Below are positions 1-45,194 of a stretch of DNA of 45,194 bases, piece after piece. Made by a program: the position numbers and the translations under genes. The DNA lies in the NCBI GenBank assembly GCA_902779395.1, contig CACZBK010000026.1, positions 1 through 45,194 of the forward strand, written 5' to 3'. Each line of letters starts with the position of its first letter. Positions within the stretch are counted from its first letter, which is position 1. Origin of the DNA: an uncultured Lachnospiraceae bacterium (GTDB taxonomy: Bacteria; Bacillota; Clostridia; Lachnospirales; Lachnospiraceae). The notes beneath the pieces were generated by a model. It saw only the letters and a program-made list of their open reading frames with translations. It did no database searches and had not been told where the DNA came from.

Positions 1-864
1 AAGAAGTCAAAGAAGAGCGGAAAACTTGAGACAGGTGTGTCTACTCTTCCGGATCTTGATAAGGATGCTACCGACCGTAACCGTACTTCACCTTTTGCAT
101 TCACCGGAAACAAATTTGAGTTCCGTATGGTAGGATCGAATGATTCCGTAGCAGGACCCAATACCGTACTCAATGCCATAGCAGCCGAAGCTTTCTGTGA
201 GGCTGCAGACAGACTGGAAAAAGCAAAAGATTTTGATAAAGAGGTTCATGATATCATAAAGGAATATCTGACAGATCATCAGAGGATAATCTTCAACGGC
301 GACGGATACTCGCAGGCGTGGGTTGAAGAAGCAGCGCGCAGGGGGCTTCCTAATATCCGTTCGATGGTCGAAGCTGTTGATGCGCTGCTTACAAAGAAGA
401 ATGTAAAGATGTTTGAGAAGTTTAAGATCTTTACAAAGGCAGAGCTGGCATCAAGAGCAGAGGTTACCTATGAGACATATTCCAAGACCATCAACATCGA
501 AGCTCTGACGATGATAGATATGTCGAAGAAACAGATAATACCTGCGGTAATGGCTTACAGCGGGAAGCTGGCAGAGACAGTCTTAGCCGTAAAAGAAGCA
601 GGTGGTGATGTCAGCGTGATAAGCGAGAGCTTAAAGAAGGTCACCGCTAAGCTTGTGGATATGAAAGCGGCTCTTGATAAGCTTGAGAAGGATCTTGAGA
701 AAGCTTCTTCCATTACTGATGAAAAGAAGCATGCATTCTATTACAAGGATACGATCTTTGTCGATATGAATGCACTGCGTGCACCGGCCGATGAACTTGA
801 GATGATGGTAGACAAGAAGATGTGGCCTTTACCCACCTACGGCGATATGCTGTTTGAAGTATAG
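1..864 (+). CDS. glnN: Glutamine synthetase type III, C-terminal part (5' truncated by window)
   Basis: The reading frame is open from base 1 to the TAG at 862-864, so the gene starts outside the window; the GTG at 37 is only an internal codon. The protein would make glutamine from glutamate, ammonium and ATP in the cytoplasm. The piece carries GSIII C-terminal sequence: NRTSPFAFTGNKFEFRMVGS (nucleotide/glutamate-binding region with FEFR), then NTVLNAIAAEAF, then the helical tail DHQRIIFNGDGYSQAW and MWPLPTYGDMLFEV. GSIII enzymes are about 700 residues long, so roughly 288 residues are present here. It sits directly upstream of gltBD on the same strand, so the two halves of the GS-GOGAT cycle are adjacent. 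The gltB leader between them suggests separate transcription. Family assignment is confident. Confidence 0.95.
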   Translation, partial: KKSKKSGKLETGVSTLPDLDKDATDRNRTSPFAFTGNKFEFRMVGSNDSVAGPNTVLNAIAAEAFCEAADRLEKAKDFDKEVHDIIKEYLTDHQRIIFNGDGYSQAWVEEAARRGLPNIRSMVEAVDALLTKKNVKMFEKFKIFTKAELASRAEVTYETYSKTINIEALTMIDMSKKQIIPAVMAYSGKLAETVLAVKEAGGDVSVISESLKKVTAKLVDMKAALDKLEKDLEKASSITDEKKHAFYYKDTIFVDMNALRAPADELEMMVDKKMWPLPTYGDMLFEV

Positions 865-866
865 GA

Positions 867-919
867 GTCATTCTGAGTTTGTTTACTCAGTGTCATTCTG
901 AGCAAAGCGAAGAATCTTG
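867..919. repeat. Dispersed GTCATTCTGAGC repeat
   Basis: GTCATTCTGAG appears twice (about 868-877 and 892-902). The second copy continues as CAAAGCGAAGAATCTTG. The arms CTGAG/CTCAG can pair. The same unit recurs near 12582, 30600 and 43340. The repeat runs up to the start of the gltB leader. Confidence 0.75.
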
Positions 920-934
920 AATACAGTAAATTGT

Positions 935-985
935 GACAAAGGCGTCACGAAGAGGATCAGTCTCTTTGTGACGCCATTTATGTTT
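935..985 (+). promoter_or_regulatory. gltB leader hairpin (shared nitrogen-gene leader)
   Basis: GACAAAGGCGTC (935-946) leads into a strong hairpin. Its outer arms are GGCGTCAC (941-948) and GTGACGCC (968-975), with an inner AAGAG/CTCTT stem, followed by ATTTATGTTTT. A TACAGT at 922-927 could be the -10, but no good -35 is visible. The hairpin lies about 80 bases before the gltB start and resembles an intrinsic terminator. The 12-base block aligns without gaps to leaders before nadE, glnK, the amine-oxidation genes, pyrG and amt. Confidence 0.6.
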
Positions 986-1054
986 TAAAGCTTTTTCCCG
1001 CTTGACAGGATAAGATCAAATATCAATACACACACAGAGAGGAGTTTTACAGCA

Positions 1055-4000
1055 ATGGAAGAAAGTCATCAGGGTTTATACAGAAAGGAATTTGAGCATG
1101 ATAACTGTGGTATAGGAGCCGTAGTTGATATCAAAGGAAAAAAATCCCACGCTACCGTAGAAAATGCATTAAGGATAGTCGAGAATCTGGAACACCGCGC
1201 AGGTAAAGATGCAGAGGGCAAGACCGGTGACGGCGTAGGTATCCTTTTGCAGATATCACATAAATTCTTTAAGAAGCATAGCGGTCTTGAACTGGGGGAT
1301 GAAAGAGACTATGGTATCGCCCAGCTCTTTATGCCGCAGAGTGAACTTAAACGCGCCCAGGCCAAGAAGATGTTCGAGGTGATCATCGAAAAGGAAGGGC
1401 TCAAACTGATTGGATGGAGAGAAGTGCCCTCATGTCCGGAAGTACTGGGACAGAGAGCGCTTGACTGCATGCCGCATATAATGCAGGCCTTTATAGAAAG
1501 GCCGGAGGAAGTGGAAAAAGGGCTTGCCTTTGACAGGAAGCTTTATATAGCAAGAAGAGAATTTGAACAGAGTAATGACAATACCTATGTAGTATCAATG
1601 AGCAGCAGGACCATAGTCTACAAGGGAATGTTCCTTGTAGGTCAGCTGCGTACCTTCTTTAAGGATCTGCAGGATAAGGATTACGAGTCCGCTATCGCTG
1701 TGGTTCATTCACGTTTCTCGACCAACACAAATCCCAGCTGGGAGAGAGCGCATCCCAATCGTTTCATAGTACATAACGGTGAGATAAATACCATTCACGG
1801 CAATGCGGATAAGATGTTGGCCCGTGAAGAGAATATGGACAGCGAGTTCTTAAAAGAGGATCTGCATAAGGTCCTTCCTGTGGTTAACCGTGACGGATCA
1901 GATTCTTCGATGCTTGATAACACATTGGAGTTCCTGGTAATGAGCGGAATGGAGCTGCCGCTGGCAGCAATGATCTGTATACCCGAGCCCTGGGCAAACA
2001 ATGATACCATCTCCCAGGAGATAAGGGATTTCTATCAGTACTACGCAACAATGATGGAGCCCTGGGACGGCCCCGCATCCATACTGTTTTCCGACGGTGA
2101 TATTGTGGGAGCTATACTGGATCGAAACGGTCTGCGTCCTTCAAGATATTACATCACCGATGATGAGAAGCTTATACTTTCATCGGAGGTAGGCGTGCTT
2201 CCTATAGAAGAGGAGCATATAGTATTAAAGGAGCGTCTGCATCCCGGCAAGCTTTTACTGGTAAATACCTTAGAAGGCAGGGTGATAGACGATCACGAGC
2301 TGAAAGAGAGATATGCACATGCTCATCCTTACGGTGAGTGGATCGACAGCAATATGCTTTCGCTTAAGGATATTCACATTCCTAATATCAGGACCATAGA
2401 ATACAAGCCCGAAGAGCGGGCAAGACTTCAGAAGGCTTTTGGTTATACCTTTGAGCAGTACCGTACATCCATTCTCAATATGGCGCTCAACGGCGGAGAA
2501 GGTATAGCCGCAATGGGCTGTGATACGCCTCTGGCAGTGCTTTCGAAAGAAGACAGGCCGCTCTTTGATTATTTCAAGCAGATGTTTGCACAGGTTACCA
2601 ATCCTCCCATCGATGCGATACGTGAGGAGATAGTAACGGCTACTACCGTATATGTAGGACGTGACGGAAACATACTTGAGCCTGCGCCGGAAAACTGCCA
2701 TGTGCTAAAGATAAACAATCCAATACTTACAAATACCGATCTGCTTAAGATAAAGCATATCGATCATGAAGGCTTTAAGGCCGGAGTGGTATCAACGCTG
2801 TATTATAAATCCACCAGGCTGGAGAGAGCTATCGACAGACTCTTCGTTGATGTTGATAAAGCATACCGTGACGGCGTAAATCTTCTGATATTATCAGACC
2901 GCGGTGTTGATGAGAACCATCTGGCAATACCTTCACTTTTAGCTGTGTCCGCAGTTCATCAGCATCTGGTACAGACCAAGAGACGCACCTCTTTAGCTAT
3001 AATACTTGAGAGCGGTGAACCCAGAGAGGTGCATCATTTCGCAACACTGCTGGGCTTTGGTGCTAGCGCAATAAATCCTTATCTGGCGCTTGATACCATT
3101 CATGAGCTGATAGATAACAACATGCTCAATAAGGATTACTATGCAGCAGTTGATGATTATAATCATGCAGTTCTTTCAGGCATAGTCAAGATAGCTTCAA
3201 AGATGGGTATCTCTACGATACAGTCCTATCAGGGTTCAAAGATATTTGAAGCTGTAGGCGTATCGAAGGAAGTTATTGATAAATATTTCAGCGGTACCAT
3301 AAGCCGTGTGGGCGGTATTACACTTAAGGATCTGGAGAACTCCGTTGACAGGCTTCATTCAGAGGCCTTTGATCCGCTGGGACTTCATACGGATCTTACG
3401 CTGGATTCCATCGGAGCACATAAGATGCGCAGCCAGGGAGAACAGCACAGATATAATCCCGCGACCATTCATCTGCTGCAGTATTCGACCAGGACCGGTG
3501 ATTACAATAAGTTTAAAGAGTATACTGCAAAGGTTGATGAAGAAAACCATGGCAACTTAAGAGGACTGCTGGATTTTAAATATGCGGAAAAACCCATCAG
3601 CATAGATGAAGTGGAATCCGTTGATGAGATAGTCAAGCGCTTTAAGACAGGTGCGATGAGCTACGGTTCGATATCTCAGGAAGCTCACGAGACACTGGCT
3701 ATAGCTATGAACCATCTGCACGGCAAATCGAATACCGGTGAAGGCGGTGAGAGTGATGAACGTATCGATTCAGCCGGCACGGATAATGACCGCTGCTCGG
3801 CCATAAAGCAGGTGGCAAGCGGACGTTTCGGTGTTACCAGCTCATATCTGGTATCTGCAAAGGAGATACAGATAAAGATGGCGCAGGGAGCAAAGCCGGG
3901 TGAGGGCGGACACCTTCCCGGAAAGAAGGTATATCCCTGGATAGCAAAGACCAGGCATTCAACACCGGGTGTAAGCCTTATATCGCCGCCCCCTCATCAC

Positions 4001-4840
4001 GATATTTATTCGATAGAGGATCTGGCACAGCTTATCTATGACCTTAAGTGTGCAAACCGTTATGCGGATATTTCGGTCAAGCTGGTATCGGAAGCAGGTG
4101 TAGGTACGATAGCAGCCGGCGTAGCCAAGGCAGGTGCGCAGGTTATACTTATCTCAGGTTATGACGGAGGCACCGGCGCGGCACCCAGATCATCGATACA
4201 TCATGCTGGTCTTCCCTGGGAGCTCGGACTGGCAGAAACGCACCAGACACTTATACAGAACGGCTTAAGAAGCCGTGTGCGTATAGAGACGGACGGTAAG
4301 CTCATGAGCGGACGTGATGTTGTTGTGGCTGCATTACTGGGCGCAGAAGAATTCGGGTTTGCAACTGCTCCCTTAGTAACCATGGGCTGTGTGATGATGC
4401 GTGTATGTAATCTGGATACCTGCCCTGTAGGTGTGGCAACACAGAATCCCAAGCTGCGTGAGAGATTCACAGGTAAGCCCGAGTATGTAGAGAACTTCAT
4501 GCGCTTTATCGCTCAGGAGATGCGTGAATACATGGCTAAACTGGGCGTAAGGAGCGTAAATGAACTGGTAGGCCGTACAGATCTGCTTGTAAGAAATAAT
4601 GAGGTCGGATGTCCTCATGAAGGCGGAGTTGATCTTTCTGCTGTGCTGCACGGCTGTGAGAGCAGTACCTTTGATCCCAAGGCTGTATATGATTTTAAAC
4701 TTGAAGAAACAAAGGATATGAAGGAGCTTTTGAAGAAATGCAAAAAGGCTGACCCAAAGGACTTACGCTTGAACTTACAGGTGATTCCAATGATTACTTC
4801 GGCAAGGGCTTATCAGGCGGCAAGCTTATCGCAAAGGTAA
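1055..4840 (+). CDS. gltB: Glutamate synthase large subunit, N-terminal 1261 residues (frame broken)
   Basis: This is the large subunit of NADPH-type GOGAT, which moves the glutamine amide to 2-oxoglutarate. The N-terminal class II amidotransferase domain has its nucleophile in HDNCGIG at residue 18, so a short propeptide is expected. The central domain and the FMN-binding synthase domain ([24 protein letters not shown]) follow. The 3Fe-4S cysteines are at about 1112, 1118 and 1123 ([13 protein letters not shown]). From about codon 1233 the frame leaves homologous sequence and ends in a 29-residue junk tail. The usual stretch with the NTDRxVGxML and GSAGQSFGAF motifs is missing, and the GXGXG domain resumes in another frame at 4753. 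This looks like a deletion of about 60 codons plus a frameshift, real or an assembly error. The start has a good AGAGGAG site at 1038-1044. GltD follows intact. Confidence 0.9.
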
Positions 4841-5397
4841 AGCCCGGAGCAAAGTATAAACCCGAAGAGAATGTGATAGTAGGTAATGTGGCGCTCTATG
4901 GTGCTACCAGCGGATATGCGTTTATAAATGGTGTTGCAGGCGAGAGATTTGCTGTACGAAACTCGGGCGCATATGCGGTAGTAGAAGGCGTAGGTGAGCA
5001 CGGCTGTGAGTATATGACCGGCGGACGTGTGGTTGTGCTGGGACATACAGGCAAGAACTTTGCTGCAGGCATGAGCGGCGGCGTAGCTTATGTTCTGGAC
5101 GAGGAAAATGTTCTTTATAAGAATCTTAATAAAGAGATGATCTCGCTTGAAAAAGTCGAGAACAAATATGATATACAGGAACTTAAGGGACTGATAGAAG
5201 CTCATGTTAAAGCTACGGGATCCGCTATCGGTAAAAGAGTGCTGGATGACTTTGATAACATGCTCCCCCATTTTAAGAAGCTGATACCCCACGAGTACAA
5301 GAAGGTGATGAGCCTTTCCACCACACTCGAGGAAAAAGGTTTATCGGCAGAAGAAGCACAGATGGAAGCATTTCTTAAATTACACGGGGAGGTATGA
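4753..5397 (+). pseudogene. gltB: Glutamate synthase large subunit, C-terminal GXGXG fragment
   Basis: This continues gltB in a different frame. From 4753 the frame reads [20 protein letters not shown] and then the glycine-rich beta-helix repeats ([53 protein letters not shown]), ending 4 bases before gltD. An in-frame TGA at 4750-4752 precedes it. There is no obvious ribosome site, and the first possible start is GTG 4873. In an intact gene this domain holds the synthase and amidase domains together, so the fragment alone is unlikely to work unless re-initiation or frameshifting rescues it. Together the two pieces encode about 1446 family-like residues, against roughly 1500 for normal GltB. 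Confidence 0.8.
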
Positions 5398-5401
5398 GAC
5401 A

Positions 5402-6877
5402 ATGGGAAAAGCAACGGGATTTCTAGAGTATGAAAGAGAAGTGGGAGCTGTAGTTCCAGAGAAGGAAAGGATAAAGAATTTTAAGGAGTTTCACGGAAGA
5501 CTCAATATGGAAAAGCAGCGTGAGCAGGCTGCAAGATGTATGGCCTGCGGTGTGCCCTTCTGCCAGTACGGACAGATGATAAGCGGCATGGCCAGCGGCT
5601 GCCCGCTGCACAATCTGGTTCCCGAGACCAATGATCTGGTATATATGGGAAATCTGGAGCAGGCATACAGACGTCTTTCAAAGACTCATCCCCTGCCGGA
5701 GTTTACCTGCCGTGTATGTCCCGCATTATGCGAAGCGGCATGTACCTGCAACTTAAACGGGGATCCGGTTTCTACAAAGGAAAATGAAAAGGCTATAATC
5801 GAAGCTGCATTTAAGGAAGGCTGGGTACAGCCCATAATACCTAAGGTTCGCAGTGGCAAGAGTGTGGCAGTCATCGGAAGCGGCCCTTCAGGCTTATCTG
5901 CCGCAGTGATGCTTAACCGCAGGGGACACAATGTTACCGTATATGAGAGAAGTGACCGTATAGGAGGGCTGTTAAGATACGGTATCCCCAATATGAAACT
6001 TGAAAAGAATGTGATCGACAGGCGCGTTGAGTTGATGAAGCAGGAAGGCGTTGAGTTTATTACCGGTGTGAATGTCGGTGTGGATATCACAGCGGAAGAG
6101 CTGAAGAAAAAATATGATGCTGTCGTTTTATGCTGCGGTGCATCAAACCCCAGGGATATAAATGCACCCGGAAGAGACGCGGAAGGAATATTCTTTGCAG
6201 TGGACTTCCTTGGAAAGGTAACGAAGGCGCTGCTGGATTCTGATTTTGAAAAGCCACCTGTAGAGCTGGCAAAAGATAAGGATGTTATAGTCATCGGCGG
6301 CGGCGATACCGGTAACGACTGCGTAGGCACGGTTATAAGACTGGGCGCAAAGAGCGTAAAGCAGCTGGAGATGATGCCCTGCCCTCCGAAGGAGCGCGCG
6401 GCCAACAATCCCTGGCCGGAGTGGCCCAAGGTACTTAAGACCGATTACGGCCAGGAAGAAGCCATAGCCGTATTCGGAAGCGATCCCAGGATCTATACTA
6501 CTACAGTTAAGGAATTCATAAAGGATAAGAAGGGGAAGCTTAAAGAAGCTGTTCTGGTAAAGCTTAAAGCTCAGAAGGATGAAAAGAGCGGGCGTATGAT
6601 GATGGTGCCTGTTGAAGGCAGTGAGGAAACAGTTCCCTGCCAGCTGGTGCTGATAGCTGCCGGATTTTTAGGCAGTCAGAAATATCTTACAGATGCATTT
6701 GCTGTAGAGACCGATGCACGCAGCAATATTAAAACAGCTGCAGGTGAGTATGCTACTTCCGTAAACGGTGTATTTGCTGCAGGTGATGTACGCAGAGGAC
6801 AGTCACTGGTGGTTTGGGCGATATACGAAGGACGTGAAGCAGCCAGAGCCGTTGATAAGGCGCTGATGGGTTATTGA
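5402..6877 (+). CDS. gltD: Glutamate synthase small subunit (NADPH)
   Basis: This 491-residue protein matches the family length. It passes electrons from NADPH through FAD and two [4Fe-4S] clusters to the GltB active site. The N-terminal cysteine motifs are CMACGVPFC and CRVCPALCEAACTC (about residues 47-125). The FAD Rossmann motif VAVIGSGPSGLSAA lies near 155, and the NADPH motif VIVIGGGDTGNDC near 298. The C-terminal GVFAAGDVRRGQSLVVWAI is the typical FAD-closing segment. It starts 4 bases after the gltB stop with a GGGAGG site, so it is translationally linked to gltB. The gene is intact although gltB is broken. Related small-subunit-like proteins exist in other complexes, but the gltB neighbour settles the identity. 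Confidence 0.95.
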   Translation: MGKATGFLEYEREVGAVVPEKERIKNFKEFHGRLNMEKQREQAARCMACGVPFCQYGQMISGMASGCPLHNLVPETNDLVYMGNLEQAYRRLSKTHPLPEFTCRVCPALCEAACTCNLNGDPVSTKENEKAIIEAAFKEGWVQPIIPKVRSGKSVAVIGSGPSGLSAAVMLNRRGHNVTVYERSDRIGGLLRYGIPNMKLEKNVIDRRVELMKQEGVEFITGVNVGVDITAEELKKKYDAVVLCCGASNPRDINAPGRDAEGIFFAVDFLGKVTKALLDSDFEKPPVELAKDKDVIVIGGGDTGNDCVGTVIRLGAKSVKQLEMMPCPPKERAANNPWPEWPKVLKTDYGQEEAIAVFGSDPRIYTTTVKEFIKDKKGKLKEAVLVKLKAQKDEKSGRMMMVPVEGSEETVPCQLVLIAAGFLGSQKYLTDAFAVETDARSNIKTAAGEYATSVNGVFAAGDVRRGQSLVVWAIYEGREAARAVDKALMGY

Positions 6878-6933
6878 CAAGCTGCCATGAACTGACACCG
6901 TGAGCTTTAGCCAGATCTGTCAGCAGATTGCTG

Positions 6934-6990
6934 TATAATACAGGCAAGGGCAAAGGAGTCTGAATACAGATTTCTTTGCCTTTTTCTTTT
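6934..6990 (+). promoter_or_regulatory. Putative nadE promoter -10 and hairpin leader (or gltBD terminator)
   Basis: A TATAAT at 6934-6939 is followed by GGCAAGGGCAAA (6943-6954). A hairpin then forms with outer arms GGCAAAG (6949-6955) and CTTTGCC (6974-6980) and an inner AGTCTG/CAGATT stem closing an AATA loop. It ends in TTTTTCTTTT. No convincing -35 is present. The hairpin could simply terminate gltBD. Its match to the glnK and pyrG leaders and the -10 just upstream favour a leader role. Confidence 0.55.
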
Positions 6991-7015
6991 AACATGATCT
7001 GATAAGGAGAAGGGT

Positions 7016-8956
7016 ATGAAGAATAATCTTGTGAAAGTTGCGGCGGCGGTGCCTGAAATCAGGGTTGGGGATGTTTATCATAATACAGGGCAGATGTTAA
7101 GCGTGCTGGAGGGAACGGGAGACTGCGCTCTGGTGGTGTTTCCTGAATTATCACTGACAGGATATACTGCGGCGGATCTGTTCCTGAGCGAGCTTTTATT
7201 GGAAGAATGCCAGGATGCGCTTATTAAGATCGCGAGAGCAACTGAGGATAAGAAAACGACTGTGATAGCAGGTACTCCGGTACGTTACGGTAACTGCCTG
7301 TATAACTGCGGGGCTGTTTTATCACAGGGGGAGATAAAAGCACTGATACCCAAATCTTATCTTCCGAATTATTCAGAATTCTATGAATGCCGCTGGTTCG
7401 AGAGCGGAAAAAATCTGAGAGGAAGAAGCATACGTATCGATGACAGAGAGGTGCCCTTTGGCGTTGATATACTGTTTGAGGACAGCAGCAGCGGGGCAGT
7501 GCTGGGAGTGGAGCTTTGTGAGGATCTGTGGGTGCCGGATAAACCAAGTACGCATGCAGTTATGGGCGGTGCGAATATCATTGCAAATCTATCGGCTTCC
7601 GATGAGCTGATAGGTAAGCAGGAGTATAGATCGCAGCTGGTCGGGCAGCAGAGTGGATCGTGCGTATGCGCATATATTTACGCTTCTTCGGGAACATATG
7701 AGAGCAGTACGGACATGGTATTTTCGGGACATGCCATTATCGCTCAGAACGGACGCGTGCTTAGTGAAAGTATCTTTCCTGTTTATCCGCATGTGCAGAC
7801 TGCGCTTATTGATATCGGGATAATAATGCATGACAGGAGAAGGCAGAATACCTTTGAAAATGCAGATGGCCTGAATTATCGGAGGATAGAGGTGAGCATG
7901 CCTGCTGTGGGAGCTTGTGAAGCAGGCATAGAAGAAATGACTGCGATACTAAACATGCAGGAGTATTCTGTAGCAAAAAATCCCTTTGTGCCATCAGATG
8001 ATAATACAAGAGATGAAAGATGCAAAAAGATATTGCGTATACAGGCGAATGGTCTGGCTACGAGAGTGCGCGCGACAGGTATCAAAAATCTTATCATCGG
8101 CATATCCGGAGGTTTAGATTCTACACTGGCTTTGTTGGTATGCGCCGAAGCGAAGAAACTGATAAATGATATACGCATCATAGGATATACCATGCCAAAT
8201 GAAGGCAATACTTCCGGTCTTACTTTTGATAACGCGATGAAGCTGATGAAACTTTTATGTGATGAGGTTCATGAGATACCGATCAGGGAAGGCGTTGAAC
8301 ATCATCTGTTGCAGCTTGGCCACGAAAAAGAATATCGGGGAGAAGGCGATGTGACTTACGAGAACGCTCAGGCAAGGATGCGCACGTATCTGCTTATGGA
8401 TGCGGCGAATATGAAGAACGGCCTGGTGGTAGGAACAGGGGATCTGTCGGAGCTGGCGCTGGGTTGGTGTACCTATAATGGGGATCATATGTCGATGTAT
8501 GCGGTTAATGCTTCGGTCCCCAAGACACTGGTTAAATTCATATGCAGGTCGTATGCATATATCTGTGTGAGTAAGGAGTTAAAAGAAACCTTGCTTTCAA
8601 TCTGCGATACGCCCATATCTCCTGAGCTTACCCCCAGTATTGGCGGGCAGATAGCACAGAAAACAGAAGAGAAGATCGGCAAGTATGATCTTAATGATTT
8701 CTTCCTGTACTACACTTTGCGCTACGGTTTTGAACCGGCAAGATCTGCAGCTTATGCATTACGGGCTTATCCTGAATTGAGCGCGGCAGAAGTACGTGAA
8801 GCGGCTAAGAATTTCTTCAAGAGATTCTTTACCCAGCAGTTTAAGAGAAGCTGCCTGCCGGACGGGCCTAAAGTGGGATCGGTCACGCTCTCGCCTCGCG
8901 GGGACTGGCGCATGCCAAGTGATGCTTCCGCAGCATTGTGGCTTAAGGGACTATGA
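7016..8956 (+). CDS. nadE: NAD+ synthetase, glutamine-hydrolysing
   Basis: This 646-residue two-domain enzyme catalyses the last step of NAD synthesis: deamido-NAD, ATP and glutamine give NAD. The N-terminal nitrilase-type glutaminase (about 1-300) shows its catalytic triad context: Glu in VFPELSLTGY, Lys in LIPKSYLPNYSEFYE and Cys in GVELCEDLW (near residue 167). The C-terminal synthetase carries the PP-loop IGISGGLDSTLALL (about 360), followed by VVGTGDLSELALGWCTYNGDHMSMY. Length and order match glutamine-dependent NadE rather than the short ammonia-dependent form. An AGGAGAAGG site precedes ATG 7016. It is another glutamine consumer behind a nitrogen-type leader. nadD, the preceding step, lies at 41996. 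Confidence 0.95.
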   Translation: MKNNLVKVAAAVPEIRVGDVYHNTGQMLSVLEGTGDCALVVFPELSLTGYTAADLFLSELLLEECQDALIKIARATEDKKTTVIAGTPVRYGNCLYNCGAVLSQGEIKALIPKSYLPNYSEFYECRWFESGKNLRGRSIRIDDREVPFGVDILFEDSSSGAVLGVELCEDLWVPDKPSTHAVMGGANIIANLSASDELIGKQEYRSQLVGQQSGSCVCAYIYASSGTYESSTDMVFSGHAIIAQNGRVLSESIFPVYPHVQTALIDIGIIMHDRRRQNTFENADGLNYRRIEVSMPAVGACEAGIEEMTAILNMQEYSVAKNPFVPSDDNTRDERCKKILRIQANGLATRVRATGIKNLIIGISGGLDSTLALLVCAEAKKLINDIRIIGYTMPNEGNTSGLTFDNAMKLMKLLCDEVHEIPIREGVEHHLLQLGHEKEYRGEGDVTYENAQARMRTYLLMDAANMKNGLVVGTGDLSELALGWCTYNGDHMSMYAVNASVPKTLVKFICRSYAYICVSKELKETLLSICDTPISPELTPSIGGQIAQKTEEKIGKYDLNDFFLYYTLRYGFEPARSAAYALRAYPELSAAEVREAAKNFFKRFFTQQFKRSCLPDGPKVGSVTLSPRGDWRMPSDASAALWLKGL

Positions 8957-8980
8957 AGCTCATCAGTGCAGAGCTTTTTT
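8956..8980 (+). terminator. Intrinsic terminator after nadE
   Basis: AAGCTC (8956-8961) pairs with GAGCTT (8971-8976), followed by a T run to 8980. The 5' arm begins at the last base of the nadE stop codon. Confidence 0.6.
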
Positions 8981-9013
8981 AAGATGCATTAAACCGTAAA
9001 AGGAGTAAAAAAT

Positions 9014-10003
9014 ATGATCTCATTGAGCGATTATCTGTATAACGGTGATACCGTGCTTAAGATACTTATACAGTATTCCGGCGAACTGAAACGGGAAGCA
9101 ATAAAGACAAATAACGCTATAGATCTGGCCCACAGCAACTTTCTGGTACAGATCATAGAGCTGCTTGAACATACGGATTTCCTTACTTCACAGTCACAAA
9201 GGATAAAAGAGTTTTATCTGTATATGACGCAGAAGTATCCGTTCCTGGCTTTTACTTTTAAGGGAAGGATCAAGTCTCTTATACGCGCGGAAGAGAAGTT
9301 TAATGCCTATGTTATGGAGTATATCTATAACTATTACAAAGAGAATGAAAGGTATCCTTCCGAGACGGAGATAAAGAATAACCTGCATTGTTTCAGGGAT
9401 CTCATTGCATACCGTATAGTTATTTCGCTGCCTGTATGCCATATCGCGGAAGGAGAGAGCAGGGAGGCACAGGAAGAAAAGTATTTATACGAGATAGCGA
9501 ATGTTCTCCCTGGATTCCTTGAAGAGAGGGGCTTTTCACCTGAGATAAGCGGTCATTCACATACCGAATGCTCCGGGGAGATAGACGTTGATAACCGCTT
9601 TTACTACAGGGATTATGTGCTTAATTCACGCCCTTCAGGATATCAGTCGCTGCATATCACTTTTTACGATAACCTGGCCAGATGTTATACCGATCTGCAG
9701 CTGCGTACGAAGGATATGGATGATCTGGCAGAGATAGGTGCAGCTAATCATTTTGGCTATGAAAAGATACAGGAGGAGAGCAGGAGTAAACGGGATCTTA
9801 TACCGGTCGGAGAATGCAGGGCTTTTGACGAAGCATACGAACGGCTTAATGTGTTGCAGGAATTGGATCTTTCCGCCGTTAATGTAAACATGTTCAAGGC
9901 CATAAACAACCAGATGATAAACGACGGCTGCGGACTTTTCCGAGGCCGGCAGATCTTGCCCTTCGAGCATCTGTCCAGATTCCAGTACGATCCGGTCATA
10001 TAG
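9014..10003 (+). CDS. RelA/SpoT synthetase-domain protein without hydrolase domain
   Basis: This 329-residue protein contains a (p)ppGpp synthetase-type fold at about residues 75-260. It has a FKGRIKSLIRAEEKF helix, DLIAYRIVIS for the Asp of the nucleotide site, YRDYVLNSRPSGYQSLH for the acceptor-binding G-x-QSLH element, and LQLRTKDMDDLAEIGAANHFGY in place of the usual ExQIRTxxMHxxAExGxAAHWxYK. There is no HD hydrolase, TGS or ACT domain. It has a helical N-terminal extension of about 70 residues and a C-terminal tail, so it differs from the compact RelP/RelQ small synthetases. It probably makes an alarmone or pyrophosphorylates a nucleotide or RNA, but the substrate cannot be read from sequence. 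It starts with AGGAG at 9000-9004 after the nadE terminator. Confidence 0.75.
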   Translation: MISLSDYLYNGDTVLKILIQYSGELKREAIKTNNAIDLAHSNFLVQIIELLEHTDFLTSQSQRIKEFYLYMTQKYPFLAFTFKGRIKSLIRAEEKFNAYVMEYIYNYYKENERYPSETEIKNNLHCFRDLIAYRIVISLPVCHIAEGESREAQEEKYLYEIANVLPGFLEERGFSPEISGHSHTECSGEIDVDNRFYYRDYVLNSRPSGYQSLHITFYDNLARCYTDLQLRTKDMDDLAEIGAANHFGYEKIQEESRSKRDLIPVGECRAFDEAYERLNVLQELDLSAVNVNMFKAINNQMINDGCGLFRGRQILPFEHLSRFQYDPVI

Positions 10004-10020
10004 AGATATTGGAAGAGGAC

Positions 10021-10157
10021 AATGAGGACACGGGGACGGTCCTAACTGTCCTCATGCTGTTAAAATGTATAGCGATCAAGTGTGTCAGTGATCGTGCATG
10101 CTGCGAAAAGCATTAAGGAATGAGTGAGGACAAAAGGACCGTCCCCGTGTCCTCATT
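10021..10157. repeat. Paired GGGGAC palindromic repeat (REP/MITE-like doublet)
   Basis: Two perfectly inverted 23-base arms, 10021-10043 and 10135-10157, flank about 91 bases. The core is GAGGACACGGGGACGGTCC. The next bases also pair (TGTCCTCA with TGAGGACA), and CGATCA/TGATCG forms a small central palindrome. Single copies of the core lie at 22481 and 32148. The layout resembles REP doublets or a small non-autonomous element. No transposase or RAYT gene is in the window. Confidence 0.8.
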
Positions 10158-10177
10158 GCTTGATGGGAGAATAAGGT

Positions 10178-10927
10178 ATGAGAACTCTTGAAACAAATGA
10201 CTGGATATTCCTAAACAGTATAATATATAAGATATATACGGTTGATGATATCGATGATATGCGAACGCAGTTTCTTGAACAGATGAAGATGCTTATCGAT
10301 TATGACAGCGCAGATTTTCATCTGGCATCTCCGGATGGGGAAAAAAAGCTGGTTTCCCCCATCTTGTATAACTGTGAAGAAGATATGTCAATGGTATATG
10401 ACGAGCTGGATTACAGCAGAGGGATATTGTATGGAGGAAAAACTCTTATCTATCGCGAAACAGATATAATAACTGACGAAAAAAGAGTTGATACAGACTA
10501 TTACAAGAATGTATATAAAGCCAATAACTGGCATTACTCGCTACAGATGGTCCTTGCGCGAAAAAAAGAATTTGTGGGGGTAGTGACTTTTTACAGGACC
10601 ATCGGGAAAGATGATTTTGTATACGATGATATCTTTATCCTTGATCTGTTAAAAGATCATCTGTCATACAGGCTTTATAAGCAAAAGAAGAATAACGATC
10701 CCACCGTTGAGAAACTGTCTGTACATGCAGCTGCAGAAAAATATGAGCTTACCAGGCGGGAAGAAGCTGTGCTTAAGCATCTTATGGAGGGTAAGAGCAA
10801 TACCGTTATCTGTGAGATAATGACCATTACGGAAGGTACACTTAAGAAGCATATATTGAATCTTTATCGCAAGCTTGGGATCAATAACCGGGTAGGGTTG
10901 TTTAAGATGATACTTGAAAAGGAGTGA
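10178..10927 (+). CDS. LuxR-type transcriptional regulator with N-terminal sensor-like domain
   Basis: This 249-residue protein ends in a LuxR/GerE helix-turn-helix from about residue 189: YELTRREEAVLKHLMEGKSN, followed by TEGTLKKHILNLYRKLGINN as the recognition region. The first 170 residues look like a small sensory fold (GAF/PAS-like by length and pattern, ending FVYDDIFILDLLKDHLSYRLY). No receiver phosphorylation site is seen. It lies just upstream of glnK and the transporter and amine-oxidation genes, so it is a candidate regulator of them; that is inference from position only. A short ACTACTcaaaaAGTAGT inverted repeat follows its stop codon. The ribosome site is GGGAG at 10165-10169. 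Confidence 0.85.
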   Translation: MRTLETNDWIFLNSIIYKIYTVDDIDDMRTQFLEQMKMLIDYDSADFHLASPDGEKKLVSPILYNCEEDMSMVYDELDYSRGILYGGKTLIYRETDIITDEKRVDTDYYKNVYKANNWHYSLQMVLARKKEFVGVVTFYRTIGKDDFVYDDIFILDLLKDHLSYRLYKQKKNNDPTVEKLSVHAAAEKYELTRREEAVLKHLMEGKSNTVICEIMTITEGTLKKHILNLYRKLGINNRVGLFKMILEKE

Positions 10928-10928
10928 G

Positions 10929-10945
10929 ACTACTCAAAAAGTAGT
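10929..10945. promoter_or_regulatory. Short inverted repeat, possible operator
   Basis: ACTACT (10929-10934) and AGTAGT (10940-10945) are separated by CAAAA, right after the LuxR-type gene and about 50 bases before the glnK -35. There is no T run, so it is not a terminator. It could be a regulator binding site; support is only the symmetry and position. Confidence 0.3.
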
Positions 10946-10995
10946 AGAAAAATGGTATTATTGGTGAGTTGAATTGTATTGATGAATAGTTTATA

Positions 10996-11024
10996 TTGCA
11001 CATAAAAGAAGTCCTATATTATAC
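10996..11024 (+). promoter_or_regulatory. glnK operon promoter
   Basis: TTGCAC (10996-11001) and TTATAC (11019-11024) are separated by 17 bases. Transcription would start near 11031, at the first base of the GGCAAGGGCGCT leader block. Confidence 0.6.
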
Positions 11025-11030
11025 AAATTA

Positions 11031-11073
11031 GGCAAGGGCGCTGTATCGGTGATACGGCGCCTTTTATGTTTTG
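11031..11073 (+). promoter_or_regulatory. glnK leader hairpin (shared nitrogen-gene leader)
   Basis: GGCAAGGGCGCT (11031-11042) opens the predicted transcript. An 11-bp stem follows: GGCGC (11037-11041) with GCGCC (11057-11061), plus a T-G wobble and GTATC/GATAC, closed by a GGT loop. TTTTATGTTTTG comes next. A terminator-like hairpin within about 30 bases of the predicted start suggests attenuation. The glnK start codon lies about 40 bases further on. Confidence 0.65.
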
Positions 11074-11100
11074 CAGTAAGAAGATAAGGAGGTATGAGTG

Positions 11101-11454
11101 ATGAAGGAATTAAATATATTTATACGTCCGGAGAAGCTTGAGGATGTTAAGGCAGTACTGGATAAGATTCATTGCGGAGGAATGACTTTATCGACCTGTA
11201 TGGGCTGCGGTACCCAGAAGGGCGTATCCGATGAAGGAAGCGTAAATGAGATAAAGGGTTATAAAACGACCATAAATCTTCTTCCGAAAGTAAAGGTGGA
11301 AGTGGTGGTAAATGATAAGGATGTTGAAACCGTAATATCAAATATCTGCGAAGTTTGTGCTACCGATCATGTGGGAGACGGAAAGATATTCATTAAAGAT
11401 GTTGAAGATGCGGTGAGGATCCGTACCGGAGAAAGAGGAGTAAAGGCATTATAG
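11101..11454 (+). CDS. glnK: P-II family nitrogen regulator GlnK
   Basis: This roughly 117-residue trimeric signal protein senses nitrogen and energy status through 2-oxoglutarate and ATP/ADP. It shows the T-loop approach TCMGCGTQKG, the LLPKVKVEVVV strand, the GDGKIFIKDV loop and the RIRTGERG C-terminal signature. The T-loop lacks the usual RGAEY uridylylation tyrosine context, although a tyrosine is nearby in KGYKT, so control by effector binding rather than uridylylation is likely. ATG 11101 is preferred over GTG 11098 because AGGAGG (11088-11093) is better spaced. The next gene, potA, begins 14 bases after the stop, so glnK is probably cotranscribed with a polyamine-type transporter rather than an ammonium channel, an unusual pairing. 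The window has a second P-II domain, fused to Amt. Confidence 0.93.
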   Translation: MKELNIFIRPEKLEDVKAVLDKIHCGGMTLSTCMGCGTQKGVSDEGSVNEIKGYKTTINLLPKVKVEVVVNDKDVETVISNICEVCATDHVGDGKIFIKDVEDAVRIRTGERGVKAL

Positions 11455-11468
11455 CCGGAGGTACGCAT

Positions 11469-12578
11469 ATGGGTACTATAGTTGAGATGATAGGAGTCAA
11501 TAAAAGATATGGTTCTAATCACGTGGTAAAAGACCTGAACCTGACAGTGAATGAAGGCGAGTTCCTTACACTTCTTGGCTCATCGGGATGCGGAAAGACT
11601 ACAACGCTCAGAATGATAGCGGGGTTTGAAGAACCAAGTACAGGGAGTATCAAGGTGGAGGGTATTCCCGTAGAGGAGAAGGAACCATATGAGAGAAACG
11701 TAAATACGGTGTTTCAGACATATGCGCTGTTTCCGCATAAAACGATCTTTGACAATATAGCATACGGGTTGAAGATGAAGAAAGTCCCTAAACCGGAGAT
11801 AAAGGAGCGTGTGATTGAGATGATGGAAATGATACAGCTTTCAGGTTTTGAAAAAAGATATCCCGCACAGCTTTCAGGAGGACAGAAACAGAGAGTTGCC
11901 ATTGCAAGAGCGCTTATTAACAGACCGAGGGTACTTCTTCTGGATGAGCCGCTGGGGGCGCTGGATCTTAAGCTGAGGAAACAGATGCAGCTGGAACTTA
12001 AAAGGCTTCAGAAAAAGCTGAATATAACATTTATATATGTAACGCACGATCAGGAAGAAGCACTGACTATGAGTGACAGGATAGCGATAATGCATGACGG
12101 TATAGTAGATCAGCTTGATACTCCTGTTGAGATATATGAACATCCGGCTACAAGGTTTGTAGCAACCTTTATAGGAGAGACCAATACATATGACGGATGT
12201 GTTACCAGCATCCACGAAGGTATAGCTACGGTAACACTGGAAAACGGTGCGGTAAAGGTTAAGTGTGATGACAGTTTTTCAATACTGGAATATGCAACTG
12301 TATCTGTAAGGCCCGAGAAGATGCGTTTTCAGACTAAACCACGTGAAGGTTTTGAACTGGTTGCGATAGTAAAAGATTACATTTATGTGGGAGCAGTACT
12401 CAAATGCATCGTAACATTGCCTAATGGAAATGAACTTAAGATAGAAAGGCTTGCAGGTCAGGAGCTTCCACCTGTGGGAAGCAGGATCTTCCCCTACTGG
12501 GAGCCGGAAGATGCGGTGCTGATACATAATGACAGCTATAAGATATTTAAGATACTGGATGAGATCAAATTGGCATAA
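11469..12578 (+). CDS. potA: Spermidine/putrescine-type ABC transporter ATPase
   Basis: This 369-residue ATPase energises uptake by the PotBC permease. Walker A is GSSGCGKTTTLR (near residue 36), the signature is LSGGQKQRVAIARAL (about 138) and Walker B is RVLLLDEPLGALD (about 156); the H-loop THDQEEAL follows. The last 130 residues form the TOBE-type regulatory domain seen in PotA/CysA subfamilies (TFIGETN..., VSVRPEKM). It has a GGAGG site and starts 14 bases after glnK. The PotA assignment rests on the complete A-B-C-D set that follows. The true substrate may be a related cationic amine, given the downstream oxidation genes. Confidence 0.93.
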   Translation: MGTIVEMIGVNKRYGSNHVVKDLNLTVNEGEFLTLLGSSGCGKTTTLRMIAGFEEPSTGSIKVEGIPVEEKEPYERNVNTVFQTYALFPHKTIFDNIAYGLKMKKVPKPEIKERVIEMMEMIQLSGFEKRYPAQLSGGQKQRVAIARALINRPRVLLLDEPLGALDLKLRKQMQLELKRLQKKLNITFIYVTHDQEEALTMSDRIAIMHDGIVDQLDTPVEIYEHPATRFVATFIGETNTYDGCVTSIHEGIATVTLENGAVKVKCDDSFSILEYATVSVRPEKMRFQTKPREGFELVAIVKDYIYVGAVLKCIVTLPNGNELKIERLAGQELPPVGSRIFPYWEPEDAVLIHNDSYKIFKILDEIKLA

Positions 12579-12581
12579 GAA

Positions 12582-12652
12582 AAGATCCTTCGGGTATACG
12601 CCCACTGGATGACAGCAGACAGAAATGTCATCCTGAGCGAGGCGAAGGATTA
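12582..12652. repeat. Dispersed GTCATCCTGAGC palindrome between potA and potB
   Basis: ATCCTTCG pairs with CGAAGGAT at the ends, and GGATGACA (12607-12614) pairs with TGTCATCC (12626-12633) inside. This is the fullest copy of the family also found near 867, 30600 and 43340. It sits inside an operon and could tune or stabilise the messenger. Confidence 0.75.
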
Positions 12653-12680
12653 TAAAAAAAGCAGAGAGGAGAACATAAGC

Positions 12681-13553
12681 ATGAAAGCATCAAAACATGA
12701 ATTCAGATCAAACGCTTTGCCGGCTATGGTAACGGTCGGTCCGGTGGCGCTGCTTCTTATGTTCCTGGTGGCTGCTCCTTTGATACTGGTAGCCGTGATG
12801 AGTTTTTGCAAGACCGATGAATATTACAATGTGATTTATGAATTCACTGCGGCTAATTACACTAAACTGGTATCCGTAGAATATGTAAAGATATATGCCA
12901 GATCACTGCTGATAGCCTTTGTTACTACCCTTATATGCATGCTTATAGGATATCCGTTCGCATATATAATAGCAAGGACAAAGAGCAAAAAGAAAAAGCT
13001 GCTGTATATGCTGGTGATAATCCCGTTCTGGACCAATTCGCTGATAAGGATATACGGCTGGAGAAGCTTCCTTGGAAATAACGGCTGGCTTGTAAAACTG
13101 CTGACTCTTATGCATCTGGCAGACGGATCCGCGGAGCTTTTGTATAAGACCGGAACAACTATATTGGGTATGGTATACTGCTTTGTTCCTTTTATGGTAC
13201 TTCCGCTGTATACCGCAATAGAGAAGCTGGACGGCAGCCTCCTGGAGGCATCGAGCGATCTGGGAGCCAAGCCGATTCGTACACTGTTTGAAGTGATCCT
13301 TCCCTTGACATCAGGCGGTATATTTTCCGGATGCATAATGGTATTTATACCATGTCTGGGTTACTTCTTCGTATCAAACATACTTGGGGGCGGCAATACG
13401 GATATGATCGGTAACCTGATAGAGCGACAGTTTAAGAGCGCAAATAACTGGCCGCTGGGTGCGGCGCTGTCGATCATCCTGATACTGTTAACGATACTTT
13501 TGGTAAAGATCTATCAGAAACTCGGCGGAGACATGGACAGTCTGGGAGTATGA
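12681..13553 (+). CDS. potB: Spermidine/putrescine-type ABC transporter permease PotB
   Basis: This polytopic membrane protein of about 290 residues is one half of the import channel. The first membrane segment is PVALLLMFLVAAPLILVAVM, and the ATPase-contact EAA loop is EASSDLGAKPIRTLFEVILP. An upstream in-frame start at 12609 would add 24 residues encoded by the repeat element and is unlikely. ATG 12681 follows GAGAGGAGAA with good spacing. It lies between potA and potC, as in classical pot operons. Confidence 0.9.
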   Translation: MKASKHEFRSNALPAMVTVGPVALLLMFLVAAPLILVAVMSFCKTDEYYNVIYEFTAANYTKLVSVEYVKIYARSLLIAFVTTLICMLIGYPFAYIIARTKSKKKKLLYMLVIIPFWTNSLIRIYGWRSFLGNNGWLVKLLTLMHLADGSAELLYKTGTTILGMVYCFVPFMVLPLYTAIEKLDGSLLEASSDLGAKPIRTLFEVILPLTSGGIFSGCIMVFIPCLGYFFVSNILGGGNTDMIGNLIERQFKSANNWPLGAALSIILILLTILLVKIYQKLGGDMDSLGV

Positions 13554-13562
13554 GAGGTGCCT

Positions 13563-14369
13563 ATGAAAAAGAAAGGTAAAGAAAAACGTAATAAAGGTTT
13601 AAGTATAGTGTTTTGTATGGCAGTTTATCTGTTTTTGTTCCTTCCTCTCTTTGTGGTTGTGGCAAATTCATTTAATGCCACAACCACAAAGCCATATCTC
13701 AGCTGGAAGGGATTTACTATTGACTGGTACATTAAACTCTGGAGTAATACTTCGCTTCTGGAATCCTTTAGAAATACAATGTTGATCGCACTGATAAGCA
13801 CTTTGCTCTCAACAGCCATCGGTACTCTTGGAGCGGTGGGTATCTACAGGTACAAGTTTAAGGGCAAAGGGATAATAAACGGATTGTTATATATACCGGT
13901 TGTCATTCCGGAGATAGTCATAGGAATAGCGCTTCTGACTATCTTTTCAAAAACGGGAGTTCCGCGTGGTATGCTGACATTGGTATTATCCCATGTAAGC
14001 TTCTGTGTACCATATGTGATCTTTAATGTAAGGGCCAGGCTTTCGGGATATGATGCGTCGATCGAAGAGGTGAGTATGGATCTGGGTGCGAATCGTATAG
14101 TTACATTTTTTGAGATCACTTTACCGATACTTGCACCCGGAATAGCAGGAGGAGCGTTGCTTGCGTTTACGCTTTCCATAGATGATGTGATCATAAGCTA
14201 TTTTGTCAACGGACAGACGAAGACTTATCCACTGAAGGTAATGGAGAGTATCAAAAGCGGTGTTTCACCGGATGTAAATGCACTCTCGGCACTTTTATTA
14301 CTGGGTACGATCGGCCTGGTATTCATAACACAGAGTGGCATATTATCCGGAAAGCATAATAAAGTCTGA
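13563..14369 (+). CDS. potC: Spermidine/putrescine-type ABC transporter permease PotC
   Basis: This second permease of about 268 residues has around six membrane segments (for example VFCMAVYLFLFLPLFVVVANSF) and the EAA loop EVSMDLGANRIVTFFEITLP. ATG 13563 with GAGAGG upstream is preferred; GTG 13557 is the in-frame alternative. It starts 9 bases after potB. It would pair with PotB to form the channel for substrate delivered by the PotD-type lipoprotein. Confidence 0.9.
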   Translation: MKKKGKEKRNKGLSIVFCMAVYLFLFLPLFVVVANSFNATTTKPYLSWKGFTIDWYIKLWSNTSLLESFRNTMLIALISTLLSTAIGTLGAVGIYRYKFKGKGIINGLLYIPVVIPEIVIGIALLTIFSKTGVPRGMLTLVLSHVSFCVPYVIFNVRARLSGYDASIEEVSMDLGANRIVTFFEITLPILAPGIAGGALLAFTLSIDDVIISYFVNGQTKTYPLKVMESIKSGVSPDVNALSALLLLGTIGLVFITQSGILSGKHNKV

Positions 14370-14396
14370 ACAGGACGTGAAAAGGAGGAATGGATC

Positions 14397-15479
14397 ATGA
14401 AGAAGAGATTATTAGTTTTGGTTTCAGTACTATCATTGGCGGTAATGTGTATGACAGGCTGCGGGGAAAAGGGAGTCACTCAGGCTTCGGCAGCAGGTAA
14501 AACAGAAGATGACAAAGGAGAACTTAATCTGTTTGTATGGACGGAGTATCTGCCGGATTCAGTGGTTGATAAGTTTGAAAAAGAAACAGGTATTAAGGTA
14601 AACGTTTCAACTTATTCATCAAATGAAGATATGCTTGCAAAGGTCAAGTCGGAGGCTGCAGGTGCCTATGATGTGCTACAGCCCAGTGATTACATGGTGG
14701 CCCAGCTTATAGCACAGGGAATGCTTAAAGAACTGGATCTTGACAGACTTCCCAATTTCGCACATATAGGTGAAAGCTATAAGGATCCAAGCTATGATCC
14801 GGGCAATGTGTATTCGGTACCTTATATGGGAGGCGCAGGAGCAATAGCCGTAAATACCGACAAGGTAGACATTGATATCACATCCTATGAAGATCTGTTT
14901 GATCCTTCGCTGGAAGGCAAACTTGTGGTACTTGACGATTTCCGTGCTGTCATTGGTATGACTAACAAGGCACTGGGGTATGATTTAAGTGAAACGGATC
15001 CGGCAAGGCTTGCTCAGGTTTCCGATAAGCTTATGGAGCTTAAGAAGAATGTGGCACTGTATGATTCGGATTCGCCCAAGAGTGCATTAATATCAGGTGA
15101 CTGTTATGCGGGAATGATATGGAGCGCAGAGATAGCCATGGCCATGGCTGAAGTGCCTTCAATAAAGGTTATATATCCTGAAGAAGGAGCATATCTTTTC
15201 TTTGATAACTGGGTAGTGACAAAGGATTCACCTAATTACGATAATGCAATGGAGTGGATGAACTTTATGATGGATCCCGAAAATATGGCGATGGTATTGG
15301 AAGAATTCCCTTATCTGTGTGCAAACGCAGACGCCATCGAGATCATGGGGGAGGATTACAGCAGTAATCCGGCAAAGAACCCTCCCGCAGAAGCGATATC
15401 AAAGGGAAGCTTCGTTGAAAACTTAAGCAGCGATGTGTTGGAAATATACAGTGATATGTGGACTAAGTTAAAAGAATAA
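14397..15479 (+). CDS. potD: Polyamine-type substrate-binding lipoprotein PotD
   Basis: This 360-residue extracellular binding protein has a signal peptide (MKKRLLVLVSVLSLAVMCMT) ending in the lipobox MTGC, so Cys22 would be lipidated and anchored outside the membrane. The mature part has the PotD pattern: LNLFVWTEYLPDSVVDKFEK at the start, YDVLQPSDYMV, VPYMGGAGAIAVNTDKV, and the C-terminal DNWVVTKDSPN. The YxWxxY/E-type binding residues suit a cationic polyamine or similar amine. AAAGGAGG precedes the ATG. The gene is followed by a hairpin that may end the transporter transcript or lead the next genes. Confidence 0.92.
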   Translation: MKKRLLVLVSVLSLAVMCMTGCGEKGVTQASAAGKTEDDKGELNLFVWTEYLPDSVVDKFEKETGIKVNVSTYSSNEDMLAKVKSEAAGAYDVLQPSDYMVAQLIAQGMLKELDLDRLPNFAHIGESYKDPSYDPGNVYSVPYMGGAGAIAVNTDKVDIDITSYEDLFDPSLEGKLVVLDDFRAVIGMTNKALGYDLSETDPARLAQVSDKLMELKKNVALYDSDSPKSALISGDCYAGMIWSAEIAMAMAEVPSIKVIYPEEGAYLFFDNWVVTKDSPNYDNAMEWMNFMMDPENMAMVLEEFPYLCANADAIEIMGEDYSSNPAKNPPAEAISKGSFVENLSSDVLEIYSDMWTKLKE

Positions 15480-15493
15480 GCTTATGCAGCTTT

Positions 15494-15549
15494 TGATAAC
15501 GGGGCAAAGGGGCCCGGGATGGACACGGATCTGTCCCGGGTTTTGATTT
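15494..15549 (+). promoter_or_regulatory. Leader hairpin before the amine-oxidation genes (or potD terminator)
   Basis: A weak -10 (TGATAA, 15494-15499) precedes GGCAAAGGGGCC (15503-15514). A hairpin follows with arms CCCGGGA (15513-15519) and TCCCGGG (15534-15540), then TTTTGATTT. It may terminate potABCD. The 12-base block matches the leaders of gltB, glnK and pyrG, which favours a regulatory leader. Confidence 0.5.
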
Positions 15550-15566
15550 AAAAGGGAGATGAGAAT

Positions 15567-16715
15567 ATGGCGATTGATTTTTTGTATATGAGTGAAGAAA
15601 ACATGATCGATGCCGGAGTGCTAGATGCAAAACGCTGCGTGGAGACCATGAGGGATGTGATGAGTCTTTTCGGAAAAGGAGATTATATCATGGGAGGACC
15701 CAAAGGTGACGAGCACGGACTGCAGATCAATTTTCCCAAAGCTAAGGATATCGAAAACTTTCCTTTAGATAATGGACCTGACAGAAGATTTAATGCGATG
15801 CCGGCATATCTGGGCGGAAGATTTCATATAGCGGGACAGAAATGGTACGGATCGAATCATGAGAATATAAGCAGGGGGCTTCCAAGATCGATTCTTATGG
15901 CCACGCTGAATGATGTAGACAGCGGAGCTCCTATAGCATATATGTCGGCAAATCTCCTAAGCGCGATGAGAACAGGCTCTATGCCGGCTATGGCAGCGGA
16001 TTATCTTGCAAAACATGATTCGGAAGTGCTTTCGATACTTGGTCCGGGCGTGATAAATAAATGTGCGTTGATGAGCTATATGGCTGTACTGCCCGGGATA
16101 AAAAAGATAAAGATAAAAGGAAGTTCTCCGATATCGGCATCAACGCTGGCATTTAAGAAATTCGTCAGCGAGAAATATCCGCAGATTAAGCAGATCGAGA
16201 TCTGCGATACACTTGAGCAGGCATGCCGTGATGCGGATGTTGTAAGTGAGGCGATGTCTGTCAGCCCCGATAAAGCAGAGGAATTCCACCTTGAGTGGTT
16301 TAAGAAGGGAGCAACGGTGTTTTCTATGGGAAGTTTTCCTTTCAGGGAATTTGATAAACTTGCTGATATAACAATGGTGGTTGATAACTACGGGATGTAT
16401 GACAAATATATGAACAACTTTATAGCACGCGGTCCCGTCGATGAGCTTGGAAATAAAAGGGAGTGGGTGATCATGGGGATTCATTTCATACACCTGGTAA
16501 GAGAAGGAATGGTAAAAAAGGAACAGGTGATAAACCTTTGCGATATTGTAAACGGTATATCGAAGGGAAGGACTTCTAATGAAGAGATAGTGTTTTGCAG
16601 CAGCGGCGGGATGCCGATAGAGGATGTGGCCTGGGGATATGACTGCTACAGATATGCGATAGAAAAAGGCATAGGGACCGGGCTTAGGCTGTGGGAAGAA
16701 CCATACATGAGATAG
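15567..16715 (+). CDS. Ornithine cyclodeaminase/mu-crystallin family protein, copy 1
   Basis: This 382-residue protein of the OCD/mu-crystallin family contains enzymes acting on amino acids or cyclic imines with NAD(P). Seen here are an N-terminal EENMIDAGV...CVETM region, the substrate-side segment GQKWYGSN, the strongly conserved LMATLNDVDSGAPIAYMSANLLSAMRTGSMPA, the nucleotide-binding loop ILGPGVINKCAL (about 152) and an Asp in MVVDNY. It is about 40-60 residues longer than classical ornithine cyclodeaminase. A paralogue follows 27 bases later. From memory and unchecked, some automated annotations call similar proteins 'tyramine oxidase subunit B'. The reaction is not known from sequence; a role with the neighbouring amine/opine-oxidase-like complex is inferred from position. 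Confidence 0.8.
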   Translation: MAIDFLYMSEENMIDAGVLDAKRCVETMRDVMSLFGKGDYIMGGPKGDEHGLQINFPKAKDIENFPLDNGPDRRFNAMPAYLGGRFHIAGQKWYGSNHENISRGLPRSILMATLNDVDSGAPIAYMSANLLSAMRTGSMPAMAADYLAKHDSEVLSILGPGVINKCALMSYMAVLPGIKKIKIKGSSPISASTLAFKKFVSEKYPQIKQIEICDTLEQACRDADVVSEAMSVSPDKAEEFHLEWFKKGATVFSMGSFPFREFDKLADITMVVDNYGMYDKYMNNFIARGPVDELGNKREWVIMGIHFIHLVREGMVKKEQVINLCDIVNGISKGRTSNEEIVFCSSGGMPIEDVAWGYDCYRYAIEKGIGTGLRLWEEPYMR

Positions 16716-16742
16716 ATATGTTTTGGGAAGGGAGATGGTAAT

Positions 16743-17876
16743 ATGAGTTATCCGGCAATAGATTTTTTGTTTTTGAATGAAGAGGATATGATAAAGGCCG
16801 GTGTTAAGGATATGCCGGCATGTATAGATGCCATGGAGGAAGTGGTGAAATGTCTGAATGCCGGGGATTATGTGATGGGGGGAGAGAATCATAATTCACA
16901 TGGGAGCCAGGTTTCATTTCCTAAAGATTCTGTTTTTCCTAATATGCCTAAAGATGTTGGGGATGACAGAAGATTCATGGCTATGCCCGCATATATAGGA
17001 GGTCCCTTTGATCTGATGGGGATGAAGTGGTACGGCTCCAATATGGCTAACCGTAAAATGGGACTTCCCAGATCGATACTGACCGTGATGTTAAACGATA
17101 AGGATACGGGAGCACCGCTTGCCCTTATGAGCGCTAATCTCTTAAGTGCGTACAGGACAGGAGCTATTCCCGGAGTAGGTGCCAGATATCTGGTTAGGAA
17201 AAATGCGAAGGTATGCGGAATCTGCGGGCCGGGTGTAATGGGAAAGACCTCATTGGCAGCGATAATGGCAGTATGCCCGGAAATTGATACGCTGAAGGTC
17301 AAGGGACGTGGAAAGGCATCACTTGAAAAGTTCATTGGCTTTGTAAAAAAAGAATACCCTGATCTGAAAAATATAACAGCGGTGGATACTGTGGAAGAAT
17401 TGATAAGAGATTGTGATGTTATCTCCTTTGCCAATTCGGGAGGATATGATCCCTCAACTTATCCGTTTGTAAAGAAGGAATGGATCAAGCCCGGGGCAGT
17501 TATCATAGGGGTAAGCGCATTTGACATGGATGCTGAGGAACTGGCGTCATGTTCGCTGGTAGTTGACAATATCAAGCTTTATCAGTCGTGGGCGGAGGAG
17601 TATCCTTATCCTTCATTCGGAATAAATAATATCATAGGATCAAAGTTTACCGATATGGTGCATGACGGGCTGATCACTATGGATGAGATAACGGATCTGG
17701 GAGATATCATTTTCAGCAAGAAATCCGGCAGGGTCAGTGAAGATCAGATATTTGTTTATTCAGTAGGAGGCATGCCGGTGGAAGATGTGGCATGGGGGAA
17801 GGTCTGTTATGAAAAAGCAAAAAAAATGGGACTGGGAACAAAGTTACATTTATGGGACAGTCCGGATATGTGTTAA
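16743..17876 (+). CDS. Ornithine cyclodeaminase/mu-crystallin family protein, copy 2
   Basis: This 377-residue paralogue of the preceding gene aligns along the full length (IDFLFLNEEDMIKAGV, GMKWYGSN, SILTVMLNDKDTGAPLALMSANLLSA, GPGVMGKTSLAAIM, SLVVDN, GGMPVEDVAWG). It diverges enough that the two may handle different substrates or form a heteromer. The lysine-containing KWYGSN segment and the C-terminal Asp are both kept, so there is no sign of decay. A GGGAG site precedes the ATG. It is followed closely by the [2Fe-2S] subunit, so all these genes are probably one transcript. The family is secure; the substrate is unknown. Confidence 0.8.
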   Translation: MSYPAIDFLFLNEEDMIKAGVKDMPACIDAMEEVVKCLNAGDYVMGGENHNSHGSQVSFPKDSVFPNMPKDVGDDRRFMAMPAYIGGPFDLMGMKWYGSNMANRKMGLPRSILTVMLNDKDTGAPLALMSANLLSAYRTGAIPGVGARYLVRKNAKVCGICGPGVMGKTSLAAIMAVCPEIDTLKVKGRGKASLEKFIGFVKKEYPDLKNITAVDTVEELIRDCDVISFANSGGYDPSTYPFVKKEWIKPGAVIIGVSAFDMDAEELASCSLVVDNIKLYQSWAEEYPYPSFGINNIIGSKFTDMVHDGLITMDEITDLGDIIFSKKSGRVSEDQIFVYSVGGMPVEDVAWGKVCYEKAKKMGLGTKLHLWDSPDMC

Positions 17877-17914
17877 GGTCTGAGACGGATAAAGACAGAG
17901 AGGAGATCAGGATC

Positions 17915-18241
17915 ATGGCAGAGAGGATAGAGGAACATCCGATACTCGGTGTTGTTGAGAAAGGTCGTAAAGTAAGTTTTAGCTTTGACGGAAAAGAAAT
18001 CGAAGGATATGAGGGAGAACCTATAGCTGCGGCTCTTAAAGCCGCAGGCGTTATGGTTCACAGATATACACAGAAGGAGCATAAGCCAAGAGGGATATTC
18101 TGTGCGATAGGACGGTGTACTGACTGTGTGATGATAGTTGATGGCGTACCCAACGTAAGGACATGTATAACACCGCTTAAAGAGGGGATGGCGGTCAGGA
18201 CACAGTACGGGGTTTCAGATAAAGCTTTTGAGGAACAGTAG
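17915..18241 (+). CDS. [2Fe-2S] ferredoxin-like subunit (HcnA/opine-oxidase small subunit type)
   Basis: This small electron-transfer subunit of about 108 residues has the Fer2_4 pattern: VSFSFDGKEIEGYEGEPIAA, then GIFCAIGRCTDCVMIVDG and a final NVRTCITPL, giving the four-cysteine C-x4-C-x2-C...C set. Such proteins are the small subunits of HcnABC, opine oxidases and heteromeric proline dehydrogenases, or the N-terminal part of sarcosine oxidase alpha. ATG 17915 with AGGAG nine bases upstream is preferred over an upstream in-frame start at 17852 that would overlap the previous gene. It lies 6 to 12 bases before the flavoprotein subunit, as expected for one complex. Confidence 0.85.
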   Translation: MAERIEEHPILGVVEKGRKVSFSFDGKEIEGYEGEPIAAALKAAGVMVHRYTQKEHKPRGIFCAIGRCTDCVMIVDGVPNVRTCITPLKEGMAVRTQYGVSDKAFEEQ

Positions 18242-18253
18242 GAGGACATGTTT

Positions 18254-19849
18254 ATGAAAAGATACGATCTGATCATTGTTGGTGCAGGACCTTCAGGCTT
18301 GTCAGCTGCTATTGAGGCAGCAAAGAGGGGATTAAATGTGATAGTTTTTGATGAGAATGAGAAACCGGGAGGCCAGCTTTTTAAACAGATCCATAAGTTC
18401 TTCGGATCTAAAGAACACAGGGCAAAAGTAAGAGGATTTGTGATAGGCAGGCAGTTACTCGAAGAAGCAGCAGAGGCAGGCGTAACGGTCAAACTGAATG
18501 CTACAGTTATAGGACTTTATCAGGATAAAGAAGTAGTAGTAAAGCAGGGAACGGGGATAAAACATTACAAGGCGGACTCGGTTATTATAGCAACGGGAGC
18601 TGCAGAGAATATGGTGCTGTTCCCTGGATGGACGCTTCCCGGCGTTATAGGGGCGGGAGCTGCACAGACCATGATGAACCTGCATGGTATATTGCCCGGA
18701 AAGAAGATCCTTATGCTGGGATCCGGAAATGTAGGGCTGGTCGTATCATTTCAGCTCATGCAGTGCGGCTGCGAGGTTGTTGCTTTAGTTGATGCGGCTC
18801 CAAGAGTGGGCGGATACGGAGTACATGCATCTAAGGTGGCAAGATGCGGAGTACCTTTTTACCTTTCCCATACCATAGTGGAAGCTGAAGGAGAAGAATG
18901 CGTTAAGGGTGTGACTATAGCAGAGGTGGATGATAAGTTCAGATTTATCCCGGGAACCGAAAAACACTTTGAGGTTGATACCATATGCATGGCGGTGGGC
19001 TTATCGCCCATGTCGCAGCTGCTTAAAATGGCAGGTGCTGAAATGACCGATGACCCAAGACGCGGTGGTCAGGTGCCTGTTTGTGACAGATACGGACGTA
19101 CATCAATACCCGGGGTATTTGCGGCCGGTGATGTTTCGGGGATAGAAGAAGCTTCGTCTGCAATGATAGAGGGACGCATGGCGGGAGTTATCGCTGCGCA
19201 GTACCTGGGATATATTGATAAAGAGGATCTGGATAAAGATCTGGCTGAACTGGATAAAGCACTTGACGGACTGCGTCAGGGAATGTTTGCACCGGCAAAC
19301 AGGGGTAAGCTTATCGAAAAGACTGAAGAGGGTATTGATATATCTTCAAATCTGCTTAAAAAGGGATATGTAGCTGATGATGAAATAGACCGCTTCCCCG
19401 GTGTTACACACAAGAAGGGGATACATCCAGTTATAGAATGTACACAGAATATCCCGTGTAATCCGTGCCAGGATGCATGTCCCAAGAAGTGTATCTCTAT
19501 AGGTGATAATATAACTTCTCTTCCCATAGCAGTGTATGAAGGGGATTGTATCGGCTGCGGAATGTGTGTGGCCAGCTGTTCGGGACAGGCGATCTTTCTG
19601 GTGGATGAAGACTGCGGGGACGGAAGTGCAACAATTACGATCCCCTATGAATTCCTGCCTCTGCCCAAAGAAGGGACTAAAGGAGTGGCGCTTGGCAGGA
19701 ACGGTCATGTGGTATGTGAGGCAGAAGTGGTATCAGTAAGGAGTGCAACGGCATTTGATAAAACCCATTTACTCACTATGCGTGTTCCCAAAGAATATGC
19801 AATGACGGCCAGGTTTTTTAAGGAAGCTGAGCGGGAGGTATCAAGATGA
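18254..19849 (+). CDS. FAD/NAD(P)-binding flavoprotein with two [4Fe-4S] clusters (HcnB/opine-oxidase large-subunit type)
   Basis: This protein of about 531 residues is built like the large subunit of HcnABC/opine-oxidase complexes. It has an FAD Rossmann motif (LIIVGAGPSGLSAAIEAA) at the N-terminus, a second dinucleotide site ILMLGSGNVGLVVS near 155 and GVFAAGDVSGIEEASSAMIE near 290. Unlike simple HcnB proteins it carries a dicluster ferredoxin insert: CNPCQDACPKKC at about 401-412 and CIGCGMCVASC at about 432-442, suggesting electron exit through ferredoxin in an anaerobe. The usual C-terminal BFD-like [2Fe-2S] domain is absent here and is encoded by the next gene. GGAGG is only 2 bases from ATG 18248 but 8 from ATG 18254, so the latter is preferred. 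It is probably part of a complex with the flanking subunits; the electron donor is unknown. Confidence 0.85.
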   Translation: MKRYDLIIVGAGPSGLSAAIEAAKRGLNVIVFDENEKPGGQLFKQIHKFFGSKEHRAKVRGFVIGRQLLEEAAEAGVTVKLNATVIGLYQDKEVVVKQGTGIKHYKADSVIIATGAAENMVLFPGWTLPGVIGAGAAQTMMNLHGILPGKKILMLGSGNVGLVVSFQLMQCGCEVVALVDAAPRVGGYGVHASKVARCGVPFYLSHTIVEAEGEECVKGVTIAEVDDKFRFIPGTEKHFEVDTICMAVGLSPMSQLLKMAGAEMTDDPRRGGQVPVCDRYGRTSIPGVFAAGDVSGIEEASSAMIEGRMAGVIAAQYLGYIDKEDLDKDLAELDKALDGLRQGMFAPANRGKLIEKTEEGIDISSNLLKKGYVADDEIDRFPGVTHKKGIHPVIECTQNIPCNPCQDACPKKCISIGDNITSLPIAVYEGDCIGCGMCVASCSGQAIFLVDEDCGDGSATITIPYEFLPLPKEGTKGVALGRNGHVVCEAEVVSVRSATAFDKTHLLTMRVPKEYAMTARFFKEAEREVSR

Positions 19850-20178
19850 ACAGTGTAAATGACAGATCGCGTGATATAGGAGAGTATGTTCCGGCTGAGG
19901 ATGATGATATGCTGATATGCCGCTGTGAAGAGATCACCAAGGGGGAGATACGACGGGCGGTACATGACGGAATGTGGACTATGACAGAGATAAGAAGATA
20001 CCTGCGTGCAGGTATGGGACTGTGCCAGGGACAGACCTGTTCAAGGCTGGTTAAGGGTATAGTAGCAAGAGAGCTGGGAGTATCGCCGGCGGAAATAGAA
20101 CCTGCCACGAGCAGGGTACCTATGAGGCCCATAGAGATGCGTATCTTTGCGAAAGAAGGTGATGCTGATGAAGAATAA
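19846..20178 (+). CDS. BFD-like [2Fe-2S] domain protein
   Basis: This 110-residue protein has the bacterioferritin-associated-ferredoxin-like fold. LICRCEEITKGEIRRAV gives C-x-C, and the later LCQGQTCSRLV gives C-x4-C, which together bind one [2Fe-2S] cluster. In HcnB and opine-oxidase large subunits this domain is normally fused at the C-terminus; here it is a separate gene whose ATG overlaps the flavoprotein stop (ATGA, 19846-19849). Its end overlaps the next gene by about 11 bases. Tight overlap on both sides implies translational coupling and fixed subunit ratios. Confidence 0.85.
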   Translation: MNSVNDRSRDIGEYVPAEDDDMLICRCEEITKGEIRRAVHDGMWTMTEIRRYLRAGMGLCQGQTCSRLVKGIVARELGVSPAEIEPATSRVPMRPIEMRIFAKEGDADEE

Positions 20179-21298
20179 AGCTGATGTTATCGTGATAGGC
20201 GGAGGCGTTATAGGAAATTCCGCTGCTTATTATCTTGCAAAGAGAAACTTAAGTGTGATCGTACTGGAAGGCAGTGATCATATCGGCAACGGTGGTTCCA
20301 GCAGAAACGGCGGCGGGGTAAGGCAGTCGGGACGTGACATACGGGAGCTCCCTCTGGTCATGTACGGGATAAAGAATATATGGCCTACGCTTTCGGAGGA
20401 ACTGGAAACAGACTGTGAGTATCATCAGGACGGAAATCTGCGTCTGGGGAAAAATGAAAAGCATAAGGAAATACTCACGAAACTGGCTGAGAATGCAAAA
20501 AAGTGCGGACTGGATGTCAGGATGATCGACGGTGAGGAAGTGCGCAGGATCAATCCTTATCTTTCGGATGAAGTGACCTGTGCAAGCTGGTGTCCTACGG
20601 ACGGACATGCAAATCCGCTTACCACAACCCTTGGATATTATAAGATGGCCAGAAGGAACGGCGTTGATTTTATTACGGGCGAAAAGGTAACAGAGCTTCG
20701 GACTGTTAAAGGGAGAGTAAGGAAAGTCATATGTGCATCGGGGGATGTTTTTGAAGGTGAAAACGTGCTTGTAGCAGCAGGATTTGACAGCCGGGCAATT
20801 CTTGGGACTGTTGGAGTGGATATCCCGATGACAAGATCTCTTCTGGAATGCCTGGTAACAGAGGCGCAGCCGCATATGTTCGATCAGATGCTTGGGACGG
20901 CTGAAGCTGATTTCTACGGGCATCAGACTAAGCACGGATCCTTTGTGTTCGGCGGATCATCAGGTTTTGAGGGCTGCAATAAGGATAACGGTACCCCGAT
21001 ATCAAATGCTAAGACCGCACCCTGTATCTGCAGGGGGATCATGAAGTATTTTCCGATGCTTTCGGAAGCAAAGATAGTAAGGACATGGGCAGGCTGGAGC
21101 GATAAATGCGCTGATGGAGTGGCTGTTGTGGGTGCGATCGATGAGGTGCCTGGGTTGTATACATCATGCGCGATGACGGGACATGGATTTGGCATAGGGC
21201 CGGCGGCGGGGCATCAATTGGCGCAGCTGATCGCTACTGGAAAAACGGATGTGGATCTGTCCACACTCAGGTATGACAGGTTTAAGGCAAAGATATGA
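20168..21298 (+). CDS. FAD-dependent amine/amino-acid oxidoreductase (DAO family, HcnC-like catalytic subunit)
   Basis: This protein of about 376 residues of the glycine oxidase/sarcosine oxidase beta/D-amino-acid dehydrogenase superfamily starts with the FAD motif VIVIGGGVIGNSAAYYLAKR. GGSSRNGGGVRQSGRD is the flavin-contact segment seen in HcnC and proline-dehydrogenase beta subunits, and the end has CAMTGHGFGIGPAAGHQLAQLI. It should oxidise a C-N bond of an amino acid, imino acid or secondary amine, passing electrons to the iron-sulfur subunits upstream. ATG 20168 with AAGAAGG eight bases upstream is chosen over several earlier in-frame starts. It is the likely substrate-binding subunit of the four-gene complex; the substrate cannot be deduced. 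Confidence 0.85.
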   Translation: MKNKADVIVIGGGVIGNSAAYYLAKRNLSVIVLEGSDHIGNGGSSRNGGGVRQSGRDIRELPLVMYGIKNIWPTLSEELETDCEYHQDGNLRLGKNEKHKEILTKLAENAKKCGLDVRMIDGEEVRRINPYLSDEVTCASWCPTDGHANPLTTTLGYYKMARRNGVDFITGEKVTELRTVKGRVRKVICASGDVFEGENVLVAAGFDSRAILGTVGVDIPMTRSLLECLVTEAQPHMFDQMLGTAEADFYGHQTKHGSFVFGGSSGFEGCNKDNGTPISNAKTAPCICRGIMKYFPMLSEAKIVRTWAGWSDKCADGVAVVGAIDEVPGLYTSCAMTGHGFGIGPAAGHQLAQLIATGKTDVDLSTLRYDRFKAKI

Positions 21299-21322
21299 CA
21301 GGCTGATACGGGAGGAAAGACA

Positions 21323-22483
21323 ATGAACGATTATGATTATCATGTACCAACGGATATACGTTTCGGACGCGGAAGGATAAACTGTCTGAATGAGGAAATA
21401 GGTAAATACGGGAAAAAGGTGCTGTTGGTATATGGCGGCGGCAGCATAAAGAAGAACGGCATTTACAGCAAGGTGTACGAAGTGCTTGAGAAGTTTGACA
21501 TATACGAGCTGCCGGGTATAGAACCAAATCCTAAGCTGGCTTCGGTAAGAAAAGGAGCGGAGATGTGTAAAAAGTACGGTATCGACGTTGTACTGGCTGT
21601 GGGTGGAGGAAGCACCATCGATGCTTCGAAGCATATCGCCTGCGCTGCATTTTATGATGGGGATCCCTGGGATCTGGTTCTGGACAGGTCGAAGATCAGC
21701 AAAGCTCTTCCGATATTTACAGTGCTTACGATATCTGCTACAGGCTCTGAGATGAATCCGGGTGCGGTTATCAGTAATGAAGTAACAAAAGAAAAGCTGG
21801 AGATAAATCATCCTCTTTTGTATCCCGCTTTGTCGGTGTGCGATCCGACGTATCAGTTCAGCCTTCCGGCAAAGCAGACGGCGGCAGGCTGCGTTGATAT
21901 CTTCTCACATATACTTGAGCAGTATTTCCAGCCAAATGACGGTGCATTTATCACCGACAGGCTGAGTGAAGCCGCACTTAAGACCTGCATAAAGTATGGG
22001 CCGCAGGCTGTTGCCGTACCGGATGATTATGAGGCCAGATCAAATCTTATGTGGACGGGATCGATAGCTCTCAATCATTTGTTTACATTCGGAAAAGGCG
22101 GAGGATGGAGCGTTCATCCCATAGAACATGAGCTTTCTGCTTTTTATGATCTGACCCACGGAGTGGGACTTGCCATACTGACGCCTGCCTGGATGAAATA
22201 TGTGCTTTCAGATGCTACGGTAAAGCGTTTTGCTATGTATGCCCGCAATGTATGGGATGTTGACGATGAAGACGACCGGGCAGCAGCAAACGCCGGGATA
22301 TATCTTACAGAGAGATTTTTTAAGGAACTGGGAATGCCATCTAAGCTTTCGGACGTGGGTATAGATGATTCAAGATTGGCAGAGATGGCTGCTGAAGCTG
22401 TCCGTACCAGCAGCCTGTCCACCAGGGCTTATGTGAAGCTTAGTGTTTCGGATGTTGAAGCGATCATGAGGATGGCAATGTGA
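21323..22483 (+). CDS. Iron-containing alcohol dehydrogenase (NAD(P)H-dependent, BDH type)
   Basis: This 386-residue group III alcohol dehydrogenase has the nucleotide-binding VLAVGGGSTIDASKHIA near residue 95 and the metal-site segments DIFSHILEQYF and HPIEHELSAFYDLTHGVGLAI, which give the Asp and three His ligands. It resembles butanol dehydrogenases. At the end of the amine-oxidation run it could reduce an aldehyde released by oxidative deamination and regenerate NAD(P)+, though that link is inferred. A GGGAGGAAAG site precedes the ATG. The stop codon is the first TGA of a palindromic repeat. Confidence 0.9.
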   Translation: MNDYDYHVPTDIRFGRGRINCLNEEIGKYGKKVLLVYGGGSIKKNGIYSKVYEVLEKFDIYELPGIEPNPKLASVRKGAEMCKKYGIDVVLAVGGGSTIDASKHIACAAFYDGDPWDLVLDRSKISKALPIFTVLTISATGSEMNPGAVISNEVTKEKLEINHPLLYPALSVCDPTYQFSLPAKQTAAGCVDIFSHILEQYFQPNDGAFITDRLSEAALKTCIKYGPQAVAVPDDYEARSNLMWTGSIALNHLFTFGKGGGWSVHPIEHELSAFYDLTHGVGLAILTPAWMKYVLSDATVKRFAMYARNVWDVDDEDDRAAANAGIYLTERFFKELGMPSKLSDVGIDDSRLAEMAAEAVRTSSLSTRAYVKLSVSDVEAIMRMAM

Positions 22484-22512
22484 GGACACGGGGACTGTCC
22501 CCGGTGTCCTCA
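22481..22512. repeat. Single GGGGAC palindromic repeat
   Basis: TGAGGACACGGGGAC pairs with GTCCCC and GTGTCCTCA, with one bulge. Its first TGA is the stop codon of the alcohol dehydrogenase, and it ends 3 bases before the pyrG -35. It may act as a terminator-like insulator; there is no T run. Confidence 0.8.
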
Positions 22513-22515
22513 CCC

Positions 22516-22543
22516 TTGACAAAATCAGTTAATGTAGTATACT
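22516..22543 (+). promoter_or_regulatory. pyrG-carAB promoter
   Basis: TTGACA (22516-22521) and TATACT (22538-22543) are separated by 16 bases, both near consensus. Transcription should start about 22551-22556, at or just before the leader block. Confidence 0.75.
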
Positions 22544-22555
22544 ATCTGTCGTTGA

Positions 22556-25305
<2,750 letters not shown>

Positions 25306-25306
25306 T

Positions 25307-28300
25307 ATGCCTAAGAGAACGGATATTAAAAAGATACTTGTGATAGGCTCCGGCCCCATAGTGATAGGACAGGCGGCAGAGTTTGATTATGCGGGTACGC
25401 AGGCCTGTCTGGCTCTTAAGGAAGAAGGCTATGAAGTGGTGCTGGCCAATTCCAATCCGGCAACCATCATGACAGACTATACCGTAGCTGACAAGGTTTA
25501 TATGGAGCCGCTTACCCTTGAATATCTGGCGCGTATATGCCGTTATGAAAGGCCCGATGCGATAGTACCAGGCATAGGCGGGCAGACGGGGCTTAATCTG
25601 GCAATGCAGCTTTATAAAAAAGGCGTGCTGGCAGAATGTGAGATCGAGCTGCTGGGTACGGATGCGAAGAGTATAGAGTGTGCGGAAGACCGTGAGCTCT
25701 TTAAGGAATTATGCGAGCGGATAGGCGAACCTGTGGTGCCTTCGGAGATAACATACAGCGCAGATGAAGCTGTAGCTGCTGCGGAAAAGATAGGTTATCC
25801 CGTGATACTGCGTCCGGCATTTACACTGGGCGGTACGGGCGGAGGGTTTGCCGATGATGAGGAGAGCCTTCGTGAGATGATGAAGAATGCGCTGGCGTTA
25901 TCACCGGTGCATCAGGTGCTGATAGAAAAGAGTATAAAGGGCTTTAAAGAGATAGAGTACGAGGTGATAAGGGATGCAAATGATACAGCCATCACCGTCT
26001 GCAACATGGAAAACCTTGATCCCGTTGGTATACATACGGGTGATTCGATAGTGACCGCACCCAGCCAGACACTGACCAATAAAGAGTACCATATGCTGCG
26101 CGATGCCTCGCTTAAGATAATAAGGGCGCTTAAAGTGGAAGGCGGATGCAATGTGCAGTTTGCCTTAGACCCGCACAGCTTTAAGTATTATGTGATAGAG
26201 GTCAATCCCAGAGTGTCGCGTTCATCGGCACTGGCTTCTAAAGCCAGCGGATATCCCATAGCACGTGTATCCGCAAAGATAGCGGTGGGCATGCACTTAG
26301 ATGAGATAAAGCTTGCCAATACGCCCGCATGTTTTGAACCTGCGCTTGACTATGTGGTATGTAAGATACCCCGTTTTCCCTTTGACAAATTCCCCGCTGC
26401 TGATAATGCGTTATCTACACAGATGAAAGCGACCGGTGAGGCCATGAGCGTAGGACGCACATTTGAGGAAAGCTTCCTTAAGGGACTGCGTTCACTGGAA
26501 GAAGGAAACGGTATACTCTCATTGTGCCATCAGGATAAGGACACACGGGAGATGCTCGATTACATCTGTGAAGGACGCGATGACCGTGTATATTATATCG
26601 GTGCACTTTTGGCACGCGGTATCGATAAAGCGGCTATCTGTGACAGGACGGGTATCGATATGTTCTATCTTGAAAAGATAGCGCATATAGTTGCTATAGA
26701 GAAAGAAACAGCACAGCATCCTGAAGATATGGAATATCTTAAGAATGCAAAGAAATGGGGCTTATCGGATCTTACGATATCCAGGCTGTGGAAATGCAGT
26801 GAAGATAAAGTATATGAACTGCGTCTTAAGGAAGGCGTAGCACCGTCTTACAAGATGATAGACAGCTGTGCGAGCGAGTTTGACAGCTATATACCGTATT
26901 TTTATTCAACCTATTCGCAGCAGAATGAATCAGTTGTGACAGATAAGAAGAAAGTAATAGTTTTGGGATCGGGGCCCATACGTATAGGCCAGGGCGTTGA
27001 GTTTGACTATTCAACGGTGCATGCCGTTAATGCGATAAGAGAGATGGGTTATGAAGCCATAGTCATCAATAATAATCCGGAAACGGTTTCTACCGATTAT
27101 ACCACAGCGGATAAGCTGTATTTTGAACCGCTTACCTGTGAGGATGTGATGAACATCGTTAATCTGGAAAAACCCGAAGGTGTTATCGCAACGCTTGGTG
27201 GGCAGACGGCTGTGAATCTTGCGGATCCGCTGACAAAGCGCGGAGTTAAGATAATAGGTACTGACCGGGTGGCTATAGATAAGGCTGAAGACCGTGATGC
27301 GTTTGATGCGGTGATACATGAGATAGGCATACCAAATCCCAAGGGTGAAGCGGTAACCGATATAGAGAGCGGTGTGGAAGCTGCAGCATGCATAGGATAT
27401 CCCGTACTGGTGCGCCCTTCCTTCGTACTGGGCGGGCGTGCGATGGAGATAGTCGCAAATGAAAAGATGCTCAGGCATTATCTTAAGAATGCGGTTGAAG
27501 TGGACCATGACAAACCGGTGCTCATTGATAAATATATAGTGGGCAAGGAAGTGGAAGTAGATGCTATATGCGACGGTGAGCGTGTATTCCTGCCGGGGAT
27601 CATGGAACTGGTTGAGCGTACCGGTGTGCATTCAGGCGACAGCACCAGTGTATATCCCCCGTTTTCGATATCGGAGAAAGTTAAGCAGACTATACTTGAA
27701 TATACCACCAAACTGGGACTTGCCATTGGCATAAGAGGATTGTTTAACATACAGTTTATCGTGGATAAGGATGAGAGCGTGTATGTTATCGAGGTTAATC
27801 CAAGGGCATCCAGGAGCGTGCCCTTCCTTTCAAAATCAACGGGACTTAATCTGGTGCATATTGCAACACGTGTGATGCTTGGACACAGCCTGACTGAACA
27901 GGGATTTACGGAGGCTGTGTTTAAAGAAAAAGAACGCTGGTATGTAAAAACACCCGCATTCTCGTTTGCAAAACTCTCCGGTATGGATTCGTACCTTTCT
28001 CCTGAGATGAAATCCACAGGTGAGGCTATAGGATACGATAAGAGCCTCAACAGGGCCCTTTACAAGGCACTGCAGGCCTCCGGGATCAAGATGAAGGATT
28101 ACGGTACCGTGATATTTACACTGGCTGATGAGGACAAGGAAGAGGCTCTTCCGCTGGTAAAGAGATTTTACGACATGGGATTTAATATTGAGGCTACCGT
28201 GGGTACCGGCGTATTCCTGAAGGAACATGGAATACGTACCCGTATACGCGGCAAGCTTTCCGATGGCAGTCAGGAGATACTGGAGTCCATACGAGCAGGC

Positions 28301-28477
28301 TATGTAAGCTATGTGATCAATACGCGTGCGATACTTTCCGGGATCCATTATGAGGATGGTGTTGCTATCCGCCGTTGCGCTGTACAGAATGGTGTTACAA
28401 TGTTCACCTCTCTGGATACAGTGCGTATCTTGCTGGATGTACTGGAGGAAGCTGCGCCCAGGATATCGGTAATATAG
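25307..28477 (+). CDS. carB: Carbamoyl-phosphate synthase large subunit
   Basis: This 1056-residue synthetase has the duplicated ATP-grasp structure. The first half begins [21 protein letters not shown], and the second, near residue 548, begins [20 protein letters not shown]. Each half has a metal/ATP segment ending [16 protein letters not shown] or [16 protein letters not shown]. The MGS-type allosteric domain occupies about the last 130 residues ([29 protein letters not shown]). A GGGGGG-rich site precedes the ATG, one base after carA. A weak hairpin with a T run follows the stop. Confidence 0.96.
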
Positions 28478-28488
28478 GCCTGGAGCAG

Positions 28489-28515
28489 AGTGCTATCTGT
28501 GATCGGGCACTTTTT
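28489..28515 (+). terminator. Weak intrinsic terminator after carB
   Basis: AGTGC (28489-28493) can pair with GCACT, followed by a TTTTT run (28511-28515). The stem is only five to six pairs. The 323-base gap to the amt gene also holds A-tracts, a promoter and a structured leader, described separately. Confidence 0.4.
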
Positions 28516-28522
28516 GATCGAG

Positions 28523-28598
28523 GAAAAAATATTGGACAGTATTTTTTTTGAAAAAATATTAAAAAGTTATTGACATGAAAAGTATAAGGGTGTATAGT
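28523..28598 (+). promoter_or_regulatory. amt promoter with upstream A-tracts
   Basis: TTGACA (28570-28575) and TATAGT (28593-28598) are separated by 17 bases. Just upstream, AAAAAATATT occurs twice with TATTTTTTTT between, a pattern of curved or UP-element-like DNA that usually strengthens promoters. Activity is inferred. Confidence 0.7.
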
Positions 28599-28609
28599 AA
28601 TCAATGTAA

Positions 28610-28655
28610 AGCGAAGGAGCTATTGCGAAAGCAGTGGCTCCTTTCTCTTTTGTGT
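28610..28655 (+). promoter_or_regulatory. amt leader hairpin (shared nitrogen-gene leader)
   Basis: AGCGAAGGAGCT (28610-28621) is the most divergent copy of the shared block. GGAGCTA pairs with TGGCTCC, then TGC with GCA around a GAAA tetraloop, followed by TTTCTCTTTTG. It begins about 12 bases after the -10. Confidence 0.6.
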
Positions 28656-28669
28656 GTGTAGTGGGTGCG

Positions 28670-28702
28670 ATGGCGCAGAATGGATAAAACCTTCTGCGCC
28701 AT
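28670..28702 (+). promoter_or_regulatory. Second strong hairpin in the amt leader
   Basis: ATGGCGCAGAA (28670-28680) pairs perfectly with TTCTGCGCCAT (28692-28702), without a following T run. GGGTGCG before it could also contact TGCACC at about 28749-28754. This makes a structured leader of about 195 bases that the simple attenuator does not explain. Confidence 0.55.
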
Positions 28703-28800
28703 TGTCGCTCGTAGGGAAAACAAAACGGTGAAAGCTAAAACATGATCATGCACCGTGATGTGGCACTACAGCACAAAAAATAAAAGAGGAGGAAGTAACT

Positions 28801-30579
28801 ATGAGTGAAGAAGTCAACAGTCTGGTTTTTGGTATATGGTTTTTGGCAGGGGCCGCATTGGTCTTCTGGATGCAGGCAGGGTTTGCAATGGTCGAGACAG
28901 GCTTTGCAAGAGCAAAGAATTCGGGAAATATTCTTATGAAGAACCTGATGGATTTCTGCATCGGTACCGTCACATTCATCCTTATAGGTTTCGGATTGTT
29001 TCTTGGTGAGGATGTGATGGGCTTTATCGGTAAGCCCGGTTTTGATGTTTTTACCGCATACGAAAGTTTTGACTGGTCGAACTTTATATTTAATCTTGTT
29101 TTCTGTGCGACCACCGCAACGATCGTATCCGGTGCAATGGCAGAGAGAACTAAGTTTTTAAGCTACTGTGTATATTCGGCTATCATTTCTGGTTTGATCT
29201 ATCCGATCGAAGCACACTGGACCTGGGGTGGCGGCTGGCTGGCACAGATGGGATTCCATGATTTCGCAGGATCCAACTGTATACATATGGTAGGCGGTAT
29301 CTGCGCGCTGATCGGTGCAAAGATGGTAGGACCCAGGATCGGAAAGTTCGTTAAGGATAAGAGCGGAAAGATAACCAAGGTAAACGCATTCCCCGGACAT
29401 AACCTTCCGATCGGTGCACTGGGTGTATTTATCCTCTGGCTTGGCTGGTACGGATTTAACGGTGCAGCCGCAGCTTCACTGGATGAGCTGGCAAGCATCT
29501 TCGTGACCACTACCATAGCACCTGCGATAGCTACCGTGGTATGTATGATCTTTACCTGGATCAAATATGGTAAGCCTGATGTAAGTATGTGTCTCAATGC
29601 TTCACTGGCCGGCCTGGTGGCGATCACCGCTCCCTGTGATGTGTGTGATGCATTCGGTGCCATCATAATAGGTGCTGTAGCAGGTCTGCTGGTAGTATTC
29701 GGTGTATGGTTCCTTGATAACAAAGCTCATATCGATGATCCGGTCGGTGCTGTAGCAGTGCATATGATGAACGGTATCTGGGGTACTTTATCGGTAGGTC
29801 TGTTTGCAACAGAGACAGCACCCGCATTTGCAAGAGGATACGGTGACGGCCTGGCATTCGGAGCCAATCAGATAGCAGGCAAAGGACTCTTCTACGGCGG
29901 CGGATTTGAACTGCTGGGAATACAGGCAGTAGGCATGTTATCAACCGCAGCATGGACCGTCATCACTATAATCATCACGTTTGCGGTCATCAGGGCGATC
30001 TTCGGCTTAAGAGTATCTGAAGAAGAAGAGATCACCGGTCTGGATGCGACCGAACATGGCCTGGCAAGTGCTTATTCGGGCTTCGCTATCATGGATGTTG
30101 CAGGCTCTATGACGATGGATGTAAACGAGAATACTAACCTGGGCAGTGACAGTTATGATGAAGCGAGCGAAGCTAAGCGTAAAGCTTCGGTACCTGTTGT
30201 AAAGGCTCCGGATATAGAAGATACCGGGATCTACAAGGTAGTCATAGTTGCAAAGATGTCGCGTTACGAACATCTTAAGAAAGTAATGAACGATCTGGGT
30301 GTTACCGGAATGACTGTGACAAATGTTATGGGATGCGGCATACAGAAGGGCGCCGGTGAAAGGTACCGTGGTGTTGAAGTGGATGCTACGCTGCTGCCAA
30401 AGGTAAAAGTTGAAGTGGTAGTAAGTGCGATCCCCGTTGATTATGTGGTGGATGCAGCTAAGAAAGCGCTCTATACCGGACACATCGGTGACGGAAAGAT
30501 ATTCGTATATAACGTAAACCGTGTGGTCAAGATAAGAACGGGAGAGGAAGGTTACGACGCATTGCAGGATGTGGAGTAA
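28801..30579 (+). CDS. Ammonium transporter fused to a C-terminal P-II domain
   Basis: This 592-residue membrane protein has two parts. Residues 1 to about 410 form an Amt/Mep channel of about 11 membrane segments, with NCIHMVGGICALIGAKMVGPR and VAVHMMNGIWGTLSVG supplying the twin pore histidines. A linker of about 60 residues (ending KAPDIEDTG) joins a complete P-II domain at about 475-592: VTGMTVTNVMGCGIQKG, LLPKVKVEVVV, GDGKIFVYNV and RIRTGEEG-like KIRTGEEGYDAL. P-II proteins normally bind Amt from the cytoplasm to close the pore, so here the gate is covalently attached. It resembles the separate GlnK of this window. AGAGGAGGAAG precedes the ATG. Fused Amt-PII proteins are known but uncommon. 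Confidence 0.93.
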   Translation: MSEEVNSLVFGIWFLAGAALVFWMQAGFAMVETGFARAKNSGNILMKNLMDFCIGTVTFILIGFGLFLGEDVMGFIGKPGFDVFTAYESFDWSNFIFNLVFCATTATIVSGAMAERTKFLSYCVYSAIISGLIYPIEAHWTWGGGWLAQMGFHDFAGSNCIHMVGGICALIGAKMVGPRIGKFVKDKSGKITKVNAFPGHNLPIGALGVFILWLGWYGFNGAAAASLDELASIFVTTTIAPAIATVVCMIFTWIKYGKPDVSMCLNASLAGLVAITAPCDVCDAFGAIIIGAVAGLLVVFGVWFLDNKAHIDDPVGAVAVHMMNGIWGTLSVGLFATETAPAFARGYGDGLAFGANQIAGKGLFYGGGFELLGIQAVGMLSTAAWTVITIIITFAVIRAIFGLRVSEEEEITGLDATEHGLASAYSGFAIMDVAGSMTMDVNENTNLGSDSYDEASEAKRKASVPVVKAPDIEDTGIYKVVIVAKMSRYEHLKKVMNDLGVTGMTVTNVMGCGIQKGAGERYRGVEVDATLLPKVKVEVVVSAIPVDYVVDAAKKALYTGHIGDGKIFVYNVNRVVKIRTGEEGYDALQDVE

Positions 30580-30599
30580 GCTGAACTGAAGATTAAATC

Positions 30600-30716
30600 C
30601 TAAAGATCCCTCACAATGTTTCGGGATGACAGATAAGCTGTAAATCCCGGAATGGTTGAAGGATCTTTATGGCGTTTTATGCGGGTATTATTCTGAGCTG
30701 AGCGGGGAATCTTTGT
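30600..30716. repeat. Degenerate GGGATGACA/CTGAG repeat after amt
   Basis: AAAGATCC near 30603 pairs with GGATCTTT at 30661-30668, and TTCGGGAT pairs with ATCCCGGAA inside. ATTCTGAGC...GGGGAATCTT (about 30690-30713) is a second half-copy. The long stem may terminate amt transcription. It belongs to the family at 867, 12582 and 43340. Confidence 0.6.
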
Positions 30717-30743
30717 GACATATAATATAAGGAGGGTAAGATC

Positions 30744-32150
30744 ATGAATGGCATGATCCATGAAGAATGCGGAGTTTTCGGGATCTGGCAGAAAGAGGAT
30801 GCCGATCTGGCAAGACTCTTATATCACGGACTGACAGCGCTGCAGCACAGAGGGCAGGAGGCTGCGGGTATAGCAGTGAATACGGACCGTGTGATCAGTT
30901 ATCACAAGGGGCTGGGATTGGTGCATGAAGTGTTTGATGATCCGGAGCTTGATAAGCTGGGACACGGGAACATAGCGGTCGGCCATGTAAGATACTCTAC
31001 CAGCGGAAGTAACAGCGTGATCAATGCACAGCCGATGGTCGTAAAGCATGTTAAGGGACAGCTGGCACTGTGCCACAACGGTAACCTTACCAATTCATTT
31101 GAACTTCGCAGAAAGCTGGAATTATCGGGATGCATTTTTCAGACAACCAGCGATACGGAGGTTATATCGTACCTTATAACCAGAAACCGTTTAAACACCC
31201 CGTCTATAGAAGCTGCTGTTGAAAAAACAATGGATGAACTGACGGGAGCATATTCACTGGTGATGATGTCTCCGGCTAAGATGATAGGCTGCAGAGATCC
31301 GCACGGGCTGCGGCCTTTGTGTCTCGGGACTACACAAGAGAGCGGCTATGTTCTGGCGTCTGAAAGCTGTGCTCTGGATGCGGTGGGAGCAAGGTATGTG
31401 AGAGAGCTTGATCCCGGGGAGATCGTCGTTATCGATAAGGATGGGATAAGGAGCATAAAAACTCACTGTAATAAAGAGGCACACAGGATATGCGTGTTTG
31501 AATATATCTATTTTGCAAGGCCTGATTCGGTTATAGAAGGTGTAAGCGTACATGAAGCAAGACGCCGTGCAGGGGCCTTTCTCGCAAAAGAACATCCTGC
31601 GGAGGCTGATCTGGTAATGGGCGTACCGGATTCCGGGCTGGATGCGGCAATGGGTTATGCCGAGGCAACAGGAATACCCTACGGCATGGGGCTTGTAAAG
31701 AACAAATATATAGGCAGGACTTTTATAGCCCCCGATCAGAACAGCAGGGATAAGCTTGTCAGGCTTAAGTTAAATACCATAGATTCGGTTATCAAAGGCA
31801 AAAGGATCGTGCTTATAGATGACAGCATCGTAAGGGGGACTACCAGTGCCCGTATCGTAAAACTGATCAGACAGGCAGGAGCCAAAGAGGTACATATGAG
31901 GATATCGGCACCGCCGTTTCTGTTTCCATGCTATTACGGAACGGATATTGATTCAAAGAACAGCCTGATTGCCAACGGACACAGTGTTATAGATATCGCA
32001 AAGATGATAGATGTGGATTCGCTCGGGTTCCTTTCTGTGGAAAATGCTCTTAGACTGGCAGGCGATGATAAGAACGTATGCGCTGCCTGTTTTAACGGAG
32101 ACTATCCTGCCGGGGCACCGGAGCATGCTGAAAAGGACAGATTTGAGTGA
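30744..32150 (+). CDS. purF: Amidophosphoribosyltransferase
   Basis: This 468-residue enzyme makes phosphoribosylamine from PRPP and glutamine, the first committed step of purine synthesis. The class II glutaminase nucleophile is Cys9 (HEECGVFGIW), so a short propeptide is cleaved. The PRPP site is RIVLIDDSIVRGTTSARIV near residue 353. The Bacillus-type [4Fe-4S] ligands are present: HRICVFEYIYF, FPCYYGTD and NVCAACFNG. An AGGAGGG site precedes the ATG; TATAAT at 30721 is too close to be an obvious promoter, so it may be read through from amt. The stop codon lies in a palindromic repeat shared with the convergent gene. Confidence 0.96.
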   Translation: MNGMIHEECGVFGIWQKEDADLARLLYHGLTALQHRGQEAAGIAVNTDRVISYHKGLGLVHEVFDDPELDKLGHGNIAVGHVRYSTSGSNSVINAQPMVVKHVKGQLALCHNGNLTNSFELRRKLELSGCIFQTTSDTEVISYLITRNRLNTPSIEAAVEKTMDELTGAYSLVMMSPAKMIGCRDPHGLRPLCLGTTQESGYVLASESCALDAVGARYVRELDPGEIVVIDKDGIRSIKTHCNKEAHRICVFEYIYFARPDSVIEGVSVHEARRRAGAFLAKEHPAEADLVMGVPDSGLDAAMGYAEATGIPYGMGLVKNKYIGRTFIAPDQNSRDKLVRLKLNTIDSVIKGKRIVLIDDSIVRGTTSARIVKLIRQAGAKEVHMRISAPPFLFPCYYGTDIDSKNSLIANGHSVIDIAKMIDVDSLGFLSVENALRLAGDDKNVCAACFNGDYPAGAPEHAEKDRFE

Positions 32151-32178
32151 GGACAGGGGGACCGTCCCCGCGTCCTCA
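32148..32178. repeat. GGGGAC palindrome between convergent genes
   Basis: TGAGGACAGGGGGAC is followed by CGTCCCCGCGTCCTCA, a near-perfect palindrome of 31 bases. Its left TGA is the purF stop, and its right TCA is the stop of the minus-strand gene. It may act as a two-way transcription barrier. Confidence 0.85.
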
Positions 32179-33933
32179 AAGTGTATAAACGAAAATAGTA
32201 TACGGACTGCCGGGATCGGTATATACTCCCGATGTTTTCAGACCAAGTTCTTCGGAGTTGCTTATCTCAACACGGGAAAGAATGTAGCGGCAGTCCAAAG
32301 ACCGTAAGATACTCATATCTATAAGAAGTCTGTGATCGGTAAATGCCACATTTCTAAGGGGTTCATAGGTGTTTTCATCTGAAGCTGAATAAAGACATAC
32401 CCGTGCTCCCCATTCATTGTAATACTGCGCCATGGAAGGAGAGCCGGCCAGTGCCGGTGCTATAAGTCTGCTCCAGGTATCTTTATATTCCTGCGAATAC
32501 ATACCCAGATAGCCGTCTATTGTGGAAAATCCGTTGTAATCAAGGATACCGGGATGAAAGCCGAAAGCGGCACACCATTCGCCGTTATATCCCAGGTCAT
32601 TTTTTATATTGTCAAAAAGTTCTTCAGAAAAGAATTCATCATAATCAAGATAAGTAGTTTCTTTGTTTTTTATCAGACGATATGCCTGATTATAAAGCGT
32701 ATAATAAAAGTCATTATACATCTGAGGGAAGAGCATTGTGATCAGGAGTGCAGCGCAGGCTGCGAAATCTGCCCAGCGTCTGCTGTGAAGCTTATTAAAG
32801 CGATATAGTTTGACACAGATGATCGTAAGTTCCAGATACCACAGGCAGGGATTCAGAAAGCTCGTACGTCCGAAATTGAACCCCTCAAGCTGCGGAATGA
32901 GCTTTTCTACAAGGCCGTATACCGGTCTGTAGAAATAGAGACCATAGATAAGACTGTTAATGAGGATCATAATGAATATGATGTTTAAGGGATCTTTTAG
33001 GATCTGATCTTTTTTCTTAGAACGGATATAGCGCACATTTACAATGAACAGTGCTATGAGAGTGACAGGCAGTATAAGAAAGCTGTGATCGTCCTGTTCA
33101 TGAAAAGCCGGATTTAGAAAGGCTGTGACCGCCGCTTTAAGTGCACCTCCCAAGGAAAGTGAATCGTGAACCATGCTTCCGCGGATGGTAACGGTATCGC
33201 TAAAGAGCATCTCCTTAAAAAGTCTGTATTCGAAACATACATAACCAAGAGACAGAACGATCACTGACAGGAATATCTTAACAGGAAAACGCTTATCCCT
33301 GATCCATAATACTATCACGGCTATGCATACCCAGGCCAGGATGAAAAATCCGTGATAGGAAAAATAGGATACAAAAGGATAGCAGAATACTCCAAAATAG
33401 AGTGGCAGGATCTTTTTGATCCCGCTGTCTTTAGAGATATAAAGCCTGCGAAGCAGAAAGATGATAAGTGGTATGGAAGTAAAAGCTATACCATATGCCG
33501 GGAAGACCGGTATAAGACCATAGGCAAGGCCGCATAGCAGCACAGGAGCTTTACACTGTTCATAGTCTTTTTGGAGAACATCTTTTGCCAGCAGGCGGAT
33601 GGAAAACAAACCCATAAAGATCTTTAGGGTGTACCCGGTCAGATATGCCGCTAAAGGCGGTAAAAAAACAAATGGGAGATTGTATAAGGAAAATTCCGTG
33701 CCGAAAAAATCCCTGGGTACTCCGTGAAGTATCGGAACATCCGTGTTTTGCGCAAACCACAGACCATGGTATTTAAGAGCGGCGAAATGAGCCACAAAAA
33801 GATCCAGATTATCATGGACCTGTATATAGGATGAACCGCGGAAGATCAGGAAAAGCAGTGCCTGAGCGGCCAATACTGCGATAATGATATAATAAAACCA
33901 ATGTTCTTTGAAATTTGTCTTTGTTTTTTTCAT
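32176..33933 (-). CDS. Large polytopic membrane protein of unknown function (possible DUF6044/GT-C-like)
   Basis: This protein of about 585 residues starts MKKTKTNFKEHWFYYIII and has at least ten hydrophobic segments. After the first comes an extracytoplasmic loop (SSYIQVHDNLDLFVAHFAALKYHG) whose acidic DNLD resembles the catalytic loop of GT-C glycosyltransferases or YfhO-like proteins. The C-terminal third is a soluble extracellular-looking domain (GEWCAAFGFHPGILDYNGFSTIDGYLGMY). I think of the DUF6044 family, with low certainty. ATG 33933 has a weak ribosome site; the frame stays open to a TTG at 33969, close after a strong GGAGGAGAG and a six-codon ORF. A cell-surface sugar role is plausible. 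Confidence 0.7.
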   Translation of the reverse strand: MKKTKTNFKEHWFYYIIIAVLAAQALLFLIFRGSSYIQVHDNLDLFVAHFAALKYHGLWFAQNTDVPILHGVPRDFFGTEFSLYNLPFVFLPPLAAYLTGYTLKIFMGLFSIRLLAKDVLQKDYEQCKAPVLLCGLAYGLIPVFPAYGIAFTSIPLIIFLLRRLYISKDSGIKKILPLYFGVFCYPFVSYFSYHGFFILAWVCIAVIVLWIRDKRFPVKIFLSVIVLSLGYVCFEYRLFKEMLFSDTVTIRGSMVHDSLSLGGALKAAVTAFLNPAFHEQDDHSFLILPVTLIALFIVNVRYIRSKKKDQILKDPLNIIFIMILINSLIYGLYFYRPVYGLVEKLIPQLEGFNFGRTSFLNPCLWYLELTIICVKLYRFNKLHSRRWADFAACAALLITMLFPQMYNDFYYTLYNQAYRLIKNKETTYLDYDEFFSEELFDNIKNDLGYNGEWCAAFGFHPGILDYNGFSTIDGYLGMYSQEYKDTWSRLIAPALAGSPSMAQYYNEWGARVCLYSASDENTYEPLRNVAFTDHRLLIDMSILRSLDCRYILSRVEISNSEELGLKTSGVYTDPGSPYTIFVYTL

Positions 33934-34007
33934 AAAGAAGATGATATACCGAAGAAGAATGAAAGTCAAATCAGAAAACCATGAGAGACATCTCTCCTCC
34001 TGTTTTC

Positions 34008-34037
34008 ATTGTAAAATAAGGGAGGGAGTGGTAGAAT
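34008..34037 (+). promoter_or_regulatory. hinT promoter, with mirror-image promoter on the other strand
   Basis: Plus strand: TTGTAA (34009-34014), 17 bases, TAGAAT (34032-34037). Reading the same DNA on the minus strand gives TTCTAC (34036-34031), 17 bases, TACAAT (34013-34008), facing the membrane-protein gene. One stretch may therefore serve both divergent genes. Confidence 0.55.
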
Positions 34038-34148
34038 AAAAAGGAATCTACCGCTTCGTACTGAAGGACAGATGTGATGTGTCTGTAATGAATTGACCGG
34101 AGGCAGTGTGGGATCAAAGCATAAAACGTAAGATGGAGGAAATGATAA

Positions 34149-34493
34149 ATGGATGGATGTTTATTCTGTAAGATAGTATGCGGAGAGATACCTTCCGCAA
34201 AGGTATTTGAGGATGAGGTGTCCTATGCATTCAGGGATATAAATCCCCAGGCGCCGGTACATATACTTATAGTGCCGAAAAAGCATATAGATTCTTGTGC
34301 CGTGCTGGATGGTGCGGATGAAGCACTTGTAGGAAGGATATTTACAAATATAGCAAAGATCGCCAAGGATGAAGGCCTGGACAAAGGCTTTCGTGTGATA
34401 AGTAACAGCGGTGATGATGCAGGGCAGACCGTACATCATCTGCATTTCCACATACTTGCCGGCAAGAATATGGGAGAAGGTCTGGTCCCTTAA
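34149..34493 (+). CDS. hinT: HIT family protein (histidine triad nucleotide-binding hydrolase)
   Basis: This 114-residue protein has the HINT pattern: CLFCKIVCGEIPSAKVFED at the start, FRDINPQAPVHILIVPKKHI in the middle and the histidine triad QTVHHLHFHILAGKNMG near residues 96-103. Family enzymes hydrolyse purine nucleoside phosphoramidates. The two CxxC/Cys residues at the start fit the zinc-site subgroup. GGAGGA is eight bases upstream of the ATG. It stands alone between minus-strand genes and is closed by a two-way terminator. Confidence 0.93.
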   Translation: MDGCLFCKIVCGEIPSAKVFEDEVSYAFRDINPQAPVHILIVPKKHIDSCAVLDGADEALVGRIFTNIAKIAKDEGLDKGFRVISNSGDDAGQTVHHLHFHILAGKNMGEGLVP

Positions 34494-34527
34494 ATAAAGG
34501 GAACCATAGTACAGGAACACAGGGATC

Positions 34528-34562
34528 AAAAAAAGCAGCCCGGTAAGTGAGCTGCTTTTTAA
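34528..34562. terminator. Bidirectional intrinsic terminator
   Basis: AAAAAAAGCAGC and GCTGCTTTTTAA form a hairpin with a T run on each strand. It lies between convergent hinT and the minus-strand phosphoglycerol-transferase-like gene. Confidence 0.85.
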
Positions 34563-34568
34563 TTAGAT

Positions 34569-37190
34569 TCAGTCTTCAAACCAGGCCGGATCGGGCTGCC
34601 AGTTGGGATCGGGATCATGATCCGGAAGCCACACATCTTCCTGTTGCTGCTGTTGTTGCTGTTGTTGCTGTTGTTGCTGCTGTTGGGCAGCTTCGGCATC
34701 GGCAGCTTCGGCAGCTGCGGCAGCGGCGGCTTCAGCTGCAGCACGGGCAGCTTCGGCAGCAGCTTCATCAGCATATATACGCTTGCTGTTTTCCTCACGT
34801 GCCAGTTCTTCTTTTGCTTCATCTTCTGTGAGGAGTCCCGCATTCTTCCAGGTGAAGAAGTAAAAATTGCTCTTGATCAGGTTGAGTGCCGCGGAATACT
34901 CACTGCTGGTATAATCAACCATTGCATCAAAGTAAGCATCAAGCTCTTTATCGGTAAAATCATCTGCAGCAGGAGACCAGGTCTTCTGACCGGTTGATTT
35001 GTCATAAGAGACATATTCGGTGATAAAGCTTCCGTTATAGAGGCGTGCTCTGTGTATACCGTCTGAAAATACATCGGTACCCATGTACATACGTGAATCA
35101 AAATCAATATTAAACAGATTCAGCACGGTAGGAAGTATATCTACATTGCAGCAGTATGTGTCGCATTTAATGGGCTCTTTGATACCGGCATTATATATGA
35201 TACACGTGGAGTGACTCTTCTCAAAGGTATCAGGAAGGGTTCCACCGTTTATCTCGGTGACTGACGGATCCGAAAGATAATAGGGATAATGATCTCCGGC
35301 AAGGACGATAACGGTGTTATCAAGCTGACCTTCTTCTTCAAGGCGTTTAAGAAGTGTCTCCATAGCAAGTTCCAGTTCATATTCGCCGCAGAAGTAACCT
35401 AAGACTTCGTCTGATTTATATTTTCCGTTGGCACGTTCACGGACGACATCGATATTTTTGCGATACATAAAGTTAGATGCATTGTAAGGTCCGTGACCGC
35501 TGAAAGTCATATAGTAAGCAAGGAAGCGTTCCCTTTCAATATAATCATCCATTGACTGTTCTATCATTTCCAGATCGGAAGCGGGCCATGAACTGGTAAA
35601 TACCATGCCGTTTCCCAGGAATTTCATATGCTGGTATCCGAGGTTAGGCCAGGAATAGCAGCGTTTGTAATAATCGCCATAGTAATTATGGTATGCATAG
35701 CTTTCAACGTCCTCTACGCTGTCAAAAAGATCACCCAGTCCATAGGGCATGAAAACATTGGCAGACTGGGGGAAGGATCCCACAGCGGTACCGGCCATGG
35801 CAAAACGGGAAACATCCGGCCACAGTGAGGTTGAAAAAGCATACTCACCGTTAGTAGTGGTGTTGGGGAAACTGTTATAAAAGTTCTCGAGGACTATCCC
35901 GTTATTTGCCATTTTGTAAAGAGTGGGAGTGATGTCTTTATCGATCCCGTACTTTGAAAAAGCTTCCGCACATATATATATAAGGTTATGACCTTCGAAA
36001 AGGCCGGTATATTCATTGGTTTCGGTAGGAACTCTTGATGCAAAGTAATCGCAGAGTGATGCAGTAGTTGCATCGTTTGTCATTTCCTTAAGGGCAGTGA
36101 AGTCTATATCTTCATCTACCCAGGGATGGATGTCTATGGTGTTTTCAGAAACAGCTGCCTCATTTGCGGATGAGGTATTCTCCTTTCCTGTTGCAAGAAT
36201 ATTTGCAGAGGGAGCGGAGGCTGATTTTTTGCCAAGGTCTATGGCAGCCATGTCAACTGTGGTGATAGGTGATGCAGCATCGCTGTCGGTGCCAAGATAA
36301 TACGCTGAAGCTTCTACCAGCGTGGTGGTAAGGGTACCAAGACGGATAGAACTTGAATCCGTATCTGCAAATGCATCTTTAAACACATAATAAGCGGAAT
36401 CACGATCTCTGCCGCCAAGTGCAAGAGCAACTCCGCCTATGGTCCATAAACCGAATGCGGCTGCCATGCAAAGAGGGTGAAGCCACAGTTTATAAGCACC
36501 GCCGGGCAGGGGCGCAGCCTGTCCTTCCTTTTCGGAAGGAAGGTGTATGAAAGAAAGCACTATTGTTGCTATAAGCGGTATGCACATAAGGATAAGATGC
36601 GGGATGGAGCTTATCAGGATATCCTTTATGGTCCAGCCGAAATTGCCCATGGCTTCACCGCCCATATTCATAAGTGAAACGGATAAGAGCGAACCTGAAA
36701 GTCTGTAATAGATCAGTTGGGCAAAGTAATAAAAACCAAGGCCGAATACCACTACTGAAGCGAGAATGCCGTTTATTCGCGGATGTTTTTTAAACCATCC
36801 GCAGAGTGACGCACAGAACAGAGCCTGTGCGGGGACAAATGCGAGAAGCGGGAGATTGGCTCGTGTAAAACTCCCGGAGATATCTATCCTGATAAGGAAT
36901 TCGTAATAGATGATAGTTACAAAAAAGAGGATGAAATAAACTAATATCTGACCATTACCGAAGCGTGCAGGCCATGCAGTGTATTTTGAGGCAAATGCGG
37001 GAGTATCTTCATCCAAAGAAGTGTCTTCCGTATTTTGTGTTTCATCCTGTAATATATTTTCGCTGATCTCTTCTGTAACTGCTTCCTGTGCAGTTTCGGA
37101 AACGGCGGGATCCTCTATGATCGGAAGAGTTCCCGTTTCCATTGCATCCATATCTATGATGTTTATATCGTTTTCGTTATTTGCTTTCAT
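34569..37190 (-). CDS. LTA-synthase-like membrane sulfatase-fold enzyme with poly-Ala/poly-Gln tail
   Basis: This protein of about 873 residues has an acidic N-terminal cytoplasmic region, roughly five to six membrane segments and a large extracellular alkaline-phosphatase-fold domain. The LtaS-type active site is visible: Glu in [10 protein letters not shown], the nucleophile Thr in [16 protein letters not shown], His in TFSGHGPYN and the Asp-His pair in LAGDHYPYY. Such enzymes move glycerol phosphate from phosphatidylglycerol to a teichoic acid or other glycopolymer. After the domain comes a 70-residue tail: Glu/Arg/Ala helix, a nearly pure Ala stretch, 15 consecutive Gln (bases 34641-34685) and a DPDPNW end. 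ATG 37190 overlaps the preceding gene by 14 bases and has AGGA upstream; the in-frame start at 37235 is less likely. The precise acceptor is unknown. Confidence 0.85.
34641..34685. repeat. CAG/CAA trinucleotide tract (poly-Gln)
   Basis: Fifteen consecutive Gln codons (CAG and CAA mixed) lie in the minus-strand gene, followed by an Ala-rich GCN stretch. Such tracts can vary in length by slippage. Confidence 0.9.
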
Positions 37191-38742
37191 GATATCCTGA
37201 CTCTGTATTGACTGACCAAATGTTGCTCTTATCACTTGTGCCGCTCAGGATGTTCTTAACAGTCTCAAAAGAGGTGCACATTGAGTGATCCAGGTTATTA
37301 TAACGATGCTGGCCGTTACGGCCCACGCAGTAAAGATTATCTATAGAGCTTAAATAAGCAGTGAGCTTATCCATATGCTCATAGGTATCGAAATAAGCGG
37401 GATAGGCCTTTTTGACCTTCTCCTCATGATAGTCGAGTACATCGCTCTTTTTGGCAACGATGCCAAGACGTATCATATCTTTGATCGCAAAGCGGGCAAA
37501 TTCTTCTTCGCTCATATTCCACCAGTCACTGCCTTCCTGGCAGAAGTATTCAAGTCCTATCCACACGGTATTTTCAAGATCCTTTACCATGTAGGGAGAC
37601 CAGTTGTTGTATATCTGAAAGCGGCCCATTTCTATGCCCTTATCATGTACATAAACCCAGTTATCGGGGATTATGTTGCTGATGGTCTTCATCTTGGTTT
37701 GGTTTTTGAGCAGAAGCTTATCAACAGGGATAAGCACACCTAAAGTGATATAGTCACGGTAGGGGAGCCCTTCTGCGATCACCTGCATATCTGCCGGAAC
37801 ATCATTCATTCCGTGTACAAGGTCTTTGACCGGCATGGAGGAGATGAGTATATCTGCTTCGATCCGCTTTTTTCCGTTGGGTACTTCTACGTCAACGGAG
37901 GTGATGTGATCGTTTTCGTCCTTGTTTATGCCGACTACACGGTGCTGCGTGAGGATCTGTCCGCCTTTTTTCTTTATCTCTTCGGCGGTAACGTCCCAGA
38001 GCTGACCGGGACCCAGCTTTGGATATTTAAACTCTTCTATAAGAGAGGTCTCAACCTTGCGTTTTTTACCCTTCTTCTGAGGAATGAGCTTTCCGAACAT
38101 ATCCTTAAGGATAGCGGTAATGGACAATCCTTTTACACGCTGGCTGCCCCAGTCGGGTGCGATGACAGAAGGGTGGCGTCCCCAGAGATTTTCCGTGTAT
38201 CGTTCAAAAAACATGCTGTAGAGCTTACGCCCGAAGCGGTTGATATAAAAATCCTCAAGGGAATTCTCCTTGCGTTTATGTATAAGTGTTACCATATAGG
38301 AGATACCGACCTGAAGAGTGGTAAAAAAGCCCATATCCGCCAGTGTGCGGAATTTTAGTGAGATAGGATAATCGAAAAACTTTTTATTAAAGAAGATACG
38401 GGAAACACGTCGACGTGTCAGCATAACCTTATCTTCTTTTTCGGGATCGGGATTGCCCTTTACAAGAGGAACATGTACGCGCAGTTTCCTGTAATCCCTG
38501 GCTGAGCGTCCCTGCATGGGGAGCATCTTATCCCACCATTCGTTTACTTCATCTACTTTGGAAAAGAAGCGGTGACCGCCCATATCCATGCGGTTACCTT
38601 TATAATCCACGGTCTTGCAGATACCGCCCATGGCGGTAGATTCTTCAAGAACGGTCACTTCATATTCATTACTTTTATCAAGCAGTTCGTATGCAGCGGT
38701 AAGTCCTGCAGGACCGGCGCCGATTATAACGACTTTTTTCAT
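37177..38742 (-). CDS. FAD-dependent oxidoreductase related to UDP-galactopyranose mutase/amine oxidase family
   Basis: This flavoprotein of about 521 residues has [19 protein letters not shown] at the N-terminus, [22 protein letters not shown] (a typical FAD-contact region) and a C-terminal [18 protein letters not shown] that closes the flavin site. The closest class I recognise is UDP-galactopyranose-mutase-like and protoporphyrinogen-oxidase-like proteins found in polysaccharide clusters; a sugar-nucleotide or lipid-sugar role is inferred. ATG 38742 (MKKVV) with AGGAT upstream is chosen; 58 upstream in-frame residues lack family character. It is followed by an overlap with the LTA-synthase-like gene, so the two are probably coupled. 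Confidence 0.8.
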
Positions 38743-38772
38743 TATCCTGTTCCCCCGACAAAAACGTTGTCT

Positions 38773-38801
38773 AATATAACACAATCCTAAATATTTTACA
38801 A
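38773..38801 (-). promoter_or_regulatory. Promoter for the flavoprotein/LTA-synthase-like pair
   Basis: On the minus strand TTGTAA (38801-38796) and TATATT (38778-38773) are separated by 17 bases, about 30 bases before the start codon. Confidence 0.6.
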
Positions 38802-38837
38802 CAATAATCTTTGAATGTAAATTGCTTTGACATCGGT

Positions 38838-40859
38838 TTACATAAAATAGCTTCGAATGCTTTCGTAAAGAAGCGGAGATGAGTCTTTGATAAAAAGATA
38901 GTCTCCGTCTGCACAATATACCCGCAGGGAATAGAAAACGGCCTGCAGGAGCAGGATGGAGAACAGCCTGCGGGATATTCTGTTTTTGCTGTCCGACAGG
39001 TAAGGGATCCAGAGTATGAACGCCGCTATTATAAAGGGAGTGGTAAAGTCGCAGCTGTAGCGGTAGAGGATGCCTGCAGAGTTGACATCAAAAACTGCGA
39101 TGATCAATGCAGGGATCAGAAAACACAGAGTTAAGACACGTTCCTGTGTTTTCAGCTTTTTAAAGAAGCCGAGAGCCTGCATGGGGATGATCAGCATGAA
39201 CGGCGTGGCTGTAAGTATGCCGCCGAAAGTAAATTCGACCAGATTGCGTCCCATATAAGCACTGTCTACTATGGAAGATGTCAGGTAAGGGAAGTCTGCG
39301 GTAGTTGCGACAGGCTGGAGAAGGAAGCAATACAGACCTCTAAGCAGACGGTCCATGTTAAAGCCACGCAGGTTCATATCATTGGTAGTAAGGCTCAATG
39401 TGGCGCCAAATTCAAATATGCTTCCGAAACGTGCATAATTGTACAGGCATACCGGAATGGCAATGAGCGCAAAGGGTATAAAGAAGAGGAGCGTATCGGA
39501 GATCGTCTTTCCGGTAAAGAGAAGTCTGTTTTTGATGCTGCAGATGCCTTCTTTTTCCGGAAACATAAACAGCGGTATGCTTATGAAGGAGAAAAGCGCC
39601 ATCTGGGGACGGCAGCCTACCGCACAGGCCATACACAGCGAGCCGGAGAATAAAAGTACTGATCTTATGCGGCCTTTACGGCTTGCTGCACAAAACCAGA
39701 GCCCCAGGCCCAGTAAGGTAAAAGCATTTCCCGCAAGTACGGGGATATTGTATATATCAGGGCGTGATACAAGAAAGACATAGTTGGCAAAAAGAGTAAA
39801 GCACCAGCTTGCAGCCAGATAGAGATAAAAAGGAAAGTCTCCCCGCTTAAAGCGTTTTACAAGCTCCCATACCAGAAGGAAGGAACCGATAACGAGCAGT
39901 GACCAGAAGCGCCAGGAAGCGTCGCAGTTGGAGGGCAGTTCGTTATGCAGCTTATACCAGGGGTAATAGAAGGTAAGCTCCGGTATGATGCCGAAGTATA
40001 CATAATATTTTCCTTCATAGTACGCATAGTCCATTTTAAAAGGGATCCCCTCAGCCATCAGCGCCAGGGTATCGTAAGGGTTTTCTTTGGCGATGAGCGA
40101 AGCATCGGCGGTATAGTTATCAAGGCTTACGTGGCCTTCATCAAGCGCTATAGCCAGTTCCTGATACTGGGCATGATGCCCGGGAGGATCATTTACCAGT
40201 TTTTCGTTGGAAAAGGCCAGGTCATAACCCAGACGGATAAGAAAGATGATACTGAGCGCTATAATGACCAGCTGAACGGGATCACGGCCGTTACAGGAAA
40301 CAGTGGGGGACCGCCTCCATGACAGATAAAGGAATAAAAAGATCATAAAAAGAATGAAGATACGAAGGGGTTTTATCTGAAAAGGTTTATGAATATTTAG
40401 CAGGATGTTTCCGGTACTGATATGCACGCCTTCGGGAATACTTAAGACAGCGTAGATCTCCCGGACCTTTCCATAGGGATAAATATCGCAGTATCCGCTC
40501 ATTTCAGCTCCGGAAACAATGCGGAATTCAGATATGGGATATACATAGGCGTTACCTTCGTCAGACAGTTCAATATGAGCCGTTATTTGATCGGCTCCTT
40601 CTATGTTAATACCGGTAATAAAGATATTATCGATATCCTGATCCACATGTGCATGTGTTGTCTCGTATTCTGCAGGACCCGTGACATCAATGGGGGGAAG
40701 TTCTATGTGCTCATTGCCAAGAGTGGTGATTGAGCGGAAGTTGAATATCAATATTTCCGAAACAAAAGAAAAGACCAGCAGAAGGATAAATACCGGCAGC
40801 AGTTTCTTTGATTTTCCGGGATTTATGCTTTGCTGATCCATATCCGATATCAGTTCCAT
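38838..40859 (-). CDS. Polytopic membrane protein, glycosyltransferase-like, function unknown
   Basis: This protein of 673 residues has one membrane segment near the N-terminus ([20 protein letters not shown]), an extracytoplasmic beta-rich region of about 120 residues, then about eleven more segments. The pattern resembles GT-C-type membrane glycosyltransferases or uncharacterised polysaccharide-cluster proteins; an acidic loop ([21 protein letters not shown]) after a membrane helix is typical. No catalytic motif can be named with certainty. ATG 40859 overlaps the stop of the radical SAM gene by 10 bases; ATG 40841 (MDQQ) is an alternative. Confidence 0.65.
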
Positions 40860-41833
40860 TTTGAGAACATGGTCTGTCTTGCTCCGCGCATGGGACGGCC
40901 TTTGAGTACGTCATTAACGGCATCCATGCGAAGACCTGCATCTATGAAGTCGCAATGTTTGCAGAATGGAAAGTTCTGACGGCCATCGCCTATCTTATTA
41001 CGTGCATCCCTGTATTTCTCACCGCCCCAGATCTCCTTAAGGCTCTGAGTCTTAAGATCGCCAAGGGTAGTTACTTCGAAATTATCACAGCAGCATAAGC
41101 CGCATCGTCCGTCAGGGAAGATGAACATATCGGTAAAAGGCATAAGGCAGGTTTCTTTTATCTCTGTCTGCTTGGCTGCTTTATTGGGAGCAGAACCGGC
41201 ACGGTTTGTCAGAACAGCCTTGATATAACGCATCTGAATGAGTATCTCGACATCCTGGAATTTCTCCGGACGGGATTTGATATAATCATAGATCTCCTGA
41301 ATATTATCATGAAGCTTCATGTCATCGCAGTAATTGTTGATGATGAGCTGATCCACATAAGGAACAATGGATTTGAGGCGCTCGATATCCAGGATAAGAC
41401 CGTTTGTCGACATGAAAATAAAGCTGTAAGGCAGCTTTTCACGGCAGTATTTATGGAAGTCCACGATGCGGTTATCAAGCCAGGGCTCATTATTCCCGTA
41501 AAGTGTGAGATGACCGCGGTAGTCCCATTCTGCCAGCTGGTCTATTATACTGTAGAACATTGCCTCATCCATTCGTTTAAAAGGACGTTTATCCCGGCCT
41601 TTTGAAGCTGCACAGAATTCACAGCCGCTGTTACAGCGGTTGATGGTCTCAAGATTGACTATGAGAGGGTGCGGAGGCTCCGGGAAGCTGTTGAAATATT
41701 CTATATAACGCTGCTGGTTCTTGATACGTGTCTTAAACTGCAGCTTAAGATAGGCGTCTGAAGACAGATGGGGAAAGTGTTTCTGCATCTCCCAGCCGAA
41801 GCGCCCCATGAAATTATGATAACGGACTGACAT
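40850..41833 (-). CDS. Radical SAM/SPASM domain protein
   Basis: This 327-residue protein has the radical SAM cluster motif CNSGCEFC (C-x3-C-x2-C) near residue 67 in TINRCNSGCEFCAASKGRD, and a GNNEPWLD loop. A C-terminal SPASM-like cysteine set follows: CLMPF, CGLCCCDNF and FCKHCDF. SPASM proteins modify peptides, carbohydrates or aglycones. There is no small peptide precursor nearby, and the neighbours are envelope genes, so a sugar or lipid substrate is more likely than a peptide; this is inference. The ribosome site AGAGGAG lies seven bases before the ATG, with a minus-strand promoter upstream. Confidence 0.88.
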   Translation of the reverse strand: MSVRYHNFMGRFGWEMQKHFPHLSSDAYLKLQFKTRIKNQQRYIEYFNSFPEPPHPLIVNLETINRCNSGCEFCAASKGRDKRPFKRMDEAMFYSIIDQLAEWDYRGHLTLYGNNEPWLDNRIVDFHKYCREKLPYSFIFMSTNGLILDIERLKSIVPYVDQLIINNYCDDMKLHDNIQEIYDYIKSRPEKFQDVEILIQMRYIKAVLTNRAGSAPNKAAKQTEIKETCLMPFTDMFIFPDGRCGLCCCDNFEVTTLGDLKTQSLKEIWGGEKYRDARNKIGDGRQNFPFCKHCDFIDAGLRMDAVNDVLKGRPMRGARQTMFSKWN

Positions 41834-41871
41834 AGCTGTACTCCTCTAAAATGCTCTTATAAAAAATAACG

Positions 41872-41905
41872 TTGACATCATAACATATTATGGTAAAAAT
41901 GTAAA
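41872..41905 (-). promoter_or_regulatory. Promoter for the radical SAM gene, overlapping a plus-strand promoter-like site
   Basis: Minus strand: TTTACA (41905-41900), 17 bases, TATGAT (41882-41877). The plus strand reads TTGACA (41872-41877), 16 bases, TAAAAA (41894-41899), pointing to nadD. As at hinT, the two divergent sites occupy the same DNA. Confidence 0.55.
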
Positions 41906-41995
41906 TTACAGCTACAATATATTGTGAGAAGATTCTTCTGGCTGAGCAATCGGAATGATGTACATATTACTCAAAGAAGCGGAGGATATTTCCGG

Positions 41996-42616
41996 ATGAG
42001 AAAAAAAGGAATACTGGGCGGGACCTTTGATCCCATACATAACGGGCATATGGCAATGGCGGAACTGGCTATAGAGCAGCTGAAGCTGGATGAGCTTATA
42101 CTGCTGCCGGCGGGAAATCCCTACTTTAAGAAAGGGATAAGTCCTTATGAAGACAGGTATAAGATGTGTCTGCTCGCTGCAGCGGAGAGCAGATATAAAG
42201 AGTGTTTCAGTGTCAGCCGGATGGAAGCGGATGAGAGCAAGCCTACCTATACATATATAACCCTTTCGGAAATAAAGCGGGATGACCCCGATGCGGAGCT
42301 TTATTTCCTGTGCGGGGCGGATGTGCTCGAGAGCATACACAGCTGGAGAAAGCCGGAAGAGATATTTACGGCCGCAAAGCTTGCGGTGTTTGAAAGGGAC
42401 GGATCGGAAAGTGTGAGACGGTCGGCAGCGGTACTCAAAGAAAAGATCCCTCATGCGGAGTGTGAAGTCATAAGTGCCCATGTGCCGGATATCTCATCGA
42501 CAATGGTCCGGGAAACGGTAAAGAGCGGTGGGGATATAAGCGCACTGGTATGTCCGGCGGTGGCAGAGTATATAAAGCATAACGGTTTATATGATGGCAT
42601 AGCGCAGCGAAGCTGA
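41996..42616 (+). CDS. nadD: Nicotinate-nucleotide adenylyltransferase
   Basis: This protein of about 206 residues converts nicotinate mononucleotide and ATP to deamido-NAD. The nucleotidyltransferase motif GGTFDPIHNGH is at residues 7-17, and the ISSTMVRE signature (like the family's SSTxIR) near 170. ATG 41996 with GGAGGA ten bases upstream is chosen; the in-frame start at 41924 adds 24 non-homologous residues. It has normal length, but there is no YqeK or obg neighbour. It makes the substrate for NadE at 7016. Its last 30 bases overlap nrdG on the other strand. Confidence 0.93.
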   Translation: MRKKGILGGTFDPIHNGHMAMAELAIEQLKLDELILLPAGNPYFKKGISPYEDRYKMCLLAAAESRYKECFSVSRMEADESKPTYTYITLSEIKRDDPDAELYFLCGADVLESIHSWRKPEEIFTAAKLAVFERDGSESVRRSAAVLKEKIPHAECEVISAHVPDISSTMVRETVKSGGDISALVCPAVAEYIKHNGLYDGIAQRS

Positions 42617-43303
42617 AGGGATATGTTTCCTTGCTGTATTCAGCAGCTGATCCAGCTCCTCATCGGAGAAAGAAGAGAAATGCCCGGGGCCGCTCTCTAA
42701 AACGGAGATCACGCCTTCGCTTTCTTTATACGACTGCAGCACATATGCTTTTGCGTTCGTGATCCATCTGCCGATCTCTTCCATATCATAGGATGTGTGA
42801 AGGCCTTTTACCAGTGTGGTTCGAAATTCATATTCTATGCCGCAGTTCATTATGTATCCGGCAGATTCCATATAAGGAGATATATCAATGCCCTTACAGC
42901 CGCTTACTTCCTGATACCTGGAAGGGGCAGCTTTGATATCCATGGCTATCATATCGATAAGTCCTTCTTTATATAAGGATCTTATCGCAGAAGGTGAGGA
43001 GCCGTTTGTGTCCAGTTTGACGGGCAGGCCGAGCTTTTTGATCCTGCCGATAAAATCAGCCAGATCAGGCTGGAGAGTGGGTTCACCTCCGCTGATACAG
43101 ACGCCTTCCAGGATGTTTTTGCGTTTATTTATCCTGGTAAGAACTTCTTCGGGATCCACCGGATCTTCAAAGTGCTGCGGCAGGACCAGCGAAGCGTTCT
43201 GGCAAAAAGGACAGCGCATGTTGCATCCGCAGGTAAAGACCGTGCAGGCTAATCTGCCGGGGTAATCGAGCATTGTGGTGGGTAGAAAACCTCCTATTAG
43301 CAT
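42587..43303 (-). CDS. nrdG: Anaerobic ribonucleotide reductase activating protein (NrdG-type radical SAM)
   Basis: This 238-residue radical SAM activase has the cluster motif CGCNMRCPFCQN (C-x3-C-x2-C: CNMRCPFC) in an N-terminal FLPTTMLDYPGRLACTVFT context, which is the longer NrdG form, and the GGEPTLQ loop. It would install the glycyl radical on NrdD under anaerobiosis. The reductase itself is not in the window. GGAGG lies six bases before ATG 43303. Pyruvate formate-lyase activases are related, but the TMLDYPG start favours NrdG. The C-terminus overlaps nadD convergently. Confidence 0.88.
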   Translation of the reverse strand: MLIGGFLPTTMLDYPGRLACTVFTCGCNMRCPFCQNASLVLPQHFEDPVDPEEVLTRINKRKNILEGVCISGGEPTLQPDLADFIGRIKKLGLPVKLDTNGSSPSAIRSLYKEGLIDMIAMDIKAAPSRYQEVSGCKGIDISPYMESAGYIMNCGIEYEFRTTLVKGLHTSYDMEEIGRWITNAKAYVLQSYKESEGVISVLESGPGHFSSFSDEELDQLLNTARKHIPSASLRYAII

Positions 43304-43338
43304 GGGAAACCTCCGTAAATAGGGTATTTTATCGGTAA

Positions 43339-43398
43339 ATCATCCTGAGCAGGATATCGGTGCTGTCTGACATCCTGAGCAGAGGCTGTAAGGATTCT
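43339..43398. repeat. Dispersed CATCCTGAGC repeat before pckA
   Basis: CATCCTGAGCAG occurs twice (about 43341-43352 and 43371-43382), followed by AGGATTCTTCC. ATCCTGAGCAGGAT is itself a perfect palindrome. It belongs to the family at 867, 12582 and 30600. Confidence 0.65.
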
Positions 43399-43449
43399 TC
43401 CGGAATTACATTTTAAAAGGATTATAACAGAATGTACACAAAAATTCAC

Positions 43450-43477
43450 TTGATTTTGTCCCTTATATATGTATAAT
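43450..43477 (+). promoter_or_regulatory. pckA promoter
   Basis: TTGATT (43450-43455) and TATAAT (43472-43477) are separated by 16 bases, with TATG just before the -10. Transcription should start about 43484. Confidence 0.7.
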
Positions 43478-43491
43478 ATTCTGTGGTGAAA

Positions 43492-43509
43492 TTAGTTTCA
43501 ATAAACTAA
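43492..43509 (+). promoter_or_regulatory. 5' stem-loop in pckA leader
   Basis: TTAGTTT (43492-43498) pairs perfectly with AAACTAA (43503-43509) around CAAT, close to the predicted transcript start. Such 5' hairpins can stabilise messengers; a role here is inferred. Confidence 0.45.
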
Positions 43510-43537
43510 CTATATTATAAAAGAAAAGGAGTAAAAG

Positions 43538-45151
43538 ATGGCACAGATCGATTTGAGCAAGTATGGCATTACAGGTGTTAAGGAGATTTTCTACAATCCC
43601 TCCTATGAGCAGCTGTACAAGGACGAGATGGATCCCTCTCTTACCGGCTATGACAAGGGTCAGCTGACAGAGCTGGATGCAGTTAACGTTATGACCGGTA
43701 TCTACACCGGACGTTCCCCTAAAGACAAGTTCATCGTTGATGATGAGAAGAGCCACGATACCGTATGGTGGACTTCCGAAGAGTATCCCAACGATAATCA
43801 CCGTGCTACAAAGGAAGCATGGGATGCATGCAAGAAGCTTGCTGTTGAGCAGCTGTCAAACAAGAGCCTTTACGTTGTAGATGCATTCTGCGGCGCTAAC
43901 AAGGACACCAGAATGGCAGTTCGTTTCATCATGGAAGTTGCTTGGCAGGCACACTTTGTAGAGAATATGTTCATCAAGCCTACCGCTGAGGAGCAGGCAA
44001 ACTTCGAGCCTAACTTCGTAGTATACACCGCTTCAAAGGCAAAGGTTGAGAACTACAAGGAGCTGGGTCTTAACTCTGAGACCGCAGTTCTGTTCAACGT
44101 AACAAGCCGTGAGCAGGTTATCTTAAATACCTGGTACGGCGGTGAGATGAAGAAAGGTATGTTCTCTATGATGAACTACTTCCTTCCTCTTGATGGTATG
44201 GCTTCAATGCACTGCTCCGCAAACACCGATATGGAAGGTAAGCACACCGCTATCTTCTTTGGTCTGTCAGGAACAGGTAAGACCACACTTTCAACCGATC
44301 CTAAGAGACTCCTCATCGGTGATGACGAGCACGGCTGGGATGACAACGGCGTATTCAACTTCGAGGGCGGATGCTATGCAAAGGTTATCAACCTGTCCAA
44401 GGAGAACGAGCCCGACATCTACGGCGCTATCAAGAGAGATGCTCTTCTTGAGAACGTTACCGTTGATGCAAACGGAAAGATCGATTTCGCAGATAAGAGC
44501 GTAACCGAGAATACCCGTGTTTCTTATCCTATCGAGCACATCACCAATATCGTTAAGAAGGTAAACGGCGTATCTTCAGGCCCTGCAGCAGAGAACGTAA
44601 TCTTCCTTTCTGCAGATGCATTCGGAGTACTGCCTCCCGTTTCCATCCTTACTCCCGAGCAGTGCCAGTACTACTTCTTAAGCGGTTTCACCGCTAAGCT
44701 TGCAGGTACAGAGCGCGGTATCACCGAGCCTACACCTACCTTCAGCGCTTGCTTCGGCCAGGCATTCCTTGAGCTGCATCCTACCAAGTACGGCGAGGAG
44801 CTGGTTAAGAAGATGGAGAAGAGCGGAGCTAAGGCTTACCTTGTAAACACCGGCTGGAACGGAACCGGCAAGCGTATCTCCATCCCTGATACCCGCGGTA
44901 TCATCGATGCTATCCTTAACGGAGATATCAAGAAGGCTCCTACCAAGAAGATCCCTATCTTCGATTTCGAAGTTCCTACCGAGCTTCCCGGCGTTTCTAC
45001 TGAGATCCTTGATCCCAGAGATACCTATGCTGATGCTTCCGAGTGGGAGACCAAGGCAAAGGATCTTGCTGGGAGATTCCAGAAGAACTTCAAGAAGTAT
45101 GAGACCAACGAGGCAGGCAAGGCACTGGTTGCTGCAGGCCCTCAGCTGTAA
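43538..45151 (+). CDS. pckA: Phosphoenolpyruvate carboxykinase (ATP)
   Basis: This 537-residue enzyme interconverts oxaloacetate and PEP with ATP/ADP. In rumen- and gut-type anaerobes it often runs as PEP carboxylation or in gluconeogenesis. Motifs are [12 protein letters not shown] (substrate), [14 protein letters not shown] (metal site), [11 protein letters not shown] (kinase P-loop, about residue 248) and [20 protein letters not shown]. The length matches the ATP-dependent class. Codon use differs from most of the window: ATC, TTC, AAC and GGC dominate where neighbours use ATA, which suggests high expression. AAAGGAG precedes the ATG. Confidence 0.97.
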
Positions 45152-45194
45152 TCCGTATGGAATATTAAGAATTATCAAGGGGCGTGGCCGTAAG

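Follow-up and report, generated by a model that had tools for sequence, protein, structure and literature searches.

Putative single-hexaloop ANTAR antiterminator hairpins in the leaders of nitrogen genes from a Lachnospiraceae bacterium

Introduction

The dual-hairpin target RNA of ANTAR proteins is composed of two hairpins, P1 and P2, connected by a short linker; the six-base loop has A at position 1 and G at position 4 (A1/G4), and P2 overlaps a terminator (PMC3369931). The second hairpin was required by EutV (PMC3369931). In the EutV/EutW system of the Enterococcus faecalis eut operon, the linker between P1 and P2 is constrained and EutV is phosphorylated by a kinase. The ANTAR nitrogen regulons reported by Ramesh et al. 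2012, for example that of Desulfotomaculum, include PII, ammonium transporters, and glutamate and glutamine synthases. These regulons were found with a two-hairpin model, which single-hairpin leaders would escape. Sites other than dual hairpins are mentioned in PMC8934654: stem-loops over ribosome binding sites in M. tuberculosis and an extra single hexaloop in EutX RNA. In that account, their effect is on translation start regions or lies in sequestering the protein, and they are not antitermination sites that overlap a terminator. The same paper describes AmiR of Pseudomonas, whose receiver-like domain has no phosphate site.

Here, we analysed a window of 45,194 nucleotides from an uncultured Lachnospiraceae bacterium, together with the rest of its genome and the leaders of relatives. 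Like the eut leaders, those of the window combine a six-base A1/G4 loop, a short stem and a hairpin that overlaps a terminator, which in eut is P2. Unlike in the EutV system, a single hairpin closely follows the promoter, and the candidate regulator has a receiver without the aspartate. The genes concerned resemble the regulons of Ramesh et al. 2012, and the two-hairpin rule is broken as it is in M. tuberculosis and EutX.

Results

The leader block shared by six genes or operons of the window is a small hairpin with a six-base loop, which overlaps an intrinsic terminator; this overlap is recognisable at all of these leaders. An earlier note on this DNA had described six aligned 12-base blocks, each running into a terminator-like hairpin and a T-rich tract. 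The six blocks and six strong hairpins are present (-21.3 to -25.8 kcal/mol) and the shared block is real, but the unit is a stem plus a six-base loop and not a 12-mer of sequence. Four blocks fit as they had been aligned, while that of nadE was mis-registered by 6 bases and that of amt has G at loop position 1.

All features given here are on the + strand. Upstream of gltB (glutamate synthase large subunit, 1055-4840), the hairpin TTGTGAC[AAAGGC]GTCACGA (931-950), recognised from the sequence and from relatives' leaders, overlaps a terminator at 941-974 (-25.8 kcal/mol) that is followed by a T-rich tract. The gltB frame ends early when compared with most relatives. The leader of nadE (NAD synthase, 7016-8956) has GGGC[AAAGGA]GTCT (6948-6961) over a terminator at 6946-6982 (-23.3 kcal/mol), and that of the glnK-like PII gene (11098-11454) has GGC[AAGGGC]GCT (11031-11042) over one at 11034-11063 (-21.3 kcal/mol). 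The element at 15.5 kb, GGGC[AAAGGG]GCCC (15502-15515), overlaps the terminator at 15510-15542 (-21.7 kcal/mol). It has a polyamine-type ABC transporter operon on one side and, on the other, an amine-oxidase-like operon of ornithine-cyclodeaminase-type and sarcosine-oxidase-like genes (15567-21298). The hairpin of pyrG (CTP synthase, 22619-24223, with 22619 as the likely start codon, followed by carAB) is GGC[AAAGGC]GCC (22556-22567), over a terminator at 22559-22591 (-23.6 kcal/mol). At the ammonium transporter gene, an amt-PII fusion (28801-30579), AGC[GAAGGA]GCT (28610-28621) overlaps the terminator at 28608-28649 (-23.7 kcal/mol).

The stem has at least 3 base pairs in all six elements, and A1 and G4 are found in five, amt being G1. 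Nine + strand hairpins of the window reach -18 kcal/mol or lower; six are these leaders and three lie inside open reading frames. Over the window terminators of that strength there are six A1/G4 hexaloops (five in leaders, one within a gene) and 0-3 of each of the other 15 letter pairs. Judged by its letters, the loop, with its C-G closing pair, A at 1 and G at 4, is the recognition element of ANTAR antiterminator proteins. An Rfam search at E up to 1 gave no match above the gathering score at the six sites; none of its five matches is convincing, the best being a repeat at 34.6 kb below the gathering score, and the one at amt is at chance level. The statement of the earlier note that no named RNA family is recognisable therefore holds for Rfam, although this loop has been published as that of ANTAR targets.

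Promoters are clearest at pyrG (TTGACA-16-TATACT, 22516-22543) and amt (TTGACA-17-TATAGT, 28570-28598), where the scan scores were reached by 0 of 200 shuffles. The earlier note had placed a clear promoter just upstream of glnK too; there, the best scan pair ends 33 bases upstream of the hairpin and 7/200 shuffles reach its score, the nearer pair, TTGCAC-17-TTATAC (10996-11024), being a candidate recognised by eye only. The scan gave no significant pair at nadE (38/200 shuffles), where a candidate -10 box TATAAT (6934-6939) was seen by eye, and none at gltB and 15.5 kb (130/200 and 140/200). The latter two elements look intercistronic, with the upstream stop codon 66 and 22 bases before them, respectively. 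Two more members were found elsewhere in the same genome, in the leaders of glnA and dapL. The glnA leader has TTGACG-17-TATAAT, then CAC[AAAGGG]GTG overlapping a hairpin, which the terminator scan did not flag and whose T tract is weak; the layout at dapL is the same. A position at the 5' end of the message is thus supported for pyrG and amt, and also for glnA and dapL. The common attenuation mechanism that had been proposed for the nitrogen genes is likewise supported.

The comparisons with relatives are stronger evidence than the window count. In relatives, A1/G4 hexaloops lie over terminators in 57 of 131 leaders of six genes, and the other 15 letter pairs in 3-16. The stems covary: in 64 elements chosen by sequence alone, 199 of 256 pairs form at stem positions 2-5, compared with 124.8 when the 3' arms are dealt anew (sd 6.5, highest of 2000 = 150). 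In some amt leaders, e.g. CCAC[AAAGGC]GTGG, the terminator is built with the other arm, and the hairpin is therefore no by-product of it. Most relatives are without the nadE and pyrG elements, which are present in 5/28 and 9/29 leaders, some of them by chance. Some relatives have tandem pairs of elements, each with its own terminator (gltB leaders L098, L099 and L111; amt leader L016).

A search of the 3.58 Mb assembly, which is 97% complete, turned up one ANTAR gene. It is located 3 bases behind glnA, whose leader bears the same element, and its product matches the ANTAR domain PF03861 with 63.8 bits (cut-off 27.3). The unknown antiterminator of the earlier note thus has a strong candidate, and this protein beside glutamine synthetase probably grasps the leader hairpins. 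It is related in sequence to EutV (6wsh, E 4e-7). The predicted structure of a 91% identical relative appears to retain the receiver fold; its best match is RNA-bound EutV (6ww6, TM 0.81), and AmiR is among the fold matches of this model. If EutV numbering is transferred by our own mapping, His takes the place of Tyr164, the residue stacking on G4, and Glu that of Lys143. In the receiver, both of this protein and of its nearest relatives, Gly is aligned to the phosphate-accepting Asp54. Since the receiver has no phosphate-accepting aspartate, the signal is probably not a kinase; protein contact or a ligand that reports the nitrogen or glutamine state seems the more probable input, with glutamine synthetase and PII as the obvious candidate partners.

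A second set consisted of 80 ANTAR loci, 1.19 Mb in total, in 78 of which glnA is immediately upstream of the ANTAR gene. The hairpin lies within 38 bases of the -10 box in 35 of 69 strong-promoter glnA leaders; one of these, L302, is doubtful. The other 34 have no A1 hairpin, including all nine under Lacrimispora or Hungatella names. Selection by sequence only gave A at loop position 1 in 38 elements, G in 17, C in 4 and T in 4. In the A-loop elements 126/152 pairs form, against 97.8 in shuffles (sd 4.0, highest 113), while the pairing of the G1 elements as a group is not above shuffles (44/68 vs 40.6). Directly before glnA, hexaloops over terminators are A1/G4 in 25 cases, G1/G4 in 10, as at amt in the window, and every other pair in 1-3. 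Over all 1.19 Mb, A1/G4 (54) is no commoner than G1/G4 (59), the A1/G4 excess being confined to the position before glnA.

Equal frequency of the block before unrelated genes across the genome had been named in the earlier note as evidence against it. The raw pattern is not enriched: in this genome it has 4 matches, all of them these leaders, against 10 for the reversed pattern, and a second raw IUPAC pattern 26 against 31. Specificity appears only with terminator overlap. A covariance model of the hairpin with its terminator was trained on 25 sequences, the genome's own eight among them. Of the 11 places that it returned, five were known leaders with E up to 0.03 (pyrG, gltB, glnK, glnA and dapL), one was 15.5 kb (E 1.8) and five were other places (E 0.9-7.2); the model missed nadE and amt. 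Among the five other places, C3 carries an A1/G4 hairpin closed by C-G, but it lies within an open frame and overlaps a hairpin that is weak (-12.1); the remaining four are without such a hairpin. Across the order, with kinship uncorrected, the pattern had 499 matches and the control 290 in 150 genomes with ANTAR, and 84 and 75 in 45 genomes without it, which suggests a modest co-occurrence.

Discussion

We interpret the blocks as single ANTAR-type hexaloop antiterminator hairpins, with a probability of about 0.8. Binding, the direction of antitermination and the signal are predictions. RNA polymerase would start a few bases upstream and make the small hairpin first. By default the growing RNA would refold into the terminator, so that a transcript of ~40-50 bases would end before the gene. 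The active ANTAR protein, encoded behind glnA, would bind the loop and hold the small hairpin, thereby blocking the 5' arm of the terminator, and polymerase would then read into glnA-ANTAR, gltB, nadE, glnK, pyrG-carAB, amt, dapL and the amine-oxidation operon. At gltB and 15.5 kb the same mechanism would probably operate between genes.

These leaders could instead be canonical dual-hairpin targets, if transcripts started further upstream and P1 had been missed. The tandem elements of some relatives would agree with this, as would the ~33 bases left ahead of the glnK hairpin by its best scan promoter, and the characterised sites (eut, nasF, amiE) have P1 and P2 (PMC3369931). However, no A1/G4 hexaloop was found in those ~33 bases. 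Such loops lie 14-45 bases upstream of 8 of 57 elements, which is no more than expected by chance, since each of the other 15 letter pairs is found there 1-16 times (mean 6.0). A significant promoter is recognisable in 31 of 55 elements, and in 27 of the 31 a distance of 4-20 bases separates the end of the -10 box from the hairpin; of the loops in the second set, 34 of 38 begin 10-17 bases past that box. Because the -10 box sits so near in both sets, there is no room for P1: the promoter occupies its place, and the P1-linker-P2 arrangement is not found. We regard a missed P1 as unlikely. That the hairpins are ordinary terminators of the preceding genes, with a chance likeness of the loop, would suit the gltB and 15.5 kb elements, which follow stop codons without a significant promoter, and the raw genome-wide counts. 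It is already contradicted in many leaders by a promoter that precedes the hairpin, and the covarying stems, the recurrence of the same element at the same genes in many genomes and the excess of the loop letters far above the 15 alternatives make it extremely improbable.

Another factor might act on these leaders, such as nucleotide-dependent start-site choice or reiterative initiation, a small RNA or another RNA-binding protein. The hairpins do begin very near the predicted transcription start, and pyrG of Bacillus is a known case of start-site attenuation by reiterative initiation. Reiterative initiation of that kind was set aside because of the covariation and the sites without an adjacent promoter. 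The RNA polymerase start-site effect offered in the earlier note likewise finds no support, since the hairpin is present also at sites that lack an adjacent promoter, and has a covarying stem and a variable distance from the -10 box. The ANTAR gene is also linked to glnA, and the loop letters and C-G closing pair agree with the NasR selection data (PMC7496416); such a factor is very unlikely. We give as little weight to the idea that binding of the ANTAR protein to the hairpins serves mainly to promote termination or to change RNA stability. Direction is unreadable from sequence, but hairpin and terminator are mutually exclusive, so that binding is expected to cause read-through, as was shown with EutV (PMC3369931).

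Antitermination by a single hexaloop thus remains our preferred reading, and we read the regulon as a variant apart from the two-hairpin ANTAR sites. AmiR and NasT are ANTAR proteins freed by a partner protein (AmiC and NasS, respectively); here, the constant neighbour is glutamine synthetase. The glnA-linked ANTAR antiterminator of Clostridium (NitR/GlnR) probably belongs to the same protein family. For C. acetobutylicum, PMC4676874 mentions nitR as an antiterminator in ammonia assimilation, and for C. thermocellum an ANTAR gene that sits in a cluster with GS-GOGAT genes. On balance, though less firmly than for the hairpins, we favour a genome-scale nitrogen regulon of Lachnospiraceae, based on single-hexaloop, promoter-proximal ANTAR antitermination without P1 or receiver phosphorylation, in which the antiterminator would be encoded and autoregulated together with glutamine synthetase, which might also gate it.

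In the literature searched, which covers few subscription journals, no description of single-hexaloop ANTAR leaders in Lachnospiraceae was found. The EutV structure paper reduced the binding site to one hexaloop and asked why antitermination needs two hairpins; it expected single sites where the time limit of the transcribing polymerase is absent (PMC8934654). The leaders described here seem to be natural antiterminators with a single hexaloop, working under this very limit in many genomes, so that the two-hairpin question can be tested directly. They further suggest that a part of the ANTAR targets escapes search models that demand two hairpins, and they point to a probable nitrogen-control circuit in a major bacterial family of the gut and rumen.

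Results

In the window, the leaders of gltB, nadE, glnK, pyrG, amt and the amine-oxidase-like operon near 15.5 kb each carry a strong terminator-like hairpin and, after it, a T-rich tract (6/6), as an earlier note had claimed. The element that they have in common is a separate hairpin of at least three pairs, with a C-G closing pair and a six-base loop (in brackets). It reads TTGTGAC[AAAGGC]GTCACGA before gltB, GGGC[AAAGGA]GTCT before nadE, GGC[AAGGGC]GCT before glnK, GGGC[AAAGGG]GCCC at 15.5 kb, GGC[AAAGGC]GCC before pyrG and AGC[GAAGGA]GCT, with G at loop position 1, before amt. The shared 12-base block of the earlier note is present, but its unit is this hairpin, stem and loop together, and the nadE block had been placed 6 bases out of the hairpin register. 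Since the terminator overlaps the hexaloop hairpin, the two folds are mutually exclusive.

According to Ramesh et al. (2012, PMC3369931), ANTAR targets have six-base loops with A at position 1 and G at position 4 (A1/G4), stems of at least three pairs and a second hairpin, P2, that overlaps the terminator, and they lie mostly 5' of nitrogen genes. Selection data on NasR (PMC7496416) give a closing C-G pair as a further feature. Compared with these descriptions, loop, stem, overlap and closing pair are all matched here, except A1 in amt; for EutV, a specific contact to A1 was not found, according to Walshe et al. (PMC8934654).

Several other features of the window can be noticed. The gltB gene is split at 4841-4872, its 1261-aa frame stopping at 4840 and the GXGXG part lying in a separate frame from 4873; it is a single frame of about 1500 aa in most relatives, and the split is either an assembly error or a broken gene. 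A GTCATTCTGAGCAAAGCGAAGAATCTT-like sequence at about 870-930, 5' of the gltB element, looks like a dispersed repeat; a relative has similar stretches 5' of its amt (L027) and gltB (L097). The 30-base near-palindrome gaggacacggggactgtccccggtgtcctc at 22482-22511, immediately 5' of the pyrG promoter, may be a repeat or may terminate the gene before it. An 888-aa open frame at 34569-37235 (-) has a trinucleotide-repeat-like stretch near 34641-34768, with sub-threshold Rfam matches.

The comparison covered 131 leaders: 20 genomes supplied those of glnA, and up to 40 those of amt, glnK, gltB, pyrG and nadE. It counted hexaloop hairpins with a stem of at least 3 that cannot form together with a terminator of -12 kcal/mol or better. 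A1/G4 hexaloops were found in 57/131 leaders, whereas the 15 remaining letter pairs gave 3-16 each (mean 7.9). By gene, the counts were amt 22/27, glnK 3/3, gltB 12/24, glnA 6/20, pyrG 9/29 and nadE 5/28, the low ones of which will in part be chance matches. Two complete hexaloop-terminator units stand in tandem before amt or gltB in L016, L098, L099 and L111, and might form a graded switch.

The stem covaries. Among 64 distinct elements chosen on sequence alone (C[ANNGNN]G at a terminator), pairs 2, 3, 4 and 5 form in 63, 57, 42 and 37, a total of 199/256. Re-dealing the 3' arms gave 124.8 (sd 6.5; maximum over 2000 rounds, 150); related sequences inflate such counts. A shift of the partner by 1-3 bases lets these pairs form in 2-35 of 64. 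Position 2 holds A-T in 29, G-C in 28, G-T in 3, C-G in 2, T-A in 1 and no pair in 1. The terminator of several amt leaders (CCAC[AAAGGC]GTGG) is built on the upstream arm of the hairpin instead; the hairpin is thus kept even where the overlap has changed.

The 3.58 Mb assembly, which is 97% complete, yielded one ANTAR protein, whose gene starts 3 bases after the stop codon of the type I glutamine synthetase gene glnA. The glnA promoter, TTGACG-17-TATAAT, is followed 11 bases on by CAC[AAAGGG]GTG; the accompanying hairpin, whose T tract is weak, went unflagged in the terminator scan. On the same contig, dapL has a glnA-like layout, here with a scored terminator. The two leaders (contig C16, 46488-46539 for glnA and about 54455-54507 for dapL) hold a near-identical module, TTGACG-17-TATAAT and then CACAAAGGGGTGCCCG, which suggests a duplication.

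By our own mapping of EutV residue numbers in a sequence alignment, the Asp54 position of EutV is Gly in this protein. The position of Tyr164, which in EutV stacks on loop G4, is His within an AHRY motif, here and in 30/30 glnA-linked relatives, and Phe in 1/12 of another set. The predicted structure of a 91% identical relative (mean pLDDT 90.6) best matched RNA-bound EutV (TM 0.81); AmiR, whose receiver likewise lacks the phosphate site, is among its matches. Given this likeness and the Gly, phosphorylation is unlikely as the signal. The gene that constantly adjoins that of the ANTAR protein encodes glutamine synthetase, and PII proteins are among the putative targets; we infer that the ANTAR protein may contact one of these.

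In the best 80 of 574 ANTAR-relative loci, glnA lies directly upstream of the ANTAR gene in 78, the remaining 2 being at contig ends. A strong promoter precedes glnA in 69/75 usable leaders, 35 of which (one doubtful) carry C[ANNGNN]G with at least three pairs within 38 bases of the -10 box. With selection on sequence only, loop letter 1 was A in 38, G in 17, C in 4 and T in 4; the A-loop elements form 126/152 pairs against 97.8 (sd 4.0, highest 113) in shuffles, and the G1 elements as a group are not above shuffles (44/68 vs 40.6). Terminator-overlapping hexaloops just 5' of glnA were A1/G4 in 25 cases, G1/G4 in 10 and other pairs in 1-3 each; over the whole 80 loci, A1/G4 was not special (54 vs 59 for G1/G4). 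As G1 forms such as CAC[GAAGGA]GTG in L232 were seen, the amt variant of the window occurs elsewhere. None of the nine leaders under Lacrimispora or Hungatella names has an A1 element. Seven glnA leaders (L270, L273, L279, L283, L285, L288, L297) lack the A1 hexaloop and share GGGGTGGTGCGAAGATGGTCCAT behind the promoter instead, a segment that may be another kind of leader element.

Within the window's own genome, the strict pattern has four matches, 4/4 at these leaders, against 10 for the reversed control. A looser pattern gave 26 rows against 31, and hairpin plus terminator occur together in 4 of the 26, at three window sites and dapL. At E up to 0.03, five true sites were returned by the covariance model, and its other matches are weak; it recovers its sites by construction, because it was built from them, and may miss further regulon members. 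Among 195 relatives of the order, pattern and control matches numbered 499 vs 290 in the 150 ANTAR-bearing genomes and 84 vs 75 in the 45 without ANTAR. Genomes with zero control matches had a pattern match in 47/56 and 8/18 cases, respectively (Fisher p 0.0018, with no correction for kinship).

In the first set, that of the 131 leaders, 31 of 55 elements have a promoter that outscores 95% of shuffles, and in 27 of these 31 the -10 box ends 4-20 bases 5' of the stem. In the second set, of glnA leaders, the loop starts 10-17 bases past the -10 box in 34/38. For the genome's own pyrG, amt, glnA and dapL, the promoter ends 11-12 bases before the hairpin, with a score reached by 0/200 shuffles in each case. 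The clear promoter that had been claimed just upstream thus holds for pyrG and amt, but its position is ambiguous for glnK; for nadE, gltB and the 15.5 kb element, the scan against shuffles gave no significant promoter pair. Where a clear promoter lies so close, transcription would start almost at the hairpin, which leaves no room for the first hairpin (P1) of the characterised targets. Of the 57 elements, 8 have a further A1/G4 hexaloop at a distance of 14-45 bases upstream, which is the chance level (other pairs 1-16, mean 6.0).

Discussion

Judged from sequence, the leader anatomy is that of a putative ANTAR antitermination cut down to a single hexaloop close to where the transcript begins. 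These leaders fall outside the dual-hairpin definition of ANTAR targets, and are therefore classed as a new variant that would work like an ANTAR switch. The circuit of glnA and ANTAR probably overlaps with the nitR antiterminator that is mentioned for Clostridium in PMC4676874. In the proposed mechanism, with binding, direction and signal as predictions, the ANTAR protein encoded with glnA would control its own operon and the nitrogen genes.
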